Assembly (NCBI RefSeq): GCF_019649055.1
Contig: NW_026570351.1
Location: forward strand, 62,001-126,000
Reading direction: 5' to 3'
Source of the DNA: Paramacrobiotus metropolitanus
Taxonomy: Eukaryota > Tardigrada > Eutardigrada > Parachela > Macrobiotidae
Length of the DNA stretch: 64,000 nt
Shown: positions 1 to 64,000 of the stretch, piece by piece
Layout of the letters: every line of letters begins with the position of its first letter
How positions within the stretch are numbered: the stretch's first letter is position 1
Notes under the pieces: generated by a model
The model's input: only the letters and a program-made list of their open reading frames with translations
The model's database searches: none
Told to the model about the DNA's origin: nothing
Program-made: the position numbers and the translations under genes

Positions 1-660
1 GCAGCTTCTGGAGACCGCCCAGTAGACGGCCTCCGCGAACTGTTCGAAAAGGTAGGGAGCTGAGCGACACCCAAATGGCAAAACTATGTCGAAATAGTAA
101 TTACCGTCATGGCAGTATCCAAGGAGGTTCCAATCTTCTCGGCGGACGGGAATGAGGCGGAAGGCGGATTTGATGTCCATCTTTGCCATTTCTGTAGACG
201 GTCCGAGGTCAAGGATGATCCGAATGGCATCGTCGACGGAGCAGTACTGCAGTGGCATGTTGTCCGTTGAGATGGAATCATTGACGCTTTGACCCACTGG
301 TTGTGATAGATCCATGATGGTTCGGATGTCCCCGTCTTTCTTTTCGCGGACGCCCAAGGCGTTTACGACAAAGTTTTCCAGAGGCGGTTGCGTGAATGGG
401 CCGGCAGTGTGTCCCCGGGCGACCTCTTTCTGGATGCTGGTTCCCAGAGCGCGGTGGTGTTTCCGGGCTGTGTGTGAGTTGGGAGTGTGGCGGGAAAACT
501 GTGGTCCGCGGTAGCCAAGATCGACGTCGGTTATTAAGGAAGAAACAATAAAAGAAACAAAACGTGGGTTAGGATGGTCAGCCAGCAGTCTCGCAAAGGC
601 CTCTGGTCGCAGGGGTGTCGTGACCTTTGCTGGCACTGTGGCGATGTCAGTTGGCGTTGC
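1..660 (-). CDS. Retrotransposon pol fragment, reverse transcriptase (DIRS/Ngaro-like), cut by the window edge
   Basis: On the minus strand one frame stays open from about 660 down to base 1. It contains the run SVNDSIS, then DIKSAFRLIPVRREDWNLLG and YYFDIVLPFGCRSAP followed by YLFEQFAEAVYWAV. The DIKSAFR...LPFGxRSAPxxFxxFA pattern is the palm of a reverse transcriptase. The LPFG-RSAP version is typical of tyrosine-recombinase retroelements (DIRS, Ngaro, PAT) rather than Gypsy or BEL, which usually carry MPFGLxNAP. The frame overlaps the end of the gag-like frame, whose stop is at 647-649, and is shifted relative to it, a common gag/pol layout. No initiation codon is needed if translation uses frameshifting. 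The YxDD active site, RNase H and recombinase would lie beyond base 1. No stop is seen in the part present, so this copy may be fairly young. Confidence 0.7.
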
Positions 661-2065
661 GACACTGCGGAGCCTTGTGGCCGGCCCCTCCACAGATGAG
701 GCAGACGTGCTTGAACTGCCGCTTACATGGCTCGGTGCAGTTGGTGAAGTTGTAGTTCTTGCAGATATTGTTGCCGTCTGCGGCGGTGCTTGTCCGAAAG
801 GGCTGCTGTTGGTGACCCGGGAATCCTTTGCGTGGTACCGGGCACTGCGCGATGAAATGACCACTGGATCCGCAGTTTCTGCAGGTGTCGCGCTCGTTGG
901 GGGCCCTCTGGTTCCGGTCGCGCACGTGGAGTTCCGACGTCGCTTCCCGGTGACCGTTTTGGCTGGTGTCGGCGTAGGTGTCGTCGTGCTGGTGTCCCCA
1001 TAGATCAAAGTTGTATGGGGGAGCCGTCATGTACGTTCGGAACTGCTTGTCGTAATCAAGCCATTGATCTACTGGGATACCACGGTCGGCGTATCCAGCC
1101 ATCAAGTCTTGATACTTCAGAAGAGGAATGGTCAGTTCAGGAATGACAGACGTCCGATATGCAGCGAATACGGTAAAAGCGCGGATCCATGCCGGAAATG
1201 AGTCTACTGTGACGTGTCCATCATGCGGTTTCAAAATGACATGACCTTTGCTGATCACCATTTTCGATGCTCCGTCCCTAGGCTTCTCCACCCGATTCTT
1301 TGGCAGGAGGCTGTCAAAGTCGACATATCGGGTCGGATCCAGCAGTTTGGAGCGGACTTTCTCGGGTACAGCCGGCAGATGGCGTGATTGACGATAGTGG
1401 GTATCTGCCAAGTCACCCAGTCTGCTGAATACGTCACGGCGGCCAAGTCTGTCTTTAAAAGTGCGGCGAGGGGGAGAGTCTTCGGAACGTGAGCTGGATT
1501 GCGAGTGCTCTTACCTCGATCGTTGCGGTGTCTTCCATGGCTTCTGGAGCGTTTCCGGTGTGGTCGCGGGTTGCTCTCGCTCGTAATATGACGCTGGTCA
1601 TTGTCCCCGATGCGGACCCGGAGATGTGGACCCGTGTCCGATGACGGGGACATACGAGCGTCCGGGTGGGGATTCAGCATTTGCAATATGCTGTCGATCT
1701 GCTGCTGCTGCTTTGCCTGCTGCTCAATCAGGGTTCTGATGTCTGACTGCTGTGATGCCGGCAGTACAACCTGAACCTCCGAGTTGACGGCAGGCGGTGG
1801 CGGTGTTCCGGGTATTAAGCTTTGTCGTGGCAGCGCCTGCGGCGGGGGTTGGGTTGAGGATGTGCAAGATACTGTCCAATTGTTGCTGCTGCTTGGCCTG
1901 CTGCTCAATCAGAATTCTCAAGTCTGGCTGCTGAGATGCCGGTTGCACAACGTGAACTACTGAGTTGACGGCAGGTGGCGGTGGTGTCGCAGGCCTCCCG
2001 CGTTTTCTCGGTGGCCGGCTGGCTGGTGGTGCGGGATTGTTCTTGGGATCCTTCTTCGGTGGCAT
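647..2065 (-). pseudogene. Retrotransposon gag-like protein with zinc knuckles, frameshifted
   Basis: The reading begins at 2065 with a basic, proline-rich leader (MPPKKDPKNN, then PRKRGRP). Next comes a Gln-rich segment, LIEQQAKQQQQ. The C-terminal half (1411-647) carries a capsid-like region, a CCHC knuckle (CRNCGSSGHFIAQC) and a second cysteine/histidine cluster (CKNYNFTNCTEPCKRQFKHVC then CGGAGHKAPQC, adjacent). The CxxxNxxxCxxxCxxxxxHxCxxCGG arrangement is one I associate with DIRS/Ngaro-type gag proteins. The protein is not in a single frame. The Gln-rich block occurs twice because of a 181-nt tandem duplication, and 181 is not a multiple of three. A second frame change lies near 1411. 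The element is therefore probably defective in gag although the pol frame beside it is open. Confidence 0.65.
1690..1990 (-). repeat. 181-nt tandem duplication inside gag
   Basis: The gag Gln-rich segment is present twice at an offset of 181 nt: GAGTTGACGGCAGG occurs at 1781 and again at 1962 on the plus strand. The two copies have diverged by several substitutions, so the event is not recent. The offset changes the reading frame. Confidence 0.75.
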
Positions 2066-2410
2066 TGTGGGGTAGTTGGATGCGGGGAGATAATTTTTGA
2101 AGAGGAGATTATGGAAAGGTCACTCGTATCAGTTGTCAGTTTAGCACACGCACGCACCGCTGTTCAAGCACGTAAACAGAAAAACTGCACACGTTAACAG
2201 TCGTCAGTTTAGCAAAATATTCAAGTTTAGCTAGTGGCAATAATCGAGAATGAGTTCTGCATTCAGTCAGCTTAGCATGATAAGAACATCGTATCCGGGA
2301 AAGTAATATAATAGGTCAGCAACACAAAGACAGCCAGAGAGCAAAAACAGGTCACCCGGATTTTAACTCTAGTTAATGAATTAACTAACACTTTAATTTT
2401 CTAGCATTTT
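2066..2410. other. Non-coding leader or terminal region of the retroelement
   Basis: No gene is visible. The tract lies just 5' of gag on the element's strand and holds short repeated words such as GTCAGTTTAGCA (twice) and AGTTTAGC, which could belong to a terminal repeat or 5' UTR. The other terminus is outside the window, so this cannot be tested here. Confidence 0.3.
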
Positions 2411-2608
2411 GTTTTACTTGTATCCCCAGTATCTCCCACAGTATCCTGCCGCATACAGCTTTGAGGCTTGTAAATACTTGCGGTATCCCGGTGTATCTTA
2501 GCGTATCTTTACTGTAAGAGATGAGTATCTTTCAAGTATCCCTTTGGTTTCCTAGTGAAATACTTTCGGGAAGATAAAAGGATACTGCAGAGATACGTTG
2601 GGATATGG
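2411..2608. repeat. Small inverted-array element with GTATC words
   Basis: The left end reads TATCCCCAGTATCTCCCACA then GTATCC. The right end, reverse-complemented, reads TATCCCAACGTATCTCTGCA then GTATCC. The two ends thus form an imperfect inverted repeat built of repeated GTATC/GATAC words. It resembles the larger inverted-array elements found elsewhere in the window. No target duplication was identified. Confidence 0.5.
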
Positions 2609-2744
2609 CAGTGACAAAACATTCAAGGCAACACATGACCGGAAAAATTAACGTGTAGTAACCGTGCCATAGTTCATAATCGAAGCCAATGGCACTTGAA
2701 TGCACCGTTTTTTTTTCTTCTGTTTCATATACAAATTAAAAGTA

Positions 2745-2791
2745 ATAATTTTTATCTCGCACTAACGGTAACTGCGAGATAAAAATAATAA
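2745..2791. repeat. Short hairpin
   Basis: TTTTTATCTCGCA and TGCGAGATAAAAA form a perfect 13-bp stem around an 11-nt loop. It lies in otherwise featureless DNA. Confidence 0.6.
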
Positions 2792-2854
2792 GTAACCATT
2801 ATCTTGAAATCCAGTTTTGTGCTGTCAGCTCAGTGTTTACGTAGAGATAACACA

Positions 2855-3015
2855 AACCTCGTATGTGATCGTGAGCCATTTTGCCGACCAAGTTGGCTCA
2901 CAAACGTGAGCCATCCTGCCCGGCACACAGGCTCACGAACGTGAGCCATCCTGCCCGGCACACAGGCTCAGGAACGTGAGTCATCCTGCCCGGCACACAG
3001 GCTCAGGAATGTGAG
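2855..3015. repeat. Tandem repeat, about 35-bp unit, GTGAGCC/GGCTCA
   Basis: About four units of GTGAGCCATCCTGCCCGGCA followed by CACAGGCTCA occur head to tail, the first one diverged. Each unit begins with GTGAGCC and ends with its near-complement, so each can form a small hairpin. Related GTGAGCC words recur at 3994-4075, next to the broken 5' end of the LRR-like gene. Confidence 0.75.
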
Positions 3016-3447
3016 CCATCCAATACCTGCTTAATGCTGGTTTAGATCTACAGTATTTGATGGCGTTTGGTTTTAATTTAGGATTTCAAAGAAGTACAAT
3101 TATTTCGACCAATAATATTTTCGGTGTCAGCATATAATTAAATAAAGTATAAAACCTCACTTGACCACCCGCTCATACAAATCATAAAATAAAGATTTTG
3201 TGCTAATCGCGTAATCGTGCTTAGAATTGTCTTACCTGGGTGACTGTTGTTTTATGCAGTGATCCATAAACTGGCATTTTGTATTACAGTTTAGTACTGT
3301 TTTCGATACTTACTGTGGTGTGTAGCATCCCTTCAACGGTATCGTTGATGTGACTTCTAACCCGATTTTAAATTCACTGCTAATGTTCGCTTCCATAAAA
3401 TCTGCGCTAACAATAATTTTTACGAAAGCTATGTTCGTACCACTAGA

Positions 3448-3842
3448 AGTACTGTACCCGCTAGATGAAGTGAGACCACAGAGTCTGGTGTACGGAAAAA
3501 TGCAAGCCCAATATATGTACTTTGCTCCATGCCAAAATGTTTTTGATTTCCCTCTGCTGCTACCAACATTTGAAAGGTTTTACTGTTCTTTGCTATTTTA
3601 TAATTTTTTGCAACGAAAGATATTTGTTTTAAAAGCACAATGACACAGCTCTGATAGTTTTCTATTTGTAAATCTGATTTGTTGTGGTTTCTGGGGTGCC
3701 CCTGGCAGGGGCAGCACAATACTAAATGCAATGCAAAGTGTGCGCCGCCCGGTGGGAGGAAGGCTCGTGCTCAATGCCTGACGAGTGGAAGGCAGCGCCC
3801 GGATCTAACAGTGGTCTCACTTCATCTAGCGGCTACAGTACT
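3448..3842. mobile_element. Miniature inverted-repeat element
   Basis: AGTACTGTACCCGCTAGATG at the left end is matched by the reverse complement of CATCTAGCGGCTACAGTACT at the right end, continuing inward through AAGTGAGACCAC, for an inverted repeat of about 32 bp. The interior has no convincing gene. Flanking DNA from 3016 to 3447 and from 3843 to 4065 shows nothing else I recognise. Confidence 0.5.
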
Positions 3843-4065
3843 GCACAATGGAACGTGTCTTAGATCTTATACCCACAATATTTTGAAGATCAGTTGAAAG
3901 CATTGGTTAATGGTAATCAATGGTCATTTGCAAAATACCTATGCACTTTGCAGTTTGCAGTAGGTACCAGCTACCGTAACAAGCAGTTTTACCAACTGTG
4001 AGCCATTTCGCCCGTCAAATAAGTTAACAAACCTTTTTGCCGGCAAAAGGTTTGATGCGTGAGCC

Positions 4066-5759
4066 GTGAGCCTGTCAACCTTTCTGCCGGCTACATACGA
4101 TGACCTTCAATTCATAGCTAACCAGGTCGTGCATCTGTCCATAAAATCCTGTAAATCACGAAGCGTAGCTAGCAAACTACCCAGCCTGAGTTTTACTAAT
4201 CTCTTGTCACTGGATTTTTCTGGATGTAAGCAACTGTTGATCCGGAAAGCGGATTTTCACAGTTCCGAGAAACTGCGGACGATAAATTTTCTGGACTGCA
4301 CTTTCTCGCATCTGGAAGAAGGCACTTTCGGCAACTTACTGAATCTAAAGGTCATAGCATGGCACGCTTGGTATGAACAGGGAAACACTGCGCTGGCCGA
4401 TGACTTATTTTCTCCCGACATGAATCAGCTCATACAGGATATTCACTGCTCATCTGAATACGCCTGGCTTCGACAATGGCGGAAAACGAAGAAGTTGCTA
4501 CAGAACGATGTAGGCAGAAACCAGTTGTACAAACTTCCAATGTCATGGGGAAACTGGGAGTTCAAGCAGAAAAATATTTTTATACCCATTGACTGTGCTG
4601 CAAAGCCGTTCCCGAAAGGATTGCACATGATTGACTTCAATCAGACTGAATGAGCCGAATTTTCCCGGAATGAGCCGAAGTGTACTGGAAAGAAAAGCAA
4701 AGTTACTCTGGAAAGCGCGAAGAAAGGGCTCATTTTTCTGCAGCCTGCCACGTCACCTCTAAAAGCCCAAGAATGTGCACAACAGATTACGGAAAAGTGT
4801 TCGCCCCATCCTCGTCTAAGAACGCCACTGGACTGTTTCAAATACGGCGCCCGGTCTCTTTTTGCCAGGCAGTATTATTCTATGACATGCACTAGCAATA
4901 TTACCATGCGGGAGCTGCAAGAACTATCTTCACAGTTATCGAGGCCGCGCGTGCGTGCTATCCGCGTGACACTATACGATGGAAGTTCTATTGTCTATCG
5001 AGCGTTTTCTCCCATTCAGCATCAGGTAATTCATTTTCAGCTCAGCAACTGCACTACGTCACGCGCGACAAGTAAATTAGTTTTCCTGGATTTTATCAAC
5101 CTGGTAGAATTAGACTTCACTGTATGGTAGAATTAGACTTCACTGTATGGACCTCGTGGTGCGGCCGCACGATTTGCCACCGTATCGGGTCTTCAACGTC
5201 TCATGTTTCGATTTTCTACCATTTCCGAATTAACCAAATTCACATTCAGCAGTCTCCCGAGTTTGGCTGTTTTATCGCTAGAATTCGACATGCACAGCGA
5301 TATTCATTCATTGACGGACGGAATGCAGTCGTACTTGTACCGCCTACACTGCGAATGCGAGTTCTCTGAATTTCGCTCGTGGTGGAAAACGCAAGTTGAT
5401 GTGGCAGGTCCCGATAATTTATTATCCTAACCTAGCGTGTGCTCATCGCGGAGTACCAGACTCCGGCTTCGTGGTCATTCCCATTACCAATATGTTCAAT
5501 CAAAGCAGTGCAATGTGTTATGAAAAGAAGCAGCTTTATCTGTCAGTTGACTGCAGCGTGGAGCCGAATCGCAAGAGTGGAATGCAGATAAATTTCCATC
5601 AAAAGGAATTCTCTTTGAATGAAACCGGTAACTGCAGTGCAACCGCAGGTTCAACCCCACTAGGCGACAGTATCATGGATAATACAAACAGTTCAAGCGT
5701 TTTCCTGCCTGAAGAGGAAGAGAAGAATGGTCTGTCTTCGGCAACCATTTACAAACAAG
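4066..5759 (+). pseudogene. Two LRR-like domains forming the 5' part of an LRR-astacin fusion gene; truncated and frameshifted
   Basis: Two consecutive copies of the LRR-like domain are visible: copy 1 at about 4085-4700, copy 2 at about 4700-5680. Each ends with a cysteine cap (IHCSSEYAWLRQWRK and LHCECEFSEFRSWWK) and a closing IPIDC or LSVDC motif. The N-terminal half of copy 1 is missing and the sequence runs into GTGAGCC repeat DNA near 4085. A TGA at 4651-4653 lies inside a 12-mer (GAATGAGCCGAA) repeated 20 bp further on; without those 9 extra bases the frame reads QTEFSRNEPKC into copy 2. A 23-bp tandem duplication (5104-5149) adds stops, and the frame changes again near 5400-5430. The exon ends with a good donor (CAAG|GTAAGC) whose phase matches the astacin exon at 6903. 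I read this as the decayed 5' half of one gene, though a separate dead gene is possible. Confidence 0.6.
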
Positions 5760-6299
5760 GTAAGCGTGGGTAAATGTGGGAGTACATGTACATGTATGGC
5801 AAGGTGGAAGTGCGTGCTTGTGGATCGGCCGCGGCTTGCATACAGTGCGAAAAAGATGATTAGCCGCAGTATTCGTCCTCTAGCCTGGCAAGCGGCGATA
5901 AGGCCGACCACATAATTTCCGATTTATAATCCATCACAGTATTTATACTCTAAAGTAGTAACTGCTTGACAGAATATTAAAAAATCTAAGCAGTCCTCTA
6001 AAATAGACTGATTCGAATGATTGAGTATCTATCAGAAAAAAGACGAATAATTTCCATTTATCGCATCGGTACTCGTACTCGGAATCACACGGGATAGACG
6101 TGCATCTCAAACCTGAACGTTTGTTCTAACTTACCGTACATGTATTTACTTTTATGAGTGCAGATGGGCCGTTAATGTTTTTATGGTGATAACTACAGAT
6201 ACAGTAGAACTGAGCTGTTTTGCCCATTCCGTTTGGTATAATACTCCACATATCACATAATCCAATGAAATATGAATCGAACTGCAGTCTTGTATTGTA

Positions 6300-6439
6300 C
6301 CCGCGCGAGTTTAACTGTTTAAGGGACAGAAAGTTGCCCCAGACCGCCCGCACTAGGCGTCGGCTTCTTAGACATCAAAGAAACCGACGTCTAGTGCGGG
6401 CGGTCCAGGGGAATTTACTGTCTTTTAAACTCGCGCGGG
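6300..6439. mobile_element. Palindromic MITE with TA target site (Tc1/mariner-like)
   Basis: A 140-bp near-perfect palindrome, starting CCCGCGCGAGTTTAA and ending with its complement, is bounded by TA on both sides. Stem arms are about 65 bp. The size, palindromy and TA duplication are typical of Tc1/mariner-derived MITEs. It sits in the intron between 5759 and 6903. Nothing else is seen in that intron. Confidence 0.75.
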
Positions 6440-6902
6440 TACAGTACACAAACACCGTTTTTTTTAAAATGCAGCTTCGAAATTTTGAACGTACGATGAA
6501 ACATCAGAAAATTAGGTCGGATTCAGTAACTCTCACGACTTGAAGGTGGCGGCATAATACATTTATTATAAACCGCCACTGAGGGCGCAAACGATCACCC
6601 GATTGTTGTCAACAGGACAAGAAGGGCATACTGCTGTCGCAGTTGCCATGCTAGACAGACGACTTGCAAAGGTCACTAAAGGACAATGCATTCTCGTGAC
6701 ATCAGTGCCATCGCACTACGCCACAGTAACGTGGACTGTTAGAAGGCTATGCAAATTTTGCAGCCTAATGTACGGTAGGCACGTTCACTAAAGCGTACGC
6801 GGTGAAAGATGATTCAGGCACATTTACTAAATTTTGTTCAAAGCCAAAGCTATAGGTAGAGGTGAATGCTCTTTTATAATTTCATTTCCTTCCGCTTGGC
6901 AG

Positions 6903-9432
6903 AATTAAGTTCCCGTGTCCATGAACGTATCATTAAAGAGAAAAAGTCCGAGTTCACGGCGTCGGCTCAGGATCGAAGCGGAATGCTGTATCATTACGAT
7001 GACCAGAAAGTTTCTCAATTTAACCATTCCACTACCGGGCATTTGGATGAATCGAATTACTGGCCTAATAACGGAAAACGCATTCCGTGGACTGTCAGCG
7101 ACGAAATCGGCAAGTATTGAATAAGTACTCCGCGATTGAATTTAACACCACGGTGACAGAAACTGTTCCAGTACTGTATTATTATTAACTAACAAAATCT
7201 TTTTAAGAGAAAATTTGTTGCCAGATAACAGCCTCTTAACGACTAGCCGGTGGCGTGATTCTGTCGAAAGACCACTTCCTTCGTGAGCACTGTATAAGTT
7301 AGGGTACGCGAGTATCGCAGCAACGTGTAGGTAGTTTCCAGTAGAGGCACTGGTTCGTTAGGTATGTCACATCAACCGAAGGAGCTAAAGCCTGCGCGAA
7401 AAACTTTGCGCGCTTATAGGAGTTAGGTGGCCCTTTGCCGGGCCCGCGCTCAAGCTCTGACTCTGACTCAGACTCTGACCGCTCAAACTCTGACTCTGAC
7501 TACTCAAAGTCTGACTCTGACTGTCCAAACTCTGACTCTGACTCTGACTGAATAACCTAACCTAAGAATAACCTAAGAAACCTAAGAAAACTAAGAAACC
7601 AAAGAAACCTAAGAAACCTAAGAAACCTAAGATACCTAAGAAACCTAAGAAACCTAAGAAACCTAAGAAACCTGAGAAACCTAAGAAACCTAAGAAACCT
7701 AAGAAACCTAAGAAACCTAAGAAACCTAAGAATAACCTAAGAATAGCCTAAGAATAACCAGAGAAACCTAAGAAGCCTAAGAAACCTTAGAAACCTAAGA
7801 AACCTATTAAGAAACCTAAGAAACCTTCAGAGTCAGAGTCAGACTTTGAGCGGTCAGAGTCAGACTTTGAGTAGTCAGAGTCAGAGTTTGAGTAGTCAGA
7901 ATCAGAGTCAGAGTCAGAGTTGGAGTCTAGGCCCCTTTGCCGGACGGGCTAGTATTTTCTCTTATGATTACTGTTCCCTAGGTCAGCCAGATAAGGAAAT
8001 TATTCACGACGCTGTGCAAGCTATCCAAACCCAGACTTTCCATTGCATTACCTTTACTCAACGGACACTGGAACATGATTTCATATCGTTTGAACTCGGA
8101 CGCAGGTACGTCGGCCCTGCATTGTGAAAACAGTCGGTTCTACTTACTTTACATTACAAATGGCCGCTCACTAAGGCTGTTTCCCCGTTTAGATGCGAAT
8201 CGCATGTTGGCAGACAAGGCGGCCGACAAAAGGTTACGCTCACACCAGCATGCATGGTGCGTGGCGTCTTGATGCATTTAATTATGCACTCACTCGGCTT
8301 CTTTCACGAACATCACAGAACCGATCGTGATCAATTTCTGAACATCTACAAAAACCACACTGCGATGGATGTTCCGGAGGACACGTTTCGGGTTCTGAGC
8401 GCAATGCCGCTGCACGGAACGGAATACGATCTGGATTCCATTCTGCATTACGGAGCGTACGATTTATCCAATCAAACGGACGCAGATTATCCTGTTTTCG
8501 TCCCAAAAACAAGGAAAAAGGTGAAAATGGGCCAAAGACAACTTCTCAGCGACAAAGACATCGTAAAACTGCACACAGCGTATAATTGTACGGTGGACGA
8601 AAAAGAGAGATTTATGGGAATCATGCCGGAATTTACGATGGCCAACAAAACGGCTGATCAATGCTCGAGATTAAGCAGGTTGGGGTGCTCAGAAAATCCT
8701 GTCACTGAAACATGCATGAACGATCGGCGTTTTGCAGTCCTCTGCTCACACAACACATCCACACGACAAATAAAAGATCTAGTGACATTAACAACAGAAA
8801 AGCCCCTGCGTGCGGTGACCTTGGCACTGGGCTACAATCTAGTATATCCTAAGCCCTACCTGTTTTGGCCGGTTAGCAAACAAGTTATACAATTCGTAAT
8901 GGAAGAGTGTACCTGGCATGCTAATGCGACTAGAATCTTCCCTGCACTGCGCTTCGCCAATCTGCTACACCTTGGCGTAAAACACTGCTTCTGCCTTGTG
9001 CTGCAGCGTAGCGATTTCGCCGGATGGAAGAAGCTGGTCATGGTGGAGTTTGTCGGCGGTACCATTTGGTCCATGGAGCCGGGGACCTTTACTAACCTAC
9101 CTGCTTTGAAAATCCTTAATGTAGAGAAGGAGCCCCTGGGGGTGCTACAACGTCAGCAATATCCGTATCTCGTCAGGCAACACTTCCGCGAGTTTGTCTA
9201 CAGAATACACTGCGCTTGCGAGTTTGCCCATTTTCGAGCATGGAGGAAGAGCAACAAGAACCTGCAATCAACAGGCCGCCCTGGAGAAATCTATCATGTG
9301 CAGGGAATAATTGTAAATCGGGATATTACTCCGGAGACGTACCAAATGTATATCCCCGTCAACTGCAGCATGCTGCACTTCCTCCAGATACCGGATCGAG
9401 TTAATTTCTCGCAAACAGTGTTCGGTGAATGA
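6903..9432 (+). CDS. Astacin-like (M12A) pseudoprotease fused to a C-terminal LRR-like domain; exons 6903-7109, 7982-8105, 8193-9432
   Basis: Three exons join in frame. Exon 1 is a charged propeptide ending in NYWPNNGKRIPW, the mature N-terminus typical of astacins; its donor is GC (G|GCAAGT). Exon 2 encodes GQPDKEIIHDAVQAI to FHCITF. Exon 3 continues CESHVGRQGGRQKVTL, then the zinc site HLIMHSLGFFHEHHRTDRD, then the Met-turn region SILHYG. Family members have HExxHxxGFxHExxRxDR and SxMHYG. Here the three zinc His are kept, but the catalytic Glu is Leu and the Met-turn Met is Leu, so proteolysis is unlikely. After the protease (ends near AYNC, about 8592) comes an LRR-like domain with cysteine cap HCACEFAHFRAWRK and IPVNCSMLHF. 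An upstream exon (to 5759) matches in phase, but it is damaged. Signal peptide not seen. Splice borders are inferred from phase and homology. Confidence 0.7.
7442..7932. mobile_element. Inverted-array element: (CTCTGA)n ends, (CCTAAGAAA)n core
   Basis: The left end is an array of CTCTGACTCTGAC words, and the right end is the same array inverted (GTCAGAGTCAGAG). Between them lie about 20 copies of the 9-mer CCTAAGAAA (7560-7830). The element is flanked by CCCTTTGCCGG at 7431-7441 and 7933-7943, up to 11 identical bases of which 8-9 are probably a target duplication. It sits in the intron between 7109 and 7982 of the astacin-like gene. No coding capacity; apparent open frames are by-products of the short repeat. 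Confidence 0.75.
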
Positions 9433-10918
9433 AAAAGCGTGCAAGGAAGGAGATGGCTTGCCACCCGTCAGTTCTAATTTATTTCCGCCAGGAGAACGGC
9501 TGACTGAGTGTTACTGTCCACCACGATTGTGTGAGCCGTACAGTGGATGATAAAAATAAGTTAAAATCGGCCGGTCGGTGTGCGGTCGTGTATCAAGTAT
9601 CATCTACCTATTTTTTGTCGTGCATATCAAGTTCGATGTTCCGGTTGTTCAATAACAACAGCTATAGATTTTGAAATGCTGGTTTTAAAAAATTGGGATG
9701 CCGGTGTTGCATCGAGTCCAGCTGTTGAACTGGCATTCTGAGGACCTCAGAATGCCAGTTCAACAACTGAATCGATAACACATCTAATACGTGTGATGTT
9801 TGATGATAAAGGCGTCATTCTAGCGAATGAACGTTCCCCCCTAGTATATAAATAAAACAAAATAAATTATCCCTCCCCCCTAAATATATACAGTGACGAG
9901 CGATATGATAGGCCCTAGCAACCACATCGAACGGCACAGTATAATTATATAGTCAGTCCTAGCCGCGCTGTGACCTTGGAAGTAGAAGAGATGGCGAATG
10001 CAGTTGCTACTGCCGCCGCTGGGAAATTGCAAAACGGCATTGTAAACTTGTGACGAAATATGTGCCAAATTAATTGTGTTGTTATCAGTTTTATGCATCT
10101 TTCGTTCTATTTGGTTTAACGTATTTGCTGATTTTTCATAAAATGTGATTACAAAATTTGTTACTGTTGTCCGATATTTAAAATTTTTATTCCGGAAATC
10201 CACTCCAGAACGGCAGTGCAGCTATACATAAGACTATGACTGGCATAATTTGTTACTATACAAAGAATATGTACTGTACCTCTTGTTTACAGTGTTGACC
10301 GGATCCCTCAACAGGCTTGCAGTCGTTTATGTTAAAGTTGTTATAATATGTTTACGATGATAAATTACGGTAAAGTCGAAGTCGAACAAAATACTGGAAA
10401 GAGTAAGAAAGGTCGGCGTACAATATGATGCAGGTACACCGGTAACTGTGAAAAACAAAATGTTGTGCTTAAAAATCAAAATAATGACGTAAATATTACA
10501 AAGATAAACTGAAGACGTGGACGGCATTTGGCGACAGCGGTAACTAGTAATTTATCGAGGTAAATATTTAGTAATGTGTATATTCGCCAATAAACACGTG
10601 ATTACCTTCCGCCTCATTTAACTAACATGGAGTCCAAAAGAGTGAGAAAAGAATGTCAAGTCGACCAAGTTTAACTGACACGACTATTCCTTAAGCAACT
10701 GAAAAATTAGATATTCGTTCGTTGTAAATGATCTGCCAGTGAATTGGAAAACTGTCATAGCACATATAATATTATCATGAAAACTGAACTTCGTTTTCGG
10801 ACGAGGAGTTTTGATAACTACTGTAGCAACAGGGTCGAAATTCCCCCCTTTAAAACCTTTTGAAATGCCACCCCTTGCACAGAATGCAGCTTAACGTATG
10901 TAATTCCAGATATAAAAA
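9433..10918. other. Intergenic, no gene seen apart from a hairpin
   Basis: AT-rich DNA between two convergent genes. I see no conserved protein in any frame. The only structure is the hairpin at 9719-9769. Confidence 0.5.
9719..9769. repeat. 25-bp-arm perfect hairpin downstream of the astacin-like gene
   Basis: Arms 9719-9743 and 9745-9769 are complementary with one mismatch and a single-base loop (TGAGG-A-CCTCA at the centre). It lies 287 bp after the stop at 9432. It could be a foldback relic, or a 3' RNA structure if the transcript extends this far. Confidence 0.85.
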
Positions 10919-12038
10919 TTAACACGGTGTATTGCACGATGTGTTGTAGGAAAACAGTTTCCCCATACGCGCGCTCTCGTACGACAAATTCCGGGCACAA
11001 TCCACACTGAGAACATCGGGCCAAAAGGGATCCGTATTAACAAATGCCGTCATATAGTTCCCAATAATGGCTACCTCGCCTTTTCGCTTGCTGGCCGTCA
11101 AATCCGGTTTGTGTTTGAGGAAGTTGCGGAACCAGGAGAAGGAGCAGTCACAGTGAAAACGGTGCACTTTCGCAATGTCCGCGTCGGTCAGTTTACCCAA
11201 CAGCTCACGACGAATTTCATCAGGATCTTCATGAATTTTGTAGAGTTCATACCCAATTCCGCTCTCCAACACCAGACTAGCCAAATGCAGTAAATCGCTA
11301 AAAGTGTACGGTTCCATCGCTGCGATGGTGCATAACTGGAAAGTGATCATCCGCACTTGCGAAACAAGCGAAAAATCGCGCTTCCTAATAACCATATTGG
11401 AGCATTCATCCAAGCGCAACGTTACCACATTTGGCAACAGCCCGGCCTCGTAGATTTTGTTGGTGGTGGTCGGGGTGACGCACTTCAGTATCGTCAACTC
11501 AATTAGGTGATGACGCACTGGGTCAAAAACATCGTAATGTAGAGGATCGTCCGCATTTTCTCTTTCCTTAAGTGCTAACGTCACAGCGCGGTTTGGACTG
11601 ATTAGGCTAATGTTTTTGGTCAATTGAGTAAAGAATGCTCGATTCTCCCAGGAGCAACCGCCTTCCAGATAGGTTCTGGACATTGAATGGAGTAATAAGG
11701 CGTCTTTCGCTTCCTCATTGCATTGCCTCGCCAGTAGGACTGGACTGCACAGAGTCGCGTTACGGCGTAAAGCGACGTACGTCAGGCATTCTGTTTTGGT
11801 CAGTTTGTCTGTGCGGAAGGCGAACTGTACCGGGTGAGCTAAAGCGTTGGAGGAGTCATCGGGTTTTGATTGCTGGTGGCAGTCTACTTCCAAATCTTCA
11901 GCTTGACCTATTTTTTAGAAACAAATGTTGTCATTGTGCTATAGATATATCATTCATTATATTTGCTTGTCGGATTTCTTTACCTGGCGACGAAGCCGCT
12001 AGCGAAGCGATGACCGTAAAGAACTGAAATGCCTTCAT
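10919..12038 (-). CDS. Secreted LRR-like protein, two exons (12038-11984, 11907-10919), 347 aa
   Basis: Exon 1 encodes a signal peptide (MKAFQFFTVIASLAASSP) and ends CCAG|GTAAAG. Exon 2 starts after AAAAAATAG in matching phase (Gly split 1/2). The mature protein starts GQAEDLEVDC, followed by an N-terminal cysteine domain containing TKTEC, the motif SPNRAVTL and the motif DPVRHHLIELTILKC. Three or four degenerate leucine-rich units follow (LLPNVVTLRLDECSNMVIRK, MEPYTFSDLLHLASLVLE). A cysteine cap resembling an LRR C-terminal domain closes it: HCDCSFSWFRNFL, LSVDCARNLSYESAR, FSYNTSCNTPC. There is no membrane segment after the signal, so it should be secreted. It is the best-preserved relative of the copies at 12.97-14.04, 32.5-33.6 and 56.4-57.7 kb. 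Its ligand or role is unknown to me. Confidence 0.85.
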
Positions 12039-12964
12039 GTTGGAAAATGATTTGCCGGTGAGGTTGCTTTAACACCGCTTACTACTTTCGGGTCTCTCCT
12101 TCATTCAAGTGCTTTTTGCATTCAAGCCTCGATGAGCTATCGGCAAAATCTTTAGTTGCAGTACGAGTGTAATGTATCAGAGGTCCGCTTAAAACAGGCA
12201 GCATAATTATTCTTTAGCGTGTGAACTGGCGATAGTATTTCCAGTTTACAGATCTTTGGACACTGACGGTTAATGTGTGCCGTGGGCGATGCAACCAGTT
12301 CTTATAATATTACTCGTAGCACCGCATAGCTTAACGTTTCTTTTCTAGCTGCTTTCGTGCTGTTCAAGAATGTCTACAGCTTCGTACAACACAGTACTCA
12401 GACTCGCTCAATTTTTGCTCGCCTGGGAGATGCATATACTACGGTATAAAGTCGGTTTGGACTTCTACTTCGTACAGACTAATGCGCACGAATGTTTTCC
12501 TCTTGCTGCCCCATAGTTCTACGGTAATAATATTTCTTCTTCAAACTTTACTCTCAACGGAGGACAATTTGTAAAACTTGTTAGATATAAACTGTTTCCG
12601 TTAGAAATATACTAATAAAATTGTATGGAAAATGTTAAGCAAAACAAGGCAGCGTGAATAAAACATGTTTTTATTGGGTTAATCACAACGAAACAGTTGT
12701 TAAAAAAAACATAAAAAACCAGAACTGTAAAAAAACTTTAAGCTTCTGCCCACAGTTTCGCATCTCTGCAAAAGACTAAATTGTGGCCCGTTGATGAATC
12801 GAAAAACTGTCGTGGAACTGCGTAAATTATTATCAGCAGCAAAAGAACTCATTCCAGATCGAATAGACTCCAGAAACGAAAGTACAACTCTTCCGATAGC
12901 TTTCAAATTCAAACGTTTAACTTCAATCAGAGAACAACTACTGACGCCATAACACGGAACTACC
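12039..12964. other. Intergenic, nothing recognised
   Basis: This tract holds the presumed promoter of the minus-strand gene starting at 12038. I found no conserved frame, RNA gene or repeat family in it. Confidence 0.4.
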
Positions 12965-14043
12965 CTAGCCTTGTGCACAGCACAATGTGTTATGCGAAAA
13001 GAGGGGACCCACGTGCGCACTCTCGTACGTTGAGTTACGGGCACAGTCCATATGCAGCACAGATGGAAACAATTCCATCGTATTAAGAACTGGCGTTTGA
13101 TAGCTCCCCACACTGGCCTCCTTTTTTTCTGGCCGTCAGATATTGTTTGCGTTTCAGAAAGTTGTGGAACCAGGCGTACGAGCAGTCGCAGTGGATGCGG
13201 CGCACTTCCTCGATGTCCGCTTCCGTCAGTGTGACCATTAATTTCCGGCTCTCTGGAGTCGCAAATCTCTTGAATCTGGACAATTCATAAATAATTCCCT
13301 CCTCCAGCACCAGACTATTCAGATGGACCAGATCGGGAGGGTATATGGCTCCAGCGTTTCGATGTTGACCATGCAGAAATTGACCACCATACTTGCGGGA
13401 TGCGTTCAAAGTCACGCTTCATGATCACCATACTGAAGCAGTCTTCCATGCGCAATGTCACTAGATTCGGCAACTGCCTGGCATCGTAGAGTTCAGCGGT
13501 GGTGATCTTGGTGATGCATTGCTCTATCGACAACTCGATCACCTAATGCCGCACCGGTTCCATTACGTCATAGTGGAAAGGATCTACCTCATCCGCCAAC
13601 TCTGCTACTTCCAAGGTCACAGCGCGGTCAGGACTGACTATCTTAATGTTCTGGGTTGCTTGAACAAAGAGTGTGCTGTTTGCCAACGAACACCGCGCCT
13701 TCAGAGGTTCGGGCCAGCAGCTGGACGCTGACGGCGAAAATCGAGTTCTCGTTACTTTCTTCCAGCAGTTGAACCGGACCGCAGCGAATTGTCTTCTTTG
13801 TAGGTAGAGCAAGATACGTTAAACACTCCGTTTTGGGCAGATTGCCCGTGGGAAAGACGAATTGTGCCGGTTCAGCTGTTGTTTCGGGAGAAATACTGAG
13901 TTGCGGTGCTTGGTGACAGTAGTATCTCCAGCTTCCCTGAAAAGATATTATAGTCGTTTTACGGCAGTCGGGGTTCTATTGGTTTTTTACCTGGAAGCGC
14001 AGCACACAACGCAGCGAAGGGGAACAGCAGCAGTTATAAGGTA
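12965..14043 (-). pseudogene. Dead copy of the secreted LRR-like gene
   Basis: The same domain order as the gene at 32.5-33.6 kb is visible in pieces: NLPKTECLTYLAL, then SPDRAVTLEVAEL, then PVRH followed by TAG where relatives have CAG (RHQVI), then LPNLVTLRMEDCFSMVIMKR, a frameshift near 13400, LVHLNSLVLEEGIIYEL, IHCDCSYAWFHNFL, a frameshift near 13090, and finally MDCARNSTYES. The signal-peptide exon relic (about 13991-14043) still has a donor, but the start codon region is altered. The exon 2 acceptor (TTTTCAG) is intact, with a deletion of about 19 bp just after it. With one nonsense and at least three frame changes, this copy cannot make the protein. Confidence 0.85.
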
Positions 14044-14351
14044 CAGCAACTGAACTGTCAGAAATTCTTGTGACTGCTGCTGTAGTAAAAAGACCGGAAG
14101 TGTTCCGCGCTTCTGTAACTCTCTTTCAGAAAACCCTTATTTATTGTGGTTCCAGCCTAGCGAGTCTTAGTGTAATTGCTCTGTGAGTTTGATAGAGTCC
14201 GGATTTTATTTCTTAGGTTTGTGGAAAACGCAGCCATATCTGTTTTATCTTTACACATTCTATGCTGATACGATTTATTCTATTCTGACAGTGTACACGT
14301 ACGTACAGAGCTAATGTATGACATAATGTTTCTGTAAGTATTATTGCGAGC

Positions 14352-14911
14352 TAGAGATGGCAACGGCTGGCTTAATGGCTTATCGGCTGGCTGCGGCTGG
14401 CTAAAATAGCGAGCCGGCTCGAAAGTATCAGCTCACCTACCTGAGCCGGCTCTCGGCTCGGCTCTGAGCGCGAGCCGGCTAAGCCGGCTCCGAGCCGGCT
14501 TAGCCGATAGTTTTTTAGCGCGGGAAAACACAAGTACTTTTTCACTGAAAAGCACTTTTTCCTGTTCTCTTTTAAGCAAAAACTGTTTTTGATCAGTTTT
14601 TATTGGAAAAAGTGGTCTCCGAAACAAAAATTCAGAATTTTTTTATAAGATCATCGATTTTTCAAGTCTCTAAATCGGCTTTGAACGGGTCAAAAGAGCT
14701 AAAATTAAACTTTCCAACACATTTTCGCACACAATGCGCAAGCCGTTAGCCGACATCGGCTTACGGCTGGCTCGCGGCTGGCTGAGACTCCGAGCCGGCT
14801 CAATCGGCTCGGCTAGCATCGGCTACGGCTTCAATTTTGGGTCGAGCCGGCTCAGCCGAAGCCGGCTTAGCCGCGGCTCAAACGGCTTCGGCTGAGCCGT
14901 TGCCATCTCTA
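14352..14911. mobile_element. hAT-like non-autonomous element with GAGCCGGCT subterminal arrays
   Basis: Terminal inverted repeats TAGAGATGGCAACGGCT begin and end the element, flanked by the 8-bp duplication TTGCGAGC (14344-14351 and 14912-14919). hAT transposons make 8-bp duplications and often start (C/T)AGxGxTGGxCAA. Both subterminal regions are packed with GAGCCGGCT/AGCCGGCTC words in inverted arrangement. The 300-bp core is AT-rich and non-coding. Confidence 0.85.
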
Positions 14912-14918
14912 TTGCGAG

Positions 14919-15428
14919 CAGACTTTGCCCATCTTCGACTTTTCCCATCCCCATCTGTCGTGCGCAACTCCCAGCCCATCTCCAACCACCCTAGTTCACC
15001 AGCCCTGTCCAGCTTTGAGGCCCCATTTTCGGCCCATTTTTAAAAAAATTTTCAGTACTGTAAATTGTTAAAGATTAAGCAAAGTGAAAAAATTAACGCG
15101 TAAAAATCAACCCGTAGCGCAGAAATTCCAGGCGAATTTAGAATCTTAAACAGCAAACAGCTCAAAATCCGCGCCGAGCGCGGACATTTTTTATTTTTTC
15201 GACTGAAAAGATGAATTTCCATGAGTTTTTAGCTAAGAAAATCATGAAAATTTTAGAAATTTATTTAAAAATCGTTTTTCTTGATCCCATCCCATCTTCC
15301 AACATTATCAGCCCATCTCAGCCCATCCGCTGCTTGTCTTCATCCCATCCCCATTTCATCTAAAAAAATGGGATGGGCTGGAAAAGATGGGGAAATTTTC
15401 AGCCCAACCAAAAGATGGGCAAAGTCTG
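14919..15428. mobile_element. Second hAT-like non-autonomous element, CCCATC subterminal arrays
   Basis: Inverted termini CAGACTTTGCCCATCTT and AAGATGGGCAAAGTCTG are flanked by the 8-bp duplication ATTGCGAG (14911-14918 and 15429-15436). Subterminal regions hold many CCCATC/GATGGG words, inverted between the two ends. The element abuts the preceding hAT-like element and shares its target duplication. Confidence 0.85.
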
Positions 15429-15436
15429 ATTGCGAG

Positions 15437-16815
15437 CAGTCTGCAGTGGTATGTATTAATTGCAAGGAGCAGTTGTTCACAGTACTTCGTACCTAAGTTT
15501 TACTGCCGTTGTAAGGCTAAACAATGCCGGCATGGCATTATGCGTGTATTATGCATGCTTGTACTGCACTAGAAAACTCGCACTACTGATATTCGTAGCC
15601 TTTTTATGTTTTTGTGGTGAATGCCGGTCAGTCGCGGTGCACCGCTCTTGTTTCAACCGCCGCGTTTAGAATAAAAAAAATTTGTTCGGATAAAATCCTA
15701 ATTTTTTCCAGTATGAATGGCGAGGCGGTCTTTGGACTATTGAAAAATTAATTACTCTTATTTGAAAGGGATCATTCAAGTTGGCCTTCCTCGATACCGG
15801 TGTTCAAAAGTAATTAATGTTGTGTGTGGTAATGGGTTTGTTGAACTATAGACAGGGATGTTCCACCGGTCGAGTTCGAAAACTTAGTTTTCACTGAACG
15901 AAATGAGGTGCTGCAATTCAGATGGTGCGAGACACAAGAGCTTTAGTTCTATCGTCGCGAGTGTGCCGCGTAACACTTTCTTACTTCTGAAAATTCAGTA
16001 CCGTTGTGCCAGTGTCTAGCGCGCTCGGTGAAAGTACCTTGTTTAGCTGCCATTTCTGCCTTCGGTTTGAAACTGTTTTACCACCGCACAGCTTATCACA
16101 CTCGCGTGCGCTAAGCAAATTTACTCTAGCCTTCGGTGGAAAACCGAAAGTGCAGAATAAACGCAGATAGTAAACAAAAGAGATTAGAAACCAAACAGTA
16201 TTACAAAAGCGGGTGGAGTGTATTCAGAGTCCGTACGCGCTCTGCAGTTGATGTCGGCGAATCGGCAATGAGTACCGAGTACACATACTATTAGATTGTA
16301 ATATTAAGTACTCTTAATTGCATTTTATGCCGCAATCTCGTTTTTGCGGGCACTGCACGTCCCGTGGATCCTTCCACATGCCGAGCGTCGATGTCGAAGC
16401 CCCCCCATTGGATATTTTTTCAAAAGTTCTTCTCAGTGGGTCAAATAAGCGTCCAAGCAAAGTGTTTTAGGGAACAAGGTAGGACAAAATGATTTTTCCT
16501 TCGTTGTAACAAAAACTATTCTTAACCAGGTACAGATACATCAGCTACTTAATCCTAACACGCTAGCCATAGCCGTAATGTGCTTCATGAAAGCCGCTTG
16601 CGCAGAGTAATAACGACGTTTCTTTATTTTACGCCTAAGAAATACAGACTGTAGACAATACACTTGTACTAAACTTCTTCATTCACATGACACACGTACA
16701 TCAACTTTTAACAATCTATTACATGTTTTTTTATCATGTAGCAAAAAATATCCCCATTCCAGAAAACATATTAATATAAAGTTGCTCTGCAGGCAGCGCG
16801 CAGATTACACTAGCA
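15437..16815. other. Intergenic, no gene seen
   Basis: No conserved frame was recognised. A TATAAAG-like word at about 16775 lies just upstream of the gene at 16816 and could be its core promoter. Confidence 0.35.
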
Positions 16816-17244
16816 ATGACCCTGAAATATGCAGCCTGGATGCACGGCAACGCCATCCGGCATTCCAACAACTGGAACACTACGTACACGGAGACATCAG
16901 CGGTGCTGCGTCTGGGCAGTGGCAGTCGGACCGGTGTTGTCCACCTTCCGGTGCCGGCGCCCGTGATCATCGATGATAGACGCCTGCGTTTTATGTCGGT
17001 GCTGCTGCGTTACCGGTCACGCGGCGGAGCCACCGTCACCGGCTTAAGTGTCTACGACGGAGAACGCTGTGTGACCAGCGCCTGTCTCAGCCACCAAGCG
17101 GCCAACTACGACTGCATCCGGGTGGAAGTCAAGGACCAACCGCAAGTCTTGTGGGGACCCAGTCTGACGGTGCGCATTGATTTCGGGAATAACAGTGATG
17201 CGGCGGTGGAGATCGTCTCGGCTGGAATTGATTTTAGGTGGTAA
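16816..17244 (+). CDS. DUF6623-like protein, intronless, 142 aa
   Basis: A single open frame of 142 codons starts MTLKYAAWMHGNAIRHSNNW and contains VHLPVPAPVIIDDRRLRFMS, LLRYRS, VTGLSVYDGERCV, WGPSLTVRIDFG and the C-terminus SAGIDF. From memory, this order (AxWxHGNA, then IPTPVIVNDRRLRLxSVLLR, then VHVYDGER, then WGxxxSVxVxF, then AAGxDF) is the signature of a family of unknown function found mainly in bacteria and some fungi. The length is normal for that family. There is no signal peptide, intron or membrane segment, so a cytoplasmic protein is expected. The frame is visibly richer in G+C than its flanks. An AATAAA signal at 17277-17282, 33 bp after the stop, and surrounding animal-type repeats argue against bacterial contamination. 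Horizontal acquisition is plausible but not shown. Confidence 0.7.
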   Translation: MTLKYAAWMHGNAIRHSNNWNTTYTETSAVLRLGSGSRTGVVHLPVPAPVIIDDRRLRFMSVLLRYRSRGGATVTGLSVYDGERCVTSACLSHQAANYDCIRVEVKDQPQVLWGPSLTVRIDFGNNSDAAVEIVSAGIDFRW

Positions 17245-17276
17245 TTTTACACCAGTTCCTAGTTTACTGGTTTACC

Positions 17277-17282
17277 AATAAA
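17277..17282 (+). promoter_or_regulatory. Polyadenylation signal of the DUF6623-like gene
   Basis: AATAAA lies 33 bp downstream of the stop codon at 17242-17244, a normal position for a short eukaryotic 3' UTR. Confidence 0.55.
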
Positions 17283-18312
17283 CACACATTATGTACAATA
17301 TTGTTTGTATGTTGTCGCCGTACCGCTTGACTCGGCATTTCAGATAAAGTTTGCTTATGCGGAGCAGGCAACTTACTGGTCATTGATAAGCGATAACTCA
17401 CTTCCTTATAATTCGGTTAATATACGATACAGCACTAATACTACAGTATTGTGGCTGGTAATGAATAAATATTACAAATTTTATGTATGATTGTGCGAAC
17501 TAACGAACTCTGGTTCGCTAATTCCCGTGGGCTCATGTTACTAATGCGTTTCCATCACGGGATAAAAACGTCGTTTTGGCTGATCCGACTTATCCCCAAT
17601 ATTTATCGTGGCAGCGTGAGTAGAATCAACTTTCTTCATACTAGTACAATTGGCGGCTAAAAGATTCTGTTTCGTCGTGACTATGTATACTTCGATAAGC
17701 GCTAGACGTTAACGTTACAGATAAAAAGCAGCGCGCTTAGACCGCACTCATTGTTCCTGCACTTCAAACACCAATCCAGCGGTACCGACACAATCATCGT
17801 TTGTTCGAAGACAAACAGAATTTGATAAAGATACAAAGCGACGGCAAAATGGTGGTTGCCATACGGTGCCGACTCTACCTGTCTTACTTCGTTTTACCAG
17901 CAACCCACGACTATGAGTGCTCAGTGAGCTTTGAATTCTTACCATCTTTTGCTCGGTTATGGCTGCTTTTGTTTGTCTTTTCATCTGTTACGGAATTGGT
18001 CGAAATTTTTATTTGGCAGTCGTAAACTGGGTTGTTTACTAAACACTGTGACACTCTTCATTGCCGACAATGCCGTATCGAGTCACGGTTATACCATATT
18101 TGGAGAAAGGTACCGAATACCCGATGATTTTTTACAGCCAGCTTGTAAGACGGTGGTTACCGGTATTTGCAATGGTATAAACATTTAGGTCACTTTTCAT
18201 CCCAGTTTAAATTTTCGAAATCAGTATGTGAAACGGCGAACCCCACAGAACGTATCCGCTTAGCGGTAGTTAGCATTACCATCTGCAGGAAGAAATGTGC
18301 ATTAATTTGGTG
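17283..18312. other. No gene recognised
   Basis: Short open frames here show no family resemblance. The tract may contain earlier exons of the membrane-protein gene whose last exon is at 18985-19322, but I could not identify any. Confidence 0.3.
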
Positions 18313-18711
18313 TTGAGGCCCTCTTGCTTCGCTCCGTAAAGTGCTCTGCAAGCTAAAGTGCGATTTCAGTTTAGATAAACTAGCCAACAGAATCGAATTT
18401 AAAGGTACTTTTTAAGTTAAACGAGCTCCCTGCGTTTCTTTAAGATGCAGAACATCCATACAGCTTAGGACAAAAAAGACGCATAATCCCACCCACAGCA
18501 GTCCGAACGCATGCAGCGCAGTGCGCTGTACGGCTCAGCTAAAATATCCGGTTGTCGTACAAGTGCACTTGCCACGTGCGTACGGATATCTGGGTGTGGG
18601 GTTATGCGTCTTTTTTGTCCTAAGCTGTAACTTTATACGCAGCTACAAACACTATAAGCTGAAAACAAACGTGTTACAGAGCACTTTAAGGCATGCATCA
18701 AGAGGGCCTAA
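18313..18711. mobile_element. Foldback/MITE element with TTGAGGCCCTCTTG ends, carrying a nested MITE
   Basis: Left end TTGAGGCCCTCTTG...GTAAAGTGCTCTG is mirrored on the right by CAGAGCACTTTAAGG...CAAGAGGGCCTAA, giving imperfect inverted repeats of about 38 bp. A TA-flanked MITE is inserted inside it (18461-18627). The target duplication is not clear. Confidence 0.6.
18461..18627. mobile_element. Tc1/mariner-like MITE, 167 bp
   Basis: CAGCTTAGGACAAAAAAGAC at the left and its complement at the right form inverted repeats of about 36 bp. Both ends are bounded by TA. It is inserted in the foldback element 18313-18711. Confidence 0.8.
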
Positions 18712-18720
18712 TACATGAAC

Positions 18721-18981
18721 ACTGTACGAGGATGCACGCAGTCAAACCGACAGTACAGTTTTTCAGCGAGACCAACCGACAACCGTGCATACAGTGCAAG
18801 CGACTGCCAACCAACCACGGATGGCTGTCACCTGTTCCCCGCATACAGTGCAAACGATACCTCCCTTTCACGGGTGACTGTTATGTGAAAAAATAATTTG
18901 CCTGGTGCGCGTGGTTGTCGGTTGGTCTGACTGAAAACATTTACAGTACTGTCGATTTGACTGCGTGCATCCTCGTACAGT
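18721..18981. mobile_element. MITE with about 75-bp inverted repeats
   Basis: ACTGTACGAGGATGCACGCA at 18721 is repeated inverted at the right end (TGCGTGCATCCTCGTACAGT, ending 18981). The complementarity continues inward through CAACCGACAACC/GGTTGTCGGTTG. The core carries two copies of the word GCATACAGTGCAA. Confidence 0.8.
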
Positions 18982-18984
18982 ACG

Positions 18985-19322
18985 AGTCGTTAAAGAGACT
19001 AGTCGGTGAAATAACGAATAACCACTCGTGTTCTATAGCCATCGGACGCATCGACGAGTATAACAGCTCAGTGTCCCGGGTAACAACATCCACAATACCC
19101 CCCATAGCAGCAGGCTCCGCCGCGACGGAGATAGGCAACGGGTCCATTACCGTCATTGTCATTGCCTCCTTTATTTTGGGATGCTGTCTGGTCGGGTTAG
19201 TGGCCGTGGGTTGCCGGCACATTTTCTGTCGGCGCCAGACAACCGTTAAACACCGCCGCTTTCCGTCCATTTCCAAAACGAACTCCTCCGCGGATTATGT
19301 TGTATGCTTTCCTCAGGATTGA
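18985..19322 (+). CDS. C-terminal exon of a single-pass membrane protein (fragment)
   Basis: The open frame reads through LVGEITNNHSCSIAIG, a Ser/Thr-rich stalk (SRVTTSTIPPIAAGSAAT), a hydrophobic segment (SITVIVIASFILGCCLVGLV then AVG) and a basic stop-transfer (CRHIFCRRQTTVKHRR), ending SADYVVCFPQD with TGA at 19320-19322. This is the layout of a type I membrane protein: extracellular stalk, one TM helix, short cytoplasmic tail. The frame continues upstream into the MITE at 18721-18981, so the true exon start is unknown; the MITE may lie just inside the preceding intron or have cut the gene. The YVV motif in the tail could be a phosphotyrosine site, which is speculation. No family recognised. 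Confidence 0.5.
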
Positions 19323-19545
19323 CACGTGGCCAGTTGCAAATTTGTTGTAACTGTTTTCATAAAACTAACAAAAATGTAAGAGTTTTGCACCAAGGCGGAT
19401 GTGAATGATGACTGATCAGAATAGAAAGTATCTATGTTGTATGCGTGCTAGTGAAAAGATTGGTTGTCGGGAATTACCTTTGTCAGGTTCTTAAAGCAGC
19501 CACGGTCATGAGATTCCTCACTGGGTCAGTTTTTGGTTACGAAAT

Positions 19546-20342
19546 CACTATTGCGACCCCTTTTCACCCCCGTTTTATATAGCCACCCGTATCCACACCC
19601 CGTTAAATACAGGCACCCTTTTTTACAATCAGCTGAATAAGACCACCCAGTTTTGGGTTATTATAGGCACTCTTCTCATTGCCCATTTTTATGCATCTAT
19701 TTTTACTCGTAGGTATATATAAATTATATATTTCACCGATGCGATAGAAGTTCATAAACTGATCTTATTTACGACCTTTCCAGCAGGCAGAATGACAATA
19801 TCAACTAAAACGTTTGGATCTTTGATATGAATTTCGTTGAGTACTGTACGTGGTCCAGTATTTCAACCTCAGCTCTGCAACCTCGGTGCGTTATTTCCGC
19901 TTTGATACGAATGTTGCAATATCATCAACACTCAACAGCAATACCTTGCCCGTTTCACTTCCCATTCGAAGTTGTACGGTTGTTATACCTGTAGCGACAT
20001 CCGGACTGATAGTTATTGATCCATTGTTTTTTCTCCACTGAGCTTACAGCTATCCGTCGATTTTCTGGAATCTTCTTCCAATCTTTCCTGAATGAGCGGG
20101 TAGTTGTGACCCACAACCGTGGCGTTAATGCTTAGAACTTTCGTACGCGCACTAAATTACGCATTTCGACTACAGTATCGAACAGCTACATTGCGCATGT
20201 ATTAACCGCCAAAAAGGCGCCTATAAAATACTGACTGTCTGTCCTCTTTAAGGAAATTAATTACTTAAAAAAGAGTGACGTTGTAACGGGGTGTGGAAAA
20301 AGGGTGACTATAAAAACAGGGGTGTATGGAGTGGCTATAGTG
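19546..20342. mobile_element. Inverted-array element, CACTAT termini, GGCACCC words
   Basis: The left end reads CACTATTGCGACCCCTTTTC then ACCCCCGTTTTATATAGCCA. The right end, reverse-complemented, reads CACTATAGCCACTCCATACA then CCCCTGTTTTTATAGTCACC. Subterminal repeats of TATAGxCACCC and CACCCCGTTA occur at both ends in inverted order. CACTA-type ends and subterminal arrays recall the CMC (En/Spm) superfamily, but no matching 2-4 bp target duplication is visible. A related half-array lies at 41228-41320. Confidence 0.65.
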
Positions 20343-21880
20343 TCACACATTTAATTAAACCTTGCATTTCTTCAATTTTCTTGGTGCCGATAGCAGCTGA
20401 TAAAATAGATGTTATGACATTCACCGAATATTCTATTTGTATATTACCCGGCGCGCATACTTCCTTGAGCACTGCTGTGTATGTTGTTTCAAGCACAGCC
20501 CGCAGATTTCTCGTCACGATTTCTCAAAATAATGTCCCTTACGCTATTGTGAGTATTGTAGCCGTACAAATGAGATCTGTAGTGAAGATGTCCATCTCAT
20601 TGGTGCTAGTTCAACCGGAAACATCTGGATGTGTACTTGTACGAAATGATCAGTTCAACATGGATTTTCTAGACTTCCGAGATTGTCTGAATGTTCTGAA
20701 ATCATTCTTGCTCTTGCCCTTGCCCTTGCTCTTCCCCAATGACTTTTCAGCTGATTAAAAATGTTTGTGCACTTTGACAATCGCGCCGGTATCGGTTAAC
20801 ATGTTCGCAATTGCATAATTGATTTTCGGGTAATTCGCTAACTCGTAACATCACCGACGGTCACCGACGAACCATCAAACCTCGTTTTATGATGGTACGG
20901 GTGTGTAACCCACTCCACTAGTGGCAGCTTAGAAGTTGCCGTTGCAGTATGTATTATGTACAATAATCTAACCAACCGGTAGCTTATGTGGCATTTTAAA
21001 TGGTGATGGAATGCAAATCACAGTTGATTTTACATCTTCTTGTGAATCAGTTTTGCTGCCATAGTCGGCTGTACAGCTCTATGAGAGAATCGGAAGAGAA
21101 ACAGAGCATTGCTAACGCAAGTAAGTACTGCTAAACAATCAGGGTGACCAATGGCTTACAATAAACAGTTTAAAAGGTAGACGTGGCCGGTTGTTAAAAA
21201 ATCTCAAAGGATGGAGCCATAAAAATGACAATTAACAACGTTAATTGATGTTAATGTTAGCTGGAGGATGTGTCTCCCGCTTTTCCCCTTTCCGCCGTGT
21301 GTAGGCAGCTACCTGTGTTGGTGGCGCTGCGAGTCGCTGTGGCCGCTTAGATCAAAGCGGCCGCCGGCACTCACGCGCCTGCTTTGCTCTCGGCACTGTT
21401 TCTGTGCCCGCGTCGGGTTTTGCATTTCTTGTTCGTGTGCGCGCGAGTGATTTTGAGAACCGAGATCTTCGTCTTCCTTTATCTGCATCTTGGATTTCGG
21501 AATATTGCGCTGCTACGCACACGGGTTTTCGCGCATCTGCGATAGCTGTCGTCTAGCTACTATCTGTGCGATGGCTCAGCTCAGATGCTGCCGTCTATCG
21601 ATATCTAGGTTCTGTTACCATCAGAACTGGCTATATCCTCACACGAATTTCAGACTAGCTCCTTATGCGTCATCTAAATCCGACTATATCCGAAGAGCGA
21701 AGCCAGCAGCTCGCACTAGCAGCCCTACAGAGAATCATCGGTGCGAAGGGAACAGCGGACAAGATCAACCATTGCTCAGCGAAAAAGTTACATCCGTCAA
21801 CAATTATGCAAGCACCACAATCTTCTTAACTCACAGCAGTGACCACGTCCAATGGCGAGATCGGTCCATAAGCTGCAGTG
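20343..21880. other. No supported gene
   Basis: A 155-codon plus-strand frame (to 20758) overlaps the end of the transposon and has no recognisable domain. A minus-strand frame at 20335-20517 reads NIQIEYSVNVITSILSAAIG and looks moderately protein-like, but it has no extension or homology I can name. I do not call either as a gene. Confidence 0.35.
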
Positions 21881-21884
21881 GCTG

Positions 21885-24060
21885 CGCCTAACGAGAAGAC
21901 AGGCCACCAAGGAAAGCTGCACCACTTCTGCTGACGGGAGCCTTCACTGGACGGCAGGCAAAGCAGGCCTACAGGCTACAACTATGACAGCTGTACCTCG
22001 GACAGCGAAATGCCCCTACCAACGGCGGCGCTCATTTCCGACGGGAAGTTAGGCCACTGGCGAGAGCTGCACCTTCCTCTGACGGCAACATAGGCCTCCA
22101 GTTGCAGCCGCCCCTTCCTCGGACGGCTGATAGGCCCTTACCCTCGGCGGCGCACACCTCCGTCAGCAAGCGAGAGATACACCTCCCGCGGACGGCAGTT
22201 AGGTACCCTATAAATGGCTGGCGCGCACCTTCGACGGCAAGCAGGCACAGCATCAGCGGCCGGACCTTCCTCGGATGGCAGACAGGCCCCCTCGCAACGG
22301 CGGCGCCCTCCTCTGACGGCAAGCAGGCACAGCATCAGCGGCCGGACCTTCCTCGGATGGCAGACAGGCCCCCTCGCAACGGCGGCGCCCTCCTCCGACG
22401 GCAAGCAGGCACAGCGTCAGCGGCCGGACCTTCCTTGGATGGCAGACAGGCCCCCTCGCAACGGCGGCGCACTCCTCCGACGGCAAGCAGGCACAGCATC
22501 AGCGGCCGGACCTTCCTCGGATGGCAGACAGGCCCCCTCGCAACGGCGGCGACCTCCTCCGACGGCAAGCAGGCACAGCATCAGCGGCCGGACCTTCCTC
22601 GGATGGCAGACAGGCCCCCTTGCAACGGCGGCGCCCTCCTCCGACGGCAAGCAGGCACAGCGTCAGCGGCCGGACCTTCCTCGGATGGCAGACAGGCCCC
22701 CTCGCAACGGCGGCGCCCTCCTCCGACGGCAAGCAGGCACAGCATCAGCGGCCGGACCTTCCTCGGATGGCAGACAGGCCCCCTCGCAACGGCGGCGCCC
22801 TCCTCCGACGGCAAGCAGGCACAGCATCAACGGCCGCACCTTCCTCGGACGGCAGACATGCCCTCTCGCAACGGCGGCGCCCTCCTCCGACGGCAGGCTG
22901 GCCACCAGAGACGGGTCACGGCCGCACCGTCCTCGAACCGCATCGCACCAAGACGGCCCACCAGGAACGACTGTGACCTTCGACAGCAGCAGACGACCAG
23001 CGACGACTGCACCTCCTTCGGGCGGCAGGACCCCAAAAGTCACGGCGTCGCTCTGGTCTGACGGCAAAAAGAACCACGAACGACAGCGGCGCCTTCATCG
23101 AACGGCAGATAGGCCACTTGGCAACGGCGGTGCTATCCTCCGACGGCAAGCAGGCACACCAACAACGGCGCACCTACCTCGAACGGCAAAGAGGCCCCTT
23201 GCATCTTTGCCGCTCTCTTCTGACGGTAAGCAGGCGCAGCAACGACGGTCGCAATTTCTCGGATGGCAGACAGGCCCCAACGGTCGCGCTCTCCTTCGAG
23301 GAAAAAAGGGGGCTCGCTATGAATGGGGGCGCCTTCATCGGACGGCAAGCAGGTCCCCTAACAACGGCGGCTCCCTACATTTGATGGCACTGTAGGCCTT
23401 CTACTACGGCTGCACCTTCCTGGCACGGCTAGAGAAGCCCCCAATGGCCATTGCTCCACCTTTCGGGCGGCAAGGCGGCCCACCAACTACGGCTACACGT
23501 CAAGACCGGCCTCTAACTACGGCCGCACCTACCTCCGACGGCAAAGGTAGACCTTAGCGACACGCCGACAGCTCCGCGGACGGTATGGTAGTATTTCAAC
23601 TACGGCTGCACCTTCTCTTAATGCCACTTGGTGGCAAGGTATGCCACTAAGGAACGCCTGCACCTTCCTTGGGCGCCAGAGCTGATTCTTTACTGAGGCT
23701 GCGTCTACCTCTGACGTCAAGATGGAGCTGCAGTGACGGCTGCACATTTCAAGGACGGCAGACAGGCCCCATAGCACCGGCGGCGCCTGCCTCCGATGGT
23801 AAACTGCGCTGTTTCGTTGGCAAAGAAGGCACCCAACTACGCCTGTACCTCCTACGAGCAGCAAGGCGGTTCCTCCATCTTCGGCTGCACCCACTTCAGC
23901 CGGCAAGATAAGCCTCCAGCAACGGCTGTATCAACCTTCGCCGGCAAGGCGATCTTCCAACTTCGGCCACACCTAATTAGGACAACAAGGCAGGCTGCCA
24001 TTGACTGCGGCAGTAACTTCAACTATACAAAGCAAGACACCAACGACAAACTGCACCATT
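21885..24060. repeat. GC-rich minisatellite of about 41-bp monomers
   Basis: The region is built of degenerate units around CACCTTCCTCGGACGGCAxG followed by CAGGCCxxxxAACGGCGGC, about 41 bp each. The outer units are strongly diverged and the centre is homogenised into 82-bp dimers. Because 82 is not a multiple of three and the unit lacks stops, long open frames occur in several frames on both strands (319 and 393 codons on plus). I treat these as repeat by-products. Confidence 0.8.
22249..22905. repeat. Homogeneous 82-bp higher-order repeat core, eight units
   Basis: CAGCATCAGCGGCCGGACCT recurs every 82 bp (about 22249, 22331, 22413, 22495, 22577, 22659, 22741, 22823) with only one to four changes per unit. 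Each unit is a dimer of two diverged 41-bp halves. The uniformity of the core compared with its edges indicates recent amplification or gene conversion. Confidence 0.9.
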
Positions 24061-24629
24061 TCTGACGATAAGGTGGACGGTCCCGTTATCTAGCATGAAC
24101 AAGAATCTCCCTTCGCGACATCTGTACAGCGCAGCTCACCTGCAGCACGAACGGCTTCGGACATCCTTAACATTGACTAACAGTAAGGCCGATCAGTACA
24201 GTCACGGTTACAAGCTTTCACTGCGTAAGACAGGGCGCTCAGTCAGTCCAGTTCATGCTCTTACGATATACTCGCGCATAAGACTTGAACTCGAAAGCAA
24301 GCACGAGCAGCTTTTATACTGTTTAGCAGAGCTTACCTGACTCGTCAACGCGTTGAACGCACGCTGGATCATCTTCTGCGCCTCCTGCGCCTCCTGCGCG
24401 CCATCTGCTAAAAACTGTAGAAATGTTTTTGGAATTGTTCTCCATGTATAGTTAGCTGTCTCAGCGAATGTTTTCATAGGAAAATACGTACATACGGTAA
24501 ACATACTGCCCTGTGGTTCGGCTTATTATGACCAGTATTATGTGTTTGCTCATATAATATACTGTACATATTTGGCATTACTTCTATTGCAATATCGAGA
24601 CTTTGGGTAGGAGAATCTGAAGAATTTTA

Positions 24630-24840
24630 AAATCACGGCGAAATCTATTTGGAGTGTTCCACAAAATCATGTAAAACTTTCTTAAAAGCTAAGTGGTGCT
24701 TTACTGGAACCTTGTTCCTCGTTTATGCTGCGCACGCATAATTCCTCTTTGGTGGCGACACTGAGCTCGCCTACCACTTGAGACCCAAGAAGTCTTCAAG
24801 CTTGAAACTGCCTGCTGATGTTCTTCCATGTAGTCGAATA
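24630..24840 (+). promoter_or_regulatory. Conserved upstream block of the cysteine-rich family, copy before the 24.95-kb gene
   Basis: Contains AAATCTATTTGGAGTGTTCC, a diverged middle, CTCTTTGGTGGCGACACTGA and CACTTGAGA. The same ordered words precede other family members (about 29.2, 30.1, 36.1, 50.2, 58.7 and 61.2 kb). Here it ends about 110 bp before the start codon at 24950. Confidence 0.6.
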
Positions 24841-24949
24841 ATATTCGGACAGCTCAGACACTTATCAGGCTAATATAAATAACAGATTTTGCAGCGCAAT
24901 CAGCGTTAGCTATCGCGTTTGTCTTAAATAAACCTCTTTAGTGAGAAAA

Positions 24950-27045
24950 ATGGTATTTATCTGGCTTGTATTGTTATTCTCCATAATCCATGCAGAAGCA
25001 TGCCGGGAATCCACCGTTTACAGTTATGAGGTAGGAAAGTCACACTGTATTGGCAGTAAAAAGGCAGCAGACCATGATATATACACTATACGTTCAACAA
25101 GTTCTGGTAATCGCGTTAAGGCCAAAGTCCTTCCTCATAATTTTGTAATTATAAAGTTCGTTTAAAAAGCATTTAGGGCAGTCGATGCGCTGTGAGGCAG
25201 AAGCCATAAAGTTTATTTACGTCCACCAAAATTTTCGCAGTCACTCTACTGTCGAATGACCGTATACGTTACGCTGCCCCAAAAAACTTTTGCGCGTGTA
25301 AGATGCAGTACTTCTAGACTATGGAGAATGGGGTGGTGGTTTGGTTGACCTTTTACAGAATTTTAAGGACTTTCGCGTGCATCAAAACTCGGGCTAGTTT
25401 GGGATTTTTGTTTTCATTTTCCGTAAAGGTCAAATGTTTAAGAACTATAACATCGGATAATTCTGGGCAGAACGGGTTCACTGCATTTTTTTCACAGTTT
25501 CAAACTGTAAAGGACACAGGGTTACGAATATGTTTAATCGTATTTAGGGTTTTGAAATTCATTTATAAATTTTTGATAAAGGCTGCATACGGATATTCAA
25601 ATCATTTTACTGTAACGCAAAACGATACAATATGTTGAGACTGTGGAATTTTATTTGATGTTTAATTTCACTGAATATGAATTTCACTGAATATTCATAT
25701 TCAATAACAGCTTTGTCCCTTTCCTTAATGCTGCATCGACTTCTAGAATTTAGGCTAATCGGCATACTATGTTTTAGTGCATGGTTAACGCTTCGTCACT
25801 CCGCTTCGGCAGCGATAACATCCGTTTGGTCGGGGCTTTGCTTGGCCATGGCGACTGTGGCCAATCGGAGCCAAAAGTGGTAGAAACCCGGGGTGACTTG
25901 CGGGTCTTCACCGAAGCCGATATCGCGGCATCAGCAATAGTTTACCAGAAAACTTTCACGGTAAGGATTCGCTGGCGTGATTTATTTTGCTTTTGTAGCT
26001 TTTATACTAATATTAAAGATGGAGAAGTAACTTTCATTGTCACAAGAAGTGTTAAAACCTAGGAAAGAATCATGACGAGAGAGTACATTATTCCACCTTA
26101 ACTACTAACCCTGTCAGCAAAACATTATTTTGCTACAGCGATGCTTGCTTGCTGTGCTGTAGTATGACAGACTGTATGTTACGGTAACTCATTGATTATT
26201 TAATTAATTATAACATTATCCTTTTCACATTCATAATTCTGGTATAATAATGTTTCGTACTACATATAAATAGTGCCGTGTTTGCCAATGCGCAAATGGA
26301 GGTGATGCGCGACGGGACTGGCCGGATAAGCTGGATTGCATGTCCCATAACCATCCTTTGAAAAACCAAAATGTTTCCGATCTGTGCCAAAAATATGCCA
26401 TCGTTATACAGCCAGATGGTTTGACTTTGACGGCAGACACCACTACCGCTGCCATAACCACCGCCATAACGGCTGCCACAATCACAACGGCCAGTACTGT
26501 TACTCCTACTTGTGCTACTGTTGCTACCACAACAGTACCCCCCAAATCGCACAAGTCAGGTAAAGCGTTTAATTGGTCCCGGGTAGGCACTCGTATCACG
26601 CTCGCTGTCATACCTTGCAGGCAGGCCATACTGCCAAGGAATAATGGACATCGAAAACTACTGCTGTTGGCCTAGTCTGGCTGTGCTGGTCGACCTCGGT
26701 AAATGTATCCAGAAAACAGGCTGTCAAGAATGGAGATGGGAATACGGTTTTCAGAATTACACGGTGCGCAGCGGGGAAATCCAAGTGGGCGATGTCCCTT
26801 CTGCTTTCTGGGACAACCTTGATCCCGTTCTCCCATTATATTTTTATCAAGCACTAGACGGTTTCAGCAAGTGCAGTGGTGACTACAATCATTACCGTAC
26901 CGGTATCAACGATGAGCGAGGTCACCATTGTTGGGAATGCCGTGGAAAACCAAATTTCCAGGACCTGTTCAAGAAGGGATTGACGCTCCACCCTGACTCT
27001 AATCGCTACGTGCCGGGATACACGTGCCTTCCCGATCAATGTTAA
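24950..27045 (+). CDS. Secreted cysteine-rich protein, long form; exons 24950-25030, 25778-25960, 26274-26559, 26621-27045; 324 aa
   Basis: Four exons join in frame with normal GT-AG borders (phases 0, 0, 1). Exon 1: signal peptide MVFIWLVLLFSIIHAEAC, ending YSYE before GTAGGA. Exon 2: acidic segment starting CMVNASS, with FTEADIAASAIVYQKTF at its end. Exon 3: cysteine-bearing CRVCQCANGG, LDCMSHNHPLKN and SDLCQKYAIV, followed by a Thr/Ala-rich, mucin-like stretch. Exon 4: GRPYCQGIMDIENYCCW, then LVDLGKCIQKTGCQEWRW, FWDNLDPV, FSKCSGD, HHCWECRG, LFKKGLTLHPDSNRYVPGY and a final Cys. This is the most complete long-form member and the reference for the paralogues to the right. All exon ends agree with those of the paralogues at 46.5, 59.1 and 61.5 kb, which is the main support for the model. 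Secreted and probably O-glycosylated; function unknown. Confidence 0.85.
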
Positions 27046-27125
27046 ACTTAAGCTCCAAAACAACGCAGCCTCTGTTAACATTAAATTTACTGCAATTTTC
27101 AGTTGTACAACGCCTCCTTTTTTGC

Positions 27126-28554
27126 GTACGAGGACACGCTAAGTATGCGTGATAGACAAAAAAACCAGCGAGAATTAATCGAACACAATCTAATAGATTG
27201 TGTTCGCCATACACCGACGATAGACGGTCCGGTGTACGATACGATGGAACACCGTACCGTAATCATATCGTCGGTAATTTAGTGTTCGCTCTCATCACAG
27301 CCGACAAACGATAAACGTTATACGGTCAAATGTTGCCTCCGAAGTGAATCAGTTTTGGCAGTGGCAGCTGGCACTTTTGATGTGCTAAACTGCTTTTAGC
27401 TGTGAACCCGATGAAAACTAAAATTATAAATTTTTTTTCACACCAAAGCTGCTAGATTTGAGCACTGATGAGCGTTGTTATGAACATTTGAAGTTAAAAG
27501 CAGGCGTCTACGGAGTTCGAGTAAAAAGTTCGCGCTTAGTACTCCAACGACGCCGTAAGCTTTGCATGGTAAATTCAAATGGTTGCAAAACCGTTGGTTT
27601 TTGGACAAACTGCCCTCACTTGGTATCAAAAAACTTATTTTAACCTTGTCTTTCTTCTGATTCACTCCGTTCGTTAATCAAAACCATTCGAACTTATTCT
27701 GACACCTCAAAAGTTTCGTGATTTGGCACCTGTAGTCGTTCCAATCGATGCAATCGCCACCAAGAGCGGTTGCTATTTCGCAAGACTTAACGGTAAGCTT
27801 GACGATAGCTATGCTTTCTATCGTCAATCCTATCGTCAAACGGTCCGATAAGGGTACGCCATGATGACGTGCAAGAGCCTATCGTATATCGTACCGTATA
27901 TCGTAAGCATTTTTGTGCTTGCGAACACAATCTAATATGATAACCATGCCCGGTTCGTGCAACGCGGGCAACCTCCCAGGTTTGCAGTTGCTTGTAAACA
28001 CAGTAAAAATAACTGACTGAAAATTATGCAAACTTCCAACGCTCATTTCTCGTGTACTCTGGAATAGGACCATTCAACCAATATACCAGAAGACGCAGCA
28101 AAAAATAACGCGATTTTTGATACCAAATAAGTGAGAATATGCGCCAATCCAAACAGATTACAGCTATTTTCGTTTTCTCATAGACTTAGCATAGAATCCA
28201 CGCTCAAGGGTAACGTGTTCCCCACACAGACTCCTGTGCTAAGTCTACGAGAAACTCAAAAAGGCTATCATATGTCTTAATCGCTATGAACTGCAACTTG
28301 TTGGGTATCAAAAATCTTGTAGATTTTTTCTGCATCTTTTGCTACATTGGTCAAATAGTTTCGTTCCATAGCACACGAAGAATTAGAGCTGGAAGTTAGC
28401 ATACGCGTCTATGAAGACGAGCTGTTTACTACACAGTACGTGGACCGCCAACCCTTGGTGGCTGGGTGTGCTGCACAACACGTGATTGGTTATCATTAAT
28501 TCTCGCTGGTTTTTTGGTCTATCACGTACAGATATACTTAGCGTGTCCTCGTAC
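27126..28554. mobile_element. DNA element with about 55-bp inverted termini and internal palindromes
   Basis: GTACGAGGACACGCTAAGTA (27126) recurs inverted at 28535-28554, and the complementarity continues through GTGATAGAC and AAAAAACCAGCGAGAATTAA. Inside are a palindrome CGAACACAATC-TAATA-GATTGTGTTCG (27178-27204) whose left half recurs at 27920-27937, inverted ATCGTC words at 27211-27280 and 27795-27910, and a second inverted pair around ATAGACTTAGCAT/GTGCTAAGTCTAC (28180, 28233). This looks like several elements nested into one another, 80 bp after the stop of the preceding gene. No transposase frame. Confidence 0.6.
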
Positions 28555-29190
28555 TCATAATAAAAATACGCACGTTATAAAGTTTTACTCTTTTACTGCT
28601 CGTTTACAGCGAACACACCCGGTAAAACGTAAATTTGGAACCGCGGATAACCGTTTGACGCCATACAACCATATTTTAAACATACGGAGGCTGAAACTTC
28701 ATTTGAACAAGGTTATCGTTAAGTGACGAGCCCAGCCAAAATGTTCACGAAATTTAATTTCCTAATAATGTACGAAAAGGCAGTTCAGAGTTGCGGATAG
28801 GTGTATGAGTACTCTACTGTGCAGTAAATGGTTATAAAGTTCTGACAAACTTTTCAAATGTCTTTGCATCATGAGGACGGGATGCTTTGCGCCTTTGATG
28901 AGAGCAGTCGCAATGAAGACACAGATTTCAAGATATTTTTAGCAACAAACAGTGCAATGGTAGAAGGGTACCGCTGTATCGGTACCATAGAAAGAACCCA
29001 CGGTTGCCACAAGCCGCAAGTCTAAACGGGCACTGCGCTTTTTACCGATGCAGCCAGATACAGACAGTCTGTAAGTATGATTCTTTGTGCATCACTTTCC
29101 AACAGTTCGGCTTAATTATTATGGCTTGCATTGTTTTTAATGCTCAGTTACTTGCACTGTCGGCAGTTTTTGGTTATAGAAATCGCCGAA
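28555..29190. other. No gene recognised
   Basis: I see no conserved frame or repeat in this stretch, other than that it ends at the orphan upstream block starting near 29195. Confidence 0.35.
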
Positions 29191-29194
29191 TTAT

Positions 29195-29420
29195 AAATAC
29201 ACAATGAAATCTACTTGGAGTGTTCCCCAAATTATATCAGTTATAAGTGGGAAATTACTGGAATCTGCTAGGTCATTTGTGCTACACACACAGGAATCCC
29301 CCTTTCTAGCGAATGGATTTCTCTAGCCACTTGAGATCCCGGAAGATTTTAAGTGTAAAACTGGAAAGTACCGACATTCTTCCACGAAGTCGACTAAGAA
29401 TCCGGCTGCTTACTGTAGAT
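29195..29420 (+). promoter_or_regulatory. Orphan copy of the family upstream block
   Basis: GAAATCTACTTGGAGTGTTC, then GGAATCTGCTAGGTCATTTG, then CACTTGAGATCC and ACATTCTTCCAC follow the same order as the block before the 24.95-kb gene. No signal-peptide exon of the family follows within 700 bp, so this is probably the remnant of a lost copy. Confidence 0.6.
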
Positions 29421-30130
29421 ATTCCGAAATTTTGTTGAGTTCAGGATCGGCGACAGCACTTCATACCAGTTTAGTCTCTCTATAATTGCAAGTGAATCAA
29501 TTTTCATATAATTATCTGTATTTATTACTAGAAATTGTATATTTTCTCCTTCGCGTACGATTTTAAATATCTGTATTATAACTTGCCTCCAGTGCTTTAC
29601 AACTTTACATTATGCTGTTCTACTGCTGGTGTTGTGTGGCTAAAGGATGACATGTTGTGCCAGCATGATTGTTTGTGCAGAATGTAGGAAGTACTGTGAA
29701 GTATGAACACACTAGCAATATTCCATGTTATCTCGCAAGGTGGTGCTTTTTCTTATTGCTGTATCGTGAAAAACAAACGCTTCAAATATGAGAACCACCA
29801 CAAAAGCATCCTGGATGTTCTTTTTTAAAACTTCAACCTTTCAGCGTCGTTGCAGTGTTGGAATGTCCCAGAATGTGTGTAGAGGGCCTTATCTTTTGTA
29901 AAATTGTTAGTTAGCCTTCTTATGACCATCAAATATGCCGCATTGGACAAAATTACTTGTAAAATGTACAAGCAAAACTCGTGAAAAGTCTTTATAATGA
30001 AAATACTTTCGGATGATTCGGATAATTATGCCCTGTATTAATAGTATGCTTTGATTTATTTTATTATTTTTATATCGAGCATTCTTTTGCGGTATCAGCA
30101 TTCGCAGTTTCAACAAAAATAAGGCAGAAT
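29421..30130. other. No gene recognised
   Basis: AT-rich, no conserved frame. It contains fragments resembling the distal part of the upstream block (ATAAGCATACAACGAAATTT at its right edge). Confidence 0.35.
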
Positions 30131-30330
30131 TATAAGCATACAACGAAATTTATTTGGAGTGTTCTGCAAATTGCGTACAGTTCCAAGAGGTGTAACTGGC
30201 AGTTTAGTGGAAATTTAGAGGACATTTGTGCTGCAACGGCAAAATTCTATTTTAGTAGTGGCGATCGAAACACTTAACACTTGAGATCTGTAAGTTATAC
30301 AGTAGGTATGCAGTAAAGTAAATGCGTTCC
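30131..30330 (+). promoter_or_regulatory. Family upstream block before the 31.0-kb gene
   Basis: GAAATTTATTTGGAGTGTTC, GGAAATTTAGAGGACATTTG, TAGTGGCGATCGAAACACTT and CACTTGAGATC match the other copies in order and spacing. It is separated from the start codon at 31038 by the 564-bp foldback at 30399-30962. Confidence 0.6.
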
Positions 30331-30398
30331 GCCAGGAATTATGTGAAAGGCTTAAGGGGATCACTAGCAGTAGAAAGCGGGTTTGGGAAAACGGGAAT

Positions 30399-30962
30399 GG
30401 TTTGAAAACGATGGCCAGATATGTATTTTCACAACTTTGACTGAACGCAGAGATGATTTAGCTACACAATGGTGTGACGCGATCCTCTCTGGCCTGTGTC
30501 TAGACCGGGCTATTCATCAAACAAAGAAAAAACTTTGAAACCAACAGCTGAATGGGAAAGTTTCTTTGTTTATGATGTAATGTACACTGTTGTGTGTGTT
30601 TCTACTAAAGCTTATATACCGAAACATGTAAAGGAAAAGTTCAAAATGTAATGTTTCAAATAAAACGCAAAAAACACTTTTCGAAAAATGTTTTTTGCAG
30701 TTATTGGGAGTTCTATCTGTTGTGCAGCATTGGAGTTCGGTATATAAGCTTTCTAGTAGAAAACACACACATCAGTGTACATTACATCATAAACAAAGAA
30801 ACGTTTCCTTTCAGCTTTTGGTTTCAAAGTTTTTCTTTGTTTGATGAATAGCTCGGTCTAGACACAGGCCAGAGAGGATCGCGTCACACCATTGTGTAGC
30901 TAAATCCTCTCTGCGTTCAGTCAAAGTTGTGAAAATACATATCTGGCCATCGTTTTCAAACC
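30399..30962. mobile_element. Large foldback element, arms about 280 bp
   Basis: GGTTTGAAAACGATGGCCAG at 30399 and its complement ending at 30962 begin two arms that stay complementary almost to the centre near 30680 (for example GGCCTGTGTCTAGACCGGGC versus GCTCGGTCTAGACACAGGCC). Mismatches are scattered. It is inserted between the upstream block and the start codon of the 31.0-kb gene. If transcribed it would make a long double-stranded RNA. Confidence 0.9.
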
Positions 30963-31037
30963 AGCATGCGGTAGTAGTAGCATTATTTTCTTTGCATCCT
31001 GTATGAAATATTTTCTCATTATACTGTAGAAGGAAGA

Positions 31038-31777
31038 ATGGGATTTATCTGGCTTTTTTTGCTGTTATCGCTAACGTATCTGGGCATCACAACACAGCAG
31101 TCCATAACGCATAAATCAGGAAAGTCGTTTAACTTGTCGGTGATCTACGTTTGAATCTGTATTGTTAAGTGTGTTTTTACTGGTGGCCTATGACAAAATA
31201 CAGGGTTTTCTCAACGTACTGAATGTTTTGTTCTTCGTAGTTTGTACTTCTAATATTTGATACTTCATTAAGTAAATCGAATCGTATTTTCTTCTCATCC
31301 GGTGTGCTCATCGGTTTGTTTAACAGATAGTTATTATATCTTGCAGGTCTACCATACTGCGAGGGAATAACGGACATCGACAACTACTGCTGTGTGTCTC
31401 TGGCCGTGCTGGTCAACAAAACTGAATGCCTGCAGAAAGCAGGCTGTAAAGGGTTCAACTGGGACGTGGATCCTGATTTACCTGAATATCCAAAGGTTAC
31501 CGCTGCGCAAGTGGAAGTGAGTGATGTCTCACCGGCTGCTTGGGACGCTCTGGACGCAGTTTCCCTGTCACTTTTCGAGGACGGAAGGAGAGCTCTGGAT
31601 GGATGCAGTGGAGACTTCAGTCCACCACTTCGGTACAAGGAGCGCTGTGAGCGTTGTCGTAATAATCAGTTCAATTTCCTGAGGCTTTTCCACAGAGGGC
31701 TTACGAAGCTGGGTAGAGGATACGGAGACTACGCGAAAGCACGCAAGTGCCATCCGAATATTGACTACTGTCCTTAG
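31038..31777 (+). CDS. Secreted cysteine-rich protein, short form; exons 31038-31119, 31347-31777; about 170 aa, abnormal donor
   Basis: Exon 1 encodes a signal peptide (MGFIWLFLLLSLTYLGITTQ) and ends ...HKS. Exon 2 starts after TTATATCTTGCAG, phase 1, and encodes the C-terminal cysteine domain: GLPYCEGITDIDNYCCVS, NKTECLQKAGCKGFNW, AAWDALDAV, LDGCSGD, RCERCRNN, LFHRGLTKLGRG and a final Cys-Pro. The long-form acidic and Thr-rich exons are absent, as in the 50.5-kb gene, whose exon 1 has the same 82-nt length. The expected donor reads TCAG|GAAAGT instead of TCAG|GTAAGT, so the GT is lost. Either splicing uses a non-consensus site, this copy is newly disabled, or the base is an assembly error. 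All coding frames are otherwise open. Confidence 0.7.
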
Positions 31778-32507
31778 CCTTAACCAAGCCGAATGCAATT
31801 TAGCGCGAGTTTGTATTAGAACGTATTAAAGCTGCTATTCACGGTACTGAGTGTATAGTGTATACATGTACCATCCGCGACGCCGCGATGGCCACCATGC
31901 TGTAAACCCGACTGCGCCTTCGTGGCTCTACGCAGCCTTTTTCAAACTATTTTATACCTGAGAATTGTGAAAAATGATATCATTAGAAATTAAATGCCAC
32001 CGGTTGAAAAGCAACAGAGGGGCTCTATGGACGTTCTATGTGTAGATTGTTCACGAGACCTGTCAGCGGCTAATGATCTCACGGTTTCTATAACCATACA
32101 ACATATGCGGCACCGTTTTATATGCCCGAACCAGTAGAATAGTGTTTAATACGCGCATAACAGCACATAACAGCGTTTACTGCATAACATTCTCGTACTG
32201 TCGTACAAAACAGCTTTTAGTGCAGCTCTGCAAAAGATCCTCAAAACGTTTGCAGCTGCATCTGCTAGTTACGGTTTGTCTTTATGCAAGGTACAGCCGG
32301 CAATCATATCTATAATCTATGTAATCGTGTCCATACTAGATTCTTAACAGTATCTAATGAAATTATACGTCGCTTCTATTAGTACGTAGTGGGGTCGCTA
32401 GGAATGAAAACATATTTGTGAGTCATGGACCATGGTAGCACCCCAGTGTCAACATTAACAGGCACAAGACAATGACTACCGTATTGATGCCATAACACAG
32501 AATTCTG
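31778..32507. other. Intergenic, nothing recognised
   Basis: Lies between two convergent genes. No conserved frame or repeat was found. Confidence 0.4.
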
Positions 32508-33623
32508 CTAGCATGGTCCATAGCAAGATGTGTTATAAGAAAACACCGAACCCACGCGTGCGCTATTGTACGTCAAATTACGGGCACAATCCACACTGAG
32601 CACTGCGGGCGCCAGTTTGATGGTATTAACAATCGGTGTGCGATAGTTCCCCACAACCGACACCTCGCCTTCCTCTTTACCGTCCGTAAGATAAGGTCTC
32701 CGCTTGAGAAAATTGCGGAACCACGCCAACGAGCAGTCACAGTGGATGCGGCGCACTTTCTCAATGTCCGCATCGGTCAGTGTGACCATCTGTTGCCGTC
32801 TCGGCGGGTTCGGATATTCCTGGATTCTGCGTAGTTCGTACACAATTCCATCTTCCAGTACCAGGCTATCCAGGTGCAGCAAATCGGTGAAAGTGTACTC
32901 TTCCAATGTTTCGATAGTAAACATGTAGAACGTGATCATCCGGACCGCCGGGATGCGTGCGAAGTCCCGCTTTTTAATTACCATATTGAAGCAGTTCTCC
33001 ATGCGCAGCCGCACTAGATTTGGCAGCGGTCCGGCATCGTACAGTTTAGCGGTGGTGATCGTTGTGGCGCATTTTTCTATCACCAGGTCGATCACCTGGT
33101 GACGCACAGGATCCATGACGTCATGATGCAGAAGATCTTCCATATCCGCGAACTCCCTTACTTCCAAGGTTACAGCGCGGTTGGGACTGGTGATCTTGAT
33201 GTTCTTGGTTACTTGAGCAAAGTTTGTGCGGTTCGCCCACGCACACCCAGCTCTTAGATACGTTCGCGAAAACAATGGGTAACTTAGGGAGTGGTCCTCG
33301 TCGCATTCTTGCACCATAAAAACCGGATTGCAAAGAATTGTCGAGTTCTTACTAAAAGCAAGATACGCCAGACACTCCGCTTTGGTCAGGTTGTCCGTGC
33401 GAAAAGCGAATGGGGCCGGCACAACCGATGCGTCAAGAGAAGCACTGGGTTGCGTTACTTTGTGGCAGTCCACTTCAAGATCCCCAACATTAGTGGCAAC
33501 TTCTCTGAAAAACATTGTCTTTTTACGGCAGTCATGCTACAGTTAATGGTTTTCTTACCTGAAACTACGGCACCAGGCAAAGCAAAACGAAGCAATAACA
33601 GCAGAAATATGCAATAAATTCAT
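32508..33623 (-). CDS. Secreted LRR-like protein, two exons (33623-33559, 33504-32508), 353 aa
   Basis: Exon 1: signal peptide MNLLHISAVIASFCFAWC, ending TTTCAG|GTAAGA. Exon 2 begins after TTTTTCAG in matching phase (Arg split 2/1): REVATNVGDLEVDCHKVTQP. The N-terminal cysteine region has TKAECLAYLAF and CNPVF, then SPNRAVTLEV, DPVRHQVIDLVIEKC, and leucine-rich units LPNLVRLRMENCFNMVIKKR and YTFTDLLHLDSLVLEDG. The cap follows: HCDCSLAWFRNFL, LSVDCARNLTYNSAR, FSYNTSCYGPC. Close relative of the gene at 10.9-12.0 kb and the intact counterpart of the pseudogene at 12.97-14.04 kb. Secreted, no membrane anchor. Exon 1 is only moderately hydrophobic, so signal cleavage is inferred. Confidence 0.87.
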
Positions 33624-34152
33624 TGTACCGATTTTCTACGAGTATAACTACTGTATTCGTATAACTACTGTTTACTGTATTAATAAAAAAAACTTGAAGA
33701 AGTGCTTCTCTTTTCAGGTGCCGTTTCTTAATACTTGTCGCTACCTTTCTCTCTTCTAAGCTAACGCGCCAGTCTTAATGAGTTAGAATGACTTCGGCGT
33801 AAGTAAAACATACTTGCTGATGTTTTGATAAAGCCAATAAAATTTGTTCTTCAGATCAAATGCAGTCTTCACATTCAATGTATAAAGATTTAGCAGATAG
33901 GGCTAGGCTGCACAGCCATATCTGTTCGATCCGTTACATTTCAGGCAGACGCGATTTAATCGATTTTGACAGTTTTCTCGAACATATTAGCTGTTCGTCT
34001 GCTTCCACTGGAACTTTTAAACCTAAAATGCTGTTCCACCGCTTGAACCTTCAGTTCTGTAGCTGTATACTGGCAGTTGTGTAGTTGCTAAAAGCAGATA
34101 CCTACTGACAAAATGCACGTTCCGGGTTTGACCACTCACAGCTATTTTACCT
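33624..34152. other. Intergenic
   Basis: Presumed promoter region of the minus-strand LRR-like gene. Nothing further recognised before the transposable element at 34153. Confidence 0.35.
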
Positions 34153-35535
34153 GGTAGCACGACAACTCTGTGACCTTCATTTCGCTGCCCGACAGTTTGA
34201 TGACCGACTTGTTGCTGACTACCACAACTTGCTGACCGACAAATCGCTGACCGACAGTTCGCTTTTTTACAAACTGGCTGACCGACATCTTGCTGAAACT
34301 AATTTGCTGAACGACATCTTACTTGTCGGTCAGCGAAATGTCGGTAATCGACAACTCGCTGACCGACAACTTGTAGAAGACGAAAACTTGCTGAGCGACA
34401 ATTCGCTGACCAGTTCAACGCACATTAGCGATATTTACGCGAAAACTAGAATCTTCGTTGGTTTCGCAAAAAGGAAGCAATAGTATGATAGTTATGACTG
34501 AAATATAACCTTTTTTGCCATTTATTACGGCGTATTAAGTTAACGAGTATGTTATCGTCTCAGCCAGTATTAATTATTTATTAATAACTGTTGAAATGTT
34601 TTAATAATTACACCCATTTCTTAGGTTTCCTAGGTTTCTTAGGTTTCTTTGGTTTCTTAATTTTCTAAGGTTCTTTTAGGTTTCTTAGGTTTCTTAGGTT
34701 TCTTAGGTTTCTTAGGTTTCTTAGGTTTCTTAGGTTTCTTAGGTTTCTTAGGTTTCTTAGGTTTCTTAGGTTTCTTAGGTTTCTTAGGTTTCTTAGGTTT
34801 CTTAGGTTTCTTAGGTTTCTTAGGTTTCTCAGGTTTCTTAGGTTTCTTAGGTTTCTTAGGTTTCTTAGGTTTCTCAGGTTTCTCAGGTTTTTTTGGTTTC
34901 TTAGGTTTCTTTGGTTTCTTAGGTTTTCAGGTTTTTGAGGTTTCTTAGGTTCCTAAGTTTTTTTCTGTTTCATAGGTGTTTTATGAAATTCAATCGTACG
35001 CGCTCACAGAAAAAAGGAGAAATGGACGACTGGAATGGTCAGATTGCTGCATATGCCGGCAGCTGTTAATAACAGGAGAATTGGTTGTGGTATCCGATCA
35101 TAATCACCCAAATTGAGGGTACCGTTGAGAGAGCGGAAATGTTTAATCGACTATTGTTTCTTAAAATGTTTTTAAAACGTGTTTAGGTGAAGGTATGAAA
35201 TAAAAAACGCGTGATTAAAAAATTGAGTTTCACAAGGATTTGATGGGTAACAAATTAAATTTGTGGTCAGCGAGTTGTCGGTATTTTCATAAAACGTCTG
35301 CCAGTAAAACGTCGGTCAACAATTTAGTAAGGAAGCAAATTGTCGGGTAAGCATTCTGTCAGTCAGCAAAATGTCGTCAGCAAATCGTCGGTGTCAGCGA
35401 ACTGTCGTTCAGCAAAATGTCGTTCAGCGATTTGTTGTTTCAACAAACTGTCGGGTCAACATTTTGTCGGTCAGCAAATAGTCGTCAGCAAGTTGTCGGT
35501 CAGCAAGATGACCGTCAGCGAGTTGTCGGTGTGCC
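34153..35535. mobile_element. Inverted-array element: GACCGACAA ends, (TTAGGTTTC)n core, 9-bp target duplication
   Basis: The left 270 bp are an array of TTGCTGACCGACA-like words, and the right 260 bp carry the inverse (TGTCGGTCAGCAA). Between them, 34622-34990 is a run of about 35 copies of TTAGGTTTC. The ends read GGTAGCACGACAACTC and, reverse-complemented, GGCACACCGACAACTC. ATTTTACCT flanks both sides (34144-34152, 35536-35544), a perfect 9-bp duplication. There is no transposase. The AT-rich stretch between 35000 and 35270 has no recognisable content. Confidence 0.88.
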
Positions 35536-35544
35536 ATTTTACCT

Positions 35545-36049
35545 TTGGTTTTCATCGCCTCTTTATTTTTTCAATGAAGACCGGCCAGTTGTCATGCGAC
35601 AATTCTATTTCAAACCGACTCATTCAGAGTTAAATTTGGACTGCTTGCACTTTAATTGACTCGTTATTTGTCGATAGAAGCATGAAGGAAAGAACACTCT
35701 GTAGGAGAAGGTTCAAAAACAGATCGGGAATTTCGGTAAACCTTTTTAGAAAGAATTAGAAAACGCATTTCGCTGCCATTGCGTGTGGTTGCAGTAATCC
35801 ATGCGCCGAAATATGGTTTGCTTTTATATCATATTTCCCAAATCGTTTAAGTTTGACTTTTTCGTTTCACTTTGCTTTTATGTTTTATCACTGATGTTTG
35901 ACATTTATGTTACCCGCACTTCATTGTTCCACAGTGAAATGTAGAGGAAATGCCTTATGAAATGAAGGTCGACTTATTATGAGTTATGACCAGTAACGCA
36001 GTTTTGCTCACGTAATCGATTTTTAATATCACCACCTTTCGTTGCAAAA
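35545..36049. other. No gene recognised
   Basis: AT-rich. Its right end grades into the distal part of the family upstream block (GACCAGTAACGCAGTTTTGC, near 35990). Confidence 0.35.
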
Positions 36050-36428
36050 TTCTTTGAAATAATAATACAGCGAAATCAGTTTGGAAGTGTTCTGTAAATC
36101 CTACGAAACTTCCATGAAGAGCAAGCGGTAGCTCATTGGACGTATGTAGCATATTTAAGCGGCACCAGCAAAGTTCTTCCTTAGTGGCGACAACACGACT
36201 TTCACTTGAGATCCGATACGTGGCCAAGTGCTTATTCCAGAAATTCGTACTTGCATTCCACCGCGAGTTCTAGTAACAACCGAACACTTGAAACATTTAA
36301 CGGACTGCAATATCAATGGTACATTTTGCAGAGGAAAAGCTCGCTGTCTTTTGCTTCTACTCTTAATATTAAATTGCTGCTTTTGCCGCTAACGCATGTG
36401 ACCATCACAGTGGGGCAGCACGTGTCAG
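35970..36428 (+). pseudogene. Relic upstream block and signal-peptide exon of a short-form cysteine-rich gene
   Basis: Upstream words match the 50.2-kb copy closely over some 400 bp: AATACAGCGAAATCAGTTTG, CACTTGAGATCCG, TTCCAGAAATT and GACTGCAATATCAATGG. The signal-exon remnant reads CTTTTGCCGCTAACGCATGT (leader LLPLTHV) and ends GTCAG|GTAAGT at 36428/36429. By comparison with the 50.5-kb gene, about 35 bp including the start codon are deleted. No C-terminal exon follows directly. The nearest candidate is the fragment at 45984-46256, across the transposon nest. Confidence 0.65.
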
Positions 36429-36639
36429 GTAAGTAAGGCTTGTAACTTGTAAAAAACTTTGGAATCTCTAGCTGCATGGACTTTGGCTTCCAGCCCATGG
36501 TCGGAACTGGGGAATATTATAGACACTTAGCACAGTAGAACCTGAAGACTCTGACTAGAACTGTGTGAGATGCTACGGCGCGCTATGCCGGGTGTACCGG
36601 CGAGTTTTGGCCCAAAAAATACTAAACTTCGACCACCAG

Positions 36640-36900
36640 TATTAAGTAAGTTGTGTCATTATGTCATTAATGACACAAAGACAAACCGGGCTGCACATTG
36701 AAGCAACTAATTACATGCTATAAAGGAGCGAGCTGCCGTATCTGGTGTCATTATGTCACTAAATCATTAATGACATAATGACGGGCCGGACTGGGGGCAA
36801 CTAGTACACGCAATAAAGGAGCAAACTGCCGTCTCTGGTGGCATTATGTCAGTGATGACATAGCATTATGTCAGTAATGACATAATGACTGGATACTATT
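36640..36900. repeat. Palindromic GTCATTAATGAC repeat, about 115-bp unit
   Basis: The word GTCATTATGTCATTAATGAC and variants recurs with an intervening unit that includes AAAGGAGCxAxCTGCCGTxTC. Related inverted words lie at 45525-45615 on the other side of the nest, so these two tracts may be the ends of an outer element. Confidence 0.6.
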
Positions 36901-38304
36901 AAGGGTCACCCCGGTAGGTGCCGCGCTGATCCCAGAACAACTAGCCGCAAATGTTGTCATTAAGTAGGTTGCGTTTTGCACGGCCATACGATTAACGGCA
37001 AAATTAACGACGATCTTGGTGTTGTTAATTTAACGTTCCGTTGATTCGAACAGGAGGTTGCGTTATGAACTAAACAATTTACTGCTCCTGATATTAACGT
37101 GAGGAACTACTGTAGGTATCAAACATTCTCCGTCCAATATTTGTACAATTTCAAAAGAATTTCGTTTACCCGAATAAAAATTAACAACAAAGTAGATCTT
37201 TTTTATATGGTATACGCACGTTAGAAAGAAGTGAGGACAAAGTTTTCACGCAGACGTTCTAAAGAACTGTCATTTTCCATTCTAGAATATAAGCAGGTTG
37301 CGGTATCAACGAAGGGGTACGATTGACGATAGAATTAACGACGGGGTACGATTAACGAACGTTTAAACGGAATTACCCGTCGTTATTAACGAAACGAAGG
37401 GGGTATCGTTTCGTTAATGACGACGTTGAAATTCAGTAATGAACGACCGGGCTTACATAGACCATTGAGCACGAAGACTGCATAGGTGAGACAGTCAACC
37501 CAGTGAATTTCTGCCTGGGCACTCAATCCTAAGTTGCCCACTCGACTCGAATTTTTCAAAACTCGTACCAGTCTCGACAGTTGCTCTGCTGTCAGTTACT
37601 TAGCATTTTGCCAGCTACTTTGAAAGCAGAATAATTTACGTTTTCATAAGTGTGACAAAATATTGTTCCAAAAATCAAAACACAGTTGCACAAATACTTC
37701 TTTCAGGAACTAATGTTCTACAGCAACTTTGTAACCATCTTTCAAGTGTAACTGCAAGTTACGCATTCTAGAATGGAAAATGACAGTTCTTTAGAACGTC
37801 TGCGTGAAAACTTTGTCCTCATTTCTTTCTAACGTGCGTATACCATATAAAAAAGATCTACTTTGTTGTTAATTTTTATTCGGGTAAACGAAATTCTTTT
37901 GAAATTGTACAAATATTGGACGGAGAATGTTTGATACCTACAGTAGTTCCTCACGTTAATATCAGGAGCAGTAAATTGTTTAGTTCATCGAAGTGGCTAT
38001 GCGCAGGAGTTTCGTACTGCGGTGCTGTACTGCGCATTGTACGTTACATAGCAACCATAATACGTATGACTATTTCCGTACTTGTACAACCCTGGTTACG
38101 AAGTGATAAGTACGAGTACCATGCATGGATGGTTGTATTGCTTACATGGTAAAGTTTTTTTTTTACCTTCCCTGAAATTTGTTTGGCCCCTGGGGGCCGG
38201 GGGGTTCTCCCATCGGAGTTAACATAAGCATCATTAGCACACGCAAAAAATGAGGTGCAATGGCAGAAAGAGTCCAAACCTCAGTTTCGCTACTACATAC
38301 AGCC

Positions 38305-39405
38305 CTGCCCAGCCAAGTTGGGGCAGTTTCTTCAAAAAATTAGAACAAGTCAGCCGTCCTAAAATATCCTTATCTAATTGTTTCTTAGTTGCCGTGTATA
38401 TCCGACATCTTTTTCAATTGGAGATTCTACGCTGAGACCGCCTTCCTAATAATAGTGAGGTCAAAATTAGAGTACACCAGTGGAAAAAAGCTGCTCGACC
38501 CACCCAGCGTGGTAGCAGTATTCGTGTTTGAAATTTGCTTACAAATTCTGACGACGTCGTTGTCCAAAAGCAATATCTCTGAGCTGTTGATCATTCATTG
38601 CTCTTGCGGAAGATACCATACATCAGCCGATTTCGGTCAAGCCTTGGTGACCTTTGCAGAGTGACTGCAAGCATTTTTGAATTGGGGGGTGGCCTAGCTC
38701 CCTTGCACGCTCCCGGTGCACGGGATGCGACAGGTAACCACTTTCGCCGAAGTCGTATTTGCGAAGCCCTGAGTGTCAATAAAAAGTTCTCCAATCGTAA
38801 AATATGCCTTAAACACTCCATCACGAGACACCGTAAGAGCAACCATACGTACTTTTTGCAACCACTTTGTTGATTTTTTGTTCTGTTCATCCGGCCACTG
38901 CATTTCTCCGCCTGGACAGTTTATGTCTGTTCAAACCTCAAAATCGCTTCAAGTGATCCACGTTTTATTCATGGAAAATATAAACTTGAAGTTACTTAGG
39001 TCTGTGCGCTAGGCAGCCGCATTCTGCGGAAGGTACGTCTTAACATACAAGCCTATGGGATGTGCACATTGCTTCGCGATCTGCCCGAGCACTGATCGCG
39101 CTAGATTTTTTGCTGACCCATAACGGACAGGCTTCGGTTAGCTTAGGAGTATCCAGAAAAGTTTACGTAAACATATCTGTTGGTATATTTTTTAGAGGGA
39201 CCGTTACAGGCATCATAAAAATGGCCACTACCCTACCCCCAAAACTTGTGCTCGGCTCCCTACTGGCACACCAAGAGGTACCGGTTTTGAAATAAACGAA
39301 TTCACAGTAAACATTTACACTAGATAACTGTGAATTCAAAAGCGTAACAGTGTGTCCATTTATTTTATAATTATTTAGCAAAACTGCCCCAACTTGGCTG
39401 AGCAG
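38305..39405. mobile_element. Nested DNA element, 1.1 kb
   Basis: CTGCCCAGCCAAGTTGGGGC then AGTTT at the left is inverted at the right (AAACTGCCCCAACTTGGCTG then AGCAG). The interior lacks a supported gene. Target duplication unclear. Confidence 0.65.
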
Positions 39406-39971
39406 AGCACTTATAATAAATTATTGCATGAGTTTCTAATTTTCTTCTTGCAGCTGCCAACTGTTCGGATTTTTATTTCTATTTCGGTGCCGGTAGTGCA
39501 CACCGCACTGCTCAACGAAAGGCCTAGCTGTGGTTACGACTCCCTTGTTCGAAGCCTGTGTCGTATGCTCAGATGTAGCATCCATTCCTCATTAATATTG
39601 CAAAATTTATTATTAAGTAATAACGAACAAATTTACGAGTTTTTTTATTCCGAAATTTACGAAGAGTTTATCGTTTGTGTAAGTAGTTCTTTACTGCAGC
39701 CGTTAGATGAAGGTTCACCACTTTAAGATCCGGCCGCTGCAGCTGCGTGCTCCCTGTCAGGCATCGCACACATTAAGTAGGTCGAGAGCGTGTGTTCCAT
39801 TTTCCTTGTTTTTCCGACTCTGTAACACAACTTTACTGAATCCTTCTGCACCGCCGCACTTGATGCTTTTGTACCACCGGCTGACTGGCCGATTTCAAAT
39901 CATTTCTGCCTTACATTGTGCCATAATATGAATCATACGTTGTGCTTAGAATCTTCAAAATTCTGTTATTA

Positions 39972-40930
39972 CCCGGGTGGCTGAACAAAATGGCCCTCTG
40001 ATTTAGCGAGGTGCGCTGAACCCGCCCAAAGTTGGACTGACTTCCTGTTAGTTTCATTTGAAAGAACAACCTTTATACTATACAAAAATTAGGTTAACCG
40101 ATCAGTTTATACAGATTTGAATTTTAAACAACTTTTTTGAAAAAACGGGTAGAGTTGGAGGGTGTCCCAAAACGAAAATTTCTAATTTCTCTAATCCTAC
40201 ACTAAAAATTCCCATTATTCAGCGGTGCTGGTTAATGAATGTAATCTTACAATTTCTGATAGAGGAGTTGTCCCGGGTTTATTTACTGTTTAGACCTGCA
40301 TTTTTTAAGGAACCGTGTTCGGCTAAGAAATGATAGAATTAAAACCTTACGATTAAAATTGTCAAGAAATCCGCGAACTGATCTTCTGAAAATAAATCTC
40401 TTAATAATGCTTAACGGAATGACCTGGGACAAACTCGTTTCTGTAAAGACAATTCCTTGGGTGCATTATTCCGTTAAGCCGACAGTTCATGTTGCTGCCT
40501 GTCGCGCAGCAAAAAATCGTAACTAAAATAGCGGAGTAGAACCAAATAAAAAACTGCATTTTTTTCGTAAAGTCACGAAACGTGCTGACGGTATAGCTCA
40601 ACCGGCGCAAGCATCATGCCAACAAAATTTTTTTCTCTTGGTTAAAGAGGCTATTGTCTTGTTAAAACAGTTTGAAATATTTAAATATCACGTTTTGGAA
40701 AGAATTGCCACGAGAATTTCTCTCCAGCGAGCTGGGACACAATAATTATTCACACCATTTCAATTGGCATTATTTTTAGCAAACACAGTTTATTTCTCTA
40801 AAAGCAATTTTGTAGTTTCGAATAGTCAATAAAATTGTCTATCGAACGAGTGTTAAATGTTTGCGATGCGATAAGTGGTTCATGAGAGACGAAACGAGAA
40901 CGGAGAGGGGCATTTTGTTCGGCCACCCGG
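39972..40930. mobile_element. Tc1/mariner-like non-autonomous element, TA target site
   Basis: CCCGGGTGGCTGAACAAAAT at the left and ATTTTGTTCGGCCACCCGG at the right form inverted ends, each bounded by TA. About 960 bp, AT-rich core, no transposase. Confidence 0.8.
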
Positions 40931-41227
40931 TATACAGGTATAAATATATTCGGTCACCCGTCTGAAAAATAAGAACTAAAAAAAATTAAGAAGGGTAAAC
41001 TGTGGTGGCTCAAGTGTCAGGTGGCCCAAGTGGCGGGACACTGTTAACAAATACAGCACGTAGATACCGATTAATTTTACGAAAATGGTTGTGCGCCCCG
41101 ATTGTCGACTGTCGAGGCGCATAACACTGACCTTAATTCTAACGGAGTTGTCATGGAGATATTTGCTGTACTATACTTCCCCGTTTCCGTTATTGTATGC
41201 TCCAGTAACAGTAAATTAAATACTTAA

Positions 41228-41320
41228 TAAAATAGGAAACCGTTAAAGGCACCCCTTAAAACCCCCGTTTATTATAGGCACCCCTTTTCGCACCGTTTTT
41301 TAAAGGCACCCATTTTGAAT
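41228..41320. repeat. Half-array of TATAGGCACCCC words
   Basis: Three or four copies of xxxAGGCACCCCTTTT resemble the ends of the element at 19546-20342. No matching opposite end was found nearby. Confidence 0.5.
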
Positions 41321-42494
41321 CAATATGGTATTATTGGTATATAATATCAAATATTAATTACATATTCTAACATTAATTTATTATTGTCTTTGACAGTTGG
41401 TGTGAACGTAAAAACTTACTATAAACAAAAGGTCAATATGGTTAGCAGTTTACAACCATATCAGGAATGCATAAGTAATTAAGTTGTGCTCATTACCGGC
41501 AAATATCATATTATGGCGGGTTCAAGCAGCCCTCCGGCGCCGGGGCCAAGGGGGAAGCTCGGGAGCCTTCCCCATAATACAATAACCTTTTTTACGAACA
41601 TGTGCACCAATATTAAGAATATGAAAAGAAGGGCGTTAGCCCTTAGACTCATGGCCGACGAAACCCGTACCCAGCTCGCTTCAGGCTTGTAGGCAGCATT
41701 CGTGGCCTCGTCCTTATGCATATTATACCGGGATTTTGCGGGAAATGGTCCATAATCATTTCTCACTAACACAAGAAAGGTGGAATAATCTACCGGAAAA
41801 TCGACCGCCTTAGCCAACCGAGAACCGACCGTCATTAGGGCGACTGAAGATAAAACGTCAGCGAAAAAACAGCCGTCTTAAAATTTTGTGCTTTTAATAT
41901 GGCGGACTTTGAATGCTGCAGTCGTACGGTTTAATAGTTAGATAATAAGCACATTAACTTATAATGATTAGGAGCACTATCACAATTACTATATAAGCTC
42001 ACTGAGAGAAGTGGAGAGAATTTGAAATCTTGACAGAGATGATTAGTATTCAACGGCAACTTCTAAGCTGCTCTCAGTGAAGTTGATTAAAACAGACGAG
42101 ATAAAACGAAATTTGATGGTTCATCGGTGGCAGTCATCGATTTTAGTGAACTTCGCGAATTACCCAAAATTCAATTATGCAACTACGAACATGTTAGCCA
42201 ACGCCTGTGCGATCTTTAAATGTGCACATGAGATGGTCAGTAATCAATGAGCCATTTACTCAGTTAAAAAGTCGTTGGGAAGAACAACGGCAAGAGCAAC
42301 ATCTCATTTGTACAAATCTCATTAGCACAACTACAAATGGCGTTGCGTTGGCAGTTGGCAGCGTGCACGGATGACCTTTATGGCTCCGCACGGGTGCTGT
42401 CTGCGTGCACGGGAAGTTGCCATGGGTTTTCGCTGTTGTACACAGAATCACAGATACTTGTATTGTAGCAGTGAGCCTGTATGACAGTGTACTA

Positions 42495-42724
42495 AGGGGG
42501 CATCCATAAATTAAGTACGCAAAAAACCACGTTTTCTTCACCCCTCCCTCCCCCTTCGTAGCGGTCCGTCACGTTTGCTTGACCCCTCATCCCTGGTTCG
42601 CTCAATCGTAATACATGGAGCTGACCACCCCCTCCCCCTGGGTTCGCAGGGGCCGTTACAGATTGTCACATTTTTTGGACCGTCCCTCCCTGGTTTGCTG
42701 CGTACATAATTTATGGATCCCCCC
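42495..42724. mobile_element. Mariner-type MITE, 230 bp
   Basis: AGGGGGCATCCATAAATTAA (then GTACGCA) and its inverse (TGCGTAC, ATAATTTATGGATCCCCCC) are flanked by TA. The terminus GGGGxCATCCATAAATTA is a form I know from widespread animal mariner MITEs. Confidence 0.85.
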
Positions 42725-43659
42725 TAACTAAATTTTTCAAGGTCGTTTTGAGAAAACATTTCCCGTTCCGCTGACTGCTAGACCCGAACATGTGTAAATT
42801 TTGCAGGAACATGCCCCTTTGATTTGCAGCTTTAAAACAAATTTTCTAAGTTTTTCCCAAATCAGTCAGCAGCAAATATCGGTCAGTTGCTACATATGAG
42901 AAGCACAATTAATCGGACCACAATTATTGGAACTTTTTGTCCCCGTATCACCTCTACTATCTGTAGTTCAGATACCGTTTTGAGCTTCGTTAATTTCAGT
43001 CTGTCCGTCGTAAACACTTCGTGAACTTTAACATTAATTAACGTCGAAAACTTTTGCGCAGTGCCTTGCTTCGCCTACGCTTCCGCTTTCTGTTACTGAA
43101 GGATAAAATTTATTTCAAGTTTGGCAGAAATCCAGCTGTTAATAATAACAATATGCGTCCGCCAAGTATTAATTTCACCACTTTAGTTGTACCCAGGCGC
43201 GCCGGGGATGGTATTCCATCGCGTTTTTGAATTTTGACCTGTGATGGGTGATGACGGGTCGGATTGTACAGAATATCTGTATTTTATCCGGCGGGAAGTC
43301 AGCCCCCAAGGGCGCTATACGTTTCGTTTTTTACCGGATTTTTTATCTTTTCAATCAATCTTAGAAATATTCTCCTTTTGTTAATTTTTTGTTTCCGTAA
43401 TTTTAGTAATTTGTTTTCAATTTTTAATAGCGTTTTCGATTTTTCTGAAATCCTTTTCTCGACGTTACTCCGGGTCTTTCTGACAGGGAGAAATATTGTG
43501 ACCCCACTCTCTGCGGACATCCAAAATACGCGTTCCTCCCTTCCCGGCCCCCGGAAAGGAATTAGCGCCCCCTGGAAATTTAATTTCAAGCAATTTGAAA
43601 GAAAGAATTCACAAATGCACGCAGCCAAAACCGGCGCACGGACAACTTCTGACGACTTT

Positions 43660-44020
43660 CTATTAACCGATAAAGTGCTTATCCGACAATTTGCTTAACC
43701 GACAGCTCGATGATCGGTTGCTGACTTGCTGAACGTCAATTTGCTGAACCCTACAGTCTGCTGACTTCAAAAAACAAGATAAACGAAACAGATCATAACG
43801 GAACATATGACAGGAGACGCGTGCAAGAAAACACCAGAAAACAGAGAAAAAAATAGAAAATCGTTAGCAAGCACAGGAAAAACATATCGAGTAAAAACCA
43901 TAAGAAAACAGAAGTAAGCAAACATCAAAATAAGAAAATCTGAGAAAACAAAATGTCGGCAGCAAAACTGTTGAAAAGCAAATCTGTCGGTTAGCAGGTT
44001 GTGTGAATCAGCAATACTTC
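43660..44020. repeat. Degenerate inverted-array element of the GACCGACAA type
   Basis: CCGACAATTTGCTTAACCGA at the left and TGTCGGTTAGCAGG at the right resemble the ends of the 34.2-kb element in inverse orientation. The core holds GAAAACA-rich words. No target duplication found. Confidence 0.45.
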
Positions 44021-44769
44021 GCTTTTACCATTATTTCGAACGGTTGCACTTTGCGAATTAATTATTCTAACATTCGGCCGAGTTAACAGCAGCTCTGGCG
44101 GGCAACTGTGATCAACTTAAACTGTATTATGAACTGTAGTAATATGTAAAATATTGCAGTCTGTAACTCTGTATTATGAACAGAACATGTTCATAATACA
44201 GAGTACAGACTGCTAATTTTTCGTTTTTTGTTGCACTGGCTTTTTTATTAACAGCCGCAGGAGTTGAAAGATTTACCTAGTAAATGTATAAAATTATTTT
44301 TCGTATAGACCAACACGGGCAAATGTGTGTGGTGATTCTAACAAATATTGATTCGGACAGTGCAACCGTTGGGAATAATGGTAAAATCGAAGTTTGCCGG
44401 TCAGTGAACTGCCAGGAAGCAAAACGGTGGTCGGAGAATTGACTTGCTACTGCCAAAAATAAAACCCGTTCCCGAACCCCGTGCACGCAGCCAAACCCCG
44501 TATAAACACCCGTGCCCACAGCCAACGCCCGTGTTTTCCTATGAAGGCAGCATTAACTGAATGGTAAGAATTATTATATTAATGGGCAAGTGTAACCACC
44601 GTATTTTGTATGAACAAATGACTGAAATCCAAATTACAAGATAAAGCTGGGAAGCAAAAGCCAGTCCTCATTTTGTATTACGGAGTAGTGAACACTGGTT
44701 GACGTGGTTTTGGCTAAACAAAAATGGCTATCTGCTCAGATCGCTCACATTCTGTTTCTCGTAAGCCTG

Positions 44770-45110
44770 GCAGTACAGATACTTTACGTAAAGTACTGGC
44801 TTTTCACCGATTCACGGAAATAGGTATACGTGGATAGATACACAAAATGTGCAGTACTTTACACAAAGTACTGACTTTTCACCGATTCAAGGAATTAGGT
44901 ATATGTGGATAGATACACAAACTGTGCAGTACTTTACACAAAGTACTGACTTTTCACCGATTCACGGAATTAGGTATATGTGGACAGATACACAAACTGT
45001 GCAGTACTTTACACAAAGTACTGACTTTTCACCGATTCACGGAATTAGGTAGATGTGGATAGATACACGAACTGTGCAGTACTTTACACAAAGTACGGAC
45101 TTCTTACCAA
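44770..45110. repeat. Tandem repeat, about 67-bp unit, four copies
   Basis: GTGCAGTACTTTACACAAAG, TACTGACTTTTCACCGATTC and ACGGAATTAGGTATATGTGG recur four times with few changes. The motif AGTACT is shared with the satellite at the right window edge. A related single unit lies at about 54900-55080. Confidence 0.85.
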
Positions 45111-45524
45111 TTAACGGATTCACGGCATGCGGGAAGTACAGTCTGTATTAACTAATGTGCAGTACTTTAAATAAAGTAAGGTGTAAAGTGCAACAAGTTA
45201 AGTACAAGATCGTACGACGAATTGCTTTGAACCCGAGCTTACTTTATTCGTACAATATTTCTTAGATTTTTAGTACAAATCGTTGACGTACAAGATTTCT
45301 TTAAAAATGAAAAACTCCTGCGCATAGCATTGACCTTAGTTCATAACGCAACCTCCTGTTCGAATCAACGGAACGTTAAATTAACAACACCAAGATCGTC
45401 GTTAATTTTGCCGTTAATCGTATGGCCGTGCAAAACGCAACCTACTTAATGACAAATGCACAAGTACCGCTAGTGGTAAGGCTGGTATCTGCCACGCGAG
45501 TACCCACGATAGCTGGTGGCAATG

Positions 45525-45615
45525 CGTCATTAGTGACATAATGACAAAGTGACCACATGCAGGTCTGCGCTGCATCTCACATATTAAGCCGTGTCACTAA
45601 TGACATATTGACTAG
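45525..45615. repeat. GTCAxTAATGAC words, possible right end of the outer element
   Basis: GTCATTAGTGACATAATGAC and GTGTCACTAATGACATATTG mirror the tract at 36640-36900. Confidence 0.5.
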
Positions 45616-45983
45616 TGCAATCAAGTGCTTCCGCAATATGAAACTGAATTCTATCAGCTATTGTAATCTAGAAGCAAATACCCAACTGTCAATAAAAATT
45701 TTTGGCAGCCGTTATGATTTTGTAGATTATAGCACAGAAATTAAAAAGGCAAAGCATGGTAAACATAAACCGCTTCTCTGTTTGAACTGCTTGAAAATTG
45801 ACAAATACTTTTCGACCATCTAAAGACTCCCCGATGCCTTTTGGGCCAATACTCGCCAAGCCTCTATGCCGGTGACGGTATTATGGTGATTAGGTAACGG
45901 TGATGCGTTGGCTCTCTTCAGTTTTTTTTTTCTCACAGCGATCTGGTTTTGTTGCTGCTTTCAGCTAAAAAGATAAAGATCAA

Positions 45984-46256
45984 GTAAAGAAAGTGCCACA
46001 GGCTTCCTGGGACACACTTGATCCAGTTTCCTCTGATCTTCTTGATCTAGCAGTAGAAAATTTGGATCAGTGCGCTGCGGAATATCATCGGAACAGTACC
46101 GGTATCAACAATGACGAAAATACCCATTGCCGGGGTTGCCGCGGTAAATCGACTTTTCTGCACTTGTTCAGAAAAGGATTGACGTTCCGTCCTGACTCTC
46201 ATAGCTTCGTGCCAGGAAACACGTCACTTCCCGATACATATTTTTCACTGACTTAA
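45984..46256 (+). pseudogene. C-terminal half of a cysteine-rich family exon
   Basis: The frame reads VPQASWDTLDPV, LDQCAAEYHRNSTGINNDEN, HCRGCRGKSTF, LFRKGLTFRPDSHSFVPGN, then diverges and stops at TAA 46254-46256. It matches the second half of exon 4 of the 24.95-kb gene. The first half (PYC...NYCC) is absent, and upstream DNA is unrelated. It is a 5'-truncated fragment, perhaps the other half of the relic ending at 36428. AATAAA signals follow at 46260-46275. Confidence 0.7.
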
Positions 46257-46549
46257 ATTCAATAAAAGTTCAATAAAAGTTGTAAACAGCATTCAGTACA
46301 TTATGAATTTCTGTTCTAATTGTAAGGCGCACCTTGTTTCACCATACTGAAAATAACATCTCACCCGCTGCAAAAATTGTGTCTAAAGAAAGGCAGAAGC
46401 AAGACTATTTATGGATGCTAAGGAGATGTGAACAGTGAACGTGCTGCAAAGTTATATTCTTAATGCATAGGTATTTAAATGCTGATAGCTGTGCCTTCTT
46501 TTAGTCTGATTCGAACAAAAAACGCAAAATCTGCTTAGAAGCAGAAATT

Positions 46550-48118
46550 ATGGTAATATTTTGGCTCTTGTTGCTGTTCTTGTTAGCGTATGCGGAAGCA
46601 TGCCAGACATCCACCGCTTACCGTTACGAAGTAAGTCATCAGTCTGATTCTGTCATAATAAATACACCCTGAACATTTTGTCCTGTATCCCGTTATCCCG
46701 TTGAGCTTAAAGTGTGCTCTGACACGTTTATATCATGGAGTTTATTCAGATTTCCTTTTTGCTAACTTACACTTGCGAAGGGCCATTAGCATAAGTACTG
46801 CCTGGATATATAATATGGTATTTTATTGCGTAATGTTGTAGTGTATGGTTCACAACAATGAAAAATACGACAGCGACATGGCCCGTGTGCTTTCGCCTTC
46901 GTTCAGCAGTCCAGGCTGCGTTTTACGGGATGCAACACCGGTAGTACAGAACGATGAACGGCGGGTTTTCACCGACGTGGATATCGAGCACTCTACAGAG
47001 ACCACACTCCATCACATCAATTACACCGTAAGATATCTTTTGACTATCGTTTGTACTCGAGCCTTAGAAACTCAGGAATTCCAAAATTCCCAGGCATTAC
47101 GTAACATAACACCGCCGCTAAAATGGTTAGTTCAGAACATTATTGTATAAACGCTAAAGAAACGGCGCAAGTAGGGCACTAATGAGTTTTCGAAAATTTC
47201 TTAGCTACACGGTTTTTCGCTTTGCGAGATTTTGTACTTTAATAATTCGAGCTTTACCAAACATTAGTGTCATTTTTTGCGCCTTGATGACCTTTGCGAC
47301 AGTTTCATACTGATAATAGTGTCCAGTTTGCCACTGCCTATATGGAGACAATGCACCTCGACACCCACAAGAGAAATTGGATTGCTTGTCAAAGAAACAC
47401 GCCTTGACCAATTTGACCGATCTGTGTCAACAGTATGACCTCGTTCTGCCGACAGTCCATTTGTCGACAGACAACACTGCCACCGAAACTTCCACTACGA
47501 CTACGACCACCACGCCTGCCACTACCACAACTGCGGGCACTGTTACCTCGACTTGTGCCACAGTGGCCGCCACAACTGTGCCCACTAGAAAGCACCGTTT
47601 AGGTATGCAAGCGTTTAATTTGCTCTCAGGCTGACACTATTATCACGCTAACTATCATATCTTACAGGCAAACTCTACTGTGAAGGAATATTGACATTGA
47701 AGACTACTGCTGTTGGCCAAGTTTAGCCGTGCTGGTTGACCTCGGTAAATGTATCCAGAAAGCAGGCTGCCAAGGTTGGATATGGGATAACCAATTTCAG
47801 AATTATTCGGTGCACAGCGCGCAAAATGAACTGAGCGAACTCCCACGTGCTTCATGGGACAACCTGGACCCAGTTTCCCCTTTATTTTTCTATCAAGCAG
47901 TGGACGGATTTAGTCAGTGCAGTGGAGATTACCATCAGTACAACGGTACGGGCGGTACCCACAGTGAGCGCAGCACCCATTGTCGGGTTTGCCGTGGTCA
48001 ATCGAGTTTTCGGAACTTGTTCAAAAAAGGATTAACTTTTGATCTTAACACTGGCCGCTACGTGCCAGGATACATGAGTCTTCCTGATCATGTTAAAACA
48101 AATTCAACACAATTTTAA
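46550..48118 (+). pseudogene. Cysteine-rich protein, long form, four exons with a 1-nt deletion at the start of exon 4
   Basis: Exons 46550-46630, 46842-47027 and 47320-47602 are intact: signal MVIFWLLLLFLLAYAEAC, acidic exon CMVHNNEKYD...HHINYT, and exon 3 CPVCHCLYGD, DCLSKKHALT, LCQQYDLVL followed by a long Thr-rich tract. Exon 4 (47668-48118) has GKLYCEGI and then lacks one base relative to the 24.95-kb gene (35 versus 36 nt to the NYCCW codons), so the normal splice runs into TAG. The rest of exon 4 is open in the shifted frame (LVDLGKCIQKAGCQGWIW to LPDHVKTNSTQF). An internal AG at 47701-47702 would restore the frame (starting DYCCW) at the cost of one Cys. This copy is therefore either freshly broken, rescued by an unusual acceptor, or affected by a sequencing error. 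AATAAA at 48295-48300. Confidence 0.65.
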
Positions 48119-48375
48119 TCATCACTCTGTCCGCCATCAATTTGTATTGCGAAGCTATGTGGAAATGTATATGTGAATGCTGTCAGCCCTGTCTCCCTTT
48201 GTTCTAAAGCGAATAGAATTATGTACAAAATTTCTGTATATTGCAGTCTTCACCGATCTTGGGACGATAACATTTAAAACAGCTGTATAAACTCAATAAA
48301 ATAGTTACAAAACCAAAAAAAAACTCGCATTTAAATATTAATGCGAGTGTGCGAGACAGTAGATAGCAGCCCGTC

Positions 48376-48760
48376 TTAAACTTCACAGCAGCGTGATGGC
48401 GCTCGGCTACCGCCAGCATAAACATACTTTTCCATATACTGAAACCAACCATTAAAAACTAGCCAGCCGATGAACAAAAAAATAAAAAAAGGTCCAAAAA
48501 TGAGTCTACGCACTTGAAAGCGATCGATACGTAACCACACATCGCCAGTATAACACGTAAACGCACGCCTAACATGTACGCACGAATATATTGGAGATGC
48601 TGCACTAACTTTATCTGGAATGCTCAATCGGATTATGGGTCTTCCATAACACAAAATACGATCCTATCGTTAACAGCCCACACAACGAAACAACTGGGAA
48701 ACGCACAGGAGCAAAACGCTACGAATATCCGACAAAACTAATATTCTCGATGGTCAGTTA
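48376..48760 (-). pseudogene. Antisense membrane-protein-like remnant downstream of the 46.5-kb gene
   Basis: A minus-strand frame reads IIRLSIPDKVSAASPIYSCV, VRRAFTCYTGDVWLRIDRF and then a hydrophobic stretch (RRLIFGPFFIFLFIGWLVFN). The same protein-like sequence lies at 54590-54760 (VRPIFRLRILDKVSAASP), downstream of another family copy. This shows that the duplication unit included this flank. Both copies have frame breaks relative to each other. No family recognised. Confidence 0.4.
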
Positions 48761-49290
48761 AATTTAGGTGCGCAGCGCAGCGACTCTTCTTTGCTGAATT
48801 CAACTGAATGGAAAACTGAAGATGATGCGTTGGATGCAACTTCCACTTGCACAGCCAAAAAGGCTTTGTGGTAAGGAGTGACAATAGCCAATTTCTAATT
48901 TTTATCATAAAGCGCGGAAACTTTTTTGCTTTTGAAAGCTCGAACGGTGCGCTTTCCCGTGATCCTGACCTGGAAAAAAAAAGTAAAAATATTACTTTTA
49001 AATTTTATTCAATTTTCTGGTCCCTAATAATTTCCGGTAACACTACAACCGGTGGCAGTATTGTGATCGCTACCACTACCATTATTAGTACCATGGCATG
49101 GTACCACTACCAGTAGCACTTAGCAGTACCAGTAAGATTAACTAGTACTACCCTATTATCGCCACCCGAGCCGCATTATGAAATCCACTTTTCCCACCCA
49201 ATCTTATCGCTTGGAACACTGCAAACAGGAAGAAGTCTACATTTACGAATGGCTGTCTTCCAGATTCGTAATTAACGGCTCCGCTCATAA
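48761..49290. other. No gene recognised
   Basis: Contains a run of GGTACCACTACCAGTAGCAC-like short repeats (49040-49145) and the start of a truncated family upstream block. Confidence 0.35.
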
Positions 49291-49415
49291 CGTCGTACAA
49301 GCCTTTTTTGCTCAAGCAACCAGTCTGCAATATCAACACCTACCAATGTTAAATTCTTTGAAGTAAGGGAGACAAGAGCGAAATCATCTATCTGTAGTGT
49401 TCTGTAAATCCTGTA
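49290..49415 (+). promoter_or_regulatory. Truncated family upstream block
   Basis: TTTTTGCTCAAGCAACCAGT, TGCAATATCAACACCTACCA, AAATTCTTTGAAGTAA and TAGTGTTCTGTAAATCCTGT match the distal half of the blocks at 36.0 and 50.1 kb. It stops abruptly near 49415. A foldback element follows 120 bp later. Confidence 0.55.
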
Positions 49416-49535
49416 TCGATTAAACTTGACTTCGGATTAATGATCTGTTGTGATACTTTGCGTTTCGAATTCGTTTTGTTAATTACGGCACTTTTAGTCT
49501 TGTAGACATTCAAGACTCAAGAGTACTTAGTTACT

Positions 49536-49914
49536 TTAAGGAAAATTACCCGGTACATAGCGTCAAAAATGGGATACATACACTAAAACGTTCGATTTCG
49601 CGCACTCCGAATAAACTTTTTTGTGATACCTACTTTATATCATTTTAAAGCTAAATGATCTCTATACTCGTACATTGTTCTAAAAACCGTTTGCGCGCGC
49701 AATATCCGGTTGCCGAGATATGGCGTATTAAAATGGGTGAACAGTTTAAATGCATTGTTGTGTACCAAAAGCGATTTTCAGAGCAATGTATACAAATCAT
49801 TTAGCTTTTGAATGATACGATGTATTACAAAAACATTATTCGTGGTTCGCGAAAGCGAAAGTTATAGTGTATGTATCCCATTTCTGACGCTATGTACCGG
49901 GCCATTTTCCTTAA
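49536..49914. mobile_element. Foldback element, about 150-bp arms
   Basis: AAGGAAAATTACCCGGTACA and the inverse TGTACCGGGCCATTTTCCTT start arms that remain complementary through GGGATACATACACTA/TAGTGTATGTATCCC and further inward. No coding content. Confidence 0.75.
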
Positions 49915-50099
49915 CGTTACGTATTGAAACATAGATATATACAACTGGCTAATAATATTCTGCTTTGCTACCATACGTAATGTAACCAAAACAGCAGGAA
50001 AGTAAAACACCGGAAATGGTTAGGACACTGGTTGAACGGTACTTGAAAACTACGCTGAGTCTGGTTGGCATCTCCATGAGGCTTTCCTTAGAAGAATAA

Positions 50100-50470
50100 G
50101 TTTTCGGCTAATTTTTACCAGTAGCGCATTTTTGCTCAGGTAATCGATTCGTGATCTGATATTAATGCTGTCCGTCGCGAAATTCGTTGAACCAATAATA
50201 CACAGGGAAATCGATGTGGAGTGTTTTTGTAAATCCAGTGAAATTTCCTTGAAGTGCAAGCGGCAGCTTATAGGAATTATGTCGCACATTTATGCGACAC
50301 CGGCAAAATTTTCCTTTAGTGGTGACTGGACCACTTTTTTCACTTGAGATCCGTACGTGGTTAAGTACTTGTTCCAGAAATTACATGCATTCCACCACGA
50401 ATTCTCGTAACCATCGGGCACTTCAAACGTTTAACGTACTGCAATATAAATGGCACATTTTCCAAGGGAA
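50100..50470 (+). promoter_or_regulatory. Family upstream block before the 50.5-kb gene
   Basis: Full-length copy: TTTGCTCAGGTAATCGATTC, GAAATCGATGTGGAGTGTTT, AAGTGCAAGCGGCAGCTTAT, CACTTGAGATCCGTACGTGG, TTCCAGAAATTACATGCATT and ACTGCAATATAAATGGCACA. It ends about 50 bp before the start codon at 50524. Confidence 0.65.
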
Positions 50471-50523
50471 AAAACTTACTGTTTTGCTTCTTCTCTAAAT
50501 AATAAACCACTGTAGCAGTAAGC

Positions 50524-51482
50524 ATGGTGTTTATTTGGGGATTTCTGCTTTTGTCGCTAACGCATGTGACCACCACAATGGGCCAGCCTGGCAGGCACCC
50601 GTCAGGTAAGGTTTTACCTTGTTGAAACATTCGAATAACCTTTAATGACAACGATACTGTATTATGTTATGTATTGCTTGCGAATCGGTGATCATGATAA
50701 TGTTGTAGGTGGTCTACAGTGCGAGTGTTTCTTTAAATTACTATTCGTTATGCTGGAGCAATTAATTTTGGTGTTAATGCGACTTAATACAGTATGATCA
50801 GTAAATGTTATTATGATGATCAGTGATCAATGATATATTATTAATTATATTACGGTGCTTTGTATCAATGTCCCCTGTGGCTGTACAAGCCACCGGCTGC
50901 ATTTGAAACACAATACTATTGCCAATACACAGCAATTCAACCCACTCGTTAATAAACCGGTTGGATGGCTATGTACTCGCTGGCCAGTTTGTCTTTGTAA
51001 AACAGTATAATTAGCGACTACCACTCCTTTCAGGTAAACCATATTGTGATGAGATACATGATATCAATAACCATTGCTGTGTGAGTCTGGCCCTGCTGGT
51101 CAACTTTGGCCCTGAAGCATGTATCCGGAAAATTGGCTGTAAAGGGTACCATTGGCCAATCGAGAATCACCTTAGCAATCTTGGACTACCATCGGTTACC
51201 ACTGCCGAACAAGAAGTGGGCAAAATCCCGCAGGTTTCCTGGGATTCTCTGGAGCCAGTGCACTATTTGGTTTTTCAAAAAGCTGTAAATGCTTTCAAGC
51301 AATGCAGTGGAGAACTCGAGGCTGACCGTCGCTGGGATCTAAAATGGCAATGTATCCCATGCAGAGAAGAATCAAGTTTCGTGAACTTATTCCACAAAGG
51401 GTTAACGTTGTCTAGCAACGAGTCTGCTGGCTTTGTGCCAGCAAGGACATGCGACCCGAATTACGGATGTTCAGTGCCATAA
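50524..51482 (+). CDS. Secreted cysteine-rich protein, short form; exons 50524-50605, 51034-51482; 176 aa
   Basis: Exon 1: signal peptide MVFIWGFLLLSLTHVTTT, ending CGTCAG|GTAAGG. Exon 2 follows the acceptor CTCCTTTCAG, phase 1: GKPYCDEIHDINNHCCVS, NFGPEACIRKIGCKGYHW, VSWDSLEPV, FKQCSGE, QCIPCREES, LFHKGLTLSSNESAGFVP, ending CDPNYGCSVP. All frames are open and both splice sites are canonical, so this is the best intact short-form member. The linker exons found in long-form members are absent between the two exons. An AATAAA signal lies at 51743. It sits between the broken long-form copies at 46.5 and 52.7 kb. Extracellular; function unknown. Confidence 0.87.
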
Positions 51483-51749
51483 TACTCGTATCCAGTGCAT
51501 ATGTCCGTAGCTCTTTCCCACATGCTTTCCTTTGCGAATTCTTTTTTCATCGTATTCAAACTGTTCCACGATACCGAGAGACCAGAATCGGTCACAAAAC
51601 CGATGAATTTTATGACTAACGAGTTTGTATTAACACGTACTTGTGTCCTACTTGAACGCCACTTTTTTTCCCTCAAATTTTTACTTCATGTACTTACATT
51701 TAGAATAGCTCCTATAAACTCCGTCGATATTATTGTGATTTGAAATAAA

Positions 51750-52735
51750 ACAATAAGAATGACGCTTCTCTCTTAACACTTATTGTCGCTTTTTTACCAG
51801 ATTTTGCAGCACGTGCTGGCAACGTTACGAATAATATATAACACCGTTCCATTTTCAATCTGCGGTATTACACATACATTGAAATTGTTCAATATTTAAG
51901 CGAACTTCGAATGAAACATCATGGGCAGTAATTAGTAGTCTCACCAACTTCTCCGTCAGCTGTGCCAAGTTTTGTTAATCTGCTGAGCAATCAAATTTCC
52001 TAAACAGCTTGTATCAAATGGCCAGGGTGAAAGTGCGTAACAAAATTTAATAAGGTCACTGGTCATAAATAAGAATTTGCATAAACCTTGCATAAAAAGT
52101 TGCATGAACTGCGGGATAATTATTTACATGCATAAAAGATAATGCATACAAATTTGCCTGAAATGTAGTTTTTAATAAATTTGAAGATTCTTCCATTCAC
52201 GGTAGGTCAACATCACTACTATACACACTTCTGTATTAAGACCTACTAACTACTACACACGCAACACTACTATACACACTGCTGTATTAAGATACTACTA
52301 ACTACCATACACGCAATACTGCTATACACTGCTATACACACTGCTGTTTGACTGAATGACTGCATAAAAAATTGCAAAAAGTGCAGCAAAAGCACCTGAA
52401 TGTTAGAGAGAACACAACAAAGAGAAACTATAGCACTTTTAACAAAAAACTATCTGTAGCTGCATGCCGCATAATTTATAACTGCATGACTTTTGTACAG
52501 CAAAGGTGCGCAGCAGATTTGCGACTGATACAGCATGTGGACAACTTGACATCGACATTGTCCTAAAGTTAACGGTACTGCTAGTCTGCTACCCACCGCT
52601 TTTCTATTTATTTTATAGTGCAGGCACACGACTGACACAAACGTTCTATGAGCTTAATTACTATAAAAATGCACAGCGGCTGCAACTGCGTCCGGCTGCG
52701 TCCGGCTGACTTAACGTGTTCGGCTTATTGTTTGC
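51750..52735. other. No gene recognised; short tandem repeat at 52205-52350
   Basis: Two and a half copies of a unit of about 57 bp (ACTACTATACACACTxCTGTATTAAGA) occur. Elsewhere only AT-rich DNA with some TGCATAAA words (52070-52145). Confidence 0.45.
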
Positions 52736-53093
52736 TCTGACTCGCCTCCAATGCCCGTGCAGCGCTATTCGGCAGTGACCGACGGGTCTTGACCGACGTG
52801 CGTGAGATATCAGCACTCTACGGGGACCAGTCTCCATCACATCAGATACACCGTAAGACACTGCCACCGAACCTACTAGTACGACCACCACTACCGCAGC
52901 TGCCACTGCCACAACTGTAAGTATTACTGCTCCTTGTGCCACTGTGGTCACCATATAGTGCCGGCCAAAACGCACAAATTAGGTAAAGCGTTTAGCTGGT
53001 ACCAAGTTGGCACTGGTACCCTCCTCGATATCCTACCTTGCAGACAAACCCTGCTGTCAGGGAATAATGGACTTCGAAGACTACTGTTGCTGG

Positions 53094-53332
53094 ATAGTGC
53101 ATGATCAGTGCATGACTGACGTGCGTTCTGGAAGTATCCAGAACGATCTGGATATGTGATGTCAGACTATTGATTTTTGCGCAGCTGCGCTGCGCTGTGG
53201 CAGTATATATGGTGTCGGTTGTGCTAGCGCAGAGGAGGCTCCTCTGATCATTTGAATAAAATGCCGGCGCCGAGTCCCGTTGTGTAGAGCGTATATACAT
53301 ACGTTGATTTATATGGGGCGAGCCGCCCGCAC
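53094..53332. mobile_element. 239-bp insertion with TGG on both sides
   Basis: By comparison with the 46.5-kb paralogue, the insertion falls exactly inside the YCCW/PSLAVL codons. Its boundaries show a 3-bp direct repeat (TGG). No terminal inverted repeat is evident. Confidence 0.6.
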
Positions 53333-53374
53333 TGGCCAAGTTTAGCTGTGCTGGTTGACCTCGGTAGATGTATC

Positions 53375-53634
53375 AAGGCGACCCGCCAGGCGTCTACGAA
53401 AATTCGTCGACCGTCACTTGTTGAACAGACACAATGTCGACCCGTCACGACGTCGAACTAACGTTTAACTAATCCACCTCAGTTTTCTTAGCTTCCTTAG
53501 GTTTCTTAGGTTTTTTAGCTTTCCTATGTTTTTGACATTCTTAAATTTCTTAGTTTTCTTAGGTTTTTTATTGTCGCCCTCGTGACGATCGACGAAGTGC
53601 GGTCGACGAAGTGTTAGTCGACGAAATGTCGGTG
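53375..53634. mobile_element. Small inverted-array element: TTCGTCGAC ends, TTAGGTTTC core
   Basis: The interruption is exact relative to the paralogue (GGTAAATGTATCCAG). AGATGTATC (53366-53374) and AGCTGTATC (53635-53643) flank it, a 9-bp duplication with one difference. The left end carries TTCGTCGACCGTCAC, the right end its inverse (GGTCGACGAAGTG and TAGTCGACGAAATG). The centre has CTTAGGTTTCTTAGG words. Confidence 0.75.
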
Positions 53635-54589
53635 AGCTGTATCCAGAAAACAGGCTGCCAAGAACGGCTCTGGAATAGTCCGTCTCTGATTTATTCGGTG
53701 CGCAGCGCGGGAAGTGAACTCATCGGCGTCCTACGTGCTTGTGGGGACAATCTGAATCCATTTTCCCCTTAATTTTTCTATCGAGCAGTGGACGGTTTTA
53801 GTCAGTGCAGTAGAGATTACCATCAGTACAATCCCGGTACGGGCGGTACCCACAATGAACGCAGCCCCCATTGTCAGGTTTGCCGTGGTCGATCGAGTTT
53901 CCGGGCCTTGTTCAAAAAAGGATTAACGTTTGATCTTAACTCTGGCCGCTACGTGCTAGGCTACATGAGTCTTCTTGATTATGTTAAAACAAATTCAACA
54001 CAGTATTAGTCTGCACTCTGTTGGCCGTCCATGTGTACTGCAAAGCTACATATGTATGAATGTATGAACATATGTATAAATGAATATTTGAATGCCGTTA
54101 GCCCTGTCTACCTTTGTTCTAAAACGAATAGAAACACAAACTTACCATATACTGTAGTCTTCACCGATCTTGGGACGATAACAATCAAAACAACTGAGTT
54201 CACTAAACAACACTTACTGTATTTAGTGTTACGTTCCCTGACAACAACTGAGACAGTGTATATGAGAACTGTTAGGTTTATAATTCGGTGTATCGTAGGG
54301 CTTACGTTTAATTTTTTATCGTTCCCACTCTGCACGGATTCAACAAAACACAATAGAAGCCAACGTCGAAACGTCGGCAGAATTTTCTGCCGCCCGAACT
54401 TTTTATGTGGTCAAACCGCTCGCCGAATTCTTACGGTGTATGTTGCTTATTGATACACGAACAAGTGCACTTTTACATATACTAACCAAAAATCAAAGAT
54501 TAGCGGGCCGATATACAGGAAAATAGAGATAATGTTCCAAAATTAGTCCGCGCACTGGAAAGCGATTGATACGCAACCGCACATCGGCA

Positions 54590-54860
54590 GAATTAACAAG
54601 TAAACGCTTGCCTAACATCTACGCCCAAAATTACTGGAGATGCTGCACTAACCTTATCTAGAATACGCAATCGGAATATGGGTCTGACATAGTACGATCC
54701 TATCGTTAACAGCCAACGCAACGAAACAACTGGGAATCGCGATGACATTGCACCACTTTTAGATTCGGGAGCTGCCTGCCTCCGATCGCGCACACGTTGC
54801 GCAGAACGTGCTGCAGCGTGTATGACGATTTTCGTATACCAGACTCTCTGGTGCAAACTT
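54590..54860 (-). pseudogene. Second antisense membrane-protein-like remnant
   Basis: The minus frame reads SRFPVVSLRWLLTIGSYYVR, PIFRLRILDKVSAASPVIL and VRQAFTC before a stop. It is homologous to 48376-48760. Probably co-duplicated flank rather than an active gene. Confidence 0.4.
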
Positions 54861-54879
54861 ATCGCGCGGCTACAGCAGT

Positions 54880-55111
54880 CTTAGTTTTTATAATTATATA
54901 CTACTCTGCAGTACTTTGTACGGGGTAGTGAAATTTCCCCTTTTCAGCGAATTAGGTATAAGTGTGTCATTATTGTAGGTACATGTACACGACTTTGCAA
55001 ATACACGTATTCTGCATAACGTAGGAAATTTTCACCTGTTCATTGATTAGGTATAATTGTATGTGACTTCATTAAGCGGTACTTGTGTTCTGTACACGTT
55101 CTAAAAGCAAT
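54880..55111. other. Diverged unit of the AGTACT tandem family
   Basis: GCAGTACTTTGTACGGGGTA and GCGAATTAGGTATAAGTGTG resemble the 44.8-kb repeat. No gene. Confidence 0.45.
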
Positions 55112-55120
55112 AATTTCTAG

Positions 55121-56221
55121 CGTTACACGACATTTCATAACTCGACATTTCACAACGTAACGTTTCGCAAAGTGCATTGCATGACCGTAACATTTCATGA
55201 CCGCAACATTTCATGTCCGTAACATTTCATGACCACTACATTTCACAACCACAACATTTCATGACCAGAACTCTTCACAACCGTAACACTTCATGACCGT
55301 CAGAAACATTTTGAATTCGTATTTAGTTTAGTTTAGTTTAATCGTTAAGCAGACAAACCCTAGGCAAAATTATCATTTTTAATCACTGCAAATTTCAGAA
55401 AGGTATATAAAACACGTAACATAACCAATATTATTCTTTTGTTGAAATCGTGCATTATTATACGCTAAGAATTTTGGCATATTAATACGCATTCGAATAA
55501 GCCGATATGAACACCGACATAAACCATCCGTACCACAAAAGCAATTTAGACAAAAAAAGTTACAGTTGTGCTATTTTTTTTGGCAACCACTTTGTATACA
55601 GAGTAAAGACCCTTTTCACATACCTGTAAATTCGTGATGATCTAACCAAGCCACAGGATCAAGTAAGCTTTAACTGTGATCGCTTAGCCGTCTCCCGATA
55701 TCTATTTCGTCGTGATTTATTTTTTACTTTTGCCTATATCGCAGTAATTATCAGCGGCAATGATAAGGGTATTATTTGGATTAACAGGTATTTGAGAGCG
55801 CTTTTCAGAAATAAGAGTAATACCTACCATAATCTCCGTATTTGTATAAAATTAATTTTTGAAATGTCAAATGAGAGCGCTTTTTGACTGTCAAATTAAT
55901 TTTTTTATATATGGACAGCATGGTTAGGTTTGAAAAAACATTAACCTTACTGATTCTACCATTTGCCAAAAGCAGTAAAGATAACGTTGTTTTCTGCACT
56001 ATGCAAAGTGTTTTCTGGCCAGATTTAAGGAGAATATTAATTAGGCATTTTCAATAAGTTTCTTTAAGTGCGGAATAGAAGTTCCGGCTTGGTCATGAAA
56101 TGTTTCGGTCATGAAATGTTGTGGTCATGAAATGTTGCGGTTGTGAAAAGTCCAGGTTGTGAAATGTTACGCCATGCAACGTTACGTCATGAAATGCCGG
56201 GTTGTGAAATGTTATACAATC
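55121..56221. mobile_element. Inverted-array element with CATTTCATGACC ends, 9-bp target duplication
   Basis: The left 180 bp repeat CGTAACATTTCATGACC about ten times, and the right 130 bp carry the inverse (GGTCATGAAATGTTGCG). AATTTCTAG flanks both sides (55112-55120 and 56222-56230). The core (55320-56080) is AT-rich with TTTAGTTTAGTTT. No coding frame is supported. Confidence 0.88.
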
Positions 56222-56359
56222 AATTTCTAGAAGCGCAGTCTTAAGTGCATGGTAACCGATTCGTCCAACTTTACTGAAACAGTCACAAAGTTTTCCTCTA
56301 ATAACGAAAAGTTCCCACGCATAACTTTCACCTTGGTTCTGACAGGAGGTTATAGAACA

Positions 56360-57685
56360 TCAAACTTTTGAAATGGAAAATCGTTTTTTACCAAGATGGG
56401 ATTCTTTGCATCTTTGATTATAGCAGGATGTGTTATACGAGAAATCGGAACCGGCATCAATGTTATGAACGTTCAACTTCTTTGCACAGTTCACATTCAA
56501 AACGGACCGTTTGCTCCAGTCTTTGAAAAAGCCCGGTATGAAATTCTCAGTATTATAATTGTCTACATCTTGTGTTCTCTCAATGAGATGCGGATTAGCT
56601 CGCAGAAAATTCCGAAACCATGCAAATGAACAGTCGCAGTGAAGACGTGTGATTCGTTTGATATCATTGTCCATTATGGAATCTGAGTGGGTAAATAAAG
56701 GATTACCCGTTGGTTTGTGTTTCAACAGCAATCGTATCCAGCCTTCCAATCGTAAACTCTGAAGGTTTGGCAGATTGGTAAAAGTATACGGCTCCATGGT
56801 GTCAATAGTCGCTGCCCCGAACTGAATAATGCGCAGTTGTTGCATGTTCTCAAAATCTTTTCTCTTGATGACCAATCCCCAACAACCCATTATGACTAAA
56901 TAGGGAAAATACCAGCCGCACTAAATAGGGAAAACTGCCCGTTTTGTATATTTTTGATGTAACCGTTTGTGTGGCACATTGGTTAATCGTCAATTCAATC
57001 AACTGGTGGCGAATCGGTTCGAAAACAATAGGATGAAGCGGATCCGTTGGGTCGTACTTTTCGTCCAGGTTTATAATCACCGCTCGATTGGGACTTGTGG
57101 CTTTCAGTTGTTTGGCCATTGCCGTCATGAAGGTGCGGTTTCGTTGTTGGCAGTTAAGCGCGATGAACGTTCTGGACATGGCTCCGTAGCGGAATTCCTC
57201 ACCATTGGTTTGCTGGCATATTTGGGCGGATCTGCCAGGGTCATACATGCAACTTGTGGGTGTTGTGGTGTACACTGTGCATTCTTTCCTCGTTAAAGTG
57301 TCCGTGCGAAACGGGAAAACCAGCACGCGGGATGTTTTGTTTGGTAAAGAGTGGATAGTGTTATCAATTGGTGGGTCACTGCAGTCGGTTTCCAGTTTGT
57401 CGGGTGCTGCTATAAGGGACGAAAAAGCCATTTCGGACTTAGCTTAAGGTTTACGGAGCGCTAGTAAATTATTATGCGATATACAGCTGTTTGGAATATG
57501 TACAGCTACTTGAATGTATGTACAGCTGTATATACATAGCTGTATATGAATATATATGACACATACATATGTGACATATACATATTTCAAATTCCACGCA
57601 GGCACGCATATTACGGCCTACCTGAGAATGCCAAATGGTTGTGAACAAGTCCGCTAATGCAAAGTAGTAAAATGAAAGACGCCAT
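56360..57685 (-). pseudogene. Secreted LRR-like gene with a local insertion breaking exon 2
   Basis: Exon 1 (57685-57622): signal peptide MASFILLLCISGLVHNHLAF, ending TTCTCAG|GTAGGC. Exon 2 (57409-56360) joins in phase 1: AAPDKLETDC, then TRKECTVY, SPNRAVIINL, EPIRHQLIELTINQC and GSFPYLVRLV. At 56895-56934 the word TTTTCCCTATTTAGT occurs twice, 25 nt apart, and the frame shifts there. Beyond it the family frame resumes with GLVIKRKDF, MEPYTFTNLPNLQSLRLEG, LHCDCSFAWFRNFLRANP, LNVNCAKKLN and FSYNTSCYNQRC, plus a C-terminal extension of about 14 residues not seen in the others. Everything except this one small insertion is intact, so the break is recent or a sequence error. Confidence 0.8.
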
Positions 57686-58739
57686 AAGTACCGGTATTAT
57701 TTTTCGCTAACCGGCCTGGTATTTAGGCAGAAAAATTCAAGAATTAGCATGTAAAGGGCATACAGATAATCATAATCAGTTCACATAAAACAGCTCGCTT
57801 TTTTTAATTTCTGTAAGGCGTGCTTTGAAACAATACCACGAGGTACACGAACATCTGTACTGAAAAGTCGGGCCGTATCTCAGACAGTATTTTTCCCGAA
57901 GGCTGTGTTCGAATTAAGTGACTGGAGCTCGGCTAAAACTCTGAACAGTCTAGCAACATAGAAGAAGGCAACGGTGACTGTTACTCGTAATACGATTCTT
58001 ACCAACATTTTGGCCTGGAAAATCGAGGAAAAGGCTCGGAGAAACTCTGTATTTTCATAAAATACTTTGCGCCTCGAGCTAAGCTATGTACTTCACAAAG
58101 CTATAAATAATTGTCACAGTAACTCGTTCATCTCTACAGATGTCTATGTCTATGATTGTTTCTATCTCTGTCCCTTAACTAAATCTTCAAAATCTGCAAA
58201 GCTGTAGAGCAATTATATATTGTGGCAGTGCTAAATCACATAATTAGCTGTTCTTGTACACGTGAGACGCCGAGACCCTAATTATTGCAATTCGTACAAT
58301 CGATTATTGAAATTAATACTAGCTGGGTTTGTACAACTTTTTCTTATACGAAATCTTGATGTAAGAAAAGTGAAGACACTTGCGCATAGCTTTGACCATA
58401 ATAAATGACCAACAAACTTAATTGTTAGCCAATGAAACAAAAAGAGTTCAACAGGTTGCCGTCAATTTTTAGGTACAAACAAAAGTTTATTTATTGAAAA
58501 ATCCATATGTTTCGTTCCACTTCGCAAGCTCGCTGATTGTGCCACGAGGTAAATGAAACTCCGTAACTGTTTGTCTGCGGCAGGTCTGAGGTCTGGTTGG
58601 CAGCGGCAGCGGACTTTCGAATAGTTTTAACGGTTCGGCTTGTTATGACTTGTGATATATCTTTTCTATAGCACTTGTGTTCGCTTTTAAATTTTTCGCT
58701 GCAAAATATATTTGAAGGTTTTCACTGTTAATACTTCTC
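57686..58739. other. Intergenic; contains a transposon-like terminus near 58370-58420
   Basis: TTGCGCATAGCTTTGACC at about 58380 matches the terminus of the 7.35-kb element (GCGCATAGCATTGACC). The opposite end was not located. TATACATAGCTGTATAT-type palindromic AT words occur at 57520-57600. Confidence 0.4.
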
Positions 58740-58990
58740 GCTGCAAAATGTAATTGGAGTGTTCCGTAAACTGTATAAAACTTTACGAAGTATAAGTGTC
58801 ATTTTACTAGAAAAGTGTAACACATGCGTGTCGCACCAGCAAATTTTTCTCTAGTTGGTGGCGACTGGAAATTTTTATCACTTGAAATCCGTTTTTTTAA
58901 ATGCAAAAGTACTGAAGCAAGCAAATACCGGCATTTTATCACTACGAGTTACGAGGATATTCATCGCGCAGCGCGAACACTTTACAAGCT
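58740..58990 (+). promoter_or_regulatory. Family upstream block before the 59.1-kb copy
   Basis: AATGTAATTGGAGTGTTCCG, TTTACTAGAAAAGTGTAACA, GTTGGTGGCGACTGG and ATCACTTGAAATCCG follow the common order. Confidence 0.6.
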
Positions 58991-59075
58991 TCAACACAAA
59001 TGACAAATTTCACAGCGAAATTATTGCCTCTTACGTCGTATTTTTTTTAAATACAGTAAACCATCGTAGGAGAAA

Positions 59076-60579
59076 ATGGTATTTATGTGACTTTTATTGC
59101 TTTTCCCGTTAACGCATGCGCAAGAGGTTTGGGATCCCGCTACCTACAGATACGAAGTAAGTCATGCGTAAAACAGAATGCTGTGATTTTATTGAAGATC
59201 TAGTGAACCATTTGAATTGTTTCTACTTTAAGTTTGTTTGAAGTCGGGTCTGAAAACATTTTGTTTGTTACACCGAGCTTTGAAACGATCGGAGTAGTAA
59301 ACGACCCTTCCTTGCACGATAATGCATTCCCGCTTTTTGTTTTCTCGTATTTCTATTCACGGATATTATGCAAAACGGTTCCTAGGCAAACATAGAAAAT
59401 CAGTTGGTTACGAAATAACAATAAAACAATGCATAAAACGTGCGGGATGGTGCATAAAAGCATAATTTTTAGTGTGTATAAGGTACTTCAATTTGACTCG
59501 TTAGCAGCAATTCCCTTAAATTTTCGCTCTGTTTAGTACCCGTATGGTATTTCGGCGACAGTCAGAGAAACGATAATCTCGATGTTACCAATGTCTTCCT
59601 TGTATAAAAACGATTGAGAGTTTAAAAGCAAGTAATTACTTACGTTATTCGCAGAAACAGTGCGTTTCAACGTTGTTGCAATATTCAGTTTCAGTTTCAT
59701 CGCATGATGTTTTAGTGTATAGTTAACGCTTCATCGTCCAATTTTGGCAACGACAGTTCCCATTCCTTCCTTTCATTATCTGGCAGTCCCCAGTGCGATA
59801 AACCGGTAATAGATTTAGTGCCTAGTGACGATGACTCACTGGCCTTTCCCGATAAGTATACATATAAGGAGTTTTATGCTACGCTACCGCATTAATTACT
59901 CGGTAAGAGATCACTACAAATTTTGTATGCTCTTTGTAAAAGCGATTATTAATAGTGCCCAGTTAACTTTTGCCTGCCTCCTCGGTTGTATGGAAATTCC
60001 CAGCTGCACAAGCCACAGCAGAGATTAGACTGCATATCTCGGAACCATCCTTTGAGAAATATGGAGCAGGATTCGTGCCGTATGTTTGAGCTCTTGCTGC
60101 CAGCTTCGTTTCTGCCGCTCAGTACTCACAAGTCAGGTGATGGTTCTAACTATTGGACTCGTAATCGGAGATGAGCAATTCTGATCACTAACTGCTCGTA
60201 AAACAGTATTCTGTCTGCTTTTGCAGATCAACCATACTGCAACGGAATAAACGAAATTAAGCCATACTACTGCTGTTCGTCTCCTGTTTCGATGCTGATC
60301 CAAGAGGCCGGCTGCCTCAGGAAAACCGACTGCAGATGGTGGAATCTTTCGGACAAATCTGGAAAAACGACAGTGAAGCGAGGGGAACATCGGGTGTTGA
60401 ATAAAATCGAACCATATGATCCGGACGAGGAGGACTGGGACAACATGAGTGTAGCTTCAGCTTCATTTTCTGACTCAGTGCTAGGCAAAATACGAGAATG
60501 TGAGCGCAGAGTGACCTCTGTGAAGGAAGATATCAAGAACTCGTTCAGAGATCTTGTTCGAAGTCATCAAAATGGATGA
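59076..60579 (+). pseudogene. Long-form cysteine-rich gene with a stop in the signal peptide and a frameshift in exon 2
   Basis: Exon layout as in other long forms: 59076-59156, 59716-59902, 59956-60136, 60227-60579. Exon 1 reads MVFM, then TGA where relatives have TGG (MVFIW), then LLLLFPLTHAQ. Exon 2 is 187 nt, not a multiple of three, and its last codons (YRINYS before GTAAGA) are out of frame with its start (CIVNASSSNFGND). Exons 3 and 4 are open: CPVNFCLPPR, LDCISRNHPLRN, DSCRMFELLLP, then DQPYCNGINEIKPYYCC and LIQEAGCLRKTDCRWW. Exon 3 lacks the Thr-rich stretch. The last 80 residues are divergent, highly charged and lack the CSGD/CRxCR cysteines. All splice sites are canonical. Confidence 0.8.
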
Positions 60580-61219
60580 AAGTTCGCTTGGGCAAAATCC
60601 AGGACGAATTGTTATGCAGTTATCGTAAATCTAGTTATTAATGTTTATCTTTATAAGATGCAGAAAATACCCATATTTCGCGCTGGGAAACAATAACGAT
60701 AGGGATGAAACTTTTGTGATTGTTTTCACAAAAAAGACCTGCAAAATCGACTTCTGTCTCATTGTCGAAACTGACTTGGTACTGTTTAATGGCAGTAATA
60801 ATGATAAATTTATTGCGTTCGTTCGACGAGTCCGTGACCTTTACAGCGATGTATAATGAACAAAGTACACGATGGATATAGAGAACATAATATTTTTGCG
60901 GGCAAACATTCAGAATACTTGAGCGTACTGCTCTTTTTCAGCAGTCTTTGCTGGATAAAATACCGCGAGTTGAATATAATTTGCGTTCTTTTATTGCGGT
61001 AATTGGGGACACAAGCATTTAACTGCAATGTTTGGCCTTCCTTTTAAAACCGAAAGGCTCTGAAAACAGCTGAAAACAGATGGTTTGGTTTTGGTGGCAC
61101 GAGGATTTCGTAATGGCTTAACGGTTCGGTTTATTATGAGCGGGAATAATACTGCAATTTTCTTGTAGTACATACAGATACTGTGTGTTATCAACGTTTA
61201 ATGCAGCGAAGCTCGTAAA
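60580..61219. other. Intergenic, nothing recognised
   Basis: No conserved frame was found between the two family copies. Confidence 0.35.
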
Positions 61220-61470
61220 ATTAAAAATGTAAAGCGAAATAATTAATTCCATGAATTGTAAGTAGCATTTACTGGAAGCAAATAGCCGATTTGTACAGCG
61301 CTTGCAAATTTTTGCAAATTACTTTCTTGGTTAGGGGCGGCTGAAGAACTTTACCACTTGAAATCCGTACGGCTTTTAGTGCAAAATAATAAAAAAACCG
61401 ATACTGTCATTCCTTCACGAACCCGAATAGCAATCGGGCATCTGGAATGCTCAAGAGGGTGCATGATAAA
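61220..61470 (+). promoter_or_regulatory. Family upstream block before the 61.5-kb copy
   Basis: AAAGCGAAATAATTAATTCC, AAGTAGCATTTACTGGAAGC, TAGGGGCGGCTGAAG and CCACTTGAAATCCGTACGG. More diverged than the others in the GGAGTGTTC segment. Confidence 0.5.
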
Positions 61471-61546
61471 TGGCGAATTTCACAGCGGAATGATTACTAT
61501 TTGCGTTTTTCTTCAAAAAAAGCTTTGTAGCAGACCTGTAGAAATA

Positions 61547-62750
61547 ATGACATTTATTTGGCTTTTACTGCTCTCTCCGTTAACATACGCGGAAGAAACT
61601 ATGAATTTAGCTGTTTACAGCTACGAAGTAAGTCATTCGTTAAACTAAACTGGGCTTAACATTTTGTACTTTGTTACAAGATCTCGCTGATGAGGTTAAA
61701 TTTAAATTTTCCTTTGCCTACCTATATGCTATAAATTTGAGCAAAACAGTCTTTGAAGTTAAAAAAGCACTTAGAGCTGTGTGGAATTCAGTGTGTGGTG
61801 TTTCAGTGTATGCATCGCGCTTCTTATTTCAAGTTCAACGGTGAGTGGTCTAATCCGCTCTACCCAACGGTCTACCCAGCTATTTCTGACCAGCGTAACC
61901 CCATTCCCAACTGCGTTAACTCAGTAGTCAATGATCTAAGGAAGGATAATGACCCGCGGGCCTTTTCCGATGTAGATTTTAGACTGCTTTACCACATACA
62001 TTACACGGTAAAGTATTGGTAGATGAATTGTTGGCCAAATCAGTTCTGTCACTTACCATACAGTCACTAGTTTAATTGTTAACGTCAAAACGAAGCAAAG
62101 GAATAAGGTAGAAGACTGGAAAACTAAATAAGCGCCTCCGATTGTGATTGGTGCGTGTGTGTACATTCTGAAACACTCTGTGATAATTTGCCGTAAATAA
62201 CAGTGCGAAGTTAGTCACTGCCTCAATGGAACTTACGAGCAACAGACGCCTCAACGCAGACTGGATTGTATATCTGAAGACCATCCTCTGAAAAAACAGG
62301 AGGACCTGTGCCGCATGTACGAGGTCGTGCTGCCAGCTGCGTTTCTGCCGAACAACACCTCTGCTCACAAATCAGGTGAGGCGCTGATACGAGGGGATGT
62401 CAGTAGCGTACTTAAATGATCCCTGTGCTTGCTGTGGTCACCCGGCTGGAGTGTGACGTTGCGGCAGTACATATGGCTAAATCTCTTGCGCGTTACATAT
62501 GCACCATGTCCACAATGTCATACTCCAGCCGGGTGACGACAGTACGTACAGGGATTATCTAGGTGCGCTGCTGACATCCCCTCTTATATGTGGGATACCA
62601 AAATCAGAATTTTGAGATTCAAAAATAAGTGGTATACACGTTTGCAGGTCGGCCGTACTGCAACGATGTAGAAGTATTAACGGTAAAGGTAAAGATCTGT
62701 ACCAGTATGGTGCATTACATTACTGTTATGGCCTAACAGTAAACTCATTA
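61547..62750 (+). CDS. Cysteine-rich protein, long form, 3' truncated; exons 61547-61627, 61807-62007, 62204-62375, 62648-62749
   Basis: Exons 1-3 are open with canonical sites: signal MTFIWLLLLSPLTYAEETMN, exon 2 CMHRASYFKFNGEWSNPLYP to RLLYHIHYT, exon 3 CEVSHCLNGTYEQQTPQRRL, DCISEDHPLKKQEDLCRMYE. As in the 59.1-kb copy, exon 3 has no Thr-rich stretch. Exon 4 starts correctly after TTTGCAG (GRPYCNDVEVL) but departs from the family after about 12 codons and stops soon after, so the C-terminal cysteine domain is missing. Either an insertion near 62690 pushed the domain beyond the window, or the copy is truncated. A palindromic MITE lies in intron 3. Confidence 0.6.
62391..62583. mobile_element. 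Palindromic MITE in intron 3 of the 61.5-kb gene
   Basis: GAGGGGATGTCAG and CTGACATCCCCTC begin arms of about 70 bp (also CACCCGGCTGGAGT/ACTCCAGCCGGGTG). Core about 50 bp. No coding content. Confidence 0.8.
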
Positions 62751-62929
62751 AAATTAACATGTCGTCGTCGTCGTTGCATGTTTATTGCACTATATAGCAC
62801 CATGGTACAATAAGAAGTATTGTCACTGTTATTAAATTCATAAGACTGAACAATCTTTAATTGCATCGTCTGTATCGGTTTTTTCTGTATCGGTTTATTC
62901 GGTAAGGTAACTCTCGTACACCAGTACTT

Positions 62930-64000
62930 TAAAAAAATTACAACCATTTCAAAGTACTGCTTTACATTACATTTAAAGTACTGCAGTACTTTCCAGGTGT
63001 CTCAGTGCTCAATCGCATGTTTCGGCCTGTTCGGGGATGTTCGGCAAGGTCACATTGGTGCATCACTACTTTGGAAGTATTACAGTACTTTCAAAGTACT
63101 GTCCTACTTTCAAAGTACTGCAGTACTTTCCAGGTGCCTCAGTGCTTAATCGGCCTGTTCGGCAAGGTCACATTCGTGCATCAGTACTTTGGAAGTATTA
63201 CAGTATTTTCAAAGCACTGTCCTACTTTCAAAGTACTGCAGTACTTTCCAGGTGTCTCAGTGCTCAATCGCCTGTTTCGGCCTGTTCGGGGATGTTCGGG
63301 AAAGTCACTTTGGTGCATCAGCACTTTGGAAGTATTATAGTACTTTCAAAGCACTGTCCTACTTTCAAAGTACTGCAGTACTGATGCACCAAAGTGACCT
63401 TCCCGAACATCCCCGAACAGGCCGAAACAGGCAACTAAGCACTGAGACACCTTGAAAGTACTGCGGTGTTTTGGAAGTATTACAGTGCTTTCAAAGTACT
63501 AAGCACTGAGACACCTTGAAAGTACTGCGGTGTTTTGGAAGTATTACAGTGCTTTCAAAGTACTACTTTCCAGGTGTCTCAGTGCACAATCGACTGTTTC
63601 GGCCTGTTCGGGAAGGTCACTTTGGTGCATCAGTACTTTGGAAGTATTACAGTACTTTCAAAGCACTGTCCTACTTTTAAAGTACTGCAGTACTTTCCAG
63701 GTATCTCAGTGCTCAATCGCCTGTTTCGGCCTGTTCGGGGATTTTCGGGAAGGTCACTTTGGTGCATCAGTACTTTGGAAGTATTACAGTACTTTCAAAG
63801 CACTGTCCTACTTTCAAAGTACTGCAGTACTTTCCAGGTGCCTCAGTGCTCAATCGCCTGTTTCGGCCTATTCGGGGATGTTCGGGAAGGTCACTTTGGT
63901 GCATCAGTACTTTGGAAGTATTACAGTACTTTCAAAGCACTGTCCTACTTTCAAAGTACTGCAGTACTTTCCAGGTGTCTCAGTGCTCAATCGCCTGTTT
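62930..64000. repeat. Satellite, about 136-bp monomer, with an internal inversion, running off the window
   Basis: CTCAGTGCTCAATCGCCTGT recurs at about 63000, 63138, 63255, 63580, 63705, 63842 and 63978. Each monomer contains AAAGTACTGCAGTACTTT, a perfect 18-bp palindrome, and TTCGGCCTGTTCGGGGATGT. Between about 63380 and 63550 the units are partly inverted (ACATCCCCGAACAGGCCGAA, CACTGAGACACC). Confidence 0.9.

Follow-up and report, generated by a model that had tools for sequence, protein, structure and literature searches.

What kind of genes are the cysteine-rich copies clustered at this locus of Paramacrobiotus metropolitanus, and why do some of them carry extra exons between the signal peptide and a common C-terminal domain while others do not? 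The cluster lies in a window of 64,000 nucleotides, by which we mean the whole stretch of DNA that was analysed, and all positions are given in window coordinates. The window holds eight loci of this putatively secreted family, of which only genes A and D read intact; the other copies are damaged by a frameshift, truncation or a broken splice site. Searches with exon-4 pieces (tblastn) located seven domain loci, near 26.6, 31.3, 46.0, 47.7, 51.0, 53.0-54.0 and 60.2 kb, and the domain of gene A as a query matched across them at E of about 1e-55 to 5e-5. An eighth locus at 61.5-62.7 kb retains exons 1-3 together with a stub of exon 4. Extra exons separate the signal peptide from the domain at four loci (24.9, 46.5, 59.1 and 61.5 kb), while the signal-peptide exon lies only 227 and 428 bases upstream of the domain exon at the 31.0 and 50.5 kb loci. 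These results bear out two proposals of an earlier sequence-only reading of this DNA, namely that several copies share a C-terminal domain and that they fall into long and short architectures. The features are as follows.

24950..27045, + strand: gene A, intact long form, 4 exons, 324 aa (exons, GT-AG sites and open frame by direct reading)
24950-25030, + strand: gene A exon 1, signal peptide
25778-25960, + strand: gene A exon 2
26274-26559, + strand: gene A exon 3, Cys and then a Thr-rich tail
26621-27045, + strand: gene A exon 4, C-terminal domain and stop
31038..31777, + strand: gene B, short form (fused exon 31038-31119, domain exon 31347-31777)
45969..46253, + strand: relic, partial domain exon with the domain's second half only (tblastn and hmmsearch)
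46550..48118, + strand: gene C, long form, frameshifted early in exon 4
46550-46630, 46842-47027, 47320-47602 and from 47668, + strand: gene C exons 1, 2, 3 and 4
50524..51482, + strand: gene D, intact short form, 2 exons, 176 aa, GT-AG sites
50524-50605 and 51034-51482, + strand: gene D fused exon and domain exon
53010..54009, + strand: relic, domain exon broken into 3 pieces (tblastn and hmmsearch)
59076..60579, + strand: gene E, long-form relic (signal peptide with a stop codon, exon 2 broken, exon 4 truncated)
From 59716, 59956-60136 and 60229-60579, + strand: gene E exons 2, 3 and 4 (truncated)
61547..62733, + strand: gene F, long form lacking a functional domain exon
61547-61627, 61807-62007, 62204-62375 and from about 62648, + strand: gene F exons 1, 2, 3 and exon 4 stub

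In gene B, the donor position reads GAAAGT, which may have abolished its splicing.

The window cluster is not isolated but is one branch of a family spread over five contigs. The same domain was found at no fewer than 35 loci when the hits of four query searches were merged. With regard to the link between the window and these loci, the domain of gene A matched C69 and C1 loci at E 1.7e-10 to 2.7e-3 (tblastn), and a profile of the window domains gave six hits in the C1 and C69 loci L001-L005 at E 4.5e-15 to 5.5e-9 (hmmsearch). By this homologous C-terminal domain, the window genes can be counted, on sequence grounds, as members of a genome-wide four-exon cysteine family. The window copies included in the tree form a single group (support 99/96); elsewhere in the family, a gene typically has the long architecture of four exons, with intron phases 0-0-1. 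When profiles of the exons upstream of the domain were made from family members and iterated on the same 20 fetched loci (L001-L020), they detected exon 1 in 12, exon 2 in 17 and exon 3 in 18 of the 20 at an E of 1e-4 or lower. With the phases imposed, 8 of the 17 genes modelled outside the window gave a chain of four exons that was complete and plausible; left out of this count were g2 and g10, each with a wrong automatic splice pick for exon 3, g9, with one for exon 2, g11, with one for exon 4, and g4, g14, g16, g17 and g19 as partial, and the modelled set itself excludes, for example, the genes of L013, L014, L016, L018 and L019 and the second copies in L010-L012 and L015. Among the exon-4 pairs listed, the best 22, which are the most similar ones, gave dN/dS of 0.21-0.63, a range that fits selection on the protein sequence.

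The exon phases are the same in most readable genes. When no phase was imposed, the best-scoring donor was in phase 0 for exon 1 in 14 of 15 genes, in phase 0 for exon 2 in 17 of 19 and in phase 1 for exon 3 in 18 of 19. For the three window genes in this unconstrained test, the donors of exon 1 and exon 3 agreed in all three cases each and those of exon 2 in one of three, and the assigned acceptors of exons 2 and 3 in gene A were not the top-scoring ones. By reading, gene A has phases 0-0-1, and its exons 2 and 3 both start with Cys; the surviving exons of genes C and F show the same phases and the initial Cys, by reading and partly by splice models. It had been claimed that the acceptor phases are identical, so that exon loss or alternative joining keeps the frame. 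The identity stands only between exon 3 and exon 4. In the long genes, exon 1 has a phase-0 end and exon 4 a phase-1 start; joining the two shifts the frame, so that the claim of a kept frame is not supported. Skipping of exon 2 alone would keep it.

How the short form arose can be read from its first exon. This fused exon starts like exon 1 of the long genes, and its last part, with the intron that follows, looks like the 3' end of exon 3. In gene B it matched exon 1 of gene A with a score of 34 and the end of exon 3 of gene A, with the intron behind it, with a score of 30; in gene D it matched the end of exon 3 in the C131:35 kb relic with a score of 28. Each of these scores was reached in 0 of 500 shuffles. 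The match of gene D to exon 1 was weak (reached by 8, 11 and 124 of 500 shuffles), and other exon-3 partners gave weak or no support both for gene B (3, 41, 42 and 397 of 500) and for gene D (10, 35, 69 and 162 of 500). The fused exon appears to be the mark of an internal deletion, indicating that the short genes are separate genes produced by deletion. Genes B and D were not grouped in the tree, which makes two deletions possible, and their grouping was not rejected (p-AU 0.395).

The fusion also bears on a different account, in which long genes yield short proteins as well by skipping of exons 2-3, the two forms being regulated isoforms of one architecture. Such isoforms agree with the likeness of the signal peptides in short and long genes and with the same phase-1 S-G donor at the end of exon 3 in gene A and of the fused exon in gene D, but they are very improbable in view of the phase difference between exons 1 and 4, the single intact long gene in the window and the genomic fusion, which includes exon-3-like sequence in the short genes. 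The earlier suggestion of an alternative joining in the long genes is not supported.

The middle exons of the window and of the outside branch share no profile. Between the two branches, hhalign gave a probability of 0.1% for exon 3 and of 12% for exon 2 (E 0.0024), the latter on an eight-residue tail only, and the outside exon-2 profile gave no better than E 0.8 with the exons of the window. What speaks for the homology of these exons is their order, their phase and the Cys at their start. Apart from this comparison, the iterated outside exon-3 profile matched window positions 25569-25655, in intron 1 of gene A, at E 2.9e-6.

In exon 3, a Thr-rich tail is present in genes A and C and the 35 kb relic, and, if this tail were O-glycosylated, the family might consist of structural proteins of the cuticle, egg shell or mucus and not of binding proteins; a glycosylation-type site, C-x-N-x-T, in 17 of 21 non-window domain rows points the same way. 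We consider structural proteins unlikely nonetheless, since the tails of exon 3 in the 13 rows from outside the window are largely acidic and not Thr-rich (with some Thr and Pro in L010) and the short form is almost wholly without the tail.

Does the family correspond to anything already catalogued? Pfam returned no family for five window domain pieces, and none for four spliced full-length relatives and exon 3 of gene A. With 27 aligned domains it returned four families (CDtoxinA, DUF5550, Zn_Tnp_IS91 and a chitin-synthase domain; best E 0.0062, cut-off not shown) and with 13 aligned exon-3 pieces three (BSD2_CRD, DUF5399 and DUF7296; best E 0.0026, cut-off not shown), all of which touched only one member each and are regarded as chance. 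NCBIfam gave none for three proteins. In the PDB, single-sequence search gave no hits, and the best E of the profile searches was 0.28 for the 27 domains, 7.7 for exon 3 and 0.42 for six window domains; thioredoxin reductase, a viral E2 protein, apolipoprotein A-I, a translocation-pathway protein and scytovirin, all above E 0.2, were rejected. A horizontal origin was likewise rejected, because 37 pattern matches in viral contigs and 56 in bacterial or archaeal genomes left none confirmed by an alignment of eight domain relatives. The lack of a convincing match in Pfam, NCBIfam or PDB supports the earlier reading, which did not recognise the family. The same lack of matches counts against the domain being a known secreted family (protease inhibitor, lipid carrier or enzyme) that has diverged past sequence recognition. 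In its favour, conserved paired cysteines and CxxC are common among extracellular folds, and AlphaFold models of eight window pieces (mean pLDDT 41) hint, with useless confidence, at a hairpin followed by a long helix. We consider a diverged known family less likely than not. No literature describing the family was found in a search that covered few subscription journals. Male-biased genes are concentrated on 29 scaffolds according to the accessible part of PMC11191345, where a male-biased role was sought and no such family is named.

The explanation that we prefer, and hold to be fairly probable, is that the window carries a derived, decaying branch of a tandemly duplicated, secreted, disulfide-rich family of Paramacrobiotus metropolitanus, probably of binding proteins, whose short form arose by deletion. 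The ancestral gene would have had four exons, with phases 0, 0 and 1 at the three junctions. The first would encode a signal peptide; the second, a short one, would open with Cys; the third, rich in Cys, would likewise open with Cys and end in a tail that is acidic or rich in Thr; and the fourth would encode a C-terminal domain whose cysteines are paired. Tandem duplication would give birth to genes, and frameshift, truncation and splice-site damage would kill them. The short form would have come from an internal deletion in which the middle part of exon 1 became continuous with the final bases of exon 3, so that the domain now follows the signal peptide immediately and in the phase required. 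The proteins are presumably expressed, secreted and paired by disulfides. The C-terminal domain may be the active module, making an extracellular binding protein for defence, gut or gland secretion, or reproduction, and exons 2-3 may be a dispensable spacer or a second module. The cysteine-rich loci (at least 35) are interleaved in the genome with 122 matches of an intronless LRR-like family, and the two families cluster only mildly more than expected by chance. That both families together form a tardigrade-specific extracellular recognition system for defence or gamete recognition, in which N-terminal exons are replaced or rewritten and the C-terminal domain and splice phases stay fixed, seems to us quite improbable.

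Finally, with the family described here, whose exon grammar is clear, an uncatalogued set of secreted genes is added to an animal group rich in unannotated genes. Its fused exon should be a clean example of how a phase-preserving deletion cuts a one-module secreted protein from a longer gene. If expression were tied to gonad, gland or defence cells, these genes would provide tractable loci for that tissue in a tardigrade kept in the laboratory.

SAHS, named in PMC5531438 and PMC11191345, is a tardigrade-specific secreted family. The present family has in common with it that it is putatively secreted, multicopy and found in a tardigrade. SAHS proteins are of the fatty-acid-binding-protein type, beta-barrels with few cysteines, whereas the genes described here are Cys-rich and have four exons; by this description the two would differ. 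Uncatalogued, lineage-restricted secreted cysteine-rich families that undergo tandem birth and death are a known general kind. The family is new, while its general kind is familiar: signal peptide, many cysteines, tandem arrays, many pseudogenes, moderate dN/dS and the lack of a convincing Pfam match are all shared with such families. On the other hand, the four-exon layout with phases 0-0-1 in most readable genes and the derived two-exon form, in which exon 1 is fused to the end of exon 3, set it apart from them.

The cysteine-rich genes of the window are a minor, decaying branch of a real, uncatalogued secreted family. In tblastn searches of the assembly (169.8 Mb, 533 contigs), the domain of gene A gave 15 matches, and divergent members used as queries gave 31, 28 and 29. 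The match sets, merged at 1,100 bases, comprise at least 35 family loci, 20 on contig C1, 8 on C131 (7 inside the window, which spans C131:62001-126000), 4 on C69, 2 on C97 and 1 on C176; only the best candidates were scored, so these counts are lower bounds. Outside the window the domain consensus is roughly GRPYC-DG-...-HPCC-PPLM-V-DK--CLQKV-CGTR-E...W...AWDRL...C-N-T...QC-RCKA...LY--G. The window branch departs from it, and over 27 aligned rows conservation reaches 90% or more at five cysteines, one W and one G. In the exon-4 tree, drawn without the fragments at 46 kb and 53 kb, five window copies form one group (99/96), that at about 60 kb being on a very long branch.

The sequence-only reading had not recognised the family, and this was borne out by the lack of any convincing match in Pfam, NCBIfam or PDB. 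Pfam gave no match for five window pieces, nor for four spliced relatives and exon 3 of gene A, and gave only single-member weak matches for 27 domains (best E 0.0062) and for 13 exon-3 pieces (best E 0.0026). NCBIfam gave no match for three proteins, and nothing in PDB was better than E 0.28. No confirmed relatives were found among viral and prokaryotic contigs, and no description of the family was found in those portions of the literature that the search reached. Our guess is that the family is lineage-restricted.

Seven places in the window are matched by one another's exon-4 pieces, and an eighth locus retains exons 1-3 with a mere stub of exon 4. The long form has four exons (putative signal peptide, exon 2, Cys-rich exon 3 and C-terminal domain exon 4), and the short form has a fused exon and a domain exon. 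The copies, with a relic upstream of the window, are as follows.

24950-27045: gene A, long form, four exons, 324 aa, 19 cysteines, splice sites read by eye
31.0-31.8 kb: gene B, short form, domain open, donor position reading GAAAGT
46.5-48.1 kb: gene C, long form, exons 1-3 open, frameshift early in exon 4
50524-51482: gene D, short form, two exons, 176 aa, 10 cysteines
59.1-60.6 kb: gene E, long form, stop in the signal peptide, exon 2 broken, exon 4 truncated
61.5-62.7 kb: gene F, long form, domain lost
46 kb and 53 kb: fragments of the domain
L021 1633-2400 (C131, about 35 kb, upstream of the window): long-form exons 2 and 3

In gene A, exon 1 ends at GAG/GTAGGA, exon 2 runs from TTTTAG/TGC to ACG/GTAAGG, exon 3 from AAATAG/TGC to CAG/GTAAAG, and exon 4 starts at TTGCAG/GC. 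A short open frame in its first intron (25569-25655, + strand) is matched by the iterated outside exon-3 profile (E 2.9e-6), possibly by chance or as an exon relic. By our own reading of gene B, there is no phase-1 GT between GAAAGT and the in-frame stop. The relic L021 has no recognisable domain exon, either in the genome match listing or in the 1.2 kb past exon 3. The proposed cluster of long and short forms stands, with amendments: two of the eight window loci look fully intact and the rest are damaged or fragments. Because the assembly is nanopore-based and polished, according to PMC8277472, single-base damage in the window copies could be assembly error.

The long form is the norm of the family. 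Upstream-exon profiles at E <=1e-4 matched exon 1 in 12, exon 2 in 17 and exon 3 in 18 of the 20 fetched loci L001-L020, some of which are too short to contain exon 1, and the profiles are partly circular because they were built from few loci and then iterated on the fetched sequence; L006 and L016 had no match to any of the three at this threshold. With phases 0-0-1 imposed, the splice finder gave complete plausible models for 8 of 17 outside genes (g1, g3, g5, g6, g7, g8, g12, g18). Splice choice was also made free of phase in 16 outside genes plus A, C and F, and the best donors were phase 0 for exon 1 (14/15), phase 0 for exon 2 (17/19) and phase 1 for exon 3 (18/19), with best acceptors at phase 0 for exon 2 (16/19), phase 0 for exon 3 (14/19) and phase 1 for exon 4 (11/17). 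The two exon-2 donor exceptions are window genes C and F, and the assigned exon-2 and exon-3 acceptors of gene A were outscored by other candidates; therefore the middle splice sites of the window rest on reading and homology. The earlier suggestion that long genes could join exon 1 to exon 4 in frame is contradicted, since a phase-0 donor would meet a phase-1 acceptor and shift the frame; exon 2 alone is frame-neutral.

With regard to the short form, alignment scores were compared with 500 single-base shuffles, uncorrected for the choice of the best among several partners. For the start of the fused exon of B, exon 1 gave scores of 34 (A), 30 (C) and 27 (F), none reached by any of 500 shuffles, and its end, reaching 20 bases into the intron, aligned with the exon-3 end of A (score 30, 0/500); with the other four exon-3 partners its score was reached by 3, 41, 42 and 397 shuffles. 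For the end of the fused exon of D (8 bases into the intron), the 35 kb relic gave a score of 28 at its exon-3 end (0/500), against 10, 35, 69 and 162 of 500 shuffles for the other four partners, and 11, 124 and 8 of 500 for D against three exon-1 partners. Both fused exons have 27 residues ahead of the split glycine, and exon-2 and exon-3 queries had no match at 27-31 kb and 48.2-50.5 kb. The simplest account is that one deletion spanned mid exon 1 to the exon-3 end and a duplication came after it. D is closer to A and C in the exon-4 tree, with weak support (61/55), but grouping B with D is not rejected (p-AU 0.395), so two separate deletions may have occurred. As an evolutionary event, the fusion that gave the short gene is neat but ordinary.

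Among the 22 most similar exon-4 pairs of a larger computed set, NG86 dN/dS was 0.21-0.63, with dS >1 in some; it was 0.47 for one pair of two broken window copies and 0.27 for gene A against broken gene C. These values fit moderate purifying selection on a coding sequence. Profiles of the middle exons of the window branch fail to align with those of the other branch, the probability being 0.1% for exon 3 and 12% for exon 2 (E 0.0024, an 8-residue tail only). The middle exons have either diverged past recognition or been replaced with splice phases kept, and layout alone argues for their common descent.

An intronless, secreted-looking family with an LRR C-terminal-like end is interleaved with the Cys-rich genes in the window and on C1. 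Its window members and other features are listed below.

4063-5430 (+): LRR-like gene
10919-11914 (-): LRR-like gene
12980-13975 (-): LRR-like copy, broken
32508-33536 (-): LRR-like gene
56417-57443 (-): LRR-like copy, broken
8128-9432 (+): astacin metalloprotease domain (E 5.6e-33), the same open frame running on into an LRR-like stretch, as in a fusion of the two
16780-17241 (+): open frame with a Pfam DUF6623 match (E 3.9e-10)
647-1510 (-): open frame carrying Cys motifs of zinc-knuckle type, gag-like by our reading, probably a retroelement remnant
7559-7826: 9-base tandem array, 29 copies
22220-22902: GC-rich tandem repeat, 82-base unit, 8.3 copies, 96% matches, several frames open on both strands
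34617-34977: 9-base tandem array, 40 copies, readable on either strand as long open frames of low complexity

Genome-wide, 122 matches to the LRR-like family were listed, some being pieces of one gene, and all six listed on C1 start within 3,256,395-3,298,423, inside its Cys cluster. Two of 43 LRR clusters are close to Cys loci, where uniform placement would predict 0.20 to 0.42; in this post hoc test, P ranged from 0.017 to 0.067 with the distance used. Clustering of the two families is suggestive at most.

Finally, the hydrophobic N-termini would serve as signal peptides and the cysteines would form extracellular disulfide bonds. The functional unit would be the C-terminal domain, because the short form retains it alone and because it is the part recognisably common to both branches. 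The gene layout, copy number, decay, constraint and fused exon are shown by the data, and an extracellular binding role is in our view the most likely one. The kind of family is familiar, and the family itself is uncatalogued.
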